Below, one piece after another: positions 1 through 64,000 of a stretch of 64,000 nucleotides of DNA (within the stretch, counting starts at the first letter, position 1; every line of letters starts with the position of its first letter). The notes under the pieces were generated by a model. It had not been told where the DNA came from and did not search any database. It saw nothing but the letters and a program-made list of their open reading frames with translations. The stretch comes from Nitrospira sp. (GTDB lineage: Bacteria; Nitrospirota; Nitrospiria; Nitrospirales; Nitrospiraceae). Where the stretch lies: contig JAFEBL010000001.1 in the NCBI GenBank assembly GCA_018242665.1, positions 62,001 to 126,000 of the forward strand, given 5' to 3'. A program made the translations under genes and the position numbers.

Positions 1-297
1 AATCAAGCCCACGGGACGGGCCGCCGGATGCAGGCAACTCATTCATCAATTCCAGCATTTGGAATAGTAGTTCGGAGCGCATGTCCAGAATATGTAATTA
101 GCCCTCAACCGCTCCCTCGCGAATGCAGCAGCTCGGAAATCATGGGCATTCGCCCCTTTCCATCGTGCTGTGTATTGTCGTAATTCGACGGCATCGCCGA
201 CGGCGCCAGCGGCACGATACTGAACAGCGGCGCATACGAATGATAGCCCTCCTTGAGCTTGGTCGGCTGGTCTAAGTCCAAGCCTCGGTCGTCGCTC
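1..297 (-). pseudogene. Decayed C-terminal remnant of a TIM-barrel-like secreted protein gene
   Basis: Read on the minus strand, this stretch translates to a diverged copy of about residues 283-361 of the intact protein at 11293-12471. Shared blocks include NYDNT-HDGKGR, LRANY-FWT-AP and a DD-GL-D-P-K segment. The reading frame breaks near 116-124: the first part is in one frame and the part ending LRANYIFWTCAP is in another, so at least one frameshift separates them. No start codon or N-terminal half is visible in phase. Weak nucleotide similarity may continue to about 390. It lies in mirror position to the intact copy, with the multicopper-oxidase operon between them. The window edge cuts the 3' end, so more of the remnant may lie outside. 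Pseudogene status is seen directly; the cause (duplication followed by decay) is inference. Confidence 0.8.
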
Positions 298-849
298 CAT
301 CTCCGCTTCCGTCAGGCACCGTCCTCCCGAATCCGGTTCCCACTTCCACCTCGACCATGGACCAGCTGCCAATCGCGTGCCCTGAGCCACTTGTGCGATC
401 CGTGGTCTCTCACAACCACGACCTAACCCTGGGGCTTTTCTTGACAAGTCATTTTGAGGTGTCCGTCACACCCAGGCTAGCTCAATTGCGCATCAAATAC
501 TCGTACAAGACGTGATGTGGCGCTGACTAAGCCGTTCCGTTCTTCTCCATGCCTACGCTGTATCTTTTCTGTCTGTTCTGTATCATATCTGATAACACAC
601 GCATGTTTTCCCCTTCCTCTTCTCTATCCTAGCGCACACGACACGGGATGGTGAACACCGAGGCGATCGGGTACGTATTATGTAATACGTGCAAAAAAAC
701 TTGTCTCTGTGTACGGACTTATCGATCCAACCCCCTCGCTCGTAGAATCGCACACTGTGGCTCCTCTCCAGAGTGGCATGTGTCCTGCTCAGAAGATTAC
801 AAACAGCGACACGAATACCAGCTATCCATGATGCCAAGGGGGGGAACCC
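298..849. other. Non-coding stretch ahead of the multicopper-oxidase operon
   Basis: No open frame here shows a recognisable protein or coding bias; the frames at 583-969 (minus) and 648-1121 (plus) look spurious. The stretch contains the palindrome at 673-690 and presumably the promoter of the gene starting at 850. A TTGACA hexamer occurs at 441-446 without a convincing -10 partner. No terminator or RNA structure was recognised. Confidence 0.5.
673..690. promoter_or_regulatory. Perfect palindrome, candidate operator
   Basis: The 18 bases consist of an 8-base arm ACGTATTA, a TG spacer and the complementary arm TAATACGT, followed by GCAAAAAAAC. The site lies about 160 bp upstream of the start at 850. 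A perfect AT-rich dyad in an otherwise unstructured upstream region fits a dimeric repressor or activator site. It lacks the downstream T-run of a terminator on either strand. Function is inference. Confidence 0.4.
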
Positions 850-2490
850 ATGAAGCGACAGCGTATTTCCAATGCCCTCGCAACCTGTGTTGTCATGTGG
901 GTCATGGGGGGCGGCATACCTGCCGGTGCGCAAACCGTCACACCATTCCAGATGGTCGGCCACATTCAAAACTTTGTGCTCGATGGCACGGTGTGTCCTT
1001 CCGTCCCCCCGGCCTTTGTCGGCGCGCGGATGACCGTGAACGACATCGAGGTCATCGTGCCATGTTATTCAGTCATCTTGATGCCTGCGGCATACAAAAC
1101 ACCCCGCCAACTCTTCGATGAGGCCAAGGGAATTTCCAAAGCAGAAGGCCGATCCGGTTTGGCCTTGCAAGACACAACTCCTCCTTTGGCGGCCTTTGAA
1201 GCCTCGCTCGACGGGAACATCGTCTGCAACCCGGCCTGCCGGTATTTAGCCGGGCAGGTGCATGTATCTCAGCAGTCCTTGAATACGGGAGGGGGATTCA
1301 TCAAGGCCATCAATCTTGCCACAGGCGAAATGCGGGTCGGTGCTGATCCAACCGCTCCGATCACCAATGCCGACGCGAGAGTGCATATCAATGACCCGGA
1401 AATCGATTTTGGGGGCACGAAGACAGGCCGCTATGGCTTATCAAACAAACAACAGTTCCCCACAGTGCTCCCGAGCACTAACCCCAATTCCCGTTTTCCG
1501 GACGATCGGTTTCAGGTCGATCAGGACAATCCGACGATCCATGCCCAGACAGGCTATCCCATGTGTGTCCCGCGATCCAATACCGATATCGACTGTCCGT
1601 TGACGAATCGAACCAATGCCAAAGATTCAGGAGGGAAGTTGCTGTCCACCTTTGTGATGACGGGATCAGATCTGCCGAACCCTACCCCCGGCGTGGCGGT
1701 GATTACAGCCTGTAGCCCTGCCTGCGATTCCACAAAGCAAGTGCCTTTGATGGTGGGCGATTACATTGCCTACCAAGGTACCATTGCCAGTCATCCTGAC
1801 CCTGCGGATTCCACCAAGACCGTTCCCTACATTTCCGCGCATACGATCGAAGCCAACCTCGGGATTTACACCGCTCCGGGAACAGAGCCGGCCTATGTGT
1901 CCATCGAGCCCATTCTGATCGGCACTCGCGGCGATACCGTGATTTGCGGATCCACGGCTGAATGCCAAGACCGGATTAAGGTTGAAGGGTTCACCACGGA
2001 TCCAAGCCGGCCAGTAAACGTCTATGCGGTCGATCTCACGCCGGACGGCAGCGGCGGTTTTACGACTTCGCTACGCTTCATAGGACCGGGGGTGACGAAG
2101 CCGGCGCCACTCGGTCGCTATCGCTTTATCACCGGGTCCAACGCGGGGATCCTGTTTGATAGAACGGGGACCCTGCGAGGTGCCACCAGGGAACTCATCG
2201 CGCGAGTAGAAACAAGTGCCGGCATTCCGGTGGGCGGGTCAAAACCGCTGAATGACCTTCCGCTGTTTGCGCATGGACTTCAGGCAGGTCAATATCAAGC
2301 GCCGATTGGGGAATATATCTATCCCGAACCCCACGTCCTGGGAGGGTCTCAGCCGATGCTCAACTTTCAATGTCTCTCATTCCTGGCGCGCGGGTGGAAT
2401 CTGGCGACTGTGCTGTTCCAGCGGCTGGAGCCGTGGCCTGGGTTCGATGATGCTCCCGCAAATCCACGTTTTTTTTCCTGCACACTATGA
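850..2490 (+). CDS. Secreted protein of unknown function, first gene of the multicopper-oxidase operon
   Basis: The 546-residue protein has a Sec-type signal peptide: a basic start (MKRQR), a hydrophobic stretch to about residue 25 and an Ala-rich cleavage zone near GAQT. The ATG at 850 follows a purine-rich AAGGGGGGG tract. The mature part is rich in beta-prone, Gly/Pro/Thr segments and contains scattered Cys residues that could form disulfides outside the cytoplasm. No catalytic or metal-binding motif was recognised. It is followed by a small beta-rich protein, a very large multicopper oxidase and a YVTN propeller, all on the same strand with short gaps. It probably acts with the oxidase in the periplasm or at the cell surface; that role is inferred from position only. 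I do not recognise the family. Confidence 0.8.
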   Translation: MKRQRISNALATCVVMWVMGGGIPAGAQTVTPFQMVGHIQNFVLDGTVCPSVPPAFVGARMTVNDIEVIVPCYSVILMPAAYKTPRQLFDEAKGISKAEGRSGLALQDTTPPLAAFEASLDGNIVCNPACRYLAGQVHVSQQSLNTGGGFIKAINLATGEMRVGADPTAPITNADARVHINDPEIDFGGTKTGRYGLSNKQQFPTVLPSTNPNSRFPDDRFQVDQDNPTIHAQTGYPMCVPRSNTDIDCPLTNRTNAKDSGGKLLSTFVMTGSDLPNPTPGVAVITACSPACDSTKQVPLMVGDYIAYQGTIASHPDPADSTKTVPYISAHTIEANLGIYTAPGTEPAYVSIEPILIGTRGDTVICGSTAECQDRIKVEGFTTDPSRPVNVYAVDLTPDGSGGFTTSLRFIGPGVTKPAPLGRYRFITGSNAGILFDRTGTLRGATRELIARVETSAGIPVGGSKPLNDLPLFAHGLQAGQYQAPIGEYIYPEPHVLGGSQPMLNFQCLSFLARGWNLATVLFQRLEPWPGFDDAPANPRFFSCTL

Positions 2491-2539
2491 ATGAGACATG
2501 GTGGCTTCTTCACGGGAAGAACTCATCAAGGAGTAAGTC

Positions 2540-3106
2540 ATGCCTGGATATAATTTGTTGGATGACCGCAGTCAAGTCGAAGACGCGGTCGTGATCGATT
2601 GGGATCGAGGCCGCACGATCTCGGTTCCAACCACGATCGACAATCGCAACTGTACGTTCACCGTGGATGACGTCACCGTCGTGGTTTCGCATTGCTGGCA
2701 TGATACCGACGGAAGATTGTTCAACTCGTTGATCCGACGTCATCAGAGTGAGCGAGGCAACCCAGACTGGCCGGGAAACTTTCAGCCGGGAGAGGCGATT
2801 TTGTGGACCGCCGATCAGGACCCGCACGATGGACCGCTTCGTATCAAATTTCAGGAACCCGTATCCGCGGCTGGTGCCCAGGTGCAAGTGCTTCGCAAAG
2901 GGCCCTTCACGGCCGTGTTAACCGTCTTTAACTCTTCGGGGGAAGAGGTGGCCCAATTGACGCAGAAAGGGGAATCCACTTCGACGGGAGACGGTTCCGC
3001 GGTTTTTCTGGGTATCAAGGGCCCAGACATTTCCTGCATTGAATTTGATACCGAAGATTTCTCCCCTTCGGGCGTGGCGATCAACCGATTGTCGGTCACA
3101 CCATAG
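2540..3106 (+). CDS. Small beta-rich protein of unknown function
   Basis: The 188-residue protein has a clear ribosome-binding site, AAGGAG at 2528-2533, six bases before the ATG. It has no obvious signal peptide. The C-terminal half (about residues 95-185) alternates short hydrophobic beta-strand-like runs with polar turns, including AVFLGIKG and an IS-IEFD strand. That pattern resembles the jelly-roll ectodomains of some bacterial surface proteins, but no sorting signal follows. It lies 49 bp after the secreted protein and 60 bp before the multicopper oxidase, so it is very likely co-transcribed. Without a signal peptide, its location (cytoplasm, or export by another route) is unclear. I assign no function. 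Confidence 0.75.
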   Translation: MPGYNLLDDRSQVEDAVVIDWDRGRTISVPTTIDNRNCTFTVDDVTVVVSHCWHDTDGRLFNSLIRRHQSERGNPDWPGNFQPGEAILWTADQDPHDGPLRIKFQEPVSAAGAQVQVLRKGPFTAVLTVFNSSGEEVAQLTQKGESTSTGDGSAVFLGIKGPDISCIEFDTEDFSPSGVAINRLSVTP

Positions 3107-3166
3107 GAAGTGGAAGCTCTTCGTTAAAACTGGTTCCACCTGAACAGTGTCCTGAGGAGGACGACC

Positions 3167-6100
3167 ATGAGAAGCGATATCATTCGAACGACGACTTCTG
3201 AGGCCCTGCACTCCAGTATTCGCTGGCAAAGGGCAATAGGAGCTTCGGTCCTTGGTGTCCTGGTCGGTCTCACGGGTTGTATGCGCAGCGTCATGCCACC
3301 TGTGGTTCCCTCTGGTTCGCCTGAGTGCGCGCATACGGTGAAGGCAGAGGTTGTGGCGCTGGAACAAGCCTATACCTACAACCGGTTTGGTGCATTTAAT
3401 CCCGCTGGATTGGTTTACGCATTGCGACGGGATGTCATCGACGAAGACACGAAGCAACCGCTGCGACCGCCGGATCGTTATCGAGACAAACTCCTCGCGG
3501 GAAACGTTCAATTGCGGCCGGACAAACGTCCGCGGCCGTTGGTGCTGCGCGTCAACGAAGGTGACTGTCTGCAGGTGACCTTTACGAATTTGCTGTCGCG
3601 TGCCCCCAATGATCAAGAAGTGACGCCTGAACCGGCCACCGGAATTCCCGTCGTGATGGACTCCGAGGAACCCGTCAGCCGCCATACCTCTATGCATGTG
3701 AACGGGCTCGACTATGTTCCCACGGCTTCCTCGGCAGGCATCGATTCCGACGGGGCCAACGTGGGCCTCAATCGTTCGTCCTTGGTCGCTCCAGGCGACA
3801 CCACGGTCTATACATGGTATGCGAAGAAAGAAGGGGCCTATTTGTTCTATTCAATGGGAGCAGCCGCGGGAGGAGAAGGCGACGGAGGTCATCTGGGGCT
3901 GGGGCTCTTTGGATCGGTCAACGTGCAGCCGAAAGGCGCGACGTGGTATCGCTCACAGGTCACGCACGAGGACTTGCAAGCGGCGATCGATGCTTCGAAA
4001 GGTGATCACGGATACTCCACGTTCAAACAACCGATTTTGAATTACCAGGCGCGATTTCCGAAGGCCCATCCGCGAGAAGGCGAGCCGATCTTGGCTATGC
4101 TGCATGATGGACATATCATCTATTCGGATCTGAACGCGGTGATCGATATCAGCGGTGAATCAGGGTGTGAATATCAGGGAGAGGGCAACTCCTGCGGCAA
4201 ACCCTACAGAGAATTCACGTCGATTTTTCACGATGAGCTGACGGCCGTGCAGGCCTTTCATGAGCTCGAAGACGAGGATTCCCCGTACGGGAAGGTGCGG
4301 GACAATATGGGGATCAACTATGGGGCTGCGGCGCTTGGTCCGATGGTGCTGGCCGCTCGTAAACACATCGGTCCGGCCGCGAATTGCCCGGAGTGTAAAT
4401 TGGAAGAGTTTTTCCTCACGTCCTGGGCTAACGGTGATCCCGCAATGGTTGTGGAGAAGGACGATCAGAACAAAGCTGTGAAAGCATTGTACCCGGACGA
4501 TCCATCTAACGTTCATCATTCCTACTTGGGTGATCCCGTCCGATTCCGGAACATGCATGCCGGCCCGAAAGAGACTCACGTGTTCCATTTGCATGCCCAT
4601 CAATGGGTCCAAGATAAACACGATCGCGATTCGCTTTATCTAGATTCACAAACTATCTCGCCTGGGGCGGTATTCAGCTACGAGGTCCACTACGGTGGAT
4701 CGGGCAACCGGAATTTCACACCCGGTGATTCGATCTTTCACTGTCACCTCTATCCCCATTTTGCCGAGGGCATGTGGGAACTGTGGCGCGGCCACGATGT
4801 GTTCGAGGATGGAGGAACAGCTCGGAATCTTCCGGATGCTGAAATTACCGGCGGCACCCCGAACCCAGCGATCGTCCCATTGCCTCGGACGGCCTTGCCG
4901 CCCATGCCGACCAAGGAATTTCCCGGCTACCCGTTCTACGTCGCTGGACAAGCCGGCCATCGGCCCCCGCAGCCGCCGCTGGACCTTGACCACACCATCG
5001 ATCTAGGCACCTTGCAACGACACATCATTCTGGAAGGAACGGTCAAATCTCATCCGACGGGCCCAGAGGAAATGAGGACAAATCCGGACGATCCGAACTG
5101 CAACAAGCCACGGAAGCCGGGCGAAGACCTCTATGACAAGGGCAAGCGCGATGCGGATTGTATCGCAGGACATGTGCATCGGGAAAATGCCGATCCCATG
5201 ATTCTGGATTTTGCCCAGGAATTGGAGACGGCCAAGATTAAGATGTTGCCGCACGACGGCACTGAGAAAGAGCAACGCGCCATGGCTTTCCATGCCGGGC
5301 AGGAGGGAGCACAAGGCGAACCCGGCGAGGAGACCGTGACGACGTATAATTGGAAGGCCAAAGGCTATCCCACTTGTGATTCAAGCGGAAATTGCGACGA
5401 TCCTGACAATCCTCATAACCGCCTGTTGTTTCACGTCAATGGTCGTGGCCCCAAGCCGGGCGCGCCATATGCGAATCCCTGTCCAGTTACCTTCAAAGAT
5501 CCGATTGGTAATGACGCTGATGTGGAAACGCGTCACTATCGCGCCGCCTATCTGCAGCTTGACATGCAAGTCAATAAACACGGCTGGCATGACCCACAAG
5601 CGCGCATTGCAGTGCTCGAAGAGGATCTCAAGGCCACGTTGGACGGCACGCGGCCCACTGAACCGTTGTTTTTCCGAGTGAAATCTGGCGAGTGTGTGGA
5701 ATTCAAGGCGACCAATCTTATCCCAAGTAACCTCAATCTGGACGATTTCCAGGTGTATTCGCCGACTGATGTCATCGGTCAACATATCCATCTGGTCAAA
5801 TTCGATGTGACATCTTCGGATGGGTCGGGAAACGGCTGGAACTATGAGGACGGCACGCTGGCGGCGGATGAGATTCGCGAACGGATTGCCGCCAACAATA
5901 GGTATCAACAGGCACGGTTCGGTGCGCAAATTCTCAAGCCGCGGACACACCGTATTTTTGAAAGTGGAGGAGCGTTGGCCAACGATCCGCGTGGACTGTG
6001 CCCGGATTCGTTAAATCCGGAGGACTGGAATACACATCCCTGGTGCGGCGCGCAAACCACGGTTCAGCGTTGGTGGGCGGATCCGCTTTTGAACAAGAGA

Positions 6101-8620
6101 CCTGGTGAAGCCGGAGCCACGGATCGAACCATGCGCACCGTGTTTACGCATGACCACTTTGGGCCTAGCTCGCACCAACACCATGGTCTCTACGCGGGAT
6201 TGGTCATCGAGCCGACCAATTCGAAATGGGAATTTCCAAACGGAGATCCGATGGGAGGAAGCAGCTCGGACAACAAGCCCAAGGCCGTTCATTATCATGG
6301 GAAGACCCGCACGGACGGTGGGCCGACGCACTATGCCGCCAACATCATCACGCGCACACAGGGGCGTGCTTGCGTCGAAAATGAGAACGATGCAACTCCT
6401 TGCCCCGACAAGGACACTCGCGCAAATGTGGATGATGAGCGAACCAGGCGCGAATTCAACCTCGCCTTTGCGGATTTTGCCATCGTCTACGATGCGCACA
6501 ATCAGCCGATCAATCCATCGAATCGAACAGAAGGCAACCTCTTCGATCCATTCGTGCATCACAAGAAACCGTTCCCGGAAGGTATTTCAGCGGGCGATCC
6601 AGGGACGCAGTTGCTCAACTATCGGAACGAACCGATTCCCTTGCGGATTGGCGAGCCAACATCCGGCGGATTCCTGCAGCAGAAGAGCGGCGAGGTTGGC
6701 GACATGGCCAATGTGTTCAGTTCTAACACGCATCACTACCAGGGAGCCCGTGGTCACGAGATCTTTACCGAATCACTAGGGAGAGGCCGCCATGAAGGAG
6801 ATCCCGCGACGCCATTGCTTCGGGCTTACGACGGCGATCGCATCCAGATTCGACTGATTCAAGGTGCGCAGGAAGAGAATCACGTGTTCACCATGCATGG
6901 CGCGAAGTGGCTCGCGCAGCCGGGCTCAAAGAACTCGGGCTATATGAACGGTCAACAAATCGGCATCTCTGAGCATTTTGAGTTTGACGCGCGAGTCGAT
7001 GCTCCTGGCGACAATCGCGATGCTTCAACCGATTATTTCTACGCCTCCTCCGCTACAGACAATCTCTGGGACGGCCAGTGGGGGTTGCTGCGCGCCTTCG
7101 ATCCTCGTTGGAATGAAAGCAAGACTGGTTTGAAGCGATTGCCGGCCAGTGCCATGCCGACCGATCCATTGGTACGTGGTGATGTGTGCCCGACAGGTGA
7201 AGCGAAAGCCCGATCCTATAACGTCAGCGCCTGGTTGGTGCGAGACATTCTGCCACAAGGGGTCGTGTACAACGAGCACTTCGGCATCAAGGACCCCTAT
7301 GGCATCATCTTTCTTGAAGATCCAGAACGTGTGAACGAGCGAGGAGAAACTGAGCCAGTGCCGACACGAGTCGAACAGATCGCGGCACTGCAAGAGCGCT
7401 TCCGCAAGGGGAAGCGGGTCGAGCCTCTTATACTTCGGGCCGCGGCTGGCGAGTGCATCACCGTGTCCTTCACGAATCGTCTGCCTCTTCACATGCCTGA
7501 TGGTCCGAAGGCCACGAATAGTTGGAGCTATAACACATTGCCGCCCATCACGGAGCACTTTAATTTCAATCAAGTCCGTGGTTCCAATCGAGTTGGCCTT
7601 CATGCACAGCTCGTGGCACACAAAACATTTAACAATGGGGGTGCTAACATCGGTTTGAACGCGGACAGCACGGCCGCCCCGTGTCCAACAGACCCGTGCG
7701 AACCCATCAACTATCGCTGGTATGCGGGGGATCTCAAGTTCGTAGACGGACAACCGCACTGGACTCCCCTTGAGTTCGGTGTCGTCTCGCTCACCGATAT
7801 GGCGGATGTCATCAAACATCCGGCCCATGGTGCGATTGGTGCGCTCGTCATCGAGCCGGCAGGAGCGAAATTTACTCGGCCGGCTGATCCCGTGCTCGCC
7901 AAGCGCTACGATGACAATCATTGCGGGCCCGATACGAACACGTTGGCTTCGGCAACGCTCTGTGATTCGGAGTACAGGCCACTGTTCCGTGAGTTCGTAC
8001 TGCTTTATCAGGACTATCTGGCCCTGCAGCAATTTGGACAGCCCATGCCGAACTTGCGGAATGGAGATGATGCGGAAGATTCCGGACAGAAAGCCTTCAA
8101 CTACAGCACCGAACCGCTTTGGGCCAGGCTGGGATTGAGCGCTGCTGATGATCCGGAAACCACCAGCGGTTACGATTGGAAAAACGTGTTCAGTTCCACC
8201 GTCGCTCATCCCGGATGTCTAACACCCCCCTGCGAGCCGGCCACGCCGATCTTTACCGCAGAGGCTGGTACACCGGTGCGCTTTCGGGTGATCCATCCGG
8301 GAGGACATCCACGCAACCATGCCTTTACCCTATTCGGGCATGATTGGATACTGCATCCGTGGACCGAAGACGCCCAAGGGAATGACTCTGCCGTGATGGG
8401 CTCGAATCCTGCCAGTGTCAATCGCATTGGATCAGCACCCGGGATAGGCCCGGCGCGTCACATCAATATACTGACCACCGCCGGCGGCTGCTTCAAGGTC
8501 CCAGGCGACTACTTGTATCGGACACAAGAAGGATTCCAAGTCGGGGGGGGCTTGTGGGGCATTTTCCGCGTGACTCCCGAAACCCATCCTCATGATCTCC
8601 CGGCTGCGTGTGCGCCGTGA
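3167..8620 (+). CDS. Very large multi-domain multicopper oxidase lipoprotein (Mn(II)-oxidase-like candidate)
   Basis: The 1,817-residue protein is preceded by GAGGAGG six bases before the ATG. A lipobox, LTGC at about residue 38, follows the hydrophobic stretch, so the mature protein should be a lipoprotein. Cupredoxin-type repeats run through its length. Copper motifs are: THVFHLHAH at about 469 (HxxHxH); FHCHLYPHFAEGMW at about 524 (HCHxxxHxxxGM, type 1 and trinuclear ligands); QHIHLVKF at about 871 (HxH); FTHDHFGPSSHQHHG at about 994 (HxH); and degenerate HVFTMHG at about 1239 and NHAFTLFGH near the C-terminus. One complete set of type 1 plus trinuclear ligands is therefore present, while other domains have lost theirs. 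Laccases and CueO are about 500 residues. This size, six or more cupredoxin domains and the HIHLVKFD motif recall MofA/McoA/MnxG-type enzymes. Mn(II) or Fe(II) oxidation is inference; the oxidase family is clear. Confidence 0.9.
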   Translation: MRSDIIRTTTSEALHSSIRWQRAIGASVLGVLVGLTGCMRSVMPPVVPSGSPECAHTVKAEVVALEQAYTYNRFGAFNPAGLVYALRRDVIDEDTKQPLRPPDRYRDKLLAGNVQLRPDKRPRPLVLRVNEGDCLQVTFTNLLSRAPNDQEVTPEPATGIPVVMDSEEPVSRHTSMHVNGLDYVPTASSAGIDSDGANVGLNRSSLVAPGDTTVYTWYAKKEGAYLFYSMGAAAGGEGDGGHLGLGLFGSVNVQPKGATWYRSQVTHEDLQAAIDASKGDHGYSTFKQPILNYQARFPKAHPREGEPILAMLHDGHIIYSDLNAVIDISGESGCEYQGEGNSCGKPYREFTSIFHDELTAVQAFHELEDEDSPYGKVRDNMGINYGAAALGPMVLAARKHIGPAANCPECKLEEFFLTSWANGDPAMVVEKDDQNKAVKALYPDDPSNVHHSYLGDPVRFRNMHAGPKETHVFHLHAHQWVQDKHDRDSLYLDSQTISPGAVFSYEVHYGGSGNRNFTPGDSIFHCHLYPHFAEGMWELWRGHDVFEDGGTARNLPDAEITGGTPNPAIVPLPRTALPPMPTKEFPGYPFYVAGQAGHRPPQPPLDLDHTIDLGTLQRHIILEGTVKSHPTGPEEMRTNPDDPNCNKPRKPGEDLYDKGKRDADCIAGHVHRENADPMILDFAQELETAKIKMLPHDGTEKEQRAMAFHAGQEGAQGEPGEETVTTYNWKAKGYPTCDSSGNCDDPDNPHNRLLFHVNGRGPKPGAPYANPCPVTFKDPIGNDADVETRHYRAAYLQLDMQVNKHGWHDPQARIAVLEEDLKATLDGTRPTEPLFFRVKSGECVEFKATNLIPSNLNLDDFQVYSPTDVIGQHIHLVKFDVTSSDGSGNGWNYEDGTLAADEIRERIAANNRYQQARFGAQILKPRTHRIFESGGALANDPRGLCPDSLNPEDWNTHPWCGAQTTVQRWWADPLLNKRPGEAGATDRTMRTVFTHDHFGPSSHQHHGLYAGLVIEPTNSKWEFPNGDPMGGSSSDNKPKAVHYHGKTRTDGGPTHYAANIITRTQGRACVENENDATPCPDKDTRANVDDERTRREFNLAFADFAIVYDAHNQPINPSNRTEGNLFDPFVHHKKPFPEGISAGDPGTQLLNYRNEPIPLRIGEPTSGGFLQQKSGEVGDMANVFSSNTHHYQGARGHEIFTESLGRGRHEGDPATPLLRAYDGDRIQIRLIQGAQEENHVFTMHGAKWLAQPGSKNSGYMNGQQIGISEHFEFDARVDAPGDNRDASTDYFYASSATDNLWDGQWGLLRAFDPRWNESKTGLKRLPASAMPTDPLVRGDVCPTGEAKARSYNVSAWLVRDILPQGVVYNEHFGIKDPYGIIFLEDPERVNERGETEPVPTRVEQIAALQERFRKGKRVEPLILRAAAGECITVSFTNRLPLHMPDGPKATNSWSYNTLPPITEHFNFNQVRGSNRVGLHAQLVAHKTFNNGGANIGLNADSTAAPCPTDPCEPINYRWYAGDLKFVDGQPHWTPLEFGVVSLTDMADVIKHPAHGAIGALVIEPAGAKFTRPADPVLAKRYDDNHCGPDTNTLASATLCDSEYRPLFREFVLLYQDYLALQQFGQPMPNLRNGDDAEDSGQKAFNYSTEPLWARLGLSAADDPETTSGYDWKNVFSSTVAHPGCLTPPCEPATPIFTAEAGTPVRFRVIHPGGHPRNHAFTLFGHDWILHPWTEDAQGNDSAVMGSNPASVNRIGSAPGIGPARHINILTTAGGCFKVPGDYLYRTQEGFQVGGGLWGIFRVTPETHPHDLPAACAP

Positions 8621-8634
8621 GAGGTGCTTGCGTC

Positions 8635-10623
8635 ATGCTGAACATGACCCATTCCATATTTGATGTGCGAATAGCGACGCGACTGTTCATCTCGATCCTG
8701 TGTCTCGCGCTGCACGCCTGGTGGGTTCCGTCGATTGCGGCCTCTGCCGCTCCTACGCTGACGGATCACAGTCAGCAGGGGCAAATAGACATCGAGTTCA
8801 GTCTATCGGCAGTCAATGGGACCGGCGGGACCTCTGTTCCCGTCGAAGCAGGAAACGATGCGCTCGCCACATTGCGCCTCCGTGACCTCCGAACCGGAAG
8901 GCCGCTGACCGGATTGTCTCCGAAGGCGTGGATGGCGCTCCGGCGTTCGGAAATGGTGGCAGGAGAAACGGCCTGTGCAGACAAAGTGAGGAATTTCCTT
9001 GGCGGCAATCTCAGTGCGCGAGCGGATGTGGATCTCAATAGTTCACTCCTGTTCGTGCTCAATCACGACAAGACGATCTCGGTCATCAATCCGCTTATCG
9101 CGCTGAGTCGGACGAAATTGGAAAATATGATTCAGCTACCCGGTGACGGGTCGGACTGGGTCCTGTCACGGGACAAGAACCATTTGTATGTGACGATACC
9201 GGACCAGGCGACCGTGTCGGTCATTGATACGCGCACGCGAAAGATCGAGAGCCAAATTCCAACTGGTGCGGAAAGTCAGCCAAGGCGAATCGCCCTTCAT
9301 CCAAATGGACGTTATATATGGGTTGGGCTGGACGGATCAGAATTTGTAGCAGTGATCGATACGACTAGGAATGAACTCACGACAAAGGTTCATGTTGGGC
9401 GCGGGTTGCACGCGATCGCCTTCACGTCGGATGGGCGGTACGCGTTGATCACTAACAGTGAGAGTGACTCGGTGTCGATTGTGGATACAACCAACTGGAA
9501 ACCGAGCCACGAGATTGCAGTCGGCAAGACGCCAGTTGCCGTCGCGACAAGTCTGGCGGGTGGTCGGGGCTATGTGGCTTCGCTCAATGACAACTATCTC
9601 GCTGTGATTGATGTCCAAAATCAGGACATGCTCTCGGCCATTTCAACAAAGCCTGGGACGACTGTGGTACACATGGAGCCGGAAGGACGATTCCTCTTTG
9701 CGCTCAACCAACTGACCAGCACAGTTTCTGTCGTAGACACCACGACAAACAAGATTGCTCTCACAAGTTCTGTGGTTAAGGAGCCGGATCAAGTCTCGTT
9801 CACCAAACAGTTTGCCTATATCCGAGGGTTAGGTTCCGAAAAAGTCTCATTGATCGAGCTGGGAGAATTACGGAAAGGACGGTTGGTGCCAGTCGAAGTG
9901 CAGATAGGGCAATCAGCCCCAGCGGCATTGCCGGATCAAATTGGGGTTGCTGCGATGATGGCGCCGGCCTTGGAAGGACACGGGATGATGATCGCCAGCG
10001 CACCTGACAAGACCATCTACTATTATATGGAAGGGATGATGGTGCCGATGGGCACCTTCCAAACGTACCAGCGATTTCCTCGCGCATTGATAGCGGTGGA
10101 TCGGGGTTTGACGGAAACAGCTCCAGGGAGCTATTCCACGACTGTGCATCTGTCAAAAGAAAGTGGACGTTTTGATGTGCCGGTCTTCATCGATCATCCA
10201 CGCGTGATGACTTGTGTTCAAGTGACGGTACGCCCTTCGCCCGAGATGGAGCATAAACGCAGCAAGAATGAATTGACCATCGAATCCCTTTTCGCAGACA
10301 AAGACATTACGGCCGATTCTCCTACCGCATTGCGATTCCGGGTCACTGAAACAGCGACCAAACAACCTGTAAGCGGGATTGCCGATCTGCAAGTGCTGGT
10401 TTTCCAACCACCGGGGACATGGCAACATCGAGGTTGGGCTCGCGATCTTGGCAACGGACTCTACGAAGTCTCAGAGCAATTTCCACGAGGTGGACAGTAT
10501 CAAGTCATGGTGCGAGTACCATCCAAGGGATTGACGTTCGACTCTAAGTCGCAGGTTGCCCTGACTGTCCACGAGAGATCCAAGTCTGGATCTGTTTCGG
10601 ACCGCGCCGCAAAACGGGATTAG
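8635..10623 (+). CDS. Secreted YVTN-type beta-propeller protein
   Basis: The protein has 662 residues from the ATG at 8635, which is preceded by AGAGGTG at good spacing. An in-frame GTG at 8608 overlaps the oxidase stop but would put a long polar stretch ahead of the signal peptide. The signal peptide spans about residues 10-38 (hydrophobic core, then AASA). Residues ~110-410 form repeated propeller blades with phrases such as VSVIDT, ALITNSESDSVSIVDT and RGYVASLNDNYLAVIDV, typical of YVTN/cytochrome-d1-like propellers. No CxxCH haem motif is visible, so it is probably not a cytochrome. A beta-rich C-terminal region with Met-rich patches (MMAPALEGHGMMIA, MEGMMVPMG) might bind metal. The gene starts 14 bp after the oxidase stop, so a shared operon and an extracytoplasmic partner role are likely. 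Confidence 0.85.
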   Translation: MLNMTHSIFDVRIATRLFISILCLALHAWWVPSIAASAAPTLTDHSQQGQIDIEFSLSAVNGTGGTSVPVEAGNDALATLRLRDLRTGRPLTGLSPKAWMALRRSEMVAGETACADKVRNFLGGNLSARADVDLNSSLLFVLNHDKTISVINPLIALSRTKLENMIQLPGDGSDWVLSRDKNHLYVTIPDQATVSVIDTRTRKIESQIPTGAESQPRRIALHPNGRYIWVGLDGSEFVAVIDTTRNELTTKVHVGRGLHAIAFTSDGRYALITNSESDSVSIVDTTNWKPSHEIAVGKTPVAVATSLAGGRGYVASLNDNYLAVIDVQNQDMLSAISTKPGTTVVHMEPEGRFLFALNQLTSTVSVVDTTTNKIALTSSVVKEPDQVSFTKQFAYIRGLGSEKVSLIELGELRKGRLVPVEVQIGQSAPAALPDQIGVAAMMAPALEGHGMMIASAPDKTIYYYMEGMMVPMGTFQTYQRFPRALIAVDRGLTETAPGSYSTTVHLSKESGRFDVPVFIDHPRVMTCVQVTVRPSPEMEHKRSKNELTIESLFADKDITADSPTALRFRVTETATKQPVSGIADLQVLVFQPPGTWQHRGWARDLGNGLYEVSEQFPRGGQYQVMVRVPSKGLTFDSKSQVALTVHERSKSGSVSDRAAKRD

Positions 10624-10734
10624 GAATTCCCCCATTCCAGTCGGGCCGGGCTCCCAGACCGCCTACTATGAACCCACGGAAAAGCTTGGCTACCACAAGC
10701 GCGACCTCAAAAGGCTCGCGACGCGCGTATAGGG

Positions 10735-10992
10735 TCAATCGTTGCTGATCGCGGTCGCTTTCACGAATTCCCGCCCGGTCCGTCCATTATTGGGATAGAC
10801 CACGCCGCCGGGATCCTCCATGCGGGCCGGGACTTTTCCGCCATACTGCTCAGGGCCACGCGTGCGCTCCTCGGGGACAGCCGGCATGAGGAGATTGTGG
10901 AACCGGACCTCAAGACAGTCTCCCTCGTTGACTCGCAGCACAAGTGGCCTGGGCCGCTCGAGTGACGGAGAGTAGCACGTAGACTCTCGCAA
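10735..10992 (-). pseudogene. Fragment of a second multicopper oxidase gene
   Basis: The minus-strand frame contains RPRPLVLRVNEGDCLEV followed by F-NLL. This is nearly identical to the first-domain segment RPRPLVLRVNEGDCLQV of the intact oxidase (about residues 121-137) and then diverges. Only some 85 codons are open, and there are no copper-site motifs, no signal sequence and no continuation on either side. It is therefore a leftover of a paralogous oxidase gene in the opposite orientation, next to the intact TIM-barrel-like gene. This matches the pseudogene at the left edge and suggests that an oxidase plus TIM-barrel pair was once duplicated or inverted here. Confidence 0.75.
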
Positions 10993-11292
10993 AGGATGGC
11001 GACGCCAGACGAGTTGAACGCGTTGACTTCGTTGCTAATCAGCTGTGGATGGAAGGCGATGCAGGAACAGACAGGAGCCTGGAGATTGGAAATCCAACCA
11101 AATCGGCACCATCGCTTCCGATCATCAAATCAGGTACAACCAGGACTGATCAGATACAGTTAAGGAGAGTCGCGAGCCGGCTTGTGATCTGGTGCGTACG
11201 TAGTACAACGTTTGATGGGAGCGAAGTGCGCGGAGAACCTCTTGAGGTGATGAATCGGAGCGGATGAGACCGAGCGTGTCACTAGCTCTGCG
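10993..11292. other. Non-coding stretch between the oxidase fragment and the TIM-barrel-like gene
   Basis: No credible gene was found; the plus-strand frame at 11049-11267 has no recognisable protein features. No terminator with a T-run is visible after the minus-strand gene ending at 11293. It is probably decayed sequence left by the same rearrangement that produced the oxidase fragment. Confidence 0.4.
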
Positions 11293-12471
11293 CTACTCCA
11301 CGCAGCCCTGATAGGCTTTCGGACAGGAGGCATCGAGCCCACCGGCCGCGTTCCCCTGGAGCGGAAGTTTTCGCATCTCTTCCAGAACCTGCTGAAAATG
11401 GCCGGGCGCGCGCGTCCAAAACAGATAGTTGGCCCGGAGACGGTCACGGCCGAATGCGAGCAGTTCGGCGATGGCCGGTACCCGCCCCTTGCCATCATGC
11501 CGGGTGTTGTCGTAATTCGCCTGCATGACTGACGGCGTCAGGGGAATCACGCCCGACATGTGGGGGTAATAGTAATAGACTCCCTTGGGTTTATTCGGAT
11601 GATCGAAGTTCAACCCCGGGTCGTCGAGAAAAATGTCCGGCCCACCCAATCCAGTGCCAATCGTGCGCATGTGATCAATGAAACCGGCCAGCATTTCTCG
11701 CGGATAATTCACGAACTGGTAGGTCACGGTGTTGGGGAAGGACGTGCGCATCTGCCGCTGCACGTCGAGCAGATTGTCGTAAAATTTTTCGGTATCGTGA
11801 CTGGAGAGGAGCTCGATCGGCTGCCCTAAAGCCGTTTCCGGAAGACCGATCCCTTCAAAGTTCGCATGACCGTTGAAACGTTTTCCGAGCTCGGCCAGCA
11901 GTCCCATCAACCGATCGCGCACGCCCGAGTTCCACAACTTGAGGTTGTACCCGCGCAGAGCACTCTGACCGAATGTGCTGAACGGAAAGGCGCCGCCTTC
12001 ATAGGATTCCGTTCGCATGTAGTTCGGCACCGGCAGATGTTTCGGGTTGAACGACTTCAATTCCAGCAGGATCACCAGATGCTTGTTCGAGGGTGTCAGC
12101 TCCGCGAGGATCTGGTCGATTCCCGTAAAGTCATACCGCCCCTCCTCAGGTTCCAGATCTGGCCACAAAAACCGCACCTGCAAACCACGGAGAGCAGGTG
12201 TGGCTTTGAGCTCGGCATAGACCTGCGCCATGATCATTGGATTCGTCCGCATGAAGGTCATCGGCGCGTAATAGTGCCCCGGATGCCACTTCACGACCCC
12301 CGGCGTCCTCGGCACCTCGGCGGCAACCGCTGCGTCCCTCCCAATCCACGCCCACGACAGGCCCACAAGAGCGAGCAGGATCAGACGGAGGCGCGGTGGC
12401 AGAGATTTCATGCCGCCAGAATCCTGGGAGGCTCCTTTACGTAGAGACAATCCATTCGCTATCTCGTGCAT
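11293..12471 (-). CDS. Secreted TIM-barrel (glycoside-hydrolase-like) protein
   Basis: The protein has 392 residues from the ATG at 12471, which follows AAAGGAG closely. A later ATG at 12411 would give a more compact signal peptide but lacks a nearby ribosome-binding site. A hydrophobic export segment (LRLILLALVGLSWAWIG) ends near an Ala-rich cleavage region. The mature part has the strand-loop phrases of a (beta/alpha)8 barrel: LQVRFLWPDLEPEEGRYDF, HLVILLELK, then FEGIGLPETALG. The E-P-EEG-YDF pattern is common in clan GH-A-like hydrolases, and Glu in GLPETALG could be the acid/base residue. The exact family and substrate are not recognised. A decayed copy lies at 1-297 and an oxidase fragment directly downstream, so it may belong to the same accessory module as the multicopper oxidase. 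Confidence 0.75.
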   Translation of the reverse strand: MHEIANGLSLRKGASQDSGGMKSLPPRLRLILLALVGLSWAWIGRDAAVAAEVPRTPGVVKWHPGHYYAPMTFMRTNPMIMAQVYAELKATPALRGLQVRFLWPDLEPEEGRYDFTGIDQILAELTPSNKHLVILLELKSFNPKHLPVPNYMRTESYEGGAFPFSTFGQSALRGYNLKLWNSGVRDRLMGLLAELGKRFNGHANFEGIGLPETALGQPIELLSSHDTEKFYDNLLDVQRQMRTSFPNTVTYQFVNYPREMLAGFIDHMRTIGTGLGGPDIFLDDPGLNFDHPNKPKGVYYYYPHMSGVIPLTPSVMQANYDNTRHDGKGRVPAIAELLAFGRDRLRANYLFWTRAPGHFQQVLEEMRKLPLQGNAAGGLDASCPKAYQGCVE

Positions 12472-12789
12472 ATGTCTCCTTTCCGAGCAGGTCTGCTGCG
12501 AGTGAGAGACCGCGATGGCTCTCACGGAAGGCGACATGCTAGCACGGGAGGCCCCTGTCGTACTGTCCTGTGCGGTTCCGTCCTGATGTAGTGGAGTCGA
12601 TGAGGAAGATTGGCCCTCTATCCTCATGCAGATTGAGGGCAAGTGGACGAGATGGATACGTAGTCAGTTGGACAGTGAGTGAGGGACTCTCAAGAAGACC
12701 GGCAAGCAGTAGTAACGTGGTCTCTGCTCAAACTTAGCACGAACCGACGACGCTCTCGCGCCGCCGGTTCGCCACAGAAACCATCCCGC
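12472..12789. other. Intergenic region with the terminator hairpin of the nirA-CBS operon
   Basis: The region lies between the end of the CBS gene and the start of the TIM-barrel-like gene, both on the minus strand. It contains the hairpin at 12742-12769 and the ribosome-binding site of the downstream gene. No further gene is supported: an upstream extension of the TIM-barrel frame to 12642 lacks a start context and would add a long Ser-rich stretch ahead of the signal peptide. Confidence 0.5.
12742..12769 (-). terminator. Hairpin with GNRA loop downstream of the CBS gene
   Basis: On the minus strand a 12-bp stem (two G-U pairs) closes a GAGA tetraloop, 20 bases after the stop codon at 12790. 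The following sequence CGTGCTAAGTTTG has only a weak U-run, so it could be a modest terminator or an mRNA 3'-end stabiliser. It ends the cynS-nirA-CBS transcription block. Confidence 0.55.
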
Positions 12790-13566
12790 CTATAGTTCCA
12801 GCATTTTTTGATATGCGCGCAAGAGGTCGCCTACCGACAACACTCCGATGATCGTGCCGTCTTCCGTCACCGGCAGGTGACGGATCCCCTCTTTCTTCAT
12901 CAGCCGGAGAGCCTCTTTGACAGACTCGCTGTCTTCAATGGTGATGACCGCCTTGCTCATGCACGACATGACCGTCGTGGTGTTTGGATCTAACCCCTTC
13001 GCCACGGCCTTGCGGCTCAGATCGGTATCCGTAATGATGCCGAGATAGCGGGAGCCATCGTCGACGAGCAAGGATCCGATGCGCCATTTCTGTAGCAACC
13101 GACCGGCTTCCTTGATCGACGCGCTCTTATGGACGCTTCTGACCTCGGACGACATAAACTCCGCTACCGTGCGGCCATCGATCCGCTCGCCGAGCGTGCG
13201 CCGCCAGTCGCGGCCGATCCTGGTGCTGCGCTTCAGCTCAAGCTGAGCCAGACAACTCTCCAACACCTGCTTGCGTTGGTGCAGGCTCTCACGATCGAGA
13301 TTGTGCGCGCCCGCTTCCTGTGCCTCCTCCGGAAGAATCGCTGCCTCGCCAAGTTTGGCATACTGATAGGCTTCGAGTTCCTCAGAAGCTCCGCCGAACG
13401 CATCACTCAGCAGTTCCTCGGCCTGCTCGTCAAACGCGTCCAGCGAGGCATTGCCCTTCCGTCTCGACAAAAAGATTTGAAAGGTCCCCAATGTCTCCCG
13501 GACGTCTTCGATCTGCCGGCTGAGCACATCAGCCGGTTCCTGGCTCACCTTGAGTTTCTTCGCCAT
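12790..13566 (-). CDS. CBS-domain pair protein
   Basis: The protein has 258 residues from the ATG at 13566 (MAKKLKV), preceded by AAGGAGG; an upstream in-frame extension to 13617 has no such site. The N-terminal ~120 residues are charged, Glu-rich and probably helical. Two CBS motifs follow, at about residues 140-195 (FMSSEVRSVHKSASIKEA through GIITDTDLS) and 200-256 (VMSCMSKAVITIEDSESVKEA through GVLSVGDLL). CBS pairs bind adenosine nucleotides and sense energy state; no enzymatic domain is attached. It is the last gene of the cynS-winged helix-nirA block, 60 bp after nirA, so it may report energy status to nitrogen assimilation. That link is inference. Confidence 0.85.
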   Translation of the reverse strand: MAKKLKVSQEPADVLSRQIEDVRETLGTFQIFLSRRKGNASLDAFDEQAEELLSDAFGGASEELEAYQYAKLGEAAILPEEAQEAGAHNLDRESLHQRKQVLESCLAQLELKRSTRIGRDWRRTLGERIDGRTVAEFMSSEVRSVHKSASIKEAGRLLQKWRIGSLLVDDGSRYLGIITDTDLSRKAVAKGLDPNTTTVMSCMSKAVITIEDSESVKEALRLMKKEGIRHLPVTEDGTIIGVLSVGDLLRAYQKMLEL

Positions 13567-13626
13567 ATGGCCTCCTTGTTGAGCCGGCAGAATAACGCAA
13601 GTCCGGCATCGGCTCAAGCCTCTCCC

Positions 13627-15231
13627 TCATACCGAGAAGGGCTGCGGCGTGAGGCCTGGCAAGGCGGTGGTGCTGTCGCTGTCCGATGCCGCCTTCACCG
13701 TGCCGGAGACCTTGGGCATAACCTTTCCGCGGACCCGATGCATTTTGTCCCGCGTATGATACGGCATCAGATTTTCCAGGACCGCTGGAAGTTTATCGCA
13801 GGGCACATCCTCCATGATCTTCGTGGCTGGCTTCGGATCCGGCCCCGACCGGCCGCCGACAAAAATATCGACGGCGTCGACGACTTTTCCGTTCACCCGG
13901 GCCTTTTTCCCGAGCAATCCGATATCCGCCACGAGATGATTGCCGCAACCGGCCGGACAGCCGGACCAATGGAGGGTGATCGGTTTGAGTCCTTCGCCGA
14001 GTTTGCGCTCCAGGGCACTGGCTGTCTCCACGGCGCGCCGCTTCGTCTCGATCACCGCCAGATTGCAGTAATCGCTGCCGACACAACTTACCAGTCCTTT
14101 GTAGAGCGGAGACGGGTTATACGCGAATTGTTTGACCAGCGGCTCTTCCGCCAGTTCGCCCACCAGCCGGTCGCTGATATGGGGGATGACGAACGCTTGC
14201 GCGGGCGACAGTCGCACTTCACCCGTCCCATAGCGCTCCGCTAACCCGGCGATGCCGCGCAACTCGGCCGCCTTGATTCGTCCCACCAGCACTTTGAGTC
14301 CGATATAGTTCATGCCACGTTGTTTTTGCCGGAAGATGCCGATGTGATCGCGTTCTGCCGTCGCCCTGGCATCAACGCCCGCACCCGGCAGCGCCCGCCC
14401 CATACGTACCTCTACCTCATGTCGCAGCCGAGCCTCACCCCACGCCTCCACCAAAAATGCGAACCGCGCCTGCGTACGATTTTCGCGTGGCCCGTGGTCT
14501 CGATAGATGAGCAAGAGCGTGCGGCACACGTCAAAGGCCTCCGCCGGATTGACAAACATGTCCAGCGAACTGGCGATACGATACCCGCCGGAGCCCAACT
14601 TTCCGCCGACCAGCACGTTGTAGCCGTAACATTTGTCATGCCCCAAGTCGTGATAGGCCGGCACCAATGCGATGTCTTGTGTCTCCGTGTGAAGACAATT
14701 GTCCGCGCAGCCGGTCACGGCGATGTTGCACTTGCGCGGGAGATTCGTATAGGCCGGGTTGCCCAACACCTCTCGATTGATGGCACTCACAATGTCCGTA
14801 CCATCCAGCAACTCATTGGGATTCAGGCCCGCCACCGGACAGGTCATCACGTTGCGCACCGTGTCCATGCCGGTTTGCATGGACGTGAGCCCGACCTCTT
14901 CCAGCTTGGCAAACACCGTCGGCACGGCCGCGATCGTCATGTGCCGCACTTGCACTTGTTGGCGGGTCGTGACATCGATCACGCCGTTGCCATGCGCCAG
15001 GGCGATGTCCGCCAGCGCGTGGAGTTGAGCCGCCGTCGTGTGGCCGCCTGGCATCCGCACCCGCAACATGAAGAAACCCGGCGTGGGATTACGTAAAAAC
15101 AGGCCGTACCATTTCAATCGTTGAATATCGTCTTCTGGAATCGCCTCCCACCCCACTTGTGCATAGTGTGCCAGCCTGTCACGAACCGTTAATCCGTCCC
15201 CCTCCGACTTAATCGCTTCAATTTTGCTCAT
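13627..15231 (-). CDS. nirA: Ferredoxin-type nitrite reductase (assimilatory, siroheme / 4Fe-4S)
   Basis: The 534-residue protein belongs to the nitrite/sulfite reductase family, which reduces nitrite to ammonium with six electrons in the cytoplasm. It has the duplicated ferredoxin-like half-domain plus siroheme-domain layout, seen in MLRVRMPGG near the N-terminus and VTTRQQVQVRH (arginine-rich siroheme pocket). The Cys ligands of the cluster/siroheme centre are CVGSDYC (Cx5C) and CPAGC (Cx3C) in the C-terminal half. The ATG overlaps the stop of the upstream winged-helix gene (TGATG), so the two are translationally coupled. A GTG three bases earlier is an alternative start. It follows cyanase in the operon, so both cyanate and nitrite feed the ammonium pool. 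Control by the leader upstream of cynS is inferred. Confidence 0.9.
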   Translation of the reverse strand: MSKIEAIKSEGDGLTVRDRLAHYAQVGWEAIPEDDIQRLKWYGLFLRNPTPGFFMLRVRMPGGHTTAAQLHALADIALAHGNGVIDVTTRQQVQVRHMTIAAVPTVFAKLEEVGLTSMQTGMDTVRNVMTCPVAGLNPNELLDGTDIVSAINREVLGNPAYTNLPRKCNIAVTGCADNCLHTETQDIALVPAYHDLGHDKCYGYNVLVGGKLGSGGYRIASSLDMFVNPAEAFDVCRTLLLIYRDHGPRENRTQARFAFLVEAWGEARLRHEVEVRMGRALPGAGVDARATAERDHIGIFRQKQRGMNYIGLKVLVGRIKAAELRGIAGLAERYGTGEVRLSPAQAFVIPHISDRLVGELAEEPLVKQFAYNPSPLYKGLVSCVGSDYCNLAVIETKRRAVETASALERKLGEGLKPITLHWSGCPAGCGNHLVADIGLLGKKARVNGKVVDAVDIFVGGRSGPDPKPATKIMEDVPCDKLPAVLENLMPYHTRDKMHRVRGKVMPKVSGTVKAASDSDSTTALPGLTPQPFSV

Positions 15232-15425
15232 CACGCGCCCCCCAATGCGACGGAATAGTCTGGTCCGGATTTTCTCAACACCACTGCGCCCTCCCGACTC
15301 AATCGATCGACGACCAGTAAGACCTGCGATGCGCTGAGACCGGAAAGGGCCATCAATTCCTCGAATGACTTGGGGGTCTGCCGCCTCAAAAGCGTCAGCA
15401 CTGCGGTTTCTTCATTCGTCTTCAT
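15231..15425 (-). CDS. Small winged-helix protein between cyanase and nitrite reductase
   Basis: The 64-residue protein consists of one helix-turn-helix unit: a helix (AVLTLLRRQ), FEELMALSGLSASQVLLVVDRLSREGAVVL with the turn at SGLSAS, then a short beta wing (RKSGPDYSVALGG). It resembles the DNA-binding part of DprA/MarR-like winged helices without a sensing domain. Its stop overlaps the nirA start. It could be a dedicated regulator or accessory factor of nirA. I do not recognise a named family, but coding is well supported by the translational overlap and the coherent fold pattern. Confidence 0.75.
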   Translation of the reverse strand: MKTNEETAVLTLLRRQTPKSFEELMALSGLSASQVLLVVDRLSREGAVVLRKSGPDYSVALGGA

Positions 15426-15478
15426 GGTCTCCTCCCTCCATCTCCGTGCCGTCTCAGCGGCATCATCCGACTCATCAA

Positions 15479-15919
15479 TTAGAACGTTTTGTATTCAAGC
15501 CACTTGCCGTTCAACGTGATCTTGCAACGGGCCTCTCCCTGGCTCCCCGTCACCTTCTCCATATCCAGCGTGAAATCGATGGCGCTCATGATCCCGTCCC
15601 CGAACATTTCGTTGGCCATCTCTCGCAAGGCATCGCCATACACCCCGATCACCTCCAGCAGCCGATACTTGAACGGGTCCGTCAGGTTGGGAAAGTCCGT
15701 CCGAACCGGAAAGGCACTCAAGGCCGCAACGTGATCCTTACTCAATCCCAGCAACGTGCCGACTTTCGCCGCCTCCGCCGGGGCGAGGCGGTGATTGCCC
15801 TGCAAGGCCGCCGCGACGAACGTCGGATTCTTCCCCACCTTCTTGGCCACTTCAGCAATGGTCACCTTCTTTTTCACCCGTTGCGCCTTGATTGCCTTCC
15901 GCATCGCATCCTTCTCCAT
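15479..15919 (-). CDS. cynS: Cyanate hydratase (cyanase)
   Basis: The 146-residue protein has the usual cyanase length. It converts cyanate and bicarbonate to ammonia and two CO2. Residues 1-80 form the N-terminal helical, HTH-like domain. The catalytic C-terminal domain contains YRLLEVIGVYG (Arg and Glu equivalent to E. coli Arg96 and Glu99) and GDGIMSAIDF (Ser equivalent to Ser122). The ATG at 15919 is preceded by AAAGGAG; a longer upstream frame runs into the leader hairpins and is not coding. Upstream lie a promoter and two consecutive terminator-type attenuators with ANTAR-like hairpins. Downstream are the winged-helix gene and nirA. Cyanase in nitrite oxidisers can supply ammonium to ammonia-oxidising partners; here its link with nirA and glnA points at least to assimilation. 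Confidence 0.95.
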   Translation of the reverse strand: MEKDAMRKAIKAQRVKKKVTIAEVAKKVGKNPTFVAAALQGNHRLAPAEAAKVGTLLGLSKDHVAALSAFPVRTDFPNLTDPFKYRLLEVIGVYGDALREMANEMFGDGIMSAIDFTLDMEKVTGSQGEARCKITLNGKWLEYKTF

Positions 15920-15973
15920 CTCGCTCTCCTTTGAATGGTGACTCTCTGCTAGCCTTCCCCACTCCCATGACAC

Positions 15974-16078
15974 AAAAAAAGACGCCCTCTTCCCCGCAGG
16001 GGGGAGGAGGACGTCTTTGTCCCATTCGGCGAGGTGATGATCCTCGTCTGTTATTGATGCGCCGACTTCACCGTCGGC
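15974..16078 (-). promoter_or_regulatory. Second ANTAR-type attenuator in the cynS leader
   Basis: On the minus strand, a hairpin GGGAC/GUCCU with loop AAAGAC lies at 16023-16008. Its 3' arm overlaps the 5' arm of a strong terminator (15974-16015: stem with GACGUCCUC/GAGGGCGUC and seven Us). The loop keeps A1 and G4. Upstream, a perfect 6-bp stem with a six-base loop GGUGAA (16078-16061) occupies the position of the first hairpin but has G at position 1. A further small hairpin lies at 16030-16046. The two-hairpin layout before a terminator is that of ANTAR-controlled leaders, with a less canonical first hairpin. It lies 55 bases before the cynS start codon, so readthrough is needed to express cynS and nirA. 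Confidence 0.75.
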
Positions 16079-16084
16079 AGAAAC

Positions 16085-16176
16085 AAAAAAGGCGTCCGCC
16101 ACTCTTGAAAGAATGACGGACGCCATTGTCCGTGTACGGTATGTGGTGCAGGTTCGAAATCAGGCGTCGTTGCCTG
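16085..16176 (-). promoter_or_regulatory. First ANTAR-type dual hairpin and terminator in the cynS leader
   Basis: On the minus strand, hairpin 1 (16176-16161) is CAGGC-AACGAC-GCCUG with a perfect stem. After 27 bases, hairpin 2 (16133-16116) is ACGGAC-AAUGGC-GUCCGU, also perfect. Both loops have six bases with A at position 1 and G at position 4, the determinants recognised by ANTAR proteins. The 3' part of hairpin 2 forms the 5' arm of the terminator at 16124-16085 (GGCGUCCGUC pairing with GGCGGACGCC, then six Us), so hairpin 2 and terminator are mutually exclusive. A promoter lies just upstream, with transcription predicted to begin about 13 bases before hairpin 1. Confidence 0.85.
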
Positions 16177-16195
16177 CTCTCACCCACGCACTGCA

Positions 16196-16224
16196 TGTAT
16201 ATCATCGCCTTCCGGATTCGTCAA
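16196..16224 (-). promoter_or_regulatory. Sigma-70-type promoter of cynS-nirA
   Basis: On the minus strand: -35 TTGACG (16224-16219), 17-bp spacer, -10 TATACA (16201-16196). It lies just after the glnA stop and directly before the first ANTAR hairpin. The -35 element forms one end of a perfect 18-bp palindrome (16219-16236, arm CGTCAAGCG), which could be a repressor or activator site. Confidence 0.7.
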
Positions 16225-16249
16225 GCGCGCTTGACGAGAAGGCAGATGC

Positions 16250-17659
16250 CTACACGTCGTAATACAGGAAAAACTCATACGGATGTGGCCGCAACCGCAT
16301 GGTATCGACTTCCTTGGTGCGCTTGTAGCCGATCCAGGCCTCGATGAGGTCCTCACTGAACACCCCGCCCTTGAGGAGGAACTGATGATCCTTCTCCAGG
16401 TGGTTCAGCGCCTCGTCAAGGCTGCCCGGCATGGTGCGGATCTTGGCCGCTTCCTTGGCCTCGAGATCGTACAGATCCTTCTCCGCCGGCTCTCCCGGAT
16501 TGATCTTATTTTCGATTCCGTCTAGGCCAGCCATCAGCATCGCGGCGAATGCCAGATACGGGTTGGCGGCCGGGTCCGGGAACCGCACTTCGATCCGCTT
16601 GGCCTTCGGGCTCGGGGAATACATCGGAATACGAATGCCAGCCGACCGATTACGGCTCGAATAGGCCAACAAGACCGGCGCTTCAAAGCCCGGCGTCAGC
16701 CGCTTGTACGAGTTGGTCGATGGGTTGGTAAACGCGGCCAGTGCCGGCGCATGCTTCAGAATACCGCCGATGTAGTGCAGACACATCTGCGACACGCCGG
16801 CATATTCCTTCCCGGCAAACAGCGGCTTGCCGTCCTTCCAGATGCTCTGGTGAGTGTGCATGCCCGATCCGTTGTCGCCGAAGATCGGCTTGGGCATGAA
16901 GGTCACCGTCTTCCCGTGCCGACGCGCGACATTCTTGACGATGTATTTGAACATCATCATTTTGTCCGCGGTCCGCAACAGGCTGTCGAAGCGAATGTCG
17001 ATTTCCGCCTGGCCTGCCGTCGCCACTTCATGGTGATGCTTTTCAGTGGCAATGCCGGCTTTTTCCATCTCCAAAATCATTTCCGTACGGATATCCTGCT
17101 GTGTATCCGTCGGTGCCACCGGGAAGTAGCCTTCCTTATGGCGGATCTTGCCGCCCAGATTGACGCCTTCCTGGCCCATGTTCCACACGCCCTCGTCGGA
17201 ATCGATGTGGTAGTAGGCGCTGTGGTTCGTCTGGTCGTAGCGAGCATGGTCGAAAATAAAGAACTCGGCTTCCGGTCCCCAGTAGGAGGTGTCACCGATC
17301 TTGGTGCTCTGAAGATATTTTTCCGCCTTCTGGGCGATGTATCGCGGATCGCGATCGTACATTTCACGCGTGATCGGATCGACCACATTGCCGATCAAGC
17401 TCAGTGTGGGCACGGAGCAAAAGGGATCCATGCAGGCGGTTGCCGGGTCCGGCACGAGCAGCATGTCGCTGTTGTTGATCGCTCTCCATCCACGAATCGA
17501 CGAACCATCGAGTCCGGATCCGTCCTTGAACAGGCCTTCGGTCAGCTCACTGACAGGAATCGTAAAATGCTGCCAGGTGCCGATCAGGTCGACGAACTTC
17601 ATGTCCACGACCTGGACCTTATTCTTCTTTGCAAAATCTAACACCTCACGAACGTTCAT
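16250..17659 (-). CDS. glnA: Glutamine synthetase type I
   Basis: The 469-residue enzyme makes glutamine from glutamate, ammonium and ATP. It has normal GSI length and hallmarks: DGSSIRGW and [10 protein letters not shown] (metal-binding Glu) in the first third, the [10 protein letters not shown] ammonium/glutamate-site motif, [22 protein letters not shown] (ATP/glutamate site) and [28 protein letters not shown] near residue 400 holds the Tyr adenylylated in the beta subtype, so control by GlnE is possible. The ATG follows AAAGGAGGAGGGG. It is the last gene of the amtB-PII-glnD-glnA block, 48 bp after glnD, and no terminator with U-run separates it from the cynS promoter. Confidence 0.97.
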
Positions 17660-17707
17660 CCCCTCCTCCTTTCAACCACCGATAAAAAACACCTTCATTC
17701 GCTGTCC

Positions 17708-20392
17708 CTACGCCGCATGCGCCCCAAGAAACACTTCAATTTCATTGAGGATCGATACCCGGATCGTCTCCAGGCGGCCAACCTCTTCCACTTTCTTCCC
17801 GTCCATACTCGTCACATAAAACACGTCGGCCACCTGATCCAGCCTCGTGGAAATCCTGGACGCATGCACCGACAACCCCAATTGAAAAATGGCGTTCGTG
17901 ATAATGTACAGCAATCCCTGCCGATCATCCGCAAAAACATCAAGAATGGTAAAGCGGTCGGACGTTTCGTTGTCGATGCGCACTTCCGCCGGCTGCCGGT
18001 GCGCAGGCAATGATCGGCCCAGGCTCAATCGGGATCCACGTCGCATGACCGCATCGATCGCCTGCCGACCGGTCAAGACCTCCGAAATCGTGGCCCCGAT
18101 CGACTCCCGCCGATCGATCGGAGGTTCCCCCTGATAGTCCAGATCGGCAACCTGGAAGGTATCCACGACCACGCCGTCTTTTCGTGTGACGATTTGTGCA
18201 TCGAGAATCTGCAGCCCGCCCGCCGCCATGACTCCGGCGATTTTGGAGAACAAGCCCGGGATCACATCGTTATGCGCGATGACGGCATACTCACATGTGC
18301 CCAGCGGCGCGTTAAATTCCGTCTCGACGACGACGCCACTCGGTTGCAGCCGGCGAATCGCGCCCAGATGGGCCGCAATGCGCCGAGGACTCGTGCCGTA
18401 CGCATACCGCAGGGGGAACTGCTCGAGTTCCGCGCAAATCCACCCCTTATCGTTCGGCAGATCGCGCACCTCCGGCGCCTGCGCGATCACGTCATTCGCG
18501 ATGCGCTCCAACCGCCGCGGCTCATCCGCCGTCTCCCGCTCGCCGGATACTTCCTGCATAGCTCGCAGGTACAGTTCAACCAGCAACGATTCTTTCCATT
18601 TCGTGAGGACGTCCGGACCCACTGCAGCAATGTCCGCAGCCGTCAGGGCGAGGAGCTTCCGCAATACCTCCGGCGTCCCCACTTCGCGGGCGAACGGCAA
18701 CAACACTTTTTCATCATAGGGATCACGGCGAAACGCCGTGTGGGCCATGAGAAGATGGCGATGAACCAGCATGACCAACGTTCGTGACTCCCACTCATCG
18801 AACCCCAAGCGCGCGGCCGTTTCTTCCGCCAACCGCTTCCCGACCTCACTATGATCCTCCTCGTGCCCCTTCCCCAGGTCGTGAAGAAGGAGCGCCAAGT
18901 GCAGCAGATCTTTCCGCTTGATCTCCCGATAGACCTCTCCGAGAACCCCGGTATGATTGGCCAGAGTTTCGGCCTTGGCCACCGCAAGTAAGCTATGCTC
19001 GTCGACCGTATACTTGTGGTACTGATTGAATTGCATCAGGCCACGGACGCGTGAGAAAGCCGGCACGAGTTTCTCCAGCAGATGCGCCCGATGCATCGAC
19101 TCCAAGGTAGTGGCCGTGCCAGGGCCTGACAAAATCGACAGGAAGATGCGGCCGGTCTCCGGTGTATGAAACTGCTCGACGGATAAGGTTTCGGCATGCC
19201 GGTGAATGTCTTCCAGCAGGGACGGATCGATGTTCACCTTGCGCGACCGCGCGAGATCGAACAGGGTCAGCAAGAGGGCCGGTTTTCCCAACACCTGGGA
19301 GCGCGATTCGGCAGGAACCGTCAAGGCTTCGCCGTCGATGGCGAAATACTGATCGATCCGCTTGGCCGGCAACCAGCGCGAGACCCGCTGCCACAAGGTG
19401 CGGCGACGGCATCGCTCGACAAATCGCATCAACGCCGCATGCAGCCCCATCGTGTGCCGATAGTACTGCTGCATGAATTGTTCGACAGCCAGCAGATGTG
19501 GCCGGTCGGTGAACCCTAACTGTTTCGCCAGCCAGACCTGTTCATCAAACGTGAGAATCTCCTGTGCCATGCCGGCTCGAATGTGGAGGAAGGATCGGAC
19601 GCGCAGCAGAAACTCCCTGGCCTCTTTGAGCGAGCGATAGTCGGCCTGGGAGAGAATGCCGCGATCGGACAATTCCCGGATGGTGGGCGCATGGAAGCGG
19701 GCTGCGCCAATCCATTGCAGCAAATGCAAATCCCGCAATCCGCCTTGACTCTTTTTGACGTTCGGCTCCAGCAGGTACACCGTCTCCCCGAACTTTTGGT
19801 ACTCGCGGTGCCGTTCGGTGACCTTCTGTTCGAGATACCCGTCGAAGCCGCTCGAGACCACTTTGCGCACGTACCGCGCATGGAACTGCTGAAAGAGTTC
19901 GGGACTGCCTGCCAGAAACCGGGCTTCCATCATCGACGTGCGAACCGTCAGATCAGCCAAACCCAAATCGATACAGTCCTGAATGGTGCGCACGCTGTGC
20001 CCGACCTGAAATCCGATATCCCAGAGCGGATGCAGCACCTGCTTCACCAGCTCAGGGATCACCTTGGCCGCATCCTGGTGAAAGAGGAACATCAGATCGA
20101 TATCGGAGTGCGGCGCCAATTCCCGCCGGCCGTAGCCCCCGATCGCCACCAGACAGCAATGCTGGAATCCTGCCGTCGTGAGCGCCTCGCCGCCGGTCCG
20201 CGCCGCAGTCCGATATCGGCCGATGATCACGCCATCGACCAGATCGGTCGTGGCCGCAACCACCTCGTCGCCCGACGCACCGGCCAGTAACCGCTGCTGA
20301 ATCGCCTGGCGTTGTTCAGCCAGCAGTTGAGACACCGAAATGGCGGCCGCGTCCTGGACCATATGAGAACCCGCGTCCAACGCTTGCGACAT
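17708..20392 (-). CDS. glnD: PII uridylyltransferase / uridylyl-removing enzyme
   Basis: The 894-residue protein senses glutamine and modifies PII. The nucleotidyltransferase motif GGYGRRELAPHSDIDLMFL lies near residue 100 with both catalytic Asp. The HD hydrolase motif LALLLHDLGKGHEEDHSE lies mid-protein. Two ACT domains close the protein (VIAHNDVIPGLFSKIAGVMA and TILDVFADDRQGLLYIITNA). All domains needed for uridylylation and deuridylylation are intact. It starts two bases after the PII gene, so they are translationally linked, and glnA follows. Confidence 0.96.
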   Translation of the reverse strand: MSQALDAGSHMVQDAAAISVSQLLAEQRQAIQQRLLAGASGDEVVAATTDLVDGVIIGRYRTAARTGGEALTTAGFQHCCLVAIGGYGRRELAPHSDIDLMFLFHQDAAKVIPELVKQVLHPLWDIGFQVGHSVRTIQDCIDLGLADLTVRTSMMEARFLAGSPELFQQFHARYVRKVVSSGFDGYLEQKVTERHREYQKFGETVYLLEPNVKKSQGGLRDLHLLQWIGAARFHAPTIRELSDRGILSQADYRSLKEAREFLLRVRSFLHIRAGMAQEILTFDEQVWLAKQLGFTDRPHLLAVEQFMQQYYRHTMGLHAALMRFVERCRRRTLWQRVSRWLPAKRIDQYFAIDGEALTVPAESRSQVLGKPALLLTLFDLARSRKVNIDPSLLEDIHRHAETLSVEQFHTPETGRIFLSILSGPGTATTLESMHRAHLLEKLVPAFSRVRGLMQFNQYHKYTVDEHSLLAVAKAETLANHTGVLGEVYREIKRKDLLHLALLLHDLGKGHEEDHSEVGKRLAEETAARLGFDEWESRTLVMLVHRHLLMAHTAFRRDPYDEKVLLPFAREVGTPEVLRKLLALTAADIAAVGPDVLTKWKESLLVELYLRAMQEVSGERETADEPRRLERIANDVIAQAPEVRDLPNDKGWICAELEQFPLRYAYGTSPRRIAAHLGAIRRLQPSGVVVETEFNAPLGTCEYAVIAHNDVIPGLFSKIAGVMAAGGLQILDAQIVTRKDGVVVDTFQVADLDYQGEPPIDRRESIGATISEVLTGRQAIDAVMRRGSRLSLGRSLPAHRQPAEVRIDNETSDRFTILDVFADDRQGLLYIITNAIFQLGLSVHASRISTRLDQVADVFYVTSMDGKKVEEVGRLETIRVSILNEIEVFLGAHAA

Positions 20393-20394
20393 AC

Positions 20395-20754
<360 letters not shown>

Positions 20755-20838
20755 TCAGGTCTCGGCTGTCAGCGTTCAGCTAAAAAGACACACGCTCTAC
20801 GCATCATGTTGAAGGCTGACTGCCGATCGACTTCCTAC

Positions 20839-22167
20839 TCACGAATAGGCGCGTTCGTTATGTTGACTCAAATCGAGACCAGTCGCTTCCTCTTCGGGCG
20901 AGACCCGCAGTCCCGTCATCGCATCGACCAATTTGAGGATGGCAAAGGTACCGACCAGTGAGAAGACCGTCGTGACCACCACGACCAGGAGTTGGACGCC
21001 GAACAACCCGGGATTGCCAAAGAACAGCCCATCGGCGCCTCCGGAATTGACGACTTTGCTGGCGCAGAGCCCCGTCGCCAGCACTCCAATCACCCCCCCG
21101 ACTCCATGGATTCCCACGACGTCAAGCGAGTCATCATAGCCGAATCGCCCCTTCCAGACAATCGCCGCGTAGCAGGACATCCCCGCAACCAGGCCGATGA
21201 GGATAGCCGACAGGGGGCTGATATATCCCGCTGCAGGCGTGACCGTGGCCAGGCCGGCCACGGCGCCGCTGGCGAGGCCCAGGACCGTCGGTTTCCCGCG
21301 ATGCATCCATTCTGCGCCGCACCAGGAAATCGCTCCCATACAGGCGGCCGCATGGGACGCCAAAATGGCAGAGACCGCCACACCGTTCGCCCCGAGCGCG
21401 CTTCCCCCGTTGAATCCAAACCAGCCGAACCACAGAAATCCGGTCCCGAGCAGAGTCATCGGCAAATTGTGGGGGGCCATATAATCCGTGCCATACCCCC
21501 GCCGCTTGCCCAGCACAATCGCGCAGATCAATGCAGACGCGCCGGAGCTAATGTGGATGACCGCGCCGCCAGCAAAATCCAACGCGCCCAGCTGAGCGAG
21601 CCACCCGCCGCCCCAAATCCAATGGGCCAACGGCACATACACCAGCACCGACCACATGGCGGCAAACAGCACCACCGACGTGAACCGTTTGCGTTCGGCA
21701 AACGCGCCGGTGATCAGCGCCGGGGCAATGGCGGCAAACATCAACTGGAACAGCATAAAGGCCTGGTGCGGAATCGTCGGAGCATAGACCGCGTGCGGCT
21801 GGCTCCCCACTCCGCTCAGACCGATCCAATCCAGCCCTCCGATTACCCCGCCCTTGTCAGGCCCGAAGGCCAAACTATATCCGAACAGAATCCACAACAG
21901 GCTGACGACGCTCAGGATCATGATGCTTTGCATGATCGTCCCGAGCACATTTTTGGTACGCACAAGCCCGCCATAAAACAGCGCAAGCCCCGGCATCAGC
22001 ATGGCCAACACGAAGGCCGACGAGACCAGCACCCATGCCGTGTCCCCGCTGTCAACTTTGAGCGGCGCATTCTCCGCCCACGCCTGTTCCGCTCCGAATG
22101 CCACGATCAGGGTGAGTGCCCCTGCCAGGCCCACGATGAACGTTTTCCACTGTGCCGATGCCTTCAC
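20839..22167 (-). CDS. amtB: Ammonium transporter
   Basis: The 442-residue protein has a signal sequence (AEQAWAENAP boundary) and about 11 membrane helices. The twin pore histidines occur in GGAVIHISSGASAL and VVGIHGVGGVIGVLATG. FWFGWFGFNGGSALGANG is the Amt signature. It is of the Amt/MEP kind rather than Rh. Upstream of it sits an outer-membrane beta-barrel gene and downstream the PII gene, about 105 bp away, with which it forms the usual amtB-glnK pair. It imports ammonium for GlnA at low external concentration. Confidence 0.96.
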   Translation of the reverse strand: MKASAQWKTFIVGLAGALTLIVAFGAEQAWAENAPLKVDSGDTAWVLVSSAFVLAMLMPGLALFYGGLVRTKNVLGTIMQSIMILSVVSLLWILFGYSLAFGPDKGGVIGGLDWIGLSGVGSQPHAVYAPTIPHQAFMLFQLMFAAIAPALITGAFAERKRFTSVVLFAAMWSVLVYVPLAHWIWGGGWLAQLGALDFAGGAVIHISSGASALICAIVLGKRRGYGTDYMAPHNLPMTLLGTGFLWFGWFGFNGGSALGANGVAVSAILASHAAACMGAISWCGAEWMHRGKPTVLGLASGAVAGLATVTPAAGYISPLSAILIGLVAGMSCYAAIVWKGRFGYDDSLDVVGIHGVGGVIGVLATGLCASKVVNSGGADGLFFGNPGLFGVQLLVVVVTTVFSLVGTFAILKLVDAMTGLRVSPEEEATGLDLSQHNERAYS

Positions 22168-22187
22168 GCTGTCCTCCTTCGGCTACG

Positions 22188-22240
22188 CTGCCTGCCAAGA
22201 GACCTCCTCCTTCACCGTGCTCAGGAGGAGGCCCAGGCAG
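22188..22240 (-). repeat. Long hairpin between the outer-membrane protein gene and amtB
   Basis: Inverted arms CTGCCTG (22188-22194) and CAGGCAG (22234-22240) enclose a second paired block, CCTCCTCC with GGAGGAGG. There is no following U-run, so it is probably not a terminator. It might set the relative mRNA level of the two cistrons by stalling exonucleases, and its inner arm on the mRNA resembles a ribosome-binding site sequestered in a stem. Function is inference. Confidence 0.5.
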
Positions 22241-22244
22241 AAGC

Positions 22245-23123
22245 TTAAAACGTCTTCGTGAACTTCAGCTTATAAAAATCCTGATTGTCTGTCAGATCTT
22301 TTCCGACCGTGAACCGGAAGGCCATGTTGCCCGGCAACTTCATTTCGACATACGGACCGATCCAGCGATAGTAGTCTTGAGCGGCGCCCGGCGCGCTGCT
22401 ATCACGCGTCGTCAGCAGATGTTCGTAATGGGCACCGAGAGACCACATGCTGTTCATGCGCACACCGGCGCTGACCCAGTAGTGGAGAAAATCCCAGGTG
22501 CCCCGGCCACCACCTTGAATCGGGCCCAAGCAATTGGTGCCGCCCGGATTGCCGCAGCCGATCGCTCCGCCGCCGCCGCTGCCGCCTTCGCTGCGGATCG
22601 CCTTGTAGTAGCCCAAATAGAATTCGCCTTCGAAACGATTATCAATGTAGTTCGCAATGATGTTCGGCACCGCGCCTTCAAAGGCCGTGGTGCGCTCGTT
22701 CACGCTGCCGCCGCCGTTCGGAAAGAAGCCGCCACGGGACGACAACAGGCTGCCATGCACGAAGCCGATCATCGGCGTGACGGACAAGCGCTTTTCCAGG
22801 AACGTGAAATTCAGACCCACGTCCGTTTCAAGCCATGGCGCGTTGTCATGCACCCCGACGCCGCTGATCATGGTCCAATAGGTGAAGTTAAAGGCGAGTG
22901 CGATGTTATCGGTCAGCCCATAGGTGCCGTAGATGGATGGATTGAATCCGAAGAAGCTGTCGGCCTGCATCGCCATGGTCACCGACACGGGGTGTTTGGT
23001 GGTGTCCATCAAGTCGTCTGTCGTCGCGGCCTGCGCCTCGACCAGCGCGCCTCCCCCACCGCCTGCCATCAATGCCACCCCCAACACCCATGCCCGTGCC
23101 TTCCGTCCAACCAGCATATCCAT
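22245..23123 (-). CDS. Predicted outer-membrane beta-barrel protein ahead of amtB
   Basis: The 292-residue protein has a signal peptide ending near VEAQAATTDD. The mature part consists of alternating amphipathic strands with aromatic girdles (ALAFNFTYWTMI, GEFYLGYYKAI, SAGVRMNSMWSLGAHYEHLL) and ends in Phe (KFTKTF), the usual BAM recognition residue. A Gly-rich loop with two Cys (IGCGNPGGTNCLG) is probably extracellular. About 280 residues suggest a 10-14-stranded barrel. I recognise no named family. It lies directly upstream of amtB and behind an ANTAR-type leader, so ammonium or small-molecule passage across the outer membrane is a reasonable guess. Confidence 0.75.
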   Translation of the reverse strand: MDMLVGRKARAWVLGVALMAGGGGGALVEAQAATTDDLMDTTKHPVSVTMAMQADSFFGFNPSIYGTYGLTDNIALAFNFTYWTMISGVGVHDNAPWLETDVGLNFTFLEKRLSVTPMIGFVHGSLLSSRGGFFPNGGGSVNERTTAFEGAVPNIIANYIDNRFEGEFYLGYYKAIRSEGGSGGGGAIGCGNPGGTNCLGPIQGGGRGTWDFLHYWVSAGVRMNSMWSLGAHYEHLLTTRDSSAPGAAQDYYRWIGPYVEMKLPGNMAFRFTVGKDLTDNQDFYKLKFTKTF

Positions 23124-23201
23124 GACGCCTCCAAAGAGAGAAGAAGTAAATGTGCCCTGCTCCTAAACCGTCATACCCGACGATCTGGGGGCCCCGTCTC
23201 T

Positions 23202-23244
23202 CTGGCGCCATTGCCAGTGTTGCTGACCGACGTCGTTGTCGGTC
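23202..23244 (-). promoter_or_regulatory. ANTAR-type dual hairpin in the leader of the OMP-amtB-PII-glnD-glnA block
   Basis: On the minus strand, hairpin 1 (23244-23225) is GACCGAC-AACGAC-GUCGGUC, a perfect 7-bp stem. Seven bases later, hairpin 2 (23217-23202) is CUGGC-AAUGGC-GCCAG, a perfect 5-bp stem. Both six-base loops have A1 and G4. Hairpin 1 begins 19 bases after the nadE stop and there is no obvious promoter in between. Unlike the other leaders, no clear terminator with U-run follows; a GC-rich GGGGCCCCC segment does. It may act on read-through from nadE, or through an alternative structure or translation initiation. Loops and stems are seen; function is inferred. Confidence 0.75.
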
Positions 23245-23262
23245 GTGAAGCTACCCGAGCTG

Positions 23263-25032
23263 CTACCGGTACCCGTTGGTAATCGGCATCCGCCGATCCT
23301 TGCCGAACGCCCGATGCGTAATCTTAATGCCGAGCGGCGCTTGCCTGCGTTTGTACTCGCTGCGATCGACCATCACCATGACCCGTGCGACCGTCTCTCG
23401 ATCGAACCCCATCGCCACAATGTCTTCTAAGGCGCGGTCCTCCTCGACATAGGCTTTCAAAATCGGATCAAGGATGGAATACGGCGGCAAACTGTCCTCG
23501 TCTTTTTGGTCGGGACGCAACTCCGCGGTCGGCGCCCGCTCCAACACACGTTTGGGAATGACCGGCTCCGGCCCGACCAGATTGCGCAGGTGTGACAACT
23601 CATACACCATGGTCTTCGGCACGTCTTTGATGACGGCAAATCCCCCGGCCATATCGCCGTATAACGTGGCATAACCAACACTCATCTCGCTCTTATTCCC
23701 GGTGGTCAGCACCAGGTGGCCGAACTTATTCGAATAGGCCATCAACAGATTTCCGCGAATCCTGGCCTGCAGGTTTTCCTCGGTCGTGTCGGGGCGGCTA
23801 CCTGCGAACGGCTTCGATAATGCCCGGAGGTAACTCTTGAAGGTCGTCGTGATCGACAGGGTATCCACCTGAATGTGCAGACGCCGCGCCAGATCGGCCA
23901 CATCCTCACGACTGACGCGCGACGTGTAGGGAGACGGCATGAACACGCCAAGCACATTGTCCGCACCCAACGCGTCGACCGCGATCACCGCCGTCAACGC
24001 CGAATCCACGCCGCCGCTGAGTCCAATGACCACCCGCTTGAACCCGTTCTTGAGCACATAATCCTGCACCCCGAGCACCAGCGCTCGGTAGGCTTCGTCC
24101 ACGCGCTCCAACGGCAATTCCAGAGGCGGCACCACCGTCGACGACGATGTTCGGGCCGGCACGCGCACGTCCACCCGATCGATCAATGCCGCCACGCGCG
24201 GGGGCAAGGGCTTTTTCCGCCCCTCGGCCTGGCGCGCACGTCCAACAGCCGCCACATCAAGGTCGGCCACTATCAAATCTTGCGCGAAGGCCTTGCCCCT
24301 CGCCACGACTTCTCCCGTGTGATCCACAATCACGCTGCCGCCGTCAAAGACCAGTTCATCCTGTCCGCCGACGGTATTCGTATAGGTGACGATCACACGA
24401 TTCTCGCGAGCCCGCGTCGCCAACACCTGCTCACGCATGCGGCTCTTCCCGACATGGAACGGCGAGGCATTGATGTTGACGATCACCTCGGCGCCCGCCG
24501 CCGCCTGTGCGCGTGTGGGGCCTTCCGGAAACCAGATGTCTTCGCAAATATTGACCCCGATCGTGGTGCCATTGAGCATCAGCAGAGGAAGGCGAGTGCC
24601 GGGATGAAAGTACCGGCTTTCATCAAACACGCCATAATTCGGCAGGTGCCGTTTGCAGTAATTCGCCACGATCCGGCGTTCGGCCAGCACCGCCGCCGAG
24701 TTGTACAAATCATGCCGACCGCCAGAAGACATGGCCGCCGCCTCGGACGCAGACGCCCCCGTCCCTTCCCGTCCGACATATCCCACGACCACCACTAATC
24801 CATGAGCATCCGCAGCAAGCGCTTTCAACGCGCGCTGCGTGTCATCGATAAACCGAGCCTTGAACAACAAGTCCTCGGGCGGATAGCCGGTAATGGCCAA
24901 CTCAGGAAAGGCCACAAGGTCCGCCTTGGCCCGCCGCGCTTCTTTGATCCAGGCCTTGATCAACGCCGTATTCCCATCGATGTCACCGACGGTCGGATTG
25001 ATCTGAGCCATGGCTACTCTCAAGGACCGCAT
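23263..25032 (-). CDS. nadE: Glutamine-dependent NAD+ synthetase
   Basis: The protein has 589 residues from ATG 25032; ATG 25011 (MAQINPTVG) is an equally possible start. The N-terminal nitrilase-type glutaminase domain (residues 1-270) carries the catalytic triad: Glu in FPELAITGYPPEDLL, Lys in YCKRHLPNYGVFDE and Cys in GVNICEDIWFP. The C-terminal synthetase domain has the ATP-pyrophosphatase loop GLSGGVDSALTAVI. TTGNKSEMSVGYATLYGDMAGGFA is also conserved. It forms NAD+ from deamido-NAD using glutamine nitrogen. Its placement behind an ANTAR-type attenuator and just before the ammonium-assimilation genes ties it to nitrogen supply. Confidence 0.95.
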   Translation of the reverse strand: MRSLRVAMAQINPTVGDIDGNTALIKAWIKEARRAKADLVAFPELAITGYPPEDLLFKARFIDDTQRALKALAADAHGLVVVVGYVGREGTGASASEAAAMSSGGRHDLYNSAAVLAERRIVANYCKRHLPNYGVFDESRYFHPGTRLPLLMLNGTTIGVNICEDIWFPEGPTRAQAAAGAEVIVNINASPFHVGKSRMREQVLATRARENRVIVTYTNTVGGQDELVFDGGSVIVDHTGEVVARGKAFAQDLIVADLDVAAVGRARQAEGRKKPLPPRVAALIDRVDVRVPARTSSSTVVPPLELPLERVDEAYRALVLGVQDYVLKNGFKRVVIGLSGGVDSALTAVIAVDALGADNVLGVFMPSPYTSRVSREDVADLARRLHIQVDTLSITTTFKSYLRALSKPFAGSRPDTTEENLQARIRGNLLMAYSNKFGHLVLTTGNKSEMSVGYATLYGDMAGGFAVIKDVPKTMVYELSHLRNLVGPEPVIPKRVLERAPTAELRPDQKDEDSLPPYSILDPILKAYVEEDRALEDIVAMGFDRETVARVMVMVDRSEYKRRQAPLGIKITHRAFGKDRRMPITNGYR

Positions 25033-25078
25033 CAGTAATCCCAAGGACTCGATAATTCAGAGATGTGACAGATTGTGA

Positions 25079-25204
25079 ACAGCATGCTCAAAACCGTCGT
25101 CCGGCAAGGCCGCAGCGCAATGAGGATCTGAGGCGTACTGAAGTCGTACGTCGAAGATCCGAATCAGCGAGAACGAAGCTGGCGACGGTTTTCAGCATGC
25201 TGTT
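25079..25204. repeat. Long inverted-repeat intergenic element, copy 1
   Basis: The 126-bp element has complementary ends (AACAGCATGCTCAAAACCGTCG and CGACGGTTTTCAGCATGCTGTT, each with a few extra bases). Its interior contains the shared phrases CCGGCAAGGCCGCAG and AGCGAGAACGAAGCTGG. The same family recurs at 28858-28980 and 33828-33996. It has no coding capacity. It looks like a non-autonomous, REP- or MITE-like repeat that folds into a long hairpin. It lies between the nadE attenuator and the nadE start. Confidence 0.8.
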
Positions 25205-25207
25205 GAT

Positions 25208-25309
25208 AAAAAAAAAGTCCTCGGACCCACCCGATGCTCGGTGGACCAGAGGACGTCGTTGTCCTGCGCCATCTCTATAAGGGATAGCCTCCTGAGACTC
25301 CGTTGTCCC
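25208..25309 (-). promoter_or_regulatory. ANTAR-type dual hairpin and terminator in the nadE leader
   Basis: On the minus strand, hairpin 1 (25309-25294) is GGGAC-AACGGA-GUCUC (one G-U pair). After 28 bases, hairpin 2 (25265-25250) is AGGAC-AACGAC-GUCCU. Both loops are six bases with A1 and G4. The 3' arm of hairpin 2 (GUCCU) is also the start of the terminator GUCCUC...GAGGAC (25254-25217), which contains an inner stem GGUCCACC/GGUGGGUCC and is followed by nine Us. Hairpin 2 and the terminator cannot form together. This is the classic ANTAR antitermination layout and precedes nadE by about 180 bases. Confidence 0.87.
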
Positions 25310-25325
25310 TGGAAAAGCTGGCGAT

Positions 25326-25355
25326 GGTATAGCACCAGCCGGAATCGACTGTCAA
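25326..25355 (-). promoter_or_regulatory. Sigma-70-type promoter of nadE
   Basis: On the minus strand: consensus -35 TTGACA (25355-25350), 18-bp spacer, -10 TATACC (25331-25326). The predicted start falls near 25319, about ten bases before the first ANTAR hairpin. Confidence 0.75.
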
Positions 25356-25406
25356 CCAATACGGGCGAGGTTTTCCTGAAATCCCCGTAGCCTGGAGACG
25401 GGTCTA

Positions 25407-25415
25407 TGTTACAAT
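25407..25415 (+). promoter_or_regulatory. Extended -10 element of the plus-strand lipoprotein gene
   Basis: TGTTACAAT matches an extended -10 (TGnTAnnnT). Transcription would begin near 25422-25424, so if translation starts at ATG 25424 the mRNA would be leaderless. The paralogous gene at 40574 has a similar TGGTACACT element (40544-40552). Confidence 0.45.
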
Positions 25416-25423
25416 CCCGCCCC

Positions 25424-26338
25424 ATGCGCCGCGTGAGTGATCACATGATGTTGCCAGCTTGTCAGCCGATGCGTCTTTGGACATCCTGGCTGATGGTGTT
25501 CGCTTGCCTGCTGCTGGTCGCTTGCAGCGCCACCTCCCCGCTAACTCCCGTCGGGGAGGGACCATTAGGAACGGTCGCGCTTGAACGCCTGGCCAGTCGG
25601 GGCACGACTGCCAGATACGGCAGTCCTCAGAGCGCGTTTCAGGCATCCCATCCGGCCACGGTGTCAGCATCGGTGATCTCGCACCTCCTCTCCGGCCTCT
25701 CCGTTTCCGGGCTCGATCGGCCGGGCGCCGCCCTGAAACAAGAGCGGTATCCGCTGTTGACCCAGGAAGAAACAGAGTTTTTCACACCGCTCATCGTCCG
25801 CGCCCTATCACAGGCCCAGCCGGACCAACGGGTGCGGTTTACCCTTCAGGATGACGGCCTCATCACCCAGGGCACGCTGTACCTGCACAAGACGAGCCTT
25901 CGGGTCAGTCTTTCTCACTACCGCGCCTCGCAGGGGCACAGCGAGACCAGGCCAGCGGCGCTCACCTTGTCGTTTACACCATCGGACGCGCTCGTGCGGG
26001 ACGATGTGCCGCAATCCTGGATGATTATCGAACCGGAGCAACCCCGTGTCGCGGTGTCGGTCGACGTTCTGCATCAGCTCCCCACCACCGTTCTCACTCC
26101 GACCGCGACGAAAGCCGTCGCTGAATTCGCGACCGTTCCGTCACCTTCCGCATCGGAACAACCCAGCGTACAACAGGAGCTGCAAGCCACGAAGGATATA
26201 GTCGTCAAGCAGGCCCAAGAACTTCAGCAACTCAAGGCGGAACTGGAATCGTTGCGACGCCAACTCGCAGAGAAGGAATCCGCCGCGCCGAAAGCGAAAC
26301 CGAAACCAGTCCCCCGCAAGACGGTCCCCACGCCCTGA
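25424..26338 (+). CDS. Lipoprotein with C-terminal coiled coil, paralogue of the one at 40574
   Basis: A hydrophobic stretch LMVFACLLLVAC gives a lipobox, so it is a predicted lipoprotein. The start is uncertain: ATGs at 25424, 25445, 25448 and 25469 are in frame and none has a clear ribosome-binding site; 25469 gives the most typical signal (Cys at residue 19). The middle has FQASHPATVSASVISHLLSGL and ALSQAQPDQRVRFTL, shared in pattern with the 40574 protein. The end is a heptad coiled coil (QAQELQQLKAELESLRRQLAEKE) followed by a Lys/Pro tail that could touch peptidoglycan. It is divergent from nadE. The family is not recognised by name. Confidence 0.8.
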   Translation: MRRVSDHMMLPACQPMRLWTSWLMVFACLLLVACSATSPLTPVGEGPLGTVALERLASRGTTARYGSPQSAFQASHPATVSASVISHLLSGLSVSGLDRPGAALKQERYPLLTQEETEFFTPLIVRALSQAQPDQRVRFTLQDDGLITQGTLYLHKTSLRVSLSHYRASQGHSETRPAALTLSFTPSDALVRDDVPQSWMIIEPEQPRVAVSVDVLHQLPTTVLTPTATKAVAEFATVPSPSASEQPSVQQELQATKDIVVKQAQELQQLKAELESLRRQLAEKESAAPKAKPKPVPRKTVPTP

Positions 26339-26382
26339 CGCGGGTGTAGACGATCATCACAAGTCGGTGGACTCTTCCCTGG

Positions 26383-27252
26383 TCAATAATGCCGAAGCGC
26401 CGGCCTCGCCAGACCGAGGACTGCGCGGCGGGTGGCCTCCCATAAGAGTTTCTGCCCGGTTGCCAATGCCTCGGGCGACCGGCTCACCAATTTCACGGCC
26501 AATCCCGGTGCGGGCGGCTCCGTGACTCCGCCCAGGAGATCGCTGCCGAACGAGTCCAGGATTTCCGCTACCGTATTGCGCACGGCCGGCCACTGCGCCG
26601 GATCGACGGCATCACTCACCACAAAAAACGACGCCACATAGTCGTACGCGGACAACAATCCGAGTCCAGCATGTTCCTGTTCCGGCCTGACATGGTACCG
26701 CTCCAGCAATCGAGCCCCGGACGCGGTGGTGAGATCAATCTCGTTGCGCAAGGACGTGAAGGCCCAGCGTTCGCCCCTGGCTACACGGCCGGAGGCGAGA
26801 CTGTCCCAAATGAACGCAGTCGCACCCTTGGCCAACGTCACGGCCATAGTCTGGACAAACCGTGAACCGGCGAACGGAATGGTGACTTCCGGAAACCACT
26901 CGATCACGGCACCCGGCGCAACTGAGAGCGTCACAGACTGCCTGGACTCGTCCCCGAGAGAACGATAGACACGATTGGCCGAAGGAGTGGTCATCACCAC
27001 ATGCGCCCCCTCTTCCAACTCGGCGTGAATCGACAAGTGGTCCCCGGCGACGAATCCGCCCGAGGGGTTCACCAATGAGGTGAAGGCGCACCCGCTGTCA
27101 TCCAAATAGGCGGGCGGGAAGAAATGCCAGGGAGTGGTGCAACGGGATGCCGTCAGGATCGTGCGCGGCCCGTCGCGCCGATAGCGCAGATCCAGGCAGC
27201 CGACCCGCCCGATGTCCGCCATGGCAGGTAAGTTCGAAAGCAACGGCGGCAT
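26383..27252 (-). CDS. ureD: Urease accessory protein UreD
   Basis: The 289-residue protein has UreD/UreH features: LVNPSGGFVAGDHLSIHAELEEGAHVVMTTPSANRVYRS, GAVIEWFPEVTIPFAGSRF and a C-terminal half with WDSLASGRVARGE. UreD binds apo-urease and forms, with UreF and UreG, the complex that passes nickel to the active site. It is the last gene of ureABCFGD, 15 bp after ureG. Confidence 0.95.
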   Translation of the reverse strand: MPPLLSNLPAMADIGRVGCLDLRYRRDGPRTILTASRCTTPWHFFPPAYLDDSGCAFTSLVNPSGGFVAGDHLSIHAELEEGAHVVMTTPSANRVYRSLGDESRQSVTLSVAPGAVIEWFPEVTIPFAGSRFVQTMAVTLAKGATAFIWDSLASGRVARGERWAFTSLRNEIDLTTASGARLLERYHVRPEQEHAGLGLLSAYDYVASFFVVSDAVDPAQWPAVRNTVAEILDSFGSDLLGGVTEPPAPGLAVKLVSRSPEALATGQKLLWEATRRAVLGLARPALRHY

Positions 27253-27267
27253 AGCGGCCTCGGTCTT

Positions 27268-27939
27268 TCAGTGAGCGTGCGTATGCAATGGAAGGGTGTG
27301 TTGAATCCACTCGATGACGCGATCCAACCCTTGGCCCGTATGCAGGTTGGTAAAGACACACGGCAGATCGCCGCGCATTTTCCGGCTGTCTCGATCCATC
27401 ACCGCCAGATCCGCGCCGACGTGCGGGGCGAGATCGATTTTGTTGATGACCAGCAAATCAGAGCGCGTAATCCCCGGGCCGCCCTTGCGCGGGATCTTAT
27501 CGCCGGCGGCGACATCGATCACGTAGATGACGCGATCGACCAATTCAGGACTGAACGTGGCAGCAAGATTGTCCCCGCCGCTTTCTACGAACATAAGTTC
27601 CACGTCCGGATGGCGCTTCAGCAGATCGTCGAGCGCCGCCTGATTGTGTGACGCGTCTTCACGAATCGCCGTATGCGGACAGCCGCCGGTTTCCACACCG
27701 AGAATGCGGTCCTGCGGCAAGGCGCCCCGTCTGGTCAAAAACTCCGCATCTTCCTTCGTAAAGATGTCGTTGGTCACGACAGCCAAACTATACCGGTCGC
27801 GCAGTTTCAAACAGAGCGCTTCCACCAGCGCCGTCTTGCCTGACCCGACTGGCCCGCCGATGCCGATGATCGGAATACCCTTCGCTCTTGCGTCGGTCGG
27901 GCGACCAGTTCCGCACACATGTTCATCTTCACGATGCAT
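27268..27939 (-). CDS. ureG: Urease accessory GTPase UreG
   Basis: The 223-residue SIMIBI-class GTPase couples GTP hydrolysis to nickel delivery. It shows a P-loop [21 protein letters not shown], the Cys-Pro-His nickel motif in [34 protein letters not shown] and the guanine motif NKIDLAP. A short His-containing tail (LPLHTHAH) may help bind nickel, which is relevant because no ureE is present in this cluster. Confidence 0.96.
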
Positions 27940-27998
27940 AGTCTTCGTCCCTCATCATCCGTATATGCGAACCATCTCGTGGAAAATCTGTTGGAAAT

Positions 27999-28688
27999 TC
28001 AGGATCGAAACAATCGCGACTCCAGACGAGTGTGGCGCATGGCGTAAATATCCTGCACCGGCGACCATGCGGTCATGGTAGTGGCCTCTGTGGCTTCTTT
28101 GGCACATTCGTCGAACAGCGGCGTCCAACGCTCCAACAGATGTTGCCCCTCTCGTTGGCCCATCGGCAATAGTTTCAGCGCGGCAGACACAAACCCGATC
28201 GCCGTCTGATAGCAAAATGCGGCAATGGTTTCGCCTCTGTCCCATCCGGCATCCGCCAGCGTCAATCCCAACACCACAGGAAAATGGCCCGGTGTTCGAT
28301 CTGATTTCATCGCGGCATGGAAATCTCCCAGGACTGCATGTGCATCAGGCCGTTCCGCCGCAATCCTCACCACCTGTCGCCCCATCTGTTGACTCGCCAC
28401 ACGCGATTCTTGCCCGAGTTTCATCGCATGCAATTCATGATCGATAGCGAGCGCCGCTTGGACATCATTACGCAACAGGGCCTCATGTGCGATCCCCACC
28501 GCCACAGCCTCTCGCCGCGCCACGCCATGCCGGAACATCTGTTCCACATACTGTGAGAGTTGATCGCCGGTCCGCACCGCCCCGCCTTGTACGGCTGCTT
28601 CCAGCCCAGATGAATAGGCATAGCCGCCGGATGGGAAAAAGCTATCGATGAACCGGAGGCCGTGAAGCAGAGACAGCGTATTCAGCAT
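27999..28688 (-). CDS. ureF: Urease accessory protein UreF
   Basis: The 229-residue all-helical protein has the UreF N-terminus LRFIDSFFPSGGYAYSSGLEAAV, then RHGVARREAVAVGIAHEA. It bridges UreD and UreG on apo-urease. It is separated from ureC by 293 bp of repeat-derived sequence, an unusual gap within an otherwise compact operon. Confidence 0.93.
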   Translation of the reverse strand: MLNTLSLLHGLRFIDSFFPSGGYAYSSGLEAAVQGGAVRTGDQLSQYVEQMFRHGVARREAVAVGIAHEALLRNDVQAALAIDHELHAMKLGQESRVASQQMGRQVVRIAAERPDAHAVLGDFHAAMKSDRTPGHFPVVLGLTLADAGWDRGETIAAFCYQTAIGFVSAALKLLPMGQREGQHLLERWTPLFDECAKEATEATTMTAWSPVQDIYAMRHTRLESRLFRS

Positions 28689-28706
28689 AGAGTGGCACCC
28701 AATCCC

Positions 28707-28851
28707 TTCATGACTGCGGAATGCTCAAACAGGCCATCCAACCAGCCCGCAGGCGACCGGCAACCGAAGGCCGATTCAACACGAGACATACCCGACGTCC
28801 CGCATTTCAACAGGCGACTCAAAACGTTGTCCGGCAAGGCCGCAACCGACC
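28707..28851. repeat. Decayed copies of the long inverted-repeat element
   Basis: Two partial matches to the element family are visible: ATGCTCAAACAGGCCATCCAAC with CCGCAGGCGACCGGCAA near 28711-28760, and CTCAAAACGTTGTCCGGC with AAGGCCGCAACCG near 28817-28846. Neither has a matching second arm. They sit beside the complete copy at 28858-28980, so the ureF-ureC gap has been hit repeatedly. Confidence 0.6.
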
Positions 28852-28857
28852 TCATCA

Positions 28858-28980
28858 CGGATGCTCAAAAAGGTTTTCCAACTAGGCCGCAGGCGCAGGC
28901 AAAGCCGGAGGCGTACCCTTGGGGTACGTTGAGGACTTTGCCAAGCTGAGAACGACGTTGGAAACCTTTTTCAGCATCCG
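28858..28980. repeat. Long inverted-repeat intergenic element, copy 2
   Basis: The 123-bp element has ends CGGATGCTCAAAAAGG...and...CCTTTTTCAGCATCCG that are nearly perfect inverted repeats, extended inward by TTTTCCAAC/GTTGGAAA. The centre carries GCCGCAGGCGCAGGCAAAGCC, GGGGTACGTTGAGGA and GAGAACGACG, shared with copy 3. It ends two bases before the ureC stop, so it could act as an mRNA 3' hairpin between ureC and ureF. Confidence 0.85.
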
Positions 28981-28981
28981 A

Positions 28982-30709
28982 CTAGAAGAGGAAGTAGCGC
29001 TGCGCCATCGGCAACACCCCAACCGGGTCGCATTTCAACAAGATGCCGTCCGCGCGCACCTCGTACGTTTCCGAATCCACCTCGATCTGCGGCAGCGCGT
29101 TATTCAATTTGAGATCGCGCTTCCCGATGCTCCGGCAACCTTTCACGGCGGCCACGCGCTTTTGCAGCCCCAACTGTTTCGCCACCTCACGCTCCATCGC
29201 CTGCTGCGAGAGAAACGTGAGACTTGTACTGAAAGGCGCCCGTCCGAAACTGCCGAACATCGGCCGCGTCAGCACCGGTTGCGGTGTCGGGATCGATGCA
29301 TTCGGATCGCCCATGGCGGCCGACATGGGAAAACCGCCTTTCAACACAATCTCCGGCTTCACGCCGAAGAAGGCGGGTTTCCACAACACCAGATCAGCCA
29401 GTTTGCCGACCTCGACCGATCCCACTTCATGGGCGATCCCATGGGCAATCGCCGGGTTGATCGTATACTTCGCGATATACCGTCGCGCGCGCCAATTGTC
29501 ATGCTGCCCGTCAGACGATTCCACCCCACGCTCGGTAAGATGCCCACGCTGCACTTTCATCTTATGGGCGGTCTGCCAGGTGCGAATGATGACTTCGCCC
29601 ACTCGCCCCATGGCCTGCGAATCGGACGACATGATGCTGATCGCGCCCATATCGTGCAAGATATCTTCAGCCGCAATGGTCTCACGGCGAATACGCGACT
29701 CGGCGAAGGCGATGTCTTCCGGCACGCGCGGGTTCAGGTGGTGACAGACCATGAGCATGTCGAGATGCTCATCCATCGTATTCACCGTAAACGGCATGGT
29801 GGGATTGGTCGAAGACGGCAACACGTTCGGCTCACCACACACTTTAATGATGTCCGGGGCATGTCCGCCGCCCGCGCCTTCGGTGTGGAAGGAATGGATC
29901 GTTCGTCCATTGAAGGCCTTGATCGTATCTTCGACAAACCCCGCTTCGTTGATCGTGTCCGTGTGAATCGCCACTTGAATGTCGTAGCGTTCCGCCACGC
30001 TCAAGCATGTATCGATGGCGGCCGGCGTCGTCCCCCAGTCTTCGTGCAGTTTGAGCCCGATTGCCCCGGCTTCGACCTGCTCGTTCAGCCCTTCCGGCAA
30101 CGACGAATTGCCCTTGCCGAGAAATCCTAAATTGATCGGGAACCCGTCCGCCGCTTCCAACATGCGATGGATATTCCACGGGCCAGGGGTGCAGGTCGTC
30201 GCATTCGTGCCGGTGGCCGGTCCCGTCCCGCCGCCGATCAACGTCGTCAGTCCGTTCGCCAACGCTTCGGTAATGATTTGCGGGCAGATAAAATGGATAT
30301 GCGTGTCGATCCCGCCCGCCGTCACGATCTTTCCCTCAGCCGATAACACTTCCGTGCAAGGCCCGATCTCCATCCCTTTGGTGACGCCGTCCATAAGGTC
30401 GGGATTTCCGGCCTTGCCGATGCCGACGATGCGGCCATCCCTAATTCCGATGTCCGCTTTCACCACGCCCCACCAGTCGATGATGATCGCATTCGTGATG
30501 ACGAGATCCAGACCGCCTTTCGCGCGCGTGGCGGCGGGCGATTGGCCCATGCCATCGCGAATGACCTTGCCGCCGCCGAACTTAGCCTCTTCGCCGGGAA
30601 CGGTCAGATCGCGCGTGATCTCGATCAGCAGGTCGGTATCCGCCAACCGGATGCGATCACCTGCAGTCGGTCCATACAGGTCGGTATATTGGCGACGTGG
30701 AATTCTCAT
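28982..30709 (-). CDS. ureC: Urease subunit alpha (catalytic)
   Basis: The protein has 575 residues from ATG 30709 ([18 protein letters not shown]), preceded by GGGGG. It hydrolyses urea to ammonia and carbamate. Nickel ligands are visible: HIH in [13 protein letters not shown], the carbamylated Lys in GLKLHEDWG, His in [11 protein letters not shown] and [14 protein letters not shown], and Asp in [10 protein letters not shown]. The flap region MVCHHLNP contains the catalytic His. Length and motifs are complete, so the enzyme should be active if nickel is inserted. Confidence 0.97.
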
Positions 30710-30812
30710 TTTCCCCCACCATCTCAAAACATTGGAGCAGCGGCCTGGCTGGTCCCTACTGCGCGCATGGGACGAGCACTGCTTTTTCGTGCGCGTTCTG
30801 CGAGCAAAGGGA

Positions 30813-31280
30813 CTAGCCAGGCCGCTTGCTCACGAACCCTGCCTCTCTAGCGCTGGCCAGAGCTTGCTCCCGGACTTTTGAATCGTCCAGCTTTCCGTTC
30901 ACCAATCCATTGATGCCATAGGCAACTCGATTCCCTCCGAGCGCCACTAACGTCACACGTTTGGATTCTCCCGGTTCAAATCGCACCGCCGTTCCCGCCG
31001 GTACGAGAAGACGAAATCCATAACTCTTCTCTCGATCGAATCTCAGCGCTCGATTGGCTTCGAAGAAGTGGCAATGCGAACCCACTTGAATCGGCCGATC
31101 GCCGGTATTCGACACCGTGAGGTCACGGGTCTGGCGACCATGCAATGCCAGGATGTCGCCTTCGCCGGCAATAATTTCGCCGGGGATGACAGGCGCCGGC
31201 GTCGGCACTTTTGTGAGACGACGTGTGGATCTCATTTTCGGCGACGACTTCTTTGTCGCGACCTTGGTTTTCTTCTTCAT
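30813..31280 (-). CDS. ureB: Urease subunit beta with basic N-terminal extension
   Basis: The 155-residue protein contains the canonical core from [12 protein letters not shown] through [37 protein letters not shown] and [12 protein letters not shown]. Ahead of it lie about 30 residues rich in Lys/Arg/Thr/Pro ([15 protein letters not shown]...), absent from the ~100-residue single-subunit UreB of most bacteria. The ATG is eight bases after ureA, so this start fits the operon spacing; a start nearer the core is not excluded. Confidence 0.94.
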
Positions 31281-31288
31281 CCCCTCAC

Positions 31289-31591
31289 CTACCTGATCGG
31301 CTCATGAACGGTCACCAGTTTCGTTCCATCGGGAAACGTCCCCTCAACTTGCAACTCAGGGATCATTTCAGGCACACCCGGCATGACGTCTTTCCGGGTC
31401 AGCAAGGTCGCGCCATAACTCATCAGTTCAGACACAGACTTCCCATCTCGAATGCCTTCGAGAATTTCCGCCGTGATGAAGGCGACGGCTTCCGGGTGAT
31501 TGAGCTTCAGGCCACGTTTCCTGCGCTCCTTCGCCAGATTCGCCGCCACATAGATCAACAGTTTTTCCTGCTCGCGCGGTGTCAGGTGCAT
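31289..31591 (-). CDS. ureA: Urease subunit gamma
   Basis: The 100-residue protein is full length for Ure[71 protein letters not shown]. It forms the trimer with UreB and UreC. It is the first gene of the urease operon; no ANTAR-type hairpin is visible in its 171-bp upstream gap. Confidence 0.96.
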
Positions 31592-31653
31592 CTCAAGCCC
31601 TCGTCCATGATCATGCCTTACTCGTCAACCATGAAGTACATCCACGCTTACTT

Positions 31654-31747
31654 CCCTGGGGGCAAGATTGCTCTCAATCGCGCACGTCCAACGAGGTCCT
31701 TCTGAGGGCGCGCGTTGCGTGAGCGAGAGAGCATCTTGCCTCCAGGG
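31654..31747. repeat. Long imperfect inverted repeat upstream of ureA
   Basis: Left arm CCCTGGGGGCAAGATTGCTC (31654-31673, continuing TC) pairs with right arm GAGAGCATCTTGCCTCCAGGG (31727-31747), separated by 51 bases. It lies between the small lipoprotein gene ending at 31763 and the ureA start. It could be the 3' hairpin of an upstream transcript or a mobile repeat; it differs in sequence from the other repeat family of this window. Confidence 0.6.
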
Positions 31748-31762
31748 CATAGCCCAACCGAG

Positions 31763-32137
31763 CTACGGAAGCCGATCGGCCAAGACTTCCTTCGCATCGT
31801 AGACATCATCGGCACCGGCCGGCTTCTTCCCCTTGTACATCGTGACGGTCATCGACGTTCGCCTTGAGAGCGCCAGCACATCGGCCCGCTGCGCGAGATG
31901 AAAGAAATCGTATCCTTCGCGCAACGTCAGCTCCGCACAGCGCCGCCGCAAATAGGCATCGAGCTGTTCCTGCGAGGTAAAGGAGCTGACGCGATATTCG
32001 ACGCGGTAGACATTCTCTTTGAGCTGCTCGACCTCATCCTTGTCGACTCCAGTGAGCGGCGTGTATTGGCCGGTGGCGCAAGCGCTTGTTGTGAGCATGC
32101 TCACAACAAGTGCGACAGCTTGAAAATAGAGCTTCAT
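31763..32137 (-). CDS. Small lipoprotein with CAELTL motif
   Basis: The 124-residue protein has signal MKLYFQAVALVVSMLTTSAC, with lipobox Cys at residue 20. The mature part contains YRVEYRVSSFTSQEQLDAYLRRRCAELTLREGYDFF. The pattern R-CAELTL-GY--F is shared with the lipoprotein at 32427-32924. It resembles the CC0125/CC1285 family of small lipoproteins, whose function is unknown. It is the last of three small minus-strand genes before the urease operon. Confidence 0.8.
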   Translation of the reverse strand: MKLYFQAVALVVSMLTTSACATGQYTPLTGVDKDEVEQLKENVYRVEYRVSSFTSQEQLDAYLRRRCAELTLREGYDFFHLAQRADVLALSRRTSMTVTMYKGKKPAGADDVYDAKEVLADRLP

Positions 32138-32154
32138 CTACACCTTCAGACCTT

Positions 32155-32430
32155 TCACTGGTCTGACGACATGTCTTTCTCGTTAGCCGGTCGCCTTCTA
32201 CTGTCTTCTAGCTGTTGCTGATAAGTTTGGCGCTTTACCTCCATTCCCGGAGTTGCGCTTCCTTGATAAACCTTGCCGGCATATAGGAGCCTGGTGCTCT
32301 CCAGAATAGAAAGATCGAGATCAAACTTTTGTAGAGTCCTCATCACCCCGCGCGCGTCGTAAACTACTCCCTCGGAAAAGGGCGTCCACTGTGGGACTTC
32401 ACCATCAGGCCGCTCAAACATCCGGATCAC
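32155..32430 (-). CDS. Small protein of unknown function between two lipoproteins
   Basis: The protein has 91 residues if started at GTG 32430, which overlaps the upstream stop (GTGA); ATG 32421 is the alternative. It is hydrophilic with no signal peptide and a Gln/Arg/Lys-rich end. Coding is supported mainly by the overlap and its position between two related lipoprotein genes. Function is not recognised. Confidence 0.55.
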   Translation of the reverse strand: MIRMFERPDGEVPQWTPFSEGVVYDARGVMRTLQKFDLDLSILESTRLLYAGKVYQGSATPGMEVKRQTYQQQLEDSRRRPANEKDMSSDQ

Positions 32431-32924
32431 AGCCTGTGCAACGCCCCCTTTGGTTCATCCTGGCCATAGGGCTGCTGAGAGCGATACGCGGCGTCACTCG
32501 CTCCCTTTGCCAATCCGCCAATGATACCAACAATGAGGCCACCTACGAGACCACCTCCCACCGGTATCGCTTGAAACCGGTTCGTGCCCCCTGCACTATT
32601 CCAATTGAGATATTCCACAGATCCGTCTGCAGCCACCAGGAGCTTTTCAGTAAAGACGAATGAATTGTATCCCTGCACCAGGGTCAATTCGGCACATCGA
32701 TAACTCAGATAGTTCAGGATCTTACTGTGCGGTGTGCTTCGATTCCCCGTAAAGGTCACACGGTAGGTGTCCGCAGCCATCTTGAATTCAGCATATCCAC
32801 CGCCAGTGCCATCCCGCTGATACGGAGTAGGTATACAGCCGCTTCCCAGACAACCGATGAGTAACAGCAACGCAATACGCCTGAGTCCTCGGACGCGGCT
32901 CAAAGGCACTAGAGGAACGGTCAT
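32427..32924 (-). CDS. Lipoprotein with CAELTL motif and glycine-zipper-like segment
   Basis: The protein has 165 residues from ATG 32924; ATG 32954 is possible. The signal LRRIALLLLIGCLGSGC gives a lipobox. YRVTFTGNRSTPHSKILNYLSYRCAELTLVQGYNSF matches the small lipoprotein at 31763. A Gly-rich hydrophobic stretch VGGGLVGGLIVGIIGGLAKG near residues 125-145 could insert in a membrane. It is the first gene of the small cluster. Confidence 0.75.
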   Translation of the reverse strand: MTVPLVPLSRVRGLRRIALLLLIGCLGSGCIPTPYQRDGTGGGYAEFKMAADTYRVTFTGNRSTPHSKILNYLSYRCAELTLVQGYNSFVFTEKLLVAADGSVEYLNWNSAGGTNRFQAIPVGGGLVGGLIVGIIGGLAKGASDAAYRSQQPYGQDEPKGALHRL

Positions 32925-33095
32925 TGGGCGATCACATCTGATCACGTTACGCAAGAGTGTCTGAAGAGTGGTTCAGACTCAATCCTCGGGTTGCATAGTA
33001 GCCACAGAACCCCATCAGATCAACCGTATCGTTTCGACACCAGCTGACTCAACGAAGCCCACCGGCACCATGCTCACTCTTGCTTGAGGAGTACT

Positions 33096-33806
33096 CTAGA
33101 CCGTCAGATGTTGCTTCACCATGTCCGCGCTGAGTTCCTCCTTTTTCCCCGCTGCCATGACGGAGCCTTTGGCCATGACCACATAACTATCCGCCAATCT
33201 CGCCGCGAAGTGCAGCCCCTGCTCAACCAGCACGATGGCAAACCGGCGAGCCGTTTTGAAGCCGATGATCACGTCTTCGATCTGATCGACGATCGACGGC
33301 TGAATGCCTTCTGTCGGTTCATCCAGCAACAGGACTTTCGGATTCGACAAAATCGCCCGGCCGATGGCGAGTTGCTGTTGCTCGCCACCGCTCAGCACCC
33401 CACCCGGCCTCTCCAGGATCTGCGTGAGCTTGGGAAAGAGCGTATAGACTTCTTCGAACGCGGCTTGTTCCGTCATGCCATTGGACCCATTGCCCCGCGC
33501 CCAATATCCCAGCTTGAGGTTTTCGCGCACCGTCAAGTGAGGAATGATCTCCCGGCCCTGAGGCACATAGGCGAGCCCCCGTTTGGCGCGGCGGTCCGTC
33601 GCATCCTTCGTAATATCCGCGCCGTCGAAATACACCTGGCCGCTACGCACGGGTAAGAGGCCCATGATGGCCTTGAGCGTGGTCGACTTGCCGACACCGT
33701 TGCGACCCATCACACAAGCCACTTGTCCTGCCTCGATGTGAAACGACACGTTGCGGAGGATATGGCTTTCGCCGTAGTACACGTTGACGTTTTCAAGTCG
33801 TAGCAT
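33096..33806 (-). CDS. urtE: Urea ABC transporter ATP-binding protein UrtE
   Basis: The 236-residue ABC ATPase of the LivF/UrtE type has Walker A GRNGVGKST, a Q-loop, signature LSGGEQQQLAIGRA and Walker B VLLLDEPTEGIQP. It completes the UrtABCDE importer at the inner face of the membrane. It is separated from urtD by a repeat element rather than by coding sequence. Confidence 0.95.
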   Translation of the reverse strand: MLRLENVNVYYGESHILRNVSFHIEAGQVACVMGRNGVGKSTTLKAIMGLLPVRSGQVYFDGADITKDATDRRAKRGLAYVPQGREIIPHLTVRENLKLGYWARGNGSNGMTEQAAFEEVYTLFPKLTQILERPGGVLSGGEQQQLAIGRAILSNPKVLLLDEPTEGIQPSIVDQIEDVIIGFKTARRFAIVLVEQGLHFAARLADSYVVMAKGSVMAAGKKEELSADMVKQHLTV

Positions 33807-33827
33807 TGTATTCTCTGGTTACCTTGC

Positions 33828-33996
33828 CAGGATGTTCAAAAAGGTCTCCGGCGAGGCCGCAGGCGAGAGAAGACCGGAGGCGTCACGTTCTTACCCACCC
33901 ACCCCGCGCCTGCCAAGACAGGCTCCTTTCCCATAGGGGTACGTTGAGGAGCTTGTCGAGCCGAGAACGACGCTGGAGGCGCTTTTCAACATCCTG
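33828..33996. repeat. Long inverted-repeat intergenic element, copy 3, with an insertion
   Basis: Ends CAGGATGTTCAAAAAGG and the complementary GCTTTTCAACATCCTG bound a 169-bp element related to copies 1 and 2; shared phrases are GAGGCCGCAGGCGAGAG, GGGGTACGTTGAGGA and GAGAACGACGCTGGAGG. About 45 extra bases (around 33893-33938) interrupt the usual core. It sits between urtD and urtE, so urtE expression may depend on transcription through a long hairpin. Confidence 0.8.
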
Positions 33997-34764
33997 TTAC
34001 CCATGCGCCACTTTCTGGCGCCCAAGATAGATCTCTCGTACTCGGTCGTCGGCCTGCACCTTCTCCACCGTCCCCTCGCAGATCACCGTGCCTTCATGCA
34101 ACACGGTCACGATCCGAGCGATCTGCCGCACAAACTCCATATCATGCTCGATCACGATGATGGCATGTTTCTCAGATAGCGACTGAAGCAAGCGCCCGGT
34201 CTGTTCTGTTTCCTCGTCAGTCATGCCCGCCACCGGTTCATCGACCAGCAACAGCTCCGGATCCTGCAAAATGACCATCCCGATTTCGAGCCATTGTTTC
34301 TGCCCATGCGATAAGGAGCCGGCTCGTTTGCGCACGTGATCCTTCAATCCAATGGTCTCCAACGTCCGATCGATTTCTTCCCGCTCGGCTTGCGTCGATG
34401 TGCCCCTCAGCGTGGCGAAGACGCCTTTGCTGGGGCGGCTCAATGACAGGTCCAAATTCTCCCAGACGCTCAGGTTCCCGTAGATCGACGGCGCCTGAAA
34501 CTTTCGACCGATCCCGAGTTGCGTAATTTCATATTCCCGCATCCCCATGAGATCCCGGTCCTTGCCGAAGATCACGCGCCCTGCCGCCGGTTTCGTTTTG
34601 CCGGAAATCACATCGAGGAGGGTCGTCTTCCCGGCGCCGTTCGGGCCGATCACGACACGCAACTCGCGATGGTTGACGATGAAGTTCAGGTTGTTGAGCG
34701 CCTTGAACCCGTCATAATCAACGGTGACACCTTCCAGATAAATGATGGAGCCATGTTCCGTCAT
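33997..34764 (-). CDS. urtD: Urea ABC transporter ATP-binding protein UrtD
   Basis: The protein has 255 residues from ATG 34764, which overlaps the urtC stop (ATGA). The longer open frame upstream lies inside urtC and is not used. Walker [10 protein letters not shown], signature LSHGQKQWLEIG and Walker B LLLVDEPVAGM identify an LivG/UrtD-type ATPase. Confidence 0.95.
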   Translation of the reverse strand: MTEHGSIIYLEGVTVDYDGFKALNNLNFIVNHRELRVVIGPNGAGKTTLLDVISGKTKPAAGRVIFGKDRDLMGMREYEITQLGIGRKFQAPSIYGNLSVWENLDLSLSRPSKGVFATLRGTSTQAEREEIDRTLETIGLKDHVRKRAGSLSHGQKQWLEIGMVILQDPELLLVDEPVAGMTDEETEQTGRLLQSLSEKHAIIVIEHDMEFVRQIARIVTVLHEGTVICEGTVEKVQADDRVREIYLGRQKVAHG

Positions 34765-35909
34765 GCCTGTTCCCCTTCCACCGCCTGAGTCTTCGGCAAT
34801 CGGACGGCCTTCTCCGCGAGTTTGCCCCGGACTTGCCTCGCAATTCCCATCATCCCGTCCGGAAAGAGCAGGACCACCGCCACGAACAGTCCGCCGAGAA
34901 AGAAGGGCCACAGCTCGGGGAAGGAGTTCGTCAGGATGCTGCGCCCCAGGTTGACTCCCACCGCGCCGACGATGGCGCCCACAAGCGTGGCGCGCCCTCC
35001 CACCGCGACCCACACCACCATTTCCAGCGATGGCAAAACCCCCATCTGCGCCGGGGTGATGATGCCGACCTGCGGCACATAGAGAATGCCGGCCAGCCCT
35101 GCCAACATCGCCGACACTACGAAGACGAATAGCTTGTACGTGGCCGGCGAATAGCCCGAGAACAACACACGCTGCTCGCTGTCGCGAATCGCAATCAAGA
35201 CCCGGCCGGCGCGCGAGGCAATAATCCAGCGGCACATGGCATACGCCCCGCCGAGACAGAGCACCGTAATGACATAGAGTGCGAGCTGCGTGCCCGGGGC
35301 GGATAAGCGAAACCCGAGCAGCGTTTTGAAGTCGGTGAGGCCATTGGTGCCGCCGAGATTCGTTTCATTGCGATTGAAGACTAACCAGGCCATCAAGGCC
35401 AAGGCCTGCGTGATGATGGCAAAATAGACGCCCCGAATCCGGCTGCGAAAGGCGAGAAACCCGAAGATGAGCGCGAAGCAGGCCGGCGCCAGAAGACCGG
35501 CCAACACAGCGGCGGTGAAGCTATAAAAGGGTTTCCAGAAAAACGGCAATTCCGTCACCTGATTCCAGACCATGAAATCCGGTAACGCACTGCCGTAGAC
35601 GCTTTGGCTTCCGATGGTGAGCATGAGGTGCATGCCCATGCAATAGGCGCCGATCCCGAAAAACACCCCCTGTCCGAGGCTCAGGATCCCTGCATATCCC
35701 CAGATCAAATCCAGCCCCAGCGCCAGGATGGCGAAGGCCAGGAATTTGCCGAACCGGTTGAGCGCGAAATCCGACACATGGAGCCAGGAATCTTCCGCCG
35801 GCAACACATTGAGTATCGGCAAAACAAATAGCAGCACGACCCCGACCACCCAGAACATGGTTCCTTCGTGTCGTTCCGCGCTCGATGATGGTGGCACTGA
35901 ATCTCCCAT
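34761..35909 (-). CDS. urtC: Urea ABC transporter permease UrtC
   Basis: The protein has 382 residues from ATG 35909 (MGDSVPP). About ten membrane helices of the LivM type are seen, with LDLIWGYAGILSLGQGVFFGIGAYCMGMHL and the ABC-contact segment WIIASRAGRVLIAIRDSEQRVLFSGY. It pairs with UrtB. Spacing to urtB is 28 bp and it overlaps urtD. Confidence 0.95.
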   Translation of the reverse strand: MGDSVPPSSSAERHEGTMFWVVGVVLLFVLPILNVLPAEDSWLHVSDFALNRFGKFLAFAILALGLDLIWGYAGILSLGQGVFFGIGAYCMGMHLMLTIGSQSVYGSALPDFMVWNQVTELPFFWKPFYSFTAAVLAGLLAPACFALIFGFLAFRSRIRGVYFAIITQALALMAWLVFNRNETNLGGTNGLTDFKTLLGFRLSAPGTQLALYVITVLCLGGAYAMCRWIIASRAGRVLIAIRDSEQRVLFSGYSPATYKLFVFVVSAMLAGLAGILYVPQVGIITPAQMGVLPSLEMVVWVAVGGRATLVGAIVGAVGVNLGRSILTNSFPELWPFFLGGLFVAVVLLFPDGMMGIARQVRGKLAEKAVRLPKTQAVEGEQA

Positions 35910-35937
35910 GCTTTCTGCCCGATCCCTCCTCTCTTCG

Positions 35938-37500
35938 TTAGCCTTCGGCGTGACGGCCCTTGACCGCAAATAACCCTGATGGCCGCCGCTGCAGGAACAA
36001 AATCACCAACACCAGGATCAACACCTTGCCATACACCGCGCCGAGGCTCGGCTCCATTAGCTTATTCAGCCCGCCGATCCCGAGCGAGGCGATAATGGTT
36101 CCCGCAAGTTTGCCGACCCCGCCCGTCACGACCACCATGAAGGAGTCCACGATGTAGTTCTGCCCAAGACCCGGTTCGACATTGCCCACCAGCGTCAAGG
36201 CCCACCCGGCGATGCCGGCCAGGCCGGAGCCAAAGGCGAAGGTATAGGCGTCCACTTTTCTCGTCGGAATTCCCAAGCAGGCGCTCATGCTGCGATTCTG
36301 TGTGACGGCCCGCACCCGAAGTCCGATGCTGGAACGAAACAGCAGGACATAAATGCCGATGACACTGAGAATGGAGAGGGCAATGATGAACAGCCGGTTG
36401 AAGGGCAGGAACACGCCCACCAACACTTGAGTGCCGCCGTTCAGCCACGACGGCGCGGTAATGGCTGTCAGATCCCCAAAGTACATGCGCGCCCCTTGGA
36501 TCAATATCAAGCTGACGCCCCAGGTGGCCAACATCGTTTCCAGCGGGCGGCCGTAGAGGAAACGAATGACGGTGGCTTCCAGGATCAACCCGAACAGGGC
36601 CGAGGCCAGAAAGGCAGCGGGAAGCGCAGCCAAATAATAGGAATCGAACCAGCTCTCAGGCACATAGAGTTTGAAACATTCCTGCACGACGAATGTCGCG
36701 TAGGCGCCGATCATCATGAGCTCGCCATGTGCCATGTTGATGACGCCCATCAACCCGAACACAATCGCGAGCCCCAGGGACATGATGAGGAGAATGGAAC
36801 TCAGACTGATGCCGCGGAACAGCGTCTCGATCGCGCTGGACCAGACGTTCCAGGATTCGATCCGTTCGATCGCGGCTGTGGCCGTCTGCGCGAGCGCTTT
36901 CTGCTCTGCGGTCGCCGACTCGTCGATTCCCGCTTGTACCAACGCTTGTAGCGCCGGCACGGCGTTCTGGCTGCGCATGTCGCCCAGCTTCGCGGCGGCC
37001 TGCTGCTGACCGGCTGGATTGTTGGAAGCCAGTTTCAATAGCAGCGCAGACTCTTCCATCGCATACCGCACCCAGCGATGCGATTCGTTGGCTGCGGCAG
37101 CCTGCAGCCAGGGAATGGCCGCAGGACGGCCGTTCGTGCCGAGATCCGTGGCGGCCGTGCGGCGTGTATCGGCATCCGGGCTGGCTAGATTCGCGCGATT
37201 GCGCCAGATATCGATCACCGGCTTAATCGCCATGCGCAGGCTGCGGTCCGCATCGGCCCGCAGTGCCTCCATTCGCGGCAACAGCGAGGCATCTCCCTGT
37301 TCGATCAACAGACGAACCGCCTGCTCCCGCGTCCCTTCCACCTCACTCGACACATCGGCCAACGCCTGCTCGACTTGAGGCGACGGAGACACATTCGCCT
37401 GCGCCTCCGCCGCCACACTCCCGATCGCGAACCACCCTAGACTGGCGGCAATCATCCCGATACCGATAAACAACTTCATGCGATGACGACTTTCATCCAT
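35938..37500 (-). CDS. urtB: Urea ABC transporter permease UrtB with periplasmic N-terminal extension
   Basis: The protein has 520 residues, with ATG 37479 as alternative start. A signal-like segment is followed by about 190 residues of alpha-helical HEAT-like repeats (VEGTREQAVRLLIEQGDASLLPRMEAL and two further units), which would be periplasmic. The LivH-type permease comes after residue ~220 (GLAIVFGLMGVINMAHGELMMIGAY; RAVTQNRSMSACLGIPTRKVDAYTFAFGSGLAGIAGWAL). The extension is known in many UrtB proteins and probably contacts UrtA. Confidence 0.94.
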   Translation of the reverse strand: MDESRHRMKLFIGIGMIAASLGWFAIGSVAAEAQANVSPSPQVEQALADVSSEVEGTREQAVRLLIEQGDASLLPRMEALRADADRSLRMAIKPVIDIWRNRANLASPDADTRRTAATDLGTNGRPAAIPWLQAAAANESHRWVRYAMEESALLLKLASNNPAGQQQAAAKLGDMRSQNAVPALQALVQAGIDESATAEQKALAQTATAAIERIESWNVWSSAIETLFRGISLSSILLIMSLGLAIVFGLMGVINMAHGELMMIGAYATFVVQECFKLYVPESWFDSYYLAALPAAFLASALFGLILEATVIRFLYGRPLETMLATWGVSLILIQGARMYFGDLTAITAPSWLNGGTQVLVGVFLPFNRLFIIALSILSVIGIYVLLFRSSIGLRVRAVTQNRSMSACLGIPTRKVDAYTFAFGSGLAGIAGWALTLVGNVEPGLGQNYIVDSFMVVVTGGVGKLAGTIIASLGIGGLNKLMEPSLGAVYGKVLILVLVILFLQRRPSGLFAVKGRHAEG

Positions 37501-37523
37501 GCTCCCTTCCGACGCCTCCCCAC

Positions 37524-38891
37524 TCAGGCCTTCTTATACGTGCCCTGGTGGTTCACCCAGTCACACCCTTTATCGGGATTCGTGTATTCACTCCAGGGCT
37601 CAGGCTTGACCAATCCCTTGGACCGCCAGACGACTTTGAACTGGCCGTCTTTCAGGATCTCGCCGATCAACACCGGCTTGTTCGTGTGGTGGTTGGCCTC
37701 ATCCATCATGATCTCTCCACCCGGCGCGAGGAACTTCTGTCCATAGACCGCCTTGCGCACGGCGTTCACTTCCGTGGTCCCCGCTTTTTCGACGGCTTGT
37801 TTCCAGACGTGGACACCGAAATAGGCCGCTTCGATCGGATCGTCCGTGACGCGTTTTTCGCCGTCCGGAAGATTGTTCTTTTTGCAGTACGCTTTGAAAT
37901 TCGCCACGAACTGTTTGTTCTGCGGCGTGTCGACGCTCTGGTAGTAATTCCACGCCGCCAGGTGGCCGACCAGCGCAGTCTTGTCCATTCCACGCAATTC
38001 GTCTTCCGCCACGCTAAACGCCATGATCGGCGCGTCTTCCGCACGCAGACCTTGATTGGCAAATTCTTTGTAGAACGGCACGTTACTGTCGCCGTTGATC
38101 GTGCTGATGACACAGGCACCTCCACCCGCGGCGAACTTCTTAATCTTGCCGACAATGGTCTGATAGTCCTGATGATGAAACGGCGTGTATTCTTCCATGA
38201 TGTTGGCAGCCGGTACTTTTTTCGCCAGCAACATGGCGCGCAAAATCTTGTTCGTCGTCTTGGGATAGACGTAGTCGGTTCCGAGGAGATAGAACTTTTT
38301 GAAGCTGCCGCCTTCTTTGCTCATCAGGTATTCAACCGCCGGCACCGCCTGCTGGTTGACGGCTGCCCCGGTGTAGAAAACGTTCTTCGAACATTCTTCG
38401 CCCTCGTACTGGACGGGATAGAAGAGCAAGCCGTTATGCTCCTCAAAGATCGGCAAGACCGATTTCCGGCTGACTGAGGTCCAGCAGCCGAACACTACCG
38501 CCACTTTTTCCTGCACCAACAGTTGCTTGGCCTTTTCCGCAAACAGGTCCCAGTTCGAGGCGGGATCGACGACCACCAGTTTTAACTGACGCCCCAATAC
38601 TCCGCCCTTCGCGTTGATTTCCTGGACGGCCATCGAGACCACATCCTTCAACGACACTTCACTGATGGCCATCGTGCCACTCAGCGAATGCAACACGCCG
38701 ACCTTGATGGGCTCATTGTCCGCTCCCAAAGACAAGGCCCACGTGCCGAGGTTGCCGAGGACTGCCGCTATGCCAATACCGGCAGCCGTACGCGAGCTTT
38801 GCACCAGGAAGTCGCGCCGCGAGGGAAGTGGTTCGTTGGGGGCCATGGAAGTCGTTATTTCGTCGCCATGTGGCTTCTGTGGATTCATCAT
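37524..38891 (-). CDS. urtA: Urea ABC transporter substrate-binding protein UrtA
   Basis: The 455-residue type I periplasmic binding protein has a Tat-like signal (SRRDFLVQSSRTAAG followed by a hydrophobic run). The binding core shows IKVGVLHSLSGTMAISEVSLKD, FGCWTSVSRKSVLPIFEE and LFYPVQYEGEECSKNVFYTGA, typical of UrtA/FmdD (urea or short amides). It lies between the porin and urtB. The Tat signal implies folding before export. Confidence 0.94.
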   Translation of the reverse strand: MMNPQKPHGDEITTSMAPNEPLPSRRDFLVQSSRTAAGIGIAAVLGNLGTWALSLGADNEPIKVGVLHSLSGTMAISEVSLKDVVSMAVQEINAKGGVLGRQLKLVVVDPASNWDLFAEKAKQLLVQEKVAVVFGCWTSVSRKSVLPIFEEHNGLLFYPVQYEGEECSKNVFYTGAAVNQQAVPAVEYLMSKEGGSFKKFYLLGTDYVYPKTTNKILRAMLLAKKVPAANIMEEYTPFHHQDYQTIVGKIKKFAAGGGACVISTINGDSNVPFYKEFANQGLRAEDAPIMAFSVAEDELRGMDKTALVGHLAAWNYYQSVDTPQNKQFVANFKAYCKKNNLPDGEKRVTDDPIEAAYFGVHVWKQAVEKAGTTEVNAVRKAVYGQKFLAPGGEIMMDEANHHTNKPVLIGEILKDGQFKVVWRSKGLVKPEPWSEYTNPDKGCDWVNHQGTYKKA

Positions 38892-38918
38892 TCGGCTCCT
38901 TTCGCCGTCAGGTTTGGG

Positions 38919-40289
38919 CTAGAAGTTGTACCAAGTCGACAGCATGAAATTGTCCCCGGCGAAATGCTCCCTCGTGGACCATTCAGTCATGAGGTGATTC
39001 CATTCCAGGGATGCGTACAAGTCGCCCCAAATGTGGCGAACGGCCGTCAGGTAGGTCCGGTGATTCAACACATATTGCGTATCTGCGCCGGCACTCGTGC
39101 CGTTGAGATCGGAGTTCAACGGATTGTCGAACCCATACCCGGCAATGAGCGTCAGTTGTCGGTCGTAGGCGTAATCCAATTCACCCCAGCCGACCACCGT
39201 CCGGATGGCTTTGCCTGTCCCCAGGTTGCGCTCCTGGCCGAATCGGAAGAACTCCACGCCCAGCGCTTGTCCATAGGCGATCTCTCCGGTGAACTTCAGC
39301 CTGTTGGTGATGGGCACGGCCAGTTCCGCCCCGACGAGGTAGGAATTGATGTCCTGACCGGAAGGAATCCCGCCCGCCGTCGGCGCGGATCGGTAGTGAC
39401 GGAAGGCGGCGTTGAACGCCACCATGAAGCCCGCCCGATCCCCCGTCCCTGTGTAGGCGAAACGGGTCCCGACGTACGGCATTTGCACCGGATCGTTGAA
39501 GGCGTTTTCCGAGCAGGCAAATCCGCTGCTGCCGCAACTGCCCGGCGCAGCCGCCGCCGCGCCCGCGCCTTGGAAGGTCCGCCGTTGTGTCTGCGGCTGA
39601 ATGGCCGACAGCCCGCGCTCGAATCGCATCACGGTCAGCAGGCCGTTGACGTTCTCGGTGAACTGATGCTTCACGGTGAGCTGCGGAAGGCGCTGCCACA
39701 AGTTACCGTTGTAGCCCATGATGGAGAAGTCGATCAGGTTTGGATGGGAAGACATGATCGGTGTCCAATCCATACCTGCGGTGATGGTCGTGCGGCTGTT
39801 GTTCGGCGAGTATTTGACGTTCGCCAACCGCAAGCGGGGGGAGATGTTTCCCGCGTTGTCGGTTTGGCTGTAGAAGTCGGCTTCCACGACACCCGTGAGG
39901 GAATGGGTGCCGTCGGTGCGATCCGCGCGTAACCCGAATACGCTATAACGTGGATTGAGGGTCGAGGAGGCGTTGCTGCTCTTTCCGGCTGCCGTTGCAT
40001 AGCCGTTGAATTGTCCCGGATCGAGCGGATTGGTATTTCGATTGCTATAAATGCCGTCTAATTCGATACGGCCGTACGGAACGATGCTCCCCTTGCCCTC
40101 GCCGGCAAAGGTGGGCGTCACACAGCCGCCGCAAATCACTGCCGGTGGAGTTTCCACTTCCCGCGATAGTCGCCCGGCTCCTGCCGCCTCTCCGGCACTC
40201 TGCTCTTCTGCCCCCGCGGGCGTCGTGATGGCTACAGCCATCAGCACGCTCGCGTAGAGCGCAATGTTTCTGAGTCTCCCTTTCTTCAT
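38919..40289 (-). CDS. Outer-membrane porin of the urea-uptake locus
   Basis: The protein has 456 residues from ATG 40289 (MKKGRLRN), with AGGAGG ten bases upstream; the longer frame reaches into the leader. The signal peptide ends near PAGAEEQS. The rest is a beta-barrel with repeated YGRIELDGIYSN, GVVEADFYSQTDN and YDRQLTLIAGYGF strands, and it ends in Phe (STWYNF). Its position ahead of urtABCDE suggests passage of urea or short amides through the outer membrane, as for FmdC-type porins. A promoter and ANTAR-type attenuator precede it, so the whole transporter operon may be controlled there. Confidence 0.85.
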   Translation of the reverse strand: MKKGRLRNIALYASVLMAVAITTPAGAEEQSAGEAAGAGRLSREVETPPAVICGGCVTPTFAGEGKGSIVPYGRIELDGIYSNRNTNPLDPGQFNGYATAAGKSSNASSTLNPRYSVFGLRADRTDGTHSLTGVVEADFYSQTDNAGNISPRLRLANVKYSPNNSRTTITAGMDWTPIMSSHPNLIDFSIMGYNGNLWQRLPQLTVKHQFTENVNGLLTVMRFERGLSAIQPQTQRRTFQGAGAAAAAPGSCGSSGFACSENAFNDPVQMPYVGTRFAYTGTGDRAGFMVAFNAAFRHYRSAPTAGGIPSGQDINSYLVGAELAVPITNRLKFTGEIAYGQALGVEFFRFGQERNLGTGKAIRTVVGWGELDYAYDRQLTLIAGYGFDNPLNSDLNGTSAGADTQYVLNHRTYLTAVRHIWGDLYASLEWNHLMTEWSTREHFAGDNFMLSTWYNF

Positions 40290-40353
40290 CCTGAAAGCCC
40301 TCCTGGTTCGGAACGATGTGGCTGTCACCGGACCGGATGGGCTTGCAGGCAAT

Positions 40354-40448
40354 AAAAAACGCCCTTCCGGTCCAACCGTTGGACCAAAAGGACGTCATTG
40401 TCCTCTGCCTATGTGTTGTCTGCGAGAATCCAGGACGTCGTTGTCCTG
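40354..40448 (-). promoter_or_regulatory. ANTAR-type dual hairpin and terminator in the porin-urtABCDE leader
   Basis: On the minus strand, hairpin 1 (40448-40431) is CAGGAC-AACGAC-GUCCUG. After 26 bases, hairpin 2 (40404-40389) is AGGAC-AAUGAC-GUCCU. Both are perfect stems with six-base loops holding A1 and G4, and the two stem-loops are almost identical in sequence. The 3' arm of hairpin 2 feeds into the terminator ACGUCCUU...AAGGGCGU (40395-40359, inner stem GGUCCAAC/GUUGGACC) followed by a U-run. The porin start codon is 65 bases further on. This is the clearest dual-hairpin leader of the window. Confidence 0.88.
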
Positions 40449-40470
40449 CGTTCACCGCATACGGGAGAGG

Positions 40471-40500
40471 TCTATACGCCTCCTTGCCTCATCTTGTCAA
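40471..40500 (-). promoter_or_regulatory. Sigma-70-type promoter of porin-urtABCDE
   Basis: On the minus strand: -35 TTGACA (40500-40495), 18-bp spacer, -10 TATAGA (40476-40471), matching the spacing of the nadE promoter. Predicted transcription starts near 40464, about 15 bases before ANTAR hairpin 1. Confidence 0.75.
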
Positions 40501-40543
40501 GCAGCCTTCCTCAGGCGTTTTGTCCCTTCATGAATGTATCCTG

Positions 40544-40552
40544 TGGTACACT
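40544..40552 (+). promoter_or_regulatory. Extended -10 element of the plus-strand lipoprotein gene
   Basis: TGGTACACT has the extended -10 form TGnTAnnnT and lies 21 bases before the ATG at 40574. The same arrangement is seen for the paralogue near 25407. No convincing -35 was found. Confidence 0.45.
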
Positions 40553-40573
40553 ACGCGCCTTGCTGGCCGCTGT

Positions 40574-41521
40574 ATGATGAACACCTTGTCCATGAGCCAT
40601 CGCTACACATCCGCCGTAAGTCTGTTGCTCTGTGTATTGGTCTCGGCTTGCGCGAGCAACCCTCAACGTGATGTGACGATTCAGCAATCGGCCAGAGGCG
40701 GGGTCTATCTCGAGCGGATCCCTACACGTCAATTTCAGGCCACACACCCTATCAAACTGGCCCCGGAACTCATTGCCAAAAGCTTACAAGGCGTCCAGAT
40801 CGAGGAAGGCAAGGGCCTCTTGCAGTCGTTACGCGCACAGCAAAACCGGACGCTCTCCGTCTTTTCCCAGGACGACATTGCTCTGCTCGCCCCTGCCATC
40901 GCGGATGGATTGAGTCAAGCAGCGCCGGATCAGCAGGTGGGGTTTCGTATCGTGCAGAGAGGAGACTTCGAGGGACGTGATAGAACCGGTGCCGGGGTTG
41001 GATCAGGAACCACTCCGCAACGGAATCAGGAGAGCACGACGAGCGGCAAGCTGTTTGTCTATGGGCGTTCGTTGTACCTGACGATCCACCAGTTCCGCGA
41101 CTACACGGAGTCGCCCGACACCATCAACATGCCGAATCGCCGGCTGCCCGAGCCAACTGGATTAAGAAACCGCACGGTCCTGTTTCTGCCGGAATCGGCA
41201 CTCCGACCCGACATCTATGCGCCGCCCTTTGCCGCGGAAGACGGGCTGACTACACTGGTCATCGACTATGACGCACTGGCAAAAACGCCTACTGCGACAC
41301 TGCCAGCGGTACTGTCCACGCCCGAGCCGGTTCCTGCCGTCGCACCGGCCGCCATACCAGCCGTCACGCCGCCACTGCAGGACGATCTCCAGCAGATTAA
41401 AAGCCAGATGAAACAGAAGGAACGAGAGGTAGAGGAGCTGCGAAAGGAATTGGAGGATATCAAACGTCAGCTGGGCAACCAATCGACCAAAGGCGGTCAG
41501 GCCCCCTCACGCAAGCCGTAA
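40574..41521 (+). CDS. Lipoprotein with C-terminal coiled coil, divergent from porin-urtABCDE
   Basis: The protein has 315 residues from ATG 40574 (ATG 40577 also possible). The signal AVSLLLCVLVSAC gives a lipobox. The body shares with the 25424 protein the pattern R-FQATHPIKLAPELIAKSLQGV, LAPAIADGLSQAAPDQQVGF and a segment SGKLFVYGRSLYLTIHQFRD. It ends in a long charged coiled coil (QIKSQMKQKEREVEELRKEL) and a basic tail. Family and function are not recognised. Both paralogues are transcribed away from an ANTAR-type leader. Confidence 0.85.
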   Translation: MMNTLSMSHRYTSAVSLLLCVLVSACASNPQRDVTIQQSARGGVYLERIPTRQFQATHPIKLAPELIAKSLQGVQIEEGKGLLQSLRAQQNRTLSVFSQDDIALLAPAIADGLSQAAPDQQVGFRIVQRGDFEGRDRTGAGVGSGTTPQRNQESTTSGKLFVYGRSLYLTIHQFRDYTESPDTINMPNRRLPEPTGLRNRTVLFLPESALRPDIYAPPFAAEDGLTTLVIDYDALAKTPTATLPAVLSTPEPVPAVAPAAIPAVTPPLQDDLQQIKSQMKQKEREVEELRKELEDIKRQLGNQSTKGGQAPSRKP

Positions 41522-41547
41522 CCACCCACAACCGTAGATCTGTCCGG

Positions 41548-42807
41548 TCATCCGCGGTTTTTATCGGCTCGGTCTTCGATCTCACCCGCCAACAAAATCG
41601 CTTCGGCAATCTCGCGCATAGACTTGCGCAGATCCATGCTCTGTCGTTGAATCAACTTGAACGCATCTTCTTCCGACAGACGTTTCGACCGCATGAGGTA
41701 GCCCTTGGCCCGGTCGAGTAACTTGCGAACCTGCAAGGCCTCCTGCATTTCGAACGACTTTTCCAGCAGCGTCGTGTGCTCGATGGATATGGCTGCCTGA
41801 TTGGCGATGGCCTGCATCAACTTCACCTCTTCAGCCGTGAAGGTATGGGGCTTGGAGGTATAGGTATTGATGACACCGATGGCTTTTTCACGCACCAGCA
41901 TGGGCACGCAGAGGAGCGAACACAGCCCTTCTTTTGCAGCCATGTCCGGATACATGTAGGACCCTTCTTTGGTGACATCCGGCACGATGATCGGCCGGCG
42001 GTCTTGCACGGCTCGCCCGCTGATGCTCTGGCCCACCTTCACATTTGGCTTCCGCCGGTATTCTTCGCTCAGACTTTGCGTAGCGGCAATGCGCAGCTCA
42101 CCCGTCGTCTGCTCCAGCAGGATGATGGAGCAGATCTTCGATCCCATCATCTGAGCCGTCATGGTCACAATGAGTTGCAGCACGTCTTCAATCAATCGAT
42201 TGGAGGAGAGAGTCTCGGACACTTGCGACAAGGTATCGAGCTGGAGCGCCTTCCGCGTCATCTGATCATAGAGGCGGGCATTCTCAATGGCTCCGCCGAC
42301 TTGCGTCGCAATGGTCGACAGCAGGGCCAGCTCATCAGGGCGGTACCGCCGCGACCGTTTGTGCTGCACGTTGATGACGCCGACGACCTCCTGCTTGGTC
42401 GTGATGGGCACGGAGACAAACGCCTGATAGCGGTCTTCCGGCAGGTTATGAAAAAATTTGAACCGAGAATCATCGCTGGCGCTGTTTGGAATCACCACAC
42501 GAGTCCGCTCCCGGGCAACCCAGCCGGTGATACCTTCGCCCATTCCGATCGTGATTCGGCCGATGAGTTTGGGATGGGGATTTTTCGAGGCCCGTAAAAT
42601 CAGCTCGTCTCGTTTGTCGGACAGCAGGTACAGCAGGCAGGCATCGGCCTTCGTCGCTTCCACGACGACGTCGACAATATGGCGGAGCACGGCTTCTAAA
42701 TCGAGGGTGCTGCTGATCGATTCGCTAATGCGATGCAGCACATCAACTTCCCGCGTCTTTTCCCGTAGCGCCTGTTCCAGTTGAGGGACGGTTCGTTTTG
42801 GTGGCAT
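41548..42807 (-). CDS. GAF-GAF-ANTAR antiterminator protein
   Basis: The protein has 419 residues from ATG 42807, with AGGAG six bases upstream; the longer frame overlaps aroB and is not used. Residues ~5-25 are a coiled-coil lead. GAF domain 1 lies about 27-165 (SISSTLDLEAVLRHIVDVVVEATKADACLLYLL; GEGITGWVARERTRVVIPN). GAF domain 2 lies about 185-340 (LSSNRLIEDVLQLIVTMTAQMM; QSISGRAVQDRRPIIVPDV). The ANTAR domain lies at about 354-407: VRKLLDRAKGYLMRSKRLS followed by EEDAFKLIQRQSMDLRKSM and REIAEAILL, the full three-helix signature with AKGYLM. ANTAR domains bind paired hexaloop hairpins and prevent termination (AmiR, NasR, EutV). The GAF ligand is unknown. It is the best candidate here to act on the hairpin leaders at cynS, nadE, the amt block and urt. 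Confidence 0.9.
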   Translation of the reverse strand: MPPKRTVPQLEQALREKTREVDVLHRISESISSTLDLEAVLRHIVDVVVEATKADACLLYLLSDKRDELILRASKNPHPKLIGRITIGMGEGITGWVARERTRVVIPNSASDDSRFKFFHNLPEDRYQAFVSVPITTKQEVVGVINVQHKRSRRYRPDELALLSTIATQVGGAIENARLYDQMTRKALQLDTLSQVSETLSSNRLIEDVLQLIVTMTAQMMGSKICSIILLEQTTGELRIAATQSLSEEYRRKPNVKVGQSISGRAVQDRRPIIVPDVTKEGSYMYPDMAAKEGLCSLLCVPMLVREKAIGVINTYTSKPHTFTAEEVKLMQAIANQAAISIEHTTLLEKSFEMQEALQVRKLLDRAKGYLMRSKRLSEEDAFKLIQRQSMDLRKSMREIAEAILLAGEIEDRADKNRG

Positions 42808-42814
42808 GACGCTC

Positions 42815-43969
42815 CTACCGCCTGCGCCCTGTGGCAATGGCGGCGCTCCGACGTGATTCACGGCGACGAATGGTCGTGAACCAGGCACGGGTCTCCGCCT
42901 TCGCAAGGGCAACCACCCGCACCGTGCCGAGTGAGTCGGGCACGACACAATAAATTGTTCCTGCGGACACCTTCTTATCCTGTTGCATCGCGTTCCACAA
43001 ATCAGGGAACGACACATCCGGCAATCGGGCAGGGAGGCCAGCAGCCTCCACCACGCGACGTACCCGATCCACCACCTCCTGGGTACAGTAGCCGAGATGC
43101 CGCGCCAGATCGGCCTCATACACCATACCAACCGCGACGGCCTCGCCGTGAATCAATCCCTTGTACCCTCCGAGCGATTCCAATGCATGCCCGATCGTAT
43201 GCCCGAAATTCAAAATACGCCGCCGATCGGCTTCGCACTCGTCTTCCGACACAACCTGTGCCTTGATTTCGCACGAGCGCTTGACGATGTGCGCCACCGC
43301 CTCGTCGTCCAGCTTCAAGATCCGATCAATGTGTTGCTCCACATATTCAAAAAATGGCAGATCCGCGATCACCCCATACTTAATGACTTCCGCGAGACCA
43401 GCAATCCATTCACGCGTGGGCAAGGTCCGCAGTATGGCCGGATCAATCAGCACGGCCTGCGGCTGGTTGAAGGCACCAATCAGATTCTTGCCTTTCGGAT
43501 GGTCCACGCCGGTTTTTCCACCGACGCTGGAGTCAACCTGCGCCACAAGACTCGTCGGCACCTGCACAAACGGAATTCCTCGCTGATAGATCGCCGCCGC
43601 AAATCCTGTGAGATCACCGATCACGCCGCCTCCCAAGGCCAGCAGCGTCGAACTGCGTTCAAAGCGGGCGTCCACCAGGGTATCCATCACCTTCGCAATG
43701 GAACGAAGCGTTTTCGTTCGTTCGCCGGGAGGCAGAATCATGGGCACGACCGTGAACCCAGCCGTCTTCAACAGGCGCATCACCGACTTCAAGTAATGAC
43801 GCGCGAGATTCCGATCGGTGATCACCCCGACTTTGCCTGTGCGACGGAGCCGAGTGAGTTCGGCGCCGAGATCCTTCAGTAGCCCGCGCCGGATCCGAAT
43901 GTCGTAACTCCGCGCACCCAGCGCGACGTGGATAGTCTCCTGGAACGAATTGGTCTTACTGTTGGCCAT
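42815..43969 (-). CDS. aroB: 3-Dehydroquinate synthase
   Basis: The 384-residue enzyme of the shikimate pathway shows the NAD-binding GGGVIGDLTGFAAAIYQRGI, VPTSLVAQVDSSVGGKTGVDHP, AGLAEVIKYGVI and metal-binding FGHTIGHALES and HGEAVAVGM motifs. The C-terminus carries about 20 extra Arg-rich residues. It lies seven bases ahead of the ANTAR gene, so they are probably co-transcribed; the functional link is unclear. Confidence 0.95.
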   Translation of the reverse strand: MANSKTNSFQETIHVALGARSYDIRIRRGLLKDLGAELTRLRRTGKVGVITDRNLARHYLKSVMRLLKTAGFTVVPMILPPGERTKTLRSIAKVMDTLVDARFERSSTLLALGGGVIGDLTGFAAAIYQRGIPFVQVPTSLVAQVDSSVGGKTGVDHPKGKNLIGAFNQPQAVLIDPAILRTLPTREWIAGLAEVIKYGVIADLPFFEYVEQHIDRILKLDDEAVAHIVKRSCEIKAQVVSEDECEADRRRILNFGHTIGHALESLGGYKGLIHGEAVAVGMVYEADLARHLGYCTQEVVDRVRRVVEAAGLPARLPDVSFPDLWNAMQQDKKVSAGTIYCVVPDSLGTVRVVALAKAETRAWFTTIRRRESRRSAAIATGRRR

Positions 43970-44165
43970 GACGGTCAGTCGGGAACTTGGATTGGGGTGA
44001 TCATACCCTGCAAGATGCTCTCGCTCACAGGAGGTCGTCTGGGCTCGTCAGGCAGCCATCCGCCGAAGCCCAGTCGGAAGACCGATTGCGAGCCTGCGTG
44101 TTTGCTGGAAGAAGCTGCCTGGAAGGGGCGCCTATCGGGACGGGGGAGAAGCCTGCATAAATGGG

Positions 44166-44210
44166 AATCGCCCCCACTGAGACGGCGCACCATCTTCAAT
44201 GGGGGCGATT
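44166..44210 (-). terminator. Terminator hairpin downstream of pilQ
   Basis: The dyad AATCGCCCCCACTGA / TCAATGGGGGCGATT (one bulge) has a 14-base loop and lies 24 bases after the pilQ stop at 44235. Short T-rich stretches flank it on both strands, so it could end pilMNOPQ transcription and insulate aroB. Confidence 0.6.
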
Positions 44211-44234
44211 ATTAACGTGCCGTGCTAGAACCTG

Positions 44235-46187
44235 TCAAGTTGTCGTCCGAACGATCGTCGGGGTCAGGAAGATCAAGAGTTCCTGCTTCGACACGTTCTC
44301 GGTCTTGTTCTTAAACAACCATCCCAGCACCGGGATGCGTGACAGATACGGAATACCCGCGACGTTGTTTGATTGCGTGTCCACAAAGACACCGCCGATC
44401 ACCATCGTTTCGCCGTCACGGACCAGCACCTGGGTCGTCGCTTCACGACGATCGATGCTCGGACCAGCCGGATTGCTCCTGGCGCCGACGGCATTGCGGG
44501 TCGCCCGTACCTTCATGAGGATCTGCTTGCCGATTTCCTTCGGATCCCGTGAGGTGATCTGCGGCGTGACGTTCAACTCAAGGTTGGCGTCAACGAACGT
44601 GGTCTGTGTTCCTTGCAGCGAGGTGGTCTGGAAAGGAATCGATTCTCCCTGCGCGATCTTGGCATCCCGCTTATCCAACGTCGTGATCTTGGGAGCCGCG
44701 ATCACTTTGGTCAATCCCAGCAGTTCTCCGGCCGACAAGCGCACATCCAACATCGCCCCATCGGTTTTCCCGATGGAGAATCCGGCACCAGGCACTGAGG
44801 GCAATCCGGGGTTCGCCGGCAGGTTGATCAGGAAATCGGAAACCTGTGCGCCGAATGATCCGGTCGTGCCGGTCTTAAACGCGGAGGTTCCACTGGCTCC
44901 GCCCAGTTGGTTGACGTTCTGAATGCCCCACTGCACACCGAGTGAGCGCGTATAGGTGGTATCCGCCTGGACGATGCGAGCCTCAATCTGCACCTGGGGC
45001 ACTTCCAGATCAACACCATCCAACAACTGACGCAAGACTTCCAACTTGGATTCCGTATCACTGATGATCAGCGCGTTACTGGCGGCACTGACCGTCATCG
45101 TCCCTCGGGGACTGAGATTCTGCCGCAACGAGGTCTGCACTTCCGTCGCATTGAGATTACGGATGTAGAACACGCGTGTCACGATCGGCTCGGCCTTGGC
45201 TTTGGAGTCCTTGGCGCGCGCCTCTTCGTCCTGCTGCTTGGCAATATTCTGCAAGGTATCGACCCACACGATATTGCCTTGGCGAATCATGCCCAGAGCG
45301 TTCATCTTCAGGAGCATGTCGAGCGCCTGATCCCACGGCACATTGGCCAACTTCATGGTGACTTTGCTCTTGACGCCTTCACCGACCACGATGTTGAAGC
45401 CGCTGACTTCCGCGATCAAGCGCAACACGTTGCTGATGTCGGCCTGCTGGAAATCAAGGGAGATACGGCGGCCCACGAACCGAGAGGGTCCGTTGACCAC
45501 TTCATTGCCCTCCGGCTTCCGGTCTTCTTTCTGAACGAATTCAGATGTCAACTGCACCGGCATCACGCGAAACACTGCTTTGGGAGCCTTATGAAGCACC
45601 GGCATCGCAGTGGATACCCCGACCGGCTCCACCGTGAGGCCCGCGTTCGTCTCGATTGACTTCAAGTCTGTGGCTGCTTTTGGCGCGAGGGTGAGGATCA
45701 ACCGTCCATCCGTTGAATCAATGTGATGTTCAGCGGGCTGTGCGAGATCCAACACCATCCGCACCTTGTCTGGATGGTACCCAAACCGCACCCGTGAGAG
45801 GAGCGCATGACCGATCGCCAACGGAGCCTGCTGCCGTTCTGATTGGAGATGCGGCATATCCAGCACTATCCGCCGGTCCCCGATCACTTTGACGGTGTGC
45901 GCGAATACGCCGTTACCGGTCAAGACCAGCGCGAGTCGCCCGCCCTCCGGCTTCGCCTCGACCTTCGTCAACATCGTAGCTGCGGGGCCAACCGCCGCCG
46001 TCTGCATGCGATCGATCGCGGTGCCGTCCTCGGAACTCGCCACCTGCTGGTCGGCGGCCTGGGCGAACCCGGCCAACCCGGTCGTCTCGGCCGCTGCGGC
46101 AAGCGGCACGTACCCGGCAAGTCCCAAGATTCCGGCCATCACGGTGACACTCAGCAGCGGATGAACACCAACCTGTGATTGTTTCAT
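44235..46187 (-). CDS. pilQ: Type IV pilus secretin PilQ
   Basis: The 650-residue outer-membrane secretin has a signal peptide, an AMIN domain around residues 80-150 (LALVLTGNGVFAHTVKVIGDRRIVLDMPH), a secretin N-lobe with FQQADISNVLRLIAEVSGFNIVVGEGV, and the C-terminal secretin domain with EARIVQADTTYTRSLGVQWG and VQVLVRDGETMVIGGVF-like strands ending in LLIFLTPTIV. It forms the pilus exit pore. Overlap of 4 bp with pilP. Confidence 0.95.
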   Translation of the reverse strand: MKQSQVGVHPLLSVTVMAGILGLAGYVPLAAAAETTGLAGFAQAADQQVASSEDGTAIDRMQTAAVGPAATMLTKVEAKPEGGRLALVLTGNGVFAHTVKVIGDRRIVLDMPHLQSERQQAPLAIGHALLSRVRFGYHPDKVRMVLDLAQPAEHHIDSTDGRLILTLAPKAATDLKSIETNAGLTVEPVGVSTAMPVLHKAPKAVFRVMPVQLTSEFVQKEDRKPEGNEVVNGPSRFVGRRISLDFQQADISNVLRLIAEVSGFNIVVGEGVKSKVTMKLANVPWDQALDMLLKMNALGMIRQGNIVWVDTLQNIAKQQDEEARAKDSKAKAEPIVTRVFYIRNLNATEVQTSLRQNLSPRGTMTVSAASNALIISDTESKLEVLRQLLDGVDLEVPQVQIEARIVQADTTYTRSLGVQWGIQNVNQLGGASGTSAFKTGTTGSFGAQVSDFLINLPANPGLPSVPGAGFSIGKTDGAMLDVRLSAGELLGLTKVIAAPKITTLDKRDAKIAQGESIPFQTTSLQGTQTTFVDANLELNVTPQITSRDPKEIGKQILMKVRATRNAVGARSNPAGPSIDRREATTQVLVRDGETMVIGGVFVDTQSNNVAGIPYLSRIPVLGWLFKNKTENVSKQELLIFLTPTIVRTTT

Positions 46188-46843
46188 TCTGTACCCTCTT
46201 TCGGGTGCAGGAGCTTCACGTATTCCCGCTCCTGTTTGTTCCCGTACACGTCCGTGAACCGCTCTTGAACGATGATGCCTCGTTCGGTGATTGAACTAAC
46301 CACGCCGTTGTTCGGCCCGATTCGTGTCCCGCGGCGGATACTGTAGCCCTTGCCGTCCGGGGTCTGAACCATGGCCGTGTACCCGTAATTACCCCAGAGC
46401 ACACCGATTAAACTCAATTCTGTCAGGCCGACGCGCTGGAGCGGGGGCAAATTCGCGTCTTGCTCAATCTGCTGTCCGAGCTGAATCATCGGCAGAAACG
46501 GATCACGACGCCCTGAGGGATCATAGGACGCCCCGGAAAATTCCATCGACAGTGAATCCCCCGGCTGGGAGACTGCTGCTTCCGCGCGTGGCTCGGGCAC
46601 GTCGAGAGCCGGAGCCCGCTTCTGCCCTTCAGGCAGCGGCATAACCTTCAACGAATCCGCCGGACGCATGGATGCTACCTGCCGTAAATGCGGGAACGTT
46701 TTTGATTCGACCGGAAGCGAGGCTCCAAAGACCGCGATCGCGACCGACGCCATCCCAACCAGCCGTTTCCACCCATTCCACCATGTTCGTGTCTTCACGA
46801 TGCAACCCCTTGCGTTGGACATGCGCTGGGCTCCATTCCTCAT
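46184..46843 (-). CDS. pilP: Pilus assembly protein PilP
   Basis: The protein has 219 residues from ATG 46843 (overlaps pilO stop, ATGA); ATG 46822 with GGAG upstream is an alternative. A hydrophobic segment (LVGMASVAIAVFGASLP) anchors or exports it; no lipobox Cys is seen, which is unusual for PilP. The C-terminal domain has GVLWGNYGYTAMVQTPDGKGY, RRGTRIGPNNGVVSSIT and VQERF, characteristic of PilP. It links PilMNO to PilQ. Confidence 0.88.
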   Translation of the reverse strand: MRNGAQRMSNARGCIVKTRTWWNGWKRLVGMASVAIAVFGASLPVESKTFPHLRQVASMRPADSLKVMPLPEGQKRAPALDVPEPRAEAAVSQPGDSLSMEFSGASYDPSGRRDPFLPMIQLGQQIEQDANLPPLQRVGLTELSLIGVLWGNYGYTAMVQTPDGKGYSIRRGTRIGPNNGVVSSITERGIIVQERFTDVYGNKQEREYVKLLHPKEGTE

Positions 46844-47463
46844 TTCGGCTTCCCTGCAGGCGTCGGCGCGGCCGGCTTCTTTTCCTGCGGGGCGGCGTAT
46901 GCAACCAGATCAAAGACCGTTTGCGTGACCACGCGTCCCTGATCGACTCGCGCGGCGCCGATTCGCACATCTTGGACGGTCACGATGCGGGATAGCTTGC
47001 TGATGCGATCGAAGAAGATGGCCGCCGTATGGTATCCACCCGCGACTTCCACGTTGATGGGCATGCGGATGAACAGTTTAGATGGATCTTCGGCCTGTGC
47101 TCCCGGCTTCCAGAGCCGGACATCCAACCCCAGGCGCAATCCCAGATCGGAGACCTGCTTGAGCAACATCACGGCTTCCTCTTCCGGCGGGAGACGCTCT
47201 TTCTTCGCCGCCAGCTCGATTTCCAGTTGCTTGCTCGCCGCCACGAGTTCATCCAGATGCTTCACCTTGAGTGTCAGATTCTGGATTTCAGTATCCAACT
47301 GTGCTACCTGGCCCTGAGCAGCTTCGAGTTCGACCGTCTTGGGATCGACGACGTAGAAGTAAAAGCCCACGAGTATTCCCGCTACCAACAAGCCGAGCAG
47401 CGCGACCTTTTGGCCCGTCGGAATGCTGCGGAGGCTGTCTAAGCTGATTGCATTCAGACTCAT
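46840..47463 (-). CDS. pilO: Pilus assembly protein PilO
   Basis: The 207-residue protein has one N-terminal membrane helix (VALLGLLVAGILVGFYFYVV), a coiled coil (residues 45-90) and a ferredoxin-like periplasmic domain with MPINVEVAGGYHTAAIFFDRISKLSRIV. It ends in a Pro/Lys-rich tail. It dimerises with PilN. Confidence 0.92.
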   Translation of the reverse strand: MSLNAISLDSLRSIPTGQKVALLGLLVAGILVGFYFYVVDPKTVELEAAQGQVAQLDTEIQNLTLKVKHLDELVAASKQLEIELAAKKERLPPEEEAVMLLKQVSDLGLRLGLDVRLWKPGAQAEDPSKLFIRMPINVEVAGGYHTAAIFFDRISKLSRIVTVQDVRIGAARVDQGRVVTQTVFDLVAYAAPQEKKPAAPTPAGKPK

Positions 47464-47464
47464 G

Positions 47465-48019
47465 TTAGCCTTTCATCGACAGGTCAAGACGGAATTGATA
47501 GGTATTCAGCTTGTTGTCTTGCCCCGCCCGGCTTTCCATCAGCTTGATGGCGCCGAACTGATCGGTCCGGCGGAGGTTGTTGACAAATTCGACCACGTCA
47601 TCGTTGGTCAAGGCTCGCCCTTCCAGCTCAACGGTGTTCCCCTTGAGATTCAACCGTACCAGCCACACCTTCAGTGGATTCAGACTCTGACTGACATGAT
47701 CGAGCACTTTGACCGGCCCGGTTCGACTCTTTTCCAACTGATCGATGATGCGGTTTTTTGCTTCGAGCTGTTTCTTCTTTTCTTCGAAATCCTGAACCGC
47801 CTTCACTTGCTCTTTCAGCTGCGCCACTTGCTTGTCCTTGAGTTGCTTCTCGGCCTGCTTGGCCTGGATGTCCTCATCAAGGGCCGCTGCATAGAACCAG
47901 CACCCGGTCAACGTGATCAGCAGGACGCCGACCCCGATCAAGGCCTCGGCCCGGACATCCCATTTCGGTTTGGCTTTTCTGGACCGAGGTCCAGTGGCGA
48001 GCAAGTTGATTCTAATCAT
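47465..48019 (-). CDS. pilN: Pilus assembly protein PilN
   Basis: The 184-residue protein has the PilM-binding N-terminal motif MIRINLL, one membrane helix (ALIGVGVLLITLTGCWFYAA), a coiled coil and a ferredoxin-like domain (VWLVRLNLKGNTVELEGRA). Overlaps pilM by four bases. Confidence 0.92.
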   Translation of the reverse strand: MIRINLLATGPRSRKAKPKWDVRAEALIGVGVLLITLTGCWFYAAALDEDIQAKQAEKQLKDKQVAQLKEQVKAVQDFEEKKKQLEAKNRIIDQLEKSRTGPVKVLDHVSQSLNPLKVWLVRLNLKGNTVELEGRALTNDDVVEFVNNLRRTDQFGAIKLMESRAGQDNKLNTYQFRLDLSMKG

Positions 48020-49113
48020 CGGTCCCCCACCGTCCGCAGTGCGAGGCCGACCCCGACTGCCGCAAGCGGCCCCATCTCGGTCAACTGATCAGGATCGACG
48101 TGGCACTGTGACGTGTCGATCTCATTAAAGGGATTCGCGATTTCCACGTCCACGTGCATGCGATCGCGAAGCTGTTGAGCCAGCCCCTTCACTTTCGCTC
48201 CCCCACCGAACAGCAACACCCGCGCGATATCGCTGTCGGATGACGTCGTCTTAAAGTAGTCGATCGTGCGTGCGATCTCCGACGCCACTTCGGCATTGAC
48301 ACTCTCCATCACAGCCGCCAATGCATGATCGTCATCCTGCTCGCTTTTCTTGAGTTGCTCGGCCTCCTCGAAAGAGACACCCATCTCCCGCTGCACCGCC
48401 TCGGAATAGCGATTGCCGCCCAACGGAATATCGCGCGTAAAGAGGGAGACGCCGCCGCCAACGATGTTTACGTTCATCACGCTGGCTCCGATGTTGACTA
48501 GAATCGTGGTATCATCCTGGGTGGTCGGAGAGGTCACGCCGTACATGTTTTCTACCGCGAAGGCGTCGACATCCATCACGATGGGAACCAAATCGGCGGC
48601 CTTCACCAACTCGGTGAGCTCGTTGATTTTGTCCTTCTTGGCCGCCACCAGCACAATCGACATTTCTGCCTGCTCGTCCGGGTTTTCGGACGGCGGCAAC
48701 ACATAGAAATCGAGATTCACCTCGTTGATGTCAAAGGGGATGTATTGCTCGGCGGCCAGTTTGACCTGGGCATCCAACTCTTCATCCGGCATCGGCGGCA
48801 GCGTGATTTTCTTCACGATCACGGCATGGCCGGAGATCGAGACCGCCACCTGCTTTAACTTCACGTTCTGTTCGGCCAACAATTCCTTGATTGCCGCCAC
48901 GACTCGCCCCTCATCCATGACCGTGCCGTCCACGATCACCTCGGGCTCCAGTTCTTTCACGCCGAATTTTTGCAAGATGTACCGGCCCCTGTGCTCTTTG
49001 ATTTGCACAAGCTTGATGCTGCTCGAGCCGATGTCGAGTCCCAGCAGTTGCCGCTGCGGAGAAAACATTGACAGGAATTCCATGTCAGCCAGGTGTTTCA
49101 ATGAATCCAGCAT
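48016..49113 (-). CDS. pilM: Pilus assembly protein PilM (actin-like)
   Basis: The protein has 365 residues from ATG 49113, eight bases after AGAGG; ATG 49119 is in frame but too close to that site. The actin-like ATPase has LLGLDIGSSSIKLVQIKE, TILVNIGASVMNVNIVGGG and VLLFGGGAKVKGLAQQL. It sits on the inner face of the membrane and binds the PilN tail. Confidence 0.94.
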   Translation of the reverse strand: MLDSLKHLADMEFLSMFSPQRQLLGLDIGSSSIKLVQIKEHRGRYILQKFGVKELEPEVIVDGTVMDEGRVVAAIKELLAEQNVKLKQVAVSISGHAVIVKKITLPPMPDEELDAQVKLAAEQYIPFDINEVNLDFYVLPPSENPDEQAEMSIVLVAAKKDKINELTELVKAADLVPIVMDVDAFAVENMYGVTSPTTQDDTTILVNIGASVMNVNIVGGGVSLFTRDIPLGGNRYSEAVQREMGVSFEEAEQLKKSEQDDDHALAAVMESVNAEVASEIARTIDYFKTTSSDSDIARVLLFGGGAKVKGLAQQLRDRMHVDVEIANPFNEIDTSQCHVDPDQLTEMGPLAAVGVGLALRTVGDR

Positions 49114-49126
49114 GCTCATGTCCTCT

Positions 49127-49342
49127 CTACGCCACTTCCTTACGCCCGCCACCCATCACATGCTTGATTTGTTCGACATTTTCCGCCGTATACAGGCGCC
49201 AATTCCGCCAATCGCGCGGCGGCCGGGTGATCAACCCCTCGCGCTCCCACCGAAACAGGGTCGCGCGCGAGATATCGAACATCTCGCAGACCTCGTTGGT
49301 CTTGAACAATTTCGTGTTCGGAACATCGTTCACTTTCTTCAC
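49127..49342 (-). CDS. MerR-type DNA-binding protein at the head of pilMNOPQ
   Basis: The 71-residue protein is a single MerR-like winged helix: KLFKTNEVCEMFDISRATLFRWEREGLI followed by RPPRDWRNWRLYTAENVEQIKHV. It has no effector domain. It precedes pilM by 13 bp behind a strong promoter (49394-49421), so it may regulate its own pilus operon. Confidence 0.85.
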   Translation of the reverse strand: MKKVNDVPNTKLFKTNEVCEMFDISRATLFRWEREGLITRPPRDWRNWRLYTAENVEQIKHVMGGGRKEVA

Positions 49343-49393
49343 GCACCGCCTTAAACGCCGCTATTCATCGCGCAATTCGAGTCCACGAAATTA

Positions 49394-49421
49394 AGTATAG
49401 TTGATATAGTCCACCTGTCAA
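49394..49421 (-). promoter_or_regulatory. Sigma-70-type promoter of merR-like-pilMNOPQ
   Basis: On the minus strand: TTGACA (49421-49416), 16-bp spacer, TATACT (49399-49394). The spacer contains a further TATATC. The start codon of the MerR-like gene lies about 50 bases downstream. Confidence 0.7.
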
Positions 49422-49476
49422 GAAAGTGGAGAACGAGGTCGTGCGAGAGGGAAAAGCGAGGAAACGGCGCGCTGGG

Positions 49477-50343
49477 CTAGGGCTTTTGCAGGTCTCTGTT
49501 TGTCACAGTGACGTCATATCCGAGGGCGGCAAATTGTGCCTGGAGGCGCAAGGCGATGGTCACCGACCGATGTCTTCCGCCGGTACACCCGATGCCAATA
49601 CTGAGGTAACTGCGTTGGTCTCGCTCATAGAGCGGGATGAGAAACCCGAATAGTTGTTCCAAATGTTCCAGGAGTTGACTGGTCGTCGGATCACCGAATA
49701 CATATTGCTGAACTCGCGGATCCTCTCCGGTCAACATCTTTAATTCCGGCACGAAGAAGGGGTTTCGAATAAAGCGCACATCGAAGAGCAGGTCGATGTC
49801 ATAGGGCACGCCGAACTTATAGCCGAACGTCACGAGGGAGATAGTCATGCGACGGGCGGCGGTTTCCTCACGGAATTCACGGATCAGCAGATCACGCAAC
49901 TCATGGACCGTCAGGGTGGAGGTGTCGATCACACGATCGGCATGTTTTCGCAGTTCGCTGAGGCGTTCACGTTCAAACCGCACCCCCTCCAACACCGGCA
50001 TGTGAGGCAGCAACGGGTGCGGACGGCGGCTCTCTGAAAACCGGCGGACCAGCACTTCCTCTCGCGCCTCGAGAAACACCAATTGCAACGCATGTCCCTG
50101 CGCTTTAAGTTCGCCGAGGACATTCGCCAAGTCGCCGAAGAACACCCGTTCACGAATGTCGATCCCGAGCGCGACATTCTTAATCTCGCCACCCTGCTGG
50201 TTGCACAGTTCGACGAACGTGGGAAGCAATGCGGGCGGGAGGTTATCCACGCAAAAATAGCCCGCATCTTCAAAGGCTTTGAGGGCGTGGCTCTTTCCGG
50301 ATCCGGAAAGACCGCTGATGACGACGAGATTAAGCGCGGCCAT
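49477..50343 (-). CDS. rapZ: RNase adapter / nucleotide-binding protein RapZ
   Basis: The protein has 288 residues from ATG 50343 (MAALNLVVISGLSGSGKS), the family's usual start. Walker A GLSGSGKS, Walker B-like LVFLEA, and the C-terminal GCTGGRHRSVTIA motif are intact. RapZ proteins control glucosamine-6-phosphate synthesis or act in phosphotransfer networks. The start overlaps the hpf end by 14 bases, the typical rpoN-cluster order. Confidence 0.93.
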   Translation of the reverse strand: MAALNLVVISGLSGSGKSHALKAFEDAGYFCVDNLPPALLPTFVELCNQQGGEIKNVALGIDIRERVFFGDLANVLGELKAQGHALQLVFLEAREEVLVRRFSESRRPHPLLPHMPVLEGVRFERERLSELRKHADRVIDTSTLTVHELRDLLIREFREETAARRMTISLVTFGYKFGVPYDIDLLFDVRFIRNPFFVPELKMLTGEDPRVQQYVFGDPTTSQLLEHLEQLFGFLIPLYERDQRSYLSIGIGCTGGRHRSVTIALRLQAQFAALGYDVTVTNRDLQKP

Positions 50344-50881
50344 GAGAGGTGCGAGCACGATCGCTCGCGGGATCGATCAGGGACAATCTTCCGTTCGGCA
50401 ATCGCTGCAACACCTGAATGGTGCCCGACAGGGCATTCACGAACATCAACAGACCCAGCTTGGAGGCAGTGAGCGTATCCACGGCCTCGTCCAGCGTCAG
50501 AGCTTCCAGTTTCGGGCGGACAACCTCCAGGCCGTTGTTCTCCGCCTTCGGAGTTTTTCGCGCCACGGTACGCACGCGTGGCAACTCGCCGAACTTATGG
50601 TTGACCTTCCGCTCCTTCAGCTTTCGCAACTGTGCGCACAGTTTATCGACCACCTCATCGATCGACGCATACATTTCTTCGGTCGATGTCTTGGCCTGTA
50701 ACCGCCGCCCTTGCACGACACCCACTACTTCAGCGACATGGTGAAACTTTTCCAGACTGAGGAGAATTTGCAGCGTGCCCAACTTGAGTCCATAGCGATC
50801 CAATCGCTCCATGCGTGTTTCGATATAATCCCGCAGCGCAGGAGTGACCGCCACATGTCGTCCCGTGATCATCAATCGCAT
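50330..50881 (-). CDS. hpf: Ribosome hibernation promoting factor, long form
   Basis: The 183-residue protein's N-terminal S30AE domain has MRLMITGRHVAVTPALRDYIE, TEEMYASIDEVVDKLCAQLRKLKERK. The C-terminal dimerisation domain has LTLDEAVDTLTASKLGLLMFVNALSG and VLQRLPNGRLSLIDP. The long form dimerises ribosomes in stationary phase. It follows rpoN. Confidence 0.93.
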   Translation of the reverse strand: MRLMITGRHVAVTPALRDYIETRMERLDRYGLKLGTLQILLSLEKFHHVAEVVGVVQGRRLQAKTSTEEMYASIDEVVDKLCAQLRKLKERKVNHKFGELPRVRTVARKTPKAENNGLEVVRPKLEALTLDEAVDTLTASKLGLLMFVNALSGTIQVLQRLPNGRLSLIDPASDRARTSHGRA

Positions 50882-50983
50882 GCCATCCTCATTTCTCGGG
50901 CCGCCGGCACTGCGCCGTGCGTAAGCCCGTGGCCATATGGTCCCGTCACGGAGTCACCTCCGTGAAATTCCTCGTACAGCCGG

Positions 50984-52501
50984 TCAGAAAAATTTCCGTC
51001 GTTGTGTCGCGGAGGGAATATTGTCTTCTGCGCGATACTTGGCGACTGTCCGCCGGGCGATCAATACCTGCTGCGTGCGAAGTTTCGCAGCAATCTCTTC
51101 GTCCTTCAGCGGTTTGCGCGCATCCTCTGCCGCCACCATCTGCCGGATCATTTCTCGAACCGTGAGCGACGACAACATATCCGTCGGTTGATCCGCCCGC
51201 TGCAATCCGGCATTGAAAAAAAACTTCAACTCCAACATGCCCTGAGGACAATACATATACTTATTCGCGGTGACCCGACTGATGGTCGACTCGTGCATCC
51301 CGATGTCTTCGGCCACCTGCTTCAGCACCAGTGGCTTCAAATGCTGGATCCCGTGCTCGAAAAATCCTTCCTGAAATTTCACGATGCTGGACACGACCTT
51401 CACAATCGTCTTGTTCCGCTGCTCGATGCTCCGGATGACCCATTGCGCCGCGCGCAGTTTGTCATCCAAATAAGCCTTGGTCTCAGCCGACCCGGATTGT
51501 CCTGACGACATCAGTTGCTTGTAATAGGGGCTGATGCGCATGCGAGGCAAGCCGTCATCGTTCAACAACACCTCCCACACCCCCTCGTTCTTAACGACGA
51601 ACACGTCCGGCACGATGGCATAGTTCTGGGTGTTGGAAAAGGGACGCCCCGGCTTCGGCTCAAGGCCCTCGATGATCCGGGTGGCTTCGAACACATCGTC
51701 CATCGAAATATTCAGCGCCTTGGCGATGCGATTGTATTGCTTCTTCTCGAGATCCTTGAGGTGATGCAGTACGATCGCTTCCAGGACCGATCCTTTCAGC
51801 ACGCCGGGGCGAGCGCCCAGCGAACCGATTTGGCTTCGGCCCAAAAACTTCAACTGCAGCAACAGACACTCGGGCAGATCTCTCGCTGCAACCCCGTTGG
51901 GGTCGAAACCCTGGACATCTTGCAACACCGATTCGGCTTCGGCCACGGTGTAGTCGGTCCCCGCCACCAATTCTTCCATCGTCATGCGCAAGTATCCGTC
52001 ATCGTCCAGATTGCCGATAATCAACCGCCCGATCGCTTTTTCCCGATCGGACAAGCCCGATAACGATAATTGCCAGACAAGATGATCTTCCAATGAGGTG
52101 GATTTTGCGACCGTTTGTTCATAGGAGGGGAACTCTTCCTTGGAGGAGGAGCTATACTCGGTCTCCCCACGACGCATATCTGTGTCGAAGTAATCCTCCC
52201 AACTGGACGCTGAAAACTCTTCCGCATTTTCGCCGCTCTCAGCCGGTTTATCGTCCGTTTCTCCGCGGGCCTCGCCGGACACCGTGCTCGTCGTGTCGGG
52301 TTGCTCGCGCTCGGACGTCGTCGTCTCTTCAGCCTCCTCGGTTTCTGCGACCTGTTCGTCCAGTAAGGGATTCTCCATGAGATGCTGCTGCAGGCTTTGC
52401 TGAAGTTCCAAGCGCGACAACTGCAGCAATTTGATCGCCTGCTGCAATTGCGGCGTCATAATCAGTTTTTGACTGAGCCTGAGATCCAGTCGCAGCTTCA
52501 T
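50984..52501 (-). CDS. rpoN: RNA polymerase sigma-54 factor
   Basis: The 505-residue protein has region I LRLSQKLIMTPQLQQAIKLLQ, an acidic Ser/Glu-rich linker, the core-binding region (residues 130-330), the HTH with HESTISRVTANKYM and the RpoN box ARRTVAKYRAEDNIPSATQRR-like end. Sigma-54 often drives nitrogen genes, but the promoters found here for cynS, nadE and urt are of sigma-70 type. Confidence 0.96.
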   Translation of the reverse strand: MKLRLDLRLSQKLIMTPQLQQAIKLLQLSRLELQQSLQQHLMENPLLDEQVAETEEAEETTTSEREQPDTTSTVSGEARGETDDKPAESGENAEEFSASSWEDYFDTDMRRGETEYSSSSKEEFPSYEQTVAKSTSLEDHLVWQLSLSGLSDREKAIGRLIIGNLDDDGYLRMTMEELVAGTDYTVAEAESVLQDVQGFDPNGVAARDLPECLLLQLKFLGRSQIGSLGARPGVLKGSVLEAIVLHHLKDLEKKQYNRIAKALNISMDDVFEATRIIEGLEPKPGRPFSNTQNYAIVPDVFVVKNEGVWEVLLNDDGLPRMRISPYYKQLMSSGQSGSAETKAYLDDKLRAAQWVIRSIEQRNKTIVKVVSSIVKFQEGFFEHGIQHLKPLVLKQVAEDIGMHESTISRVTANKYMYCPQGMLELKFFFNAGLQRADQPTDMLSSLTVREMIRQMVAAEDARKPLKDEEIAAKLRTQQVLIARRTVAKYRAEDNIPSATQRRKFF

Positions 52502-52522
52502 CGCATACTCGCTCCCTGCCTG

Positions 52523-53308
52523 CTACAGGCGAAATCCTTCGCCTAGATACACGGCCCTGGCCATTTCGCTTTTTTCGATCACCCCGGGAGGGCCGGCCTC
52601 CAAAATCGTGCCCTCATTGATGATATAGGCGCGATCGGTGATCGATAGGGTTTCCCTCACATTGTGGTCCGTAATCAACACGCCGATGTGGCGTTGCTTC
52701 AATCGGATGATAATCTGCTGAATATCGGCTACGGCTATGGGGTCGATGCCAGCAAACGGTTCGTCCAGCAACATGAACAATGGATTCGTAGCGAGGGCCC
52801 TGGTGATTTCGAGGCGTCGTCGCTCGCCGCCCGACAGCGCGTAGGCCTTGCTTTTCCGAATATGCACCAGATCCAGTTCCTTGAGCAATGTCTCTACCCG
52901 TTCCGCCCGCTCACTTCTCGAATATCCCAGCATTTCGAGAATCGCAAGGATATTGTGCTCCACCGACAGTCGGCGAAACACCGAAGACTCTTGCGGGAGA
53001 TAGCCGATTCCGCGACGAGCTCGCCGATACATCGGCAGATCGGTGATCTCGTTGCCGCTCAACGCGATGTGTCCCTCATCTGGTTGACACAGCCCCACCA
53101 TCATATCGAAAATCGTGGTTTTACCTGCTCCGTTCGGCCCCAGCAGCCCGACCACCTCTCCGGCCTGCACGTCGAGCGACACCCCCTTGACGACTTTTCG
53201 CCCGCGGAAACTTTTCACGAGCCCGCTGGCTGCCAGTCGTTCCGGCACGCCCGGAGTCGCACGCACGCTTTCCTCCGAGAGCTGAGGCACGGGCTTTGTG
53301 TCCATCAC
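52523..53308 (-). CDS. lptB: LPS export ABC transporter ATPase LptB
   Basis: The 261-residue ATPase has a short extra N-terminus. Walker [42 protein letters not shown], signature [11 protein letters not shown], Walker [21 protein letters not shown] 53308 overlaps the lptA stop. Part of the lptC-lptA-lptB-rpoN order. Confidence 0.95.
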
Positions 53309-53913
53309 CGTTTGCCACCGCCTTCACCCTCGATGATCACCCGGGAGTCGCCTTCGACAATGCTGCGATCTTCATCCAGGAACATGATGATTTGCTTGCC
53401 GGAGACACGGGTCCCCTTCTGCCAGGCCACCGGATCCCCTGTCAGTACAATTTTCTTCTGATCCTCGAAATACACCGCCTTTTGACAGGTCGCATGGCCG
53501 TCTTCTTTTTCAATTTTGACCCGCCCGGTTGCTTCCACCATCCGAATACTGCGTTCGGACACCGCCGGGGTCGTGTCGCGGTCCTTTCCGCCATGGCCGT
53601 TCGCCATCGCGTTGGACGAAGGCTTTGCGCTCACCGCACCAGCGCCGGGCTTGCGTTCGGCCGCATGGCCACTCGGATGAAACGACACGACCATATGATC
53701 GGAATGCACAACCAGTCGTCCCCGAGTCAGCACCACAGCTCCATCGAAAATTGCTGTATTTTCCTGATTGCTGACCGTCATGGTTCGAGAGGTAATCGTT
53801 GTCGGTGCGGCATTGGCCGCAGGCTCTTTAGCCGACGGCGTGCCGGCGCCTTGGACCAGAGGCACGGCCACTCCGGCGCTAAGAAGCAGGCACCACATCC
53901 ACCCGTACATCAT
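53305..53913 (-). CDS. lptA: LPS transport periplasmic protein LptA
   Basis: The protein has 202 residues from ATG 53913; the longer frame lies within lptC. Signal peptide [16 protein letters not shown]. OstA-like beta-jelly-roll strands: [67 protein letters not shown]. An internal Gly/Ala/Lys-rich insertion (about residues 85-125) interrupts the fold and is unusual. It overlaps lptC by 35 bases. Confidence 0.9.
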
Positions 53914-54451
53914 CCAAAACCTGGAATTCCTCCGTGTCCATTCTCCCCAACAGCCCTGTACCCGTGACTTGCAAGCCATGCCCTTGAATGGTGACATGGT
54001 CTGGTGTTTGGATTTCATGCCGCGCATCCGTCCACGCAAGATGATTTGTCTGAATGGTATAGCCACTTTGCATTTCAACCACAATCGGTGTGGTTCTGTT
54101 CGACAGTTGGAAATTCTTGCTTTGAGTATCAAGCGTGCCTTCATCACCTGACAGGGTCAACTCTTTCCCTTCAACGCCGTAGAGGGTGATGTGCACATTG
54201 CTCAGGACAGCCCGACTTTCCTTTTCATACAAACGAGCTTGTTCGGCCTGCACTTTCCATTGAACAAGATCTCCTTTGGTCTGGGTAAAGGTGAAATCCT
54301 GAATTCTGGCGTCAGCGGCCTCATTGCCGACGGGCGTCACTGAGCGCGAGGATGCGCCGGGATTTGAGCGTGTGATGAGCAAAAACCCGAGAAAGGCCGC
54401 CAGAACCACGCTGAGCGTGAGTAAACCTCGTCGAAGCCAACGTTCCCACAT
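53879..54451 (-). CDS. lptC: LPS export protein LptC
   Basis: The protein has 190 residues from ATG 54451 (MWERWLRRG); ATG 54502 is possible. One membrane helix (LLTLSVVLAAFLGFLLI) is followed by the LptC fold: DFTFTQTKGDLVQWKVQAEQARLYEKESRAVLSNV, GVEGKELTLSGDEGTLD, SGYTIQTNHLAWTDARHEIQTPD. It links the LptBFG transporter to LptA. Confidence 0.9.
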   Translation of the reverse strand: MWERWLRRGLLTLSVVLAAFLGFLLITRSNPGASSRSVTPVGNEAADARIQDFTFTQTKGDLVQWKVQAEQARLYEKESRAVLSNVHITLYGVEGKELTLSGDEGTLDTQSKNFQLSNRTTPIVVEMQSGYTIQTNHLAWTDARHEIQTPDHVTIQGHGLQVTGTGLLGRMDTEEFQVLDDVRVDVVPAS

Positions 54452-54598
54452 GGAAAAAAGCCCATAATTTAAAGAGCTTCCCGGCCTGAGGCCTGGTGGC
54501 ATGATAGTAGCATTCCAGGCAGGCCAAGTAAACCAAGCAGCTGACAGTCAGCGGAGAAAATGTTGTGGAGTGACGAGAGGAGAACGAGAAGAAACAGA

Positions 54599-54629
54599 GG
54601 CCACGGCGACTTCAGGAGCTGCCGTGGCC
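54599..54629 (-). terminator. Terminator downstream of rplQ
   Basis: On the minus strand, GGCCACGGC pairs with GCCGTGGCC around a 13-base loop, followed by TCTGTTTCTTC, ten bases after the rplQ stop. It ends the ribosomal-protein operon. Confidence 0.8.
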
Positions 54630-54638
54630 CGAGTAGGT

Positions 54639-55085
54639 TTAACTTTCTGCGGTCGCGGAAGACTTGTCGGTCGTCTCTTTTTTCTCCGAAGTCGCAACCT
54701 CGGTGGACGGCACGGCCTTCGGTTTTTCCGGTCTGGTCACCAATTCAATGGCCACCATCTCTGCCGCGTCGCCGATCCGACGGCGGGTTCGGATAATCCG
54801 CGTGTACCCACCTGGACGATCGCGAAACCGTGACGCGACGTCGCTAAATAACTTCGACACCACGGCTTTGCTACGCAAGAAACTGAGGGCGCGCCGGCGA
54901 GCAGGCAAACTCCCCTCTTTGCCGAGGGAAATCATGCGATCGGTGAATCCACGAATCTCCTTCGCCTTCGCCTCCGTGGTTTCGATCCGCTCCTGCTCCA
55001 ACAGCGAGGTCACAAGACTCCGGAACAGAGCCCATCGGTGTTTGGTTTGACGTCCGAGCTGTCGACCCTTCTTTTTGTGGCGCAC
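54639..55085 (-). CDS. rplQ: 50S ribosomal protein L17
   Basis: The 148-residue protein has the L17 core [62 protein letters not shown], plus a Lys/Ser/Glu-rich tail of about 30 residues. It is the last gene of the alpha operon, 18 bp after rpoA. Confidence 0.97.
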
Positions 55086-55103
55086 GGTAGTCCTGTTCCT
55101 TTC

Positions 55104-56105
55104 TTACTCTGAACGCACGCCCCCGTCACCGGACGGCAAGGCGTCAACTTTCATTCCAAGGCTCAGTCCCATTTCAGTCAGGATTTCCTTGATTTCATTG
55201 AGCGACTTTTTGCCGAAATTCTTGGTTTTCAACATTTCGGCTTCGGTCTTCTGAACCAAATCGGCGATCGTTTTGATATTGGCATTCTTCAAACAGTTGG
55301 CTGCTCGCACCGACAACTCGAGCTCGTTGACGCTGCGATACAAATTCTTGTTCACCTCATCGGACAGATCTTCACCTCCGGCCGCGGGCTTTGCGTCGGT
55401 CCGCTCTTCGGGATTGATGAAGATATCCAGATGCTCGCGGAGAATCCCTGCCGCATTGGACAACGCATCGCGCGGGGAAATCGTCCCGTCGGTCCAGATT
55501 TCCAAGGTCAGCTTATCGTAGTCGGTCATGCGGCCGACACGAGCATTTTCCACATGAAAGTTGACTCGCTTGATCGGAGAGAAAATCGAGTCGATCGCGA
55601 TGACGCCGATCGGCAGCCCTTCTTCCTTATTCCGTTCCGCCGGCACGAACCCTCGGCCATGCTTGATGGTCATCTCCATATCAAGCGTGGCATCCTTGTC
55701 GAGCGTCGCAATGTGCAGATCGGGGGTGAGAATGGTGACATCTCCGTCATGCGTGATATCAGACCCCTTGGCTTCTCCCGGGCCCTTCTTCTTCAGGCGA
55801 ATCGTCTTTGGCTTGTCACCCTGCAAAGCCAAGCGAAGGCTTTTCACATTCAGAATAATGGTCGTAACATCTTCGGTGACGCCCGGAATCGTGGAGAATT
55901 CGTGCAACACTCCCTCAATCTTGACGGTCGTCACGGCTGCCCCAGTCAAGGAAGACAACAGCACACGGCGCAGGGAGTTTCCCACCGTTGTGCCAAATCC
56001 TCGCTCAAATGCCTCGGTCGTAAATCTGCCGAATGTCGGGGAAAGAGTGTCCTTATCGACTTCCACCCGCATGGGGATCTGAAAGTCTTTCATCGCTTTA
56101 ATCAT
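55104..56105 (-). CDS. rpoA: RNA polymerase alpha subunit
   Basis: The 333-residue protein starts at ATG 56105, just after GGGGGAG; ATG 56093 (MKDFQIP) lacks that spacing. The N-terminal domain has [21 protein letters not shown] and [16 protein letters not shown]. The C-terminal domain has [24 protein letters not shown] and [14 protein letters not shown]. Confidence 0.97.
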
Positions 56106-56188
56106 GACTCCCCCTTCATTAACTCGTGTGTGCCCATATATCGTTCAGCCATGGTGGCGGAAGCCAGCAGGCTCCCCGCCATGGGTTC

Positions 56189-56815
56189 CTAGCGTGAGTA
56201 CAGTTCAACGACCATCTGTTCGTTGACCGGCAGAACAATGTGTTCTTTGGTGGGCAAGGACCGGATAGTCCCCTTGCAAGCCGCCCTATCCAACTCGAGC
56301 CATTCCGGAATGCCACGGCCATCAACGGCAGCTAACGCGCCCTGAATGGGGATCAACTCACGGCTTTTCTGTCGAACTTCAATTGAATCACCGGCTTTCA
56401 CCAAGGCACCGGGGGCCTTCACCTTACGCCCGTTAAGCATCAGGTGGCCATGATTCACCAATTGCCTGGCCTCTTTTCTCGAGGCACCAAACCCAAGCCG
56501 ATAGACGACGTTATCCAGACGGCACTCGAGCAAACGCAACAGCGTATCACCAGTGACCCCAGTCTGACGCTCGGCTCGCTCGAAGATGCCTCGGAATTGG
56601 CACTCTTGAAGCCCATAAATTCTCTTCAGTTTCTGCTTCTCGCGCAACTGCAGACTGTAGTCGGATGTCCGCTGGCGAGCCTGACCATGCTGCCCAGGGG
56701 GATAACTCCGGCGCTCGATCGCGCACTTTTCGGTCATGCAACGAGACCCCTTCAAGAAGAGCTTTTCGCCCTCTCTCCGACACAAGCGGCAGACAGGTCC
56801 ACTATATTTTGCCAC
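56189..56815 (-). CDS. rpsD: 30S ribosomal protein S4 (zinc-binding form)
   Basis: The 208-residue protein's N-terminus MAKYSGPVCRLCRREG with further Cys in GSRCMTEKC gives the four-Cys zinc site. The S4 RNA-binding segment RLDNVVYRLGFGASRKEARQLVNHGH is present. Single-copy position between rpsK and rpoA is normal. Confidence 0.97.
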   Translation of the reverse strand: MAKYSGPVCRLCRREGEKLFLKGSRCMTEKCAIERRSYPPGQHGQARQRTSDYSLQLREKQKLKRIYGLQECQFRGIFERAERQTGVTGDTLLRLLECRLDNVVYRLGFGASRKEARQLVNHGHLMLNGRKVKAPGALVKAGDSIEVRQKSRELIPIQGALAAVDGRGIPEWLELDRAACKGTIRSLPTKEHIVLPVNEQMVVELYSR

Positions 56816-56894
56816 GCTACTACCCCTCCTCTACCACAACAACGTACGTACGACTAATCCGGCAACGACGGTCATTCCACGCGGAAACACTGAC

Positions 56895-57278
56895 TTAGAC
56901 GCGCCGACGTTTCGGCGGTCGGCAGCCGTTGTGAGGGATCGGCGTGACATCGCGAATCAAATTGATGCGCAATCCGGCACTCTGCAGCGAACGAATGGCA
57001 GACTCCCGACCTGCACCAGGCCCGTTGACATATACATCAACCTGGCGCATCCCGTTCTCCATCGCTTTTCTTGCTGCAGCCTCTCCCGCCCGCTGAGCCG
57101 CAAACGGCGTGCTCTTCCGCGATCCCTTAAATCCTTGATTGCCTGAGCTGGCCCAAACGACCGTGTTGCCGCTCATATCGGTAATGGTCACAATCGTATT
57201 GTTGAACGATGCCTGGACATGCGCCACTCCGCTTTGAACAATCTTCCGTTCCTTCTTCTTCCCCTTCTTCACACTCAT
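56895..57278 (-). CDS. rpsK: 30S ribosomal protein S11
   Basis: The 127-residue protein has [43 protein letters not shown] and [15 protein letters not shown] at the end, as in all bacterial S11. Confidence 0.97.
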
Positions 57279-57319
57279 AGCATCTCCCTCAGCGCATGGC
57301 GCCTGATCGTTCTACCCTG

Positions 57320-57709
57320 TTACGCTCTGGAACCTGCGGGCTTTTGCGGCTTGCTCCCCACTCCGGCACGTCGGCCTTTGCGAGTGCGCGCATTGGTTTT
57401 CGTCCGCTGTCCGCGAACAGGCAATCCCTTGCGATGCCGGAGTCCACGAAACGTTCCGGTATCTACCAATCGCTTGATATTCATCGACACTTCTTTGCGA
57501 AGGTCGCCTTCAACCCGATAGTCACGTTCGATGACTTCTCGAATCTTGACGATCTTGTCTTCACTGACATCTTTGACGCGAATGGCTCCATCGACCCCAG
57601 CCTTTTTGAGGATCTCACGCGCCGCCACCCGGCCGATGCCATACACATAGGTCAACCCGATTTCAATTCGCTTGTCTTTTGGCAAATCTACGCCAGCAAT
57701 ACGTGCCAT
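57320..57709 (-). CDS. rpsM: 30S ribosomal protein S13
   Basis: The 129-residue protein has [50 protein letters not shown] and a Lys-rich tail. Conserved operon place after rpmJ. Confidence 0.97.
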
Positions 57710-57844
57710 AATTTCCCCCTAACTTCGTCCCACCCTCGCAGTATGGACTGGCTCGCCGATGGCTGTGCACCGGGATTCGGTCGCCCGTCTTCGTGTGGCG
57801 CCGAACCTGCCAGGACGCCTTTTTTCAAGGCAGTCCATCTCGGG

Positions 57845-57958
57845 TTATCCCTGCCGTTGTTTATGGCGAGGATTGGCGCATAATACGCGCACCACCCCGC
57901 GCCTGCGGACAACTTTACATTTCGCACAGATCGGCTTCACTGAGGACTTGACCTTCAT
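57845..57958 (-). CDS. rpmJ: 50S ribosomal protein L36
   Basis: The gene encodes 37 residues: [17 protein letters not shown], then [20 protein letters not shown] and a TAA stop. The zinc ligands C-C-C-H are present. It is too short for usual ORF lists but has the canonical place between infA and rpsM. Confidence 0.96.
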
Positions 57959-57976
57959 AGCAATTCCATTTCTCCA

Positions 57977-58195
57977 CTACTTGAAGCGATAGGTAATCCT
58001 GCCCCGCGTAAGATCATAGGGCGATAATTGCACCGTCACCTTATCGCCGGGAAGGATACGGATAAAATGCATGCGCATTTTCCCTGATATATGCGCCAAA
58101 ATCCGGTGCCCGTGCTCCAGCTCTACGCGGAACATCGCGTTCGGAAGCGTCTCAGCTACCGTGCCGGTCACTTCTATGACATCTTCTTTTGGCAC
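57977..58195 (-). CDS. infA: Translation initiation factor IF-1
   Basis: The 72-residue protein has the OB-fold sequence [71 protein letters not shown]. 18 bp upstream of rpmJ. Confidence 0.97.
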
Positions 58196-58216
58196 GTATT
58201 TGCAACCCTCCCCGTC

Positions 58217-58972
58217 TTAGTGTGACAGCTGTGAAAGAATCCGTGCCGGCCCACTCGGCTGGATGGCAATCGTATGTTCGAAATGGGCCGACAGGCGTCC
58301 GTCCTCGGTCACTGCCGTCCATCGATCTTCCAAAATGCGCACCGCGCTGCCACCCATATTCACCATTGGCTCAATGGCGAGCACCATGCCGACCTGGAGA
58401 CGTGGCCCCTGACCAGGCCGACCGTAATTCGGAACCTGCGGTTCTTCGTGGAGTTGCCTTCCTATACCATGACCGACAAATTCAGTCACTACCGCAAATC
58501 CGGCCTGCTCCACATGGGTCTGTATAGCATGAGAGACATCGGAGAGGCGATTGCCGATGACGGCTTTGGCAATCCCGCGATACATCGCCTCTTCCGTCAC
58601 CTGAATCAAACGCAACGCCTCGGGATTCACGGTCCCGACCGGCACCGTCACGGCAGAATCGCCATAGAATCCAGAGACAATGGCTCCAAGGTCTAACCCA
58701 ATAATATCGCCGACTTTCAGCTTGCGCTTGGAAGGAATCCCGTGCACAACCTGTTCATTGACGGAGGCACAGAGGGTCTTGGGATAGTTTCGATATCCTT
58801 TGAACGCCGGGATTGCCCCTTTCGCACGAATGGCTTCCTCTGCCATTCGATCCAAATCATCAGTCGTAATACCAGGAGCCACTTTTTCTTTGAGTAACTC
58901 CAACACTTCAGCAACAACTCGGGAGGCCTTCGCCATCAAGGCAACCTCGTCCGAGGTTTTAAACACGATCAT
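58217..58972 (-). CDS. map: Methionine aminopeptidase type I
   Basis: The 251-residue protein has metal ligands in DIIGLDLGAIVSGFYGDSAV (Asp pair), FVGHGIGRQLHEEPQVPNYG (His), MVLAIEPMV (Glu) and RLSAHFEHTIAI (Glu/His). The start overlaps the adk stop (ATGA). Confidence 0.96.
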   Translation of the reverse strand: MIVFKTSDEVALMAKASRVVAEVLELLKEKVAPGITTDDLDRMAEEAIRAKGAIPAFKGYRNYPKTLCASVNEQVVHGIPSKRKLKVGDIIGLDLGAIVSGFYGDSAVTVPVGTVNPEALRLIQVTEEAMYRGIAKAVIGNRLSDVSHAIQTHVEQAGFAVVTEFVGHGIGRQLHEEPQVPNYGRPGQGPRLQVGMVLAIEPMVNMGGSAVRILEDRWTAVTEDGRLSAHFEHTIAIQPSGPARILSQLSH

Positions 58973-59625
58973 TTAGAGCCAAGCCCAGCAAGCAGCGTCG
59001 AGAGCCGGCTGTACACTTGCTCCATCGGGCCAGCGCCATCGAGATGACTCAGATTTCCGTTCCGCTCATAGTAGGCGATCAAGGGAGCCGTCTGCTCGTC
59101 ATACACCCTCAGGCGAGCTTCGATCGTTTCTGGCTTATCATCGCTGCGCTGCATGAGCGCACCGCTACATCGGTCACACAACCCTTCAGTCTTCGGAGGT
59201 GCGAACTTTACATGAAACACGCTTTGACATTTCGGGCAACTACGTCGTCCACTTAGGCGTGTCACGATATCCTCGCGGGAAACCCGAAAATTTATCACGC
59301 GATCGAGCTGCAGACCCTTCCCCTTCAAAATGGCACTCAGTTCTTCGGCTTGTGGAACGGTTCGTGGAAATCCATCCAGAACAAATCCTTGCTGACAAGA
59401 GGGATCCGCCAGCTTCTCTCTCACCATGCCGATGACAACGCTGTCCGGAACCAGCTTTCCGGCATCCATACTTTTTTTTGCTTCGATCCCTAGCGCGGTC
59501 TGGTTGCGGACGGCCTCACGCAAGAGATCACCCGTGGAGATCTTCGGCCATCCGAATTGTGCTGTGACCCGATCAGCCTGAGTGCCCTTACCTACGCCTG
59601 GGGCTCCAAGAAATACAATTCGCAT
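58969..59625 (-). CDS. adk: Adenylate kinase (zinc-lid form)
   Basis: The protein has 218 residues from ATG 59625 (MRIVFLGAPGVGKGTQ). P-loop GAPGVGKGT, DGFPRTVPQAEEL, and lid Cys pairs in CPKCQSVFHV and CDRCSGAL. The longer frame overlaps secY and is not used. Confidence 0.96.
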   Translation of the reverse strand: MRIVFLGAPGVGKGTQADRVTAQFGWPKISTGDLLREAVRNQTALGIEAKKSMDAGKLVPDSVVIGMVREKLADPSCQQGFVLDGFPRTVPQAEELSAILKGKGLQLDRVINFRVSREDIVTRLSGRRSCPKCQSVFHVKFAPPKTEGLCDRCSGALMQRSDDKPETIEARLRVYDEQTAPLIAYYERNGNLSHLDGAGPMEQVYSRLSTLLAGLGSK

Positions 59626-59635
59626 GTGAGTGGTC

Positions 59636-60949
59636 CTACGTGGTCCTTCCTCGAAGTTTTCCCTTTTGAAGGAATCCATCGTAGTTCCGGTTCAAGAGAT
59701 GAGACTCGATCTGCTGAGCCGTATCCAATCCCACTCCGATCACAATCAGGAGGGAGGTGCCCCCGAAGTAAAACGGCATATTCAATTTATAAATCAGAAA
59801 TTCTGGGATGACACACACGATGGCTAAATAGATGGCCCCGGCAAACGTAATCTTCGTGAGGACCGAATAGATGTAATCAGACGTACGCTGCCCGGGCCGA
59901 ATCCCCGGTACGAAGCCGCCATACTTCTTGAGATTGTCCGCCATATCGACAGGGTTCATGACCACCGCGGTATAGAAGAAACAGAAAAACACGATCAGTC
60001 CCACATACATCAATGTGTACAAAATGGAGCCCGGCGCCAGTTGTGCTCCGATCGCCTTGATCCACGGTGTTTCAAAAAAACCGGCAATTGTGGCTGGAAA
60101 CGCGATAATCGAAGACGCAAAAATCGGCGGGATGACCCCGGCCGTATTGATTTTTAGCGGGATATGCGTACTCTGTCCGCCATATACCCGTCGGCCGATC
60201 ACCCGCTTGGCATACTGCACCGGTACTTTTCGGCGGCCACTCTCAAGAAACACAATAGCCGCAACGACACCAAACATCACCAGAGTGAGCACCAACAACA
60301 GCGGGAAGCTCAACTGCCCAACTTTATATAAGTCGAACGTCTGTGCGACGGCTGCCGGCAATCTCGCGACGATACCTGCGAAAATAATCAATGAAATGCC
60401 GTTCCCGATTCCCCGCTCGGTAATCTGTTCACCCAGCCACATTAAGAAACCGGTACCGGCACACAGCGTAATGACGGTCATAAAGCGAAAGCCCCAGCCT
60501 GGGCTCATGACAAACGCCCCTTGATTCATCTGCTCAAGACCGACGGCGATCCCGAATCCCTGGATCAAGGCAATGACGATCGTGCCAAAACGGGTATATT
60601 GAATGATCTTCTTACGCCCGCGCTCCCCCTCCTTCGCCAGCTTGGACAGATGAGGAATGACGACGGTCAAAAGCTGCAGAATGATGGACGCGCTGATATA
60701 GGGCATAATGCCCAGCGCAAAGATCGTCAACCGTGAGAGAGACCCGCCAGAGAAGATATCCAAAAAGCCGAGCAACGCTCCACCTTGCTTCTGCAGAAAA
60801 TCAGACAAGGCTTCGCCGTTGATCCCTGGCGTGGGAATATGAGCGCCGACGCGATACACTATCAGCATCCCGAGCGTGAAAAGGACACGCGTGCGGAGCT
60901 CTGGAATCTTAAAGATGTTTTGGAAGCTGGTCAGCAGACGCTCAAACAC
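59636..60949 (-). CDS. secY: Protein translocase subunit SecY
   Basis: The 437-residue protein has ten membrane helices; plug and signature GALLGFLDIFSGGSLSRLTIFALGIMPYISASIILQLL, QRTSDYIYSVLTKITFAGAIYL. Start overlaps rplO by eight bases. Confidence 0.97.
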   Translation of the reverse strand: MFERLLTSFQNIFKIPELRTRVLFTLGMLIVYRVGAHIPTPGINGEALSDFLQKQGGALLGFLDIFSGGSLSRLTIFALGIMPYISASIILQLLTVVIPHLSKLAKEGERGRKKIIQYTRFGTIVIALIQGFGIAVGLEQMNQGAFVMSPGWGFRFMTVITLCAGTGFLMWLGEQITERGIGNGISLIIFAGIVARLPAAVAQTFDLYKVGQLSFPLLLVLTLVMFGVVAAIVFLESGRRKVPVQYAKRVIGRRVYGGQSTHIPLKINTAGVIPPIFASSIIAFPATIAGFFETPWIKAIGAQLAPGSILYTLMYVGLIVFFCFFYTAVVMNPVDMADNLKKYGGFVPGIRPGQRTSDYIYSVLTKITFAGAIYLAIVCVIPEFLIYKLNMPFYFGGTSLLIVIGVGLDTAQQIESHLLNRNYDGFLQKGKLRGRTT

Positions 60950-61391
60950 AGGGAATGACCTCGGCCCTCCCTCCGGCTGCCTGAATCTTTGCCTCCGCTG
61001 ATTTGCTGAATTTATGAGCCTGGATGACCAGTGGCTTTGTGAGCTCTCCTTGGGCCAGGATCTTGATCAGCTCTCCTTTGCGTCGAACAAGGCCTTCATT
61101 CATCAAGAGTTGGGGCGTAATGGCTTCGGTCGTTTCGAGACCAGCCAAACTTTTTAAATTAATGATCGTATATTCTGTGCGAAATTGATTGGTAAAGCCG
61201 TACTTTGGGACACGACGGATCAACGGCATTTGGCCGCCTTCAAATCCAGGGCGCTTTCCCCCGCCGGATCTGGCCTTTAATCCCTTATGACCCTTGGTAG
61301 CAGTTTTGCCATGCCCCGAACCGGGACCACGTCCGATACGTTTCCGTTTGTGCTTCGCTCCACGAGAGGGAGCAAGATCATGCAACTTCAT
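60942..61391 (-). CDS. rplO: 50S ribosomal protein L15
   Basis: The 149-residue protein has MKLHDLAPSRGAKHKRKRIGRGPGSGHGKTATKGHKG, RPGFEGGQMPLIRRVPKYGF. ATG overlaps the rpmD stop by four bases. Confidence 0.97.
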   Translation of the reverse strand: MKLHDLAPSRGAKHKRKRIGRGPGSGHGKTATKGHKGLKARSGGGKRPGFEGGQMPLIRRVPKYGFTNQFRTEYTIINLKSLAGLETTEAITPQLLMNEGLVRRKGELIKILAQGELTKPLVIQAHKFSKSAEAKIQAAGGRAEVIPCV

Positions 61392-61597
61392 TGGGGACTC
61401 ACTTCCAGTAAATAGCCGACCTTGGCAATCATACCCTTGACCTGATCAGTCGCCGGTCTCAGCACCGTGGCGTTCAGCTTCCGAAGTCCCAAACCCCGCA
61501 GTACGAGACGATGCTTCTGTGGCGTTCCGATGGGGCTTCGCTTCAATGTAATGCGAAGGCTTTGTTGAGTATCTGACGATTTTTTTTGAGTAGCCAT
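61388..61597 (-). CDS. rpmD: 50S ribosomal protein L30
   Basis: The 69-residue protein has the L30 core LRITLKRSPIGTPQKHRLVLRGLGLRKLN, TDQVKGMIAKVGYLLEV. Overlaps rpsE by one base. Confidence 0.95.
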   Translation of the reverse strand: MATQKKSSDTQQSLRITLKRSPIGTPQKHRLVLRGLGLRKLNATVLRPATDQVKGMIAKVGYLLEVSPQ

Positions 61598-62100
61598 TAG
61601 ACATGTACCTGCGCTTCACTCCCCACCGTACGGCGGAGTCGCATAATTTCTTGCGGATCACACAACTGTTGTAGACCGTTCAGGGTCGCCCTTACGGCGT
61701 TAAAGGGATTGCCGCGTCCGAGTGTCTTGGCAATAATGTTGTGAGCCCCGGCGAGCTCGACGACCGCACGCACGGCTCCACCGGCAATAATGCCAGTCCC
61801 ATCGGCCGCCGGCTTCAGCAAGACATGTTCGGCGCCAAACAAGCCGTGGACTTCGTGAGGGATCGTTCCGCCCTTGATCGGTACCCGGACCAAATGTTTT
61901 TTGGCCTGCTCGACCGCCTTTGAGATGGCAACCGGAACTTCTGCTGCCTTTCCCTTACCGACACCGACGTACCCCTGCCCATCACCAACCACGACCAACG
62001 CACAAAAGTTGAAGCGCTTACCACCCTTCACAACCTTTGCGACACGGTTGATGAAGACTACCTTGTCCTTCAAACTTAATTCTTCGGGATTCACTCGCAC
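61597..62100 (-). CDS. rpsE: 30S ribosomal protein S5
   Basis: The 167-residue protein has [46 protein letters not shown] and the C-terminal [19 protein letters not shown]. Confidence 0.97.
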
Positions 62101-62175
62101 AACGTCATTCTCCTTTAGGTCGTCTTAGTCGCTACCGATGAATGCTGGCGGCAGCGTCTTGGACATAAGGTTGCC

Positions 62176-62541
62176 CTAAAACAGCAGCCCCCCCTCACGG
62201 GAGGCATCGGCCAAGGCTTTCACACGCCCGTGATACAGCCGGCCACCGCGATCAAACACCACCGTGGACACTTTGGCCGCTTTTGCACGTTCTGCAATCA
62301 GCTTTCCGACCGCCTTCGCGCCTTCAATGCCACCGGTCGACTTCACCGTTTTGCGAACCGATTCGTCAAGGGTAGAGGCTGCAGCGACCGTATGGCCGCG
62401 AAGGTCGTCAATGACTTGCGCATAGATATGAGAGCGGCTACGGAACACGTTCAGACGCGGACGATCGCTCGTACCTACCACAGATTTTCGAACCCGTTGT
62501 TTACGTCGGGCCAGTTTTCGATTTTTTTCTTGGGTATTCAT
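62176..62541 (-). CDS. rplR: 50S ribosomal protein L18
   Basis: The 121-residue protein has [61 protein letters not shown]. Confidence 0.97.
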
Positions 62542-62550
62542 GAGATGCCT

Positions 62551-63087
62551 CTATTTGCCGGTTTTGCCGGCCTTCTTTCTCAAGACTTCACCAGCGTACC
62601 GAATCCCCTTCTGCTTATACACGTCAGGGGGTTTAATCGATCGGATGTTCGCAGCGACTTGCCCCACGAGGCGCTTGTCAATTCCGCGAATCGCAATAAG
62701 GGTTTGCTTGTCGACTTTCACGTCAATCCCTTGCGGTACCGTGTACGTCACAGGATTGATATAGCCGACATTGAAGCTCATTTCCCGTCCCTGAAGTTGA
62801 GCCTTGTAGCCGACACCAGTGATTTCCAATGCTTTTTCATATCCCTTCGTGACGCCTTGGATGATATTGCTCAGCTCAGCGCGAACCAAGCCATGCATGG
62901 CTCGTAACTCTCGCGCATCGCCTGATCGATTCACCACAAGATGCCCGTCGTTTACCGCAACACTCAAGCCTTCGGTCAATTTCCAATCGAGCTTGCCGAT
63001 CGGGCCCTTGACCGACACGACCCGGCCAGCGACTTTGACATCGACCCCGGCTGGAACTGAAATAGGTTTCCGCCCAATCCTCGACAT
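62551..63087 (-). CDS. rplF: 50S ribosomal protein L6
   Basis: The 178-residue protein has two L6 repeats: MSRIGRKPISVPAGVDVKV and the end GIDKRLVGQVAANIRSIKPPDVYKQKGIRYAGE. Confidence 0.97.
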   Translation of the reverse strand: MSRIGRKPISVPAGVDVKVAGRVVSVKGPIGKLDWKLTEGLSVAVNDGHLVVNRSGDARELRAMHGLVRAELSNIIQGVTKGYEKALEITGVGYKAQLQGREMSFNVGYINPVTYTVPQGIDVKVDKQTLIAIRGIDKRLVGQVAANIRSIKPPDVYKQKGIRYAGEVLRKKAGKTGK

Positions 63088-63143
63088 ACGAACCCCGTTA
63101 CGTTTCCACGACCCAGTTAGTACTGCGCCTCAACGAAATTTGT

Positions 63144-63539
63144 TTACCATACGGAACAAAGCACTTCCCCGCCTAATCCAGCCTTCCTGGAATCAGCATC
63201 GGTCATCAGACCTTTGGATGTCGAAATAACAGCCACGCCAATGCCGTTCCGAACCTTCGGCACATCCTCTCTTCCGACATACACCCGTCGCCCAGGCTTA
63301 CTGATTCTTCGCATGCCGGTAATCATCGGGCGCGCTTCGTCAACGTACCGAAGCTGGACAGCGAAAATCGGCAACCCTTTCTCCTGTTGCTCGGCATAGC
63401 CCAGGATGAAGCCTTCTTTTCCCAGAATATTAAGAATCTGCCGTTTCACCTTGGAAACCGGCACCCTGACAACATCTTGGCGACGACGAGCGCCATTCCC
63501 AAGACGCACTAGCAAATCTGCAATGGGATCAGTAATCAT
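63144..63539 (-). CDS. rpsH: 30S ribosomal protein S8
   Basis: The 131-residue protein has MITDPIADLLVRLGNGARRRQDVV, RRISKPGRRVYVGREDVPKV and GIGVAVISTSKGLMTDADSRK, the S8 signature. Confidence 0.97.
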   Translation of the reverse strand: MITDPIADLLVRLGNGARRRQDVVRVPVSKVKRQILNILGKEGFILGYAEQQEKGLPIFAVQLRYVDEARPMITGMRRISKPGRRVYVGREDVPKVRNGIGVAVISTSKGLMTDADSRKAGLGGEVLCSVW

Positions 63540-63587
63540 GCGTTCCTCATATACACCCGCAGGCCAACGCCCACGCCTCCAAGGCGA

Positions 63588-63773
63588 TTACCAACTAGAC
63601 TTACGCACCCCAGGAATCTCGCCCTTGAGGCTTAAAAACCTAAAACAAATACGACACATGCGGAATCGACGCAGGAATCCACGTACACGTCCGCAAATGC
63701 CACATCGGTGATAGTCGCGGCATGCGAACTTTGACTTCACCGCCGCTTTGTTCCTTAACGCTAATCGTGACAC
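63588..63773 (-). CDS. rpsN: 30S ribosomal protein S14, zinc-binding type (uS14, type Z)
   Basis: The protein has 61 residues from the GTG at 63773 ([21 protein letters not shown]). The zinc ligands CGICGR and CRICFR and end [11 protein letters not shown] identify the short type Z form. The open frame continues a little upstream, but length and N-terminus fit this GTG. Confidence 0.93.
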
Positions 63774-63828
63774 GCAATCCCCCTTACTCGCGCCCGGCAT
63801 GCTGGCTGGGCACAGTGTTCAACAATCC

Positions 63829-64000
63829 CTATGCTCGAAACGGCATACCAAGATGTTTCAACAGAGCCTTGCCCTCGTCATTTGTCCGGGCCGTAGTGAC
63901 GATTGTAATATCCATGCCATGAATCGAAGCGACACTGTCGTACTCGATTTCAGGGAAAATCAATTGCTCTTTCAATCCCAGGGTGTAATTTCCACGACCA
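63829..64000 (-). CDS. rplE: 50S ribosomal protein L5, C-terminal part (cut by window edge)
   Basis: The last 56 codons plus stop are present: [48 protein letters not shown]. The gene continues beyond position 64000. It is the expected neighbour of rpsN in the spc operon. Confidence 0.95.

Follow-up and report, generated by a model that had tools for sequence, protein, structure and literature searches.

A GAF–GAF–ANTAR protein, the only ANTAR protein found in its genome, is very probably the regulator that binds the paired six-base-loop hairpins of four leaders in this Nitrospira DNA; this prediction from sequence has it switching on genes for nitrogen acquisition. All of these elements lie on the minus strand of the 64,000-nucleotide stretch that we analysed, here called the window, and the protein is encoded within the same 27 kb as the leaders.

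Paired hexaloop hairpins in four leaders

The original prediction described nine hairpins with hexaloops that have A at positions 1 and 2 and G at position 4 (A1, A2 and G4). All nine are present. Eight of them form the paired leaders (P1 and P2) of cynS–nirA, nadE, OMP–amtB–glnK–glnD–glnA and porin–urtABCDE, while the ninth adds a third hairpin to the cyn leader, located 109 bases past the P2 loop. The features are as follows.

16196–16224, minus: cyn promoter-like sequence TTGACG-17-TATACA (sequence, match of 9/12)
16161–16176, minus: cyn P1, loop AACGAC at 16171–16166 (hexaloop scan)
16116–16133, minus: cyn P2, loop AATGGC at 16127–16122, 3′ arm overlapping terminator 1
16091–16124, minus: cyn terminator 1, stem-loop with a downstream T-tract (fold −27.8 kcal/mol)
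16008–16023, minus: third cyn hexaloop hairpin, loop AAAGAC at 16018–16013 (hexaloop scan)
15974–16015, minus: cyn terminator 2 with T7 tail, overlapping the third hairpin (sequence)
15479–15919, minus: cynS (cyanase)
15234–13627, minus: nirA, after cynS
25326–25355, minus: nadE promoter-like sequence TTGACA-18-TATACC
25294–25309, minus: nadE P1, loop AACGGA at 25304–25299
25250–25265, minus: nadE P2, loop AACGAC at 25260–25255
25208–25254, minus: nadE terminator ending in a T9 tail, the 3′ arm of P2 serving as its 5′ arm (fold −23.7 kcal/mol)
23263–25032, minus: nadE, glutamine-dependent NAD synthase (our queries started at 25035)
23225–23244, minus: OMP P1, loop AACGAC at 23237–23232, 18 bases past the nadE stop codon
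23202–23217, minus: OMP P2, loop AATGGC at 23212–23207
23204–23211, minus: AUGGCGCC of the P2 loop and arm, able to pair with the OMP gene start region
23122–23132, minus: GGAGG Shine–Dalgarno sequence up to and including AU of the AUG, engaged in the alternative pairing
16250–23123, minus: OMP (DUF6733)–amtB–glnK–glnD–glnA, with glnK named by its P-II domain
40471–40500, minus: urt promoter-like sequence TTGACA-18-TATAGA (sequence)
40431–40448, minus: urt P1, loop AACGAC at 40442–40437
40387–40406, minus: urt P2, loop AATGAC at 40399–40394
40354–40395, minus: urt terminator and T-tract (sequence)
33096–40289, minus: porin-like protein (likely ATG at 40289), then urtABCDE
41548–42807, minus: GAF–GAF–ANTAR protein, 419 amino acids (Pfam ANTAR, 7.9e-19)

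Each of the eight paired hairpins has a hexaloop, A at position 1, G at position 4 and a stem of at least three pairs, the features that define ANTAR target RNAs. A scan for paired A1/G4 hexaloops with stems of at least five pairs and at most one G–U finds five pairs on the minus strand, consisting of these four leaders and one pair within the glnD coding region, and a single pair on the plus strand. Thirty shuffles of the minus strand under a dinucleotide model contain two pairs in total (mean 0.07 per strand); the hexaloop pairs in the window are far above chance. No leader matches an Rfam family at the gathering score. The sole Rfam match in the window, 5_ureB_sRNA at 30268–30560, is antisense to ureC; the similarity looks protein-coding.

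In the cyn, nadE and urt leaders P2 overlaps a terminator, as had been claimed for three of the leaders, and in the nadE fold all six arm bases (6/6) are paired with the far arm. A promoter had been expected before every leader. This holds for cyn, nadE and urt (TTGAC[A/G]-17/18-TATA) but is wrong for the OMP leader, in which neither a terminator nor a promoter match of 9/12 was found. As measured from the stems, P1 and P2 are separated by 24–28 bases in the cyn, nadE and urt leaders and by 7 in the OMP leader.

The OMP–amtB leader probably acts on translation and not on termination, since it has no terminator or promoter and its P2 loop and arm are complementary to the ribosome-binding site and AUG. 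This pairing, made by AUGGCGCC in the window, is complete (8/8 pairs) in 20 of 21 leaders, including that of the window, and it is preserved across the changes GGCGUC, GGCGCC and GGUGCC. This count leaves out L133, which has no OMP gene behind it, and contains L076, L087 and L088 as hand-added members. The leader could instead be a termination device or a relic, a rather doubtful reading which nevertheless has points in its favour: among 20 OMP-type leaders a script marks two in which a hairpin with a T-tract overlaps P2, the P2 arm of L133 has a possible pairing partner in a distant GC-rich arm that precedes a T-rich tail, and when P1 and P2 are held the Shine–Dalgarno sequence stays unfreed in most folds (no free base in 14 of 21, with L087 again added by hand). 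Against it stand the lack of an overlapping terminator in 18/20 OMP-type leaders, the lack of a 9/12 promoter in all 20 and the retention of the start-region pairing through the three changes given above.

The ANTAR protein and its known counterparts

The GAF–GAF–ANTAR gene that had been claimed for the window is found at 42807–41548, starting seven bases past the aroB stop. Its product matches the Pfam ANTAR family (PF03861) with 67.6 bits against a cut-off of 27.3, and each of the 29 genomes of the genus encodes exactly one ANTAR protein. An ANTAR domain is common to this protein and to EutV of the Enterococcus faecalis EutV/EutW system with its eut leaders (Ramesh 2012, PMC3369931; EutV–RNA structure, PMC8934654). 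Using our own residue mapping, six of the 11 RNA contacts of EutV are identical here and invariant in 80 proteins, two change conservatively and three (Q387, D392 and S396) differ. The contacts to G4, Arg142, Lys149 and Glu160 in EutV (PMC8934654), are matched by Arg361, Lys368 and Glu379, which are identical and invariant in the 80 proteins. Tyr164, the aromatic residue among the G4 contacts, corresponds to Phe383, which is likewise aromatic though not invariant among the same 80 proteins. At the positions of Lys143, Lys147, Arg168, Met172, Asn173, Arg175 and Arg177, the residues Lys362, Met391 and Arg394 are identical and Arg366 is conservative.

The structure matches of the first GAF domain are the PtsP/EI-Ntr GAF domain, an unnamed GAF domain and the GAF domains of Nlh1 regulators, while NCBIfam gives a NifA match below its cut-off. 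The EI-Ntr GAF domain is reported to bind glutamine (PMC4848567), so glutamine is our guess for the signal that the GAF domains may read. None of the 29 genus genomes has an NtrC match above the NCBIfam cut-off of 558.6 bits (best 488.5), a threshold that is perhaps too strict for this phylum and is passed by one of 14 control genomes; each genus genome has 38–40 lower-scoring matches.

Like the eut leaders, those of the window carry a pair of hexaloop hairpins with A1 and G4, and in the cyn, nadE and urt leaders P2 likewise overlaps a terminator. EutV has a receiver domain and a partner kinase, in place of which the window protein has two GAF domains. The predicted targets here serve nitrogen acquisition, and one leader type probably acts through the ribosome-binding site, unlike EutV and eut. 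The linkers also differ: against 24–28 bases in the terminator leaders of the window, those of eut span 5–12 bases, and one of 14 bases is reported to lower induction drastically (PMC3369931). The definition of the ANTAR target RNA family does not include linker length and leaves the linker free to vary.

NasR of Klebsiella and NasT are likewise described as ANTAR antiterminators of nitrate and nitrite assimilation genes. NasR senses nitrate through a different sensor domain. Unlike in these systems, the predicted targets in the window add urea, cyanate, ammonium and NAD synthesis. Several nitrogen operons also belong to an ANTAR regulon predicted in Desulfotomaculum acetoxidans, which is of another phylum than Nitrospira. 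That regulon is described for a single organism and comprises 13 or more elements spread over six transcription units (Ramesh 2012), and section 10 of that paper presents it without a GAF–GAF–ANTAR link or a gene-loss comparison. Predictions of ANTAR regulons for the same kinds of genes thus exist for other bacteria (Ramesh 2012, PMC3369931). Translation as well as transcription is held to be a target of actinobacterial ANTAR RNAs (PMC8164766), and the start-site example in Figure S3 of Ramesh 2012 (PMC3369931) is likewise held to affect translation. Unlike in those cases, it is the P2 loop and arm that would mask the start in the OMP leader, compensating changes preserve this pairing, and the window genome is predicted to use termination as well. 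According to the same 2012 account (PMC3369931), no GAF-containing ANTAR protein had then been characterised; papers that name both GAF and ANTAR are found in the later literature. Nitrogen ANTAR regulons are known elsewhere, and the predicted Nitrospira version is a new variant.

Conservation and co-occurrence in relatives

A covariance-model search (R1), which had been proposed as a check, gives matches in 29/29 genus genomes. Related genomes retain the A1/A2/G4 loops and the pairing; some distant relatives have G1 in place of A1 or show P2 alone. A second model (R2) has three matches in the genome of the window, all within the window and with E < 1e-11. Three model matches are found in N. 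moscoviensis (E of 3e-5 or better) and two in Ca. N. defluvii (2e-8 or better). Among 16 loop classes before nadE, A1/G4 occurs at 12 of 46 named ANTAR loci and the remaining 15 classes at 0–3 each; a strict hairpin pair before nadE is missing at 34 of the 46 loci, as it is in five of eight ANTAR-positive genomes of genus g2.

Most genomes of the genus have a cyn leader with two terminators upstream of nirC–cynS–nirA. The nitrite-transporter gene nirC, which follows this leader in relatives, is missing here. A third hexaloop hairpin with a T-tract is found in 24 of 28 nirC/cyn leaders, and the terminator and P2 share an arm in 106 of 116 unique non-OMP leaders. The leader sets behind the P1-pairing, terminator, promoter and third-hairpin counts comprise the window, L006–L075 and L093–L222, exclude L073 (a pair within a ureB coding region) and may include a few chance pairs; apart from the hand-added leaders named above, L076–L092 were covered by a separate scan only. 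Model R1 and alignment A3 impose a shifted P1 on the cyn leaders, so the pair counts from A3 are weak and loop-anchored counts were used. These are circular for pairs 1–4, since a stem of at least four was a criterion for choosing leaders, while P1 pairs 6 and 7, which played no part in that choice, lie above every one of 500 shuffles. The A3 covariation score is only modestly above shuffles (9/500 reach it) and below that of a version slid by one column (0.094 against 0.200), though the slid version pairs only 50.5% of cells.

Across 147 family genomes, 90 have both leader and ANTAR gene, 42 have neither, nine have only the gene (ANTAR-positive with no model match) and six only the leader, counts that are not independent because the NadE tree requires only two losses. 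The correlation expected between leaders and gene is thus seen, and their going together across the family supports the ANTAR reading. In genus g2 all nine ANTAR-positive genomes have leader matches and none has amoA, while an ANTAR gene is found in none of the 34 amoA-positive (comammox) genomes and 33 of these have no R2 match anywhere. The exception with a leader match, G185, has between aroB and nadE an ANTAR remnant of 57 residues that contains an in-frame stop, and one orphan leader survives on another contig. In 22 of the 34 ANTAR-negative genomes we inspected the region upstream of nadE. No hairpin pair was found in any, and in 21 of the 22 nadE directly follows aroB with a gap of 42–142 bases.

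This joint absence could reflect shared ancestry or one regional deletion and not functional dependence. Two losses suffice on the NadE tree, and the ANTAR gene and leaders lie within about 50 kb in complete genomes that we saw (e.g. G015, G020 and G205). We nevertheless think this unlikely: target genes such as nadE are retained, moved beside aroB without a leader, 33 of 34 genomes lack an R2 match anywhere, and in G185 the orphan leader persists on a contig away from the remnant of its regulator. That the leaders are ordinary attenuators with incidental hexaloops has very little to recommend it. The terminators are strong on their own, with folds of −25 kcal/mol on average, but the A1/G4 class stands out among 16, P1 pairs despite not belonging to the terminator, and where ANTAR is missing the leader matches are missing though nadE is retained. 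Most improbable of all is that GGAC-AANGRC-GTCC palindromes are DNA operators of a DNA-binding regulator. The P2 arms are almost fixed (GGAC/GTCC) in most leaders, as this would have it; yet an operator is expected to conserve its arms, whereas the P1 arms vary with compensating changes and loop bases 1, 2 and 4 stay constant, although the loops were among the criteria by which the leaders were chosen. Moreover, P2 sits within a terminator arm, and the promoters lie 5′ of P1, which places the repeats in the transcript.

Proposed mechanism and meaning for Nitrospira

In the ANTAR mechanism that we propose, transcription of nirC/cynS–nirA, nadE and porin–urt would begin just 5′ of the leader and halt by default at the intrinsic terminator. 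The GAF domains would register a nitrogen-status signal and an ANTAR dimer would bind P1 and P2, keeping P2 out of the terminator so that polymerase could continue. The third hexaloop on the second terminator of the nirC/cyn leader may serve as a second gate. OMP–amtB–glnK–glnD–glnA follows nadE in the same direction; here P2 would compete with a helix masking the ribosome-binding site and start codon, and ANTAR binding would free translation. The comparison of genomes favours one regulator for urea, cyanate, nitrite, NAD and ammonium, as first proposed, but release of a terminator probably does not carry over to OMP–amtB, where translation is the probable target. After loss of the ANTAR gene the leaders were probably lost because they had become useless.

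More tentatively, and on balance doubtfully, this protein may be the master nitrogen-status regulator of nitrite-oxidising Nitrospira, reading glutamine directly and using one hexaloop code along one cluster for both termination (urea, cyanate, nitrite, NAD) and translation (OMP–amtB–glnK–glnD–glnA). Ammonia as an energy source might then have made the circuit useless, so that one comammox group lost it, perhaps twice, with one lineage caught with a decayed regulator and a leftover leader.

The choice of nitrogen source by nitrite oxidisers, and the cleavage of urea and cyanate by which they feed ammonia oxidisers, are central to nitrification. The analysis yields a concrete, testable candidate regulator with its predicted targets, also in the cultured N. 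moscoviensis and Ca. N. defluvii. It also yields a case in which one ANTAR protein is predicted to control both termination and translation, and nitrite oxidisers and comammox Nitrospira together provide a natural gene-loss experiment.

Leaders and ANTAR protein of the window

Four leaders on the minus strand, each with a first and a second hexaloop hairpin (P1 and P2), stand before the genes listed here. The labels 'outer-membrane' and 'porin-like' are those of the original prediction, and neither name is given by Pfam or NCBIfam.

cyn leader (-): cynS (cyanase), nirA (ferredoxin-nitrite reductase)
nadE leader (-): nadE, glutamine-dependent NAD synthase
OMP leader (-): DUF6733 outer-membrane protein gene, amtB, glnK, glnD, glnA
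urt leader (-): porin-like protein gene, urtABCDE
42807-41548 (-): ANTAR gene

The nine hexaloop hairpins that had been predicted were all found in place on the minus strand. A scan for pairs of A1/G4 hexaloops with stems of at least 5 returned five pairs on this strand (the four leaders and one within glnD) and one on the plus strand, while 30 shuffled minus strands gave two pairs altogether. The intrinsic terminator said to overlap P2 in three leaders is seen in cyn, nadE and urt. A promoter had been proposed ahead of each leader; TTGAC(A/G)-17/18-TATA boxes are present upstream of cyn, nadE and urt, but OMP has no promoter match. In the collected set, a match of at least 9/12 occurs in 100/115 unique non-OMP upstream regions, compared with 2.3% of shuffles, and in 0/20 OMP-type regions.

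A domain search confirmed the GAF-GAF-ANTAR layout of the encoded protein, the ANTAR domain being C-terminal. It is the sole ANTAR protein found in the 4.06 Mb genome, and its gene and the urt leader are about 1.1 kb apart. The best matches of the first GAF domain are an unnamed GAF structure and the GAF structures of PtsP (EI-Ntr). Using the RNA contacts that the structure paper gives for EutV of Enterococcus faecalis (PMC8934654), we mapped Arg361, Lys362, Lys368, Glu379, Met391 and Arg394 as identical in the window's protein, Arg366 and Phe383 as conservatively changed, and Gln387, Asp392 and Ser396 as not matched. The six identical residues are invariant among 80 proteins.

The stretch from nadE to the urt genes includes the urease genes. 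An Rfam 5_ureB_sRNA match (86.4 bits; 30268-30560, plus strand), which is antisense to ureC, is probably due to conservation of the urease coding region and not to an sRNA. The genes at 25406-26338 (+) and 40316-41521 (+) point away from the nadE and urt leaders, respectively; their proteins are mutually related (25% identity, E = 6e-20) and have no Pfam or NCBIfam match.

Ramesh 2012 (PMC3369931) predicted ANTAR regulons in diverse bacteria, ahead of genes for P-II, ammonium and urea transporters and nitrite reductase; Nitrospira is not mentioned in its main text. Literature searches combining ANTAR or antitermination with Nitrospira, ANTAR domain with nitrite-oxidizing, and ANTAR with comammox gave, judged by title, no paper on such a regulon in Nitrospira among the matches listed, one set for ANTAR with Nitrospira being swamped by Antarctic topics.

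Conservation of the leaders in relatives

A covariance model built from three leaders of the window (R1) matches 29/29 genomes of the genus, the source genome among them, and each of these has exactly one ANTAR protein. Searched against the genome that holds the window, the refined model (R2) recovers the cyn, nadE and urt leaders alone at E < 1e-11 and scores the OMP leader weakly (E = 9.7). It has three matches in N. moscoviensis (E = 3.3e-8 to 2.8e-5) and two in Ca. N. defluvii (E = 8.6e-12 and 2.1e-8); a strict scan of 21 kb around the N. moscoviensis ANTAR gene (L098) gave no hairpin pair. Orthologous leaders stand before nadE, the OMP gene, porin-urt and nirC-cynS-nirA in relatives, and others before amtB alone, nirB, and genes for an NMT1-type substrate-binding protein, a porin and sensor kinases. 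The formate/nitrite-family transporter gene nirC belongs to the cyn operon of relatives, where it lies between leader and cynS (for example in locus L036), and is absent from 15920-16180 of the window; as it is missing, both cyn terminators directly precede cynS.

Six loci of relatives carry an ANTAR-type leader with a mostly weak T-tract (L101 12385, L102 12383, L104 12418, L109 5449, L117 7825 and L119 14805) before genes for proteins with similar N-termini; the one subjected to a domain search, from L104, is a Cache-PAS histidine kinase. A hexaloop pair with 25-base spacing and a possible far terminator arm lies upstream of a sigma-54 activator (L133 12941-13100).

Among 117 unique P1-P2 cores, in which pairs 1-4 are present through selection, the unselected P1 pairs 6 and 7 form in 71 and 69 cores, above all 500 shuffles (at most 52 and 54), which take no account of relatedness; no such excess over all 500 is seen at P1 pair 8 or at any of P2 pairs 6-8. 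On the R1 alignment (A3) the covariation score of 0.094 is equalled or passed by 9/500 shuffles and is below the 0.200 obtained after shifting the 3' partners by +1, and 91.7% of cells are paired in the unshifted register versus 50.5% in the shifted one. When all 16 loop classes were scanned in 46 nadE upstream regions of named ANTAR loci, irrespective of loop selection, A1/G4 was found 12 times and every other class 0 to 3 times; the remaining 34 regions have no strict hairpin pair. Of the 46 regions, 24 were inspected by eye: six have a GAUGAC (G1) loop on P2, several have P2 and a terminator with P1 not clear, and a few have no leader.

Predicted termination and access to the start site

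The 3' arm of P2 doubles as the 5' arm of the terminator in 106/116 unique non-OMP leaders, and the terminator fold averages about -25 kcal/mol (108 overlap-scored leaders of either type). Judged from sequence, this sharing is the known antiterminator logic. In 24/28 nirC/cyn leaders a third hexaloop and T-tract follow 106-111 bases further on; in 108 other leaders this stretch holds a third hexaloop in ten, with a T-tract in two. A single hexaloop is argued to be the minimal ANTAR site in the EutV structure paper (PMC8934654).

The OMP leader begins 18 bases past the nadE stop, with a loop distance of 25. Its AUGGCGCC (P2 loop and arm) is able to pair with GGCGUCAU in the start region; this pairing is complete (8/8 pairs) in 20/21 OMP leaders and is maintained across GGCGUC, GGCGCC and GGUGCC. 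A second helix of 5-7 pairs would join the purine run after P2 to the tract ahead of the Shine-Dalgarno sequence. By a crude count, the start-hiding helix is present in 15/21 minimum-energy folds. Holding P1 and P2 costs 0 to 15 kcal/mol and leaves zero unpaired Shine-Dalgarno bases in 14/21 folds, mostly via a weak local hairpin. ANTAR sites over ribosome-binding sites are remarked on in Ramesh 2012 (PMC3369931).

Co-occurrence and loss of the ANTAR gene

Leaders and ANTAR gene had been expected to occur together. When 147 genomes of the family were searched with stricter filters that drop weak matches, 99 gave ANTAR and 96 an R2 match: 90 have both, nine ANTAR only, six R2 only (five of these at most 89% complete) and 42 neither (Fisher p = 1.9e-21, uncorrected for kinship). 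Of 245 genomes of the phylum, 98 gave ANTAR and 40 an R2 match, so R2 does not reach all of the ANTAR lineages.

The comammox marker amoA (PF02461) is present in 46/147 family genomes. In genus g2, ANTAR occurs in 0/34 amoA-positive genomes and an R2 match in one (G185); all nine ANTAR-positive genomes have R2 matches and none has amoA. A search for nadE that covered 22 of these 34 genomes and eight of the nine found it in 30/30. The hairpin pair precedes it in 0/22 ANTAR-negative genomes, 21 of which have nadE directly after aroB (42-142 bases from the aroB match end), and ANTAR-positive G037 has the order aroB-ANTAR-nadE. In the 22nd, G185, the match to ANTAR spans 57 residues at 60% identity and is broken by an in-frame stop:

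L226, about 1178-1345: decayed ANTAR gene of G185, between aroB and nadE

The sole leader of G185 lies behind ureD on a different contig and is not followed by nadE. A midpoint-rooted, single-gene NadE tree of 43 rows requires two changes and places G185 as sister to 16 other ANTAR-negative genomes. Only 3/8 ANTAR-positive g2 genomes have the pair at nadE, which indicates that target sets shift.

In genus g4, 12/12 amoA-positive genomes have ANTAR and 11/12 R2 matches. We take g2 and g4 to be comammox clades A and B, respectively. With ANTAR in all 12 amoA-positive g4 genomes, comammox as such is compatible with the system.
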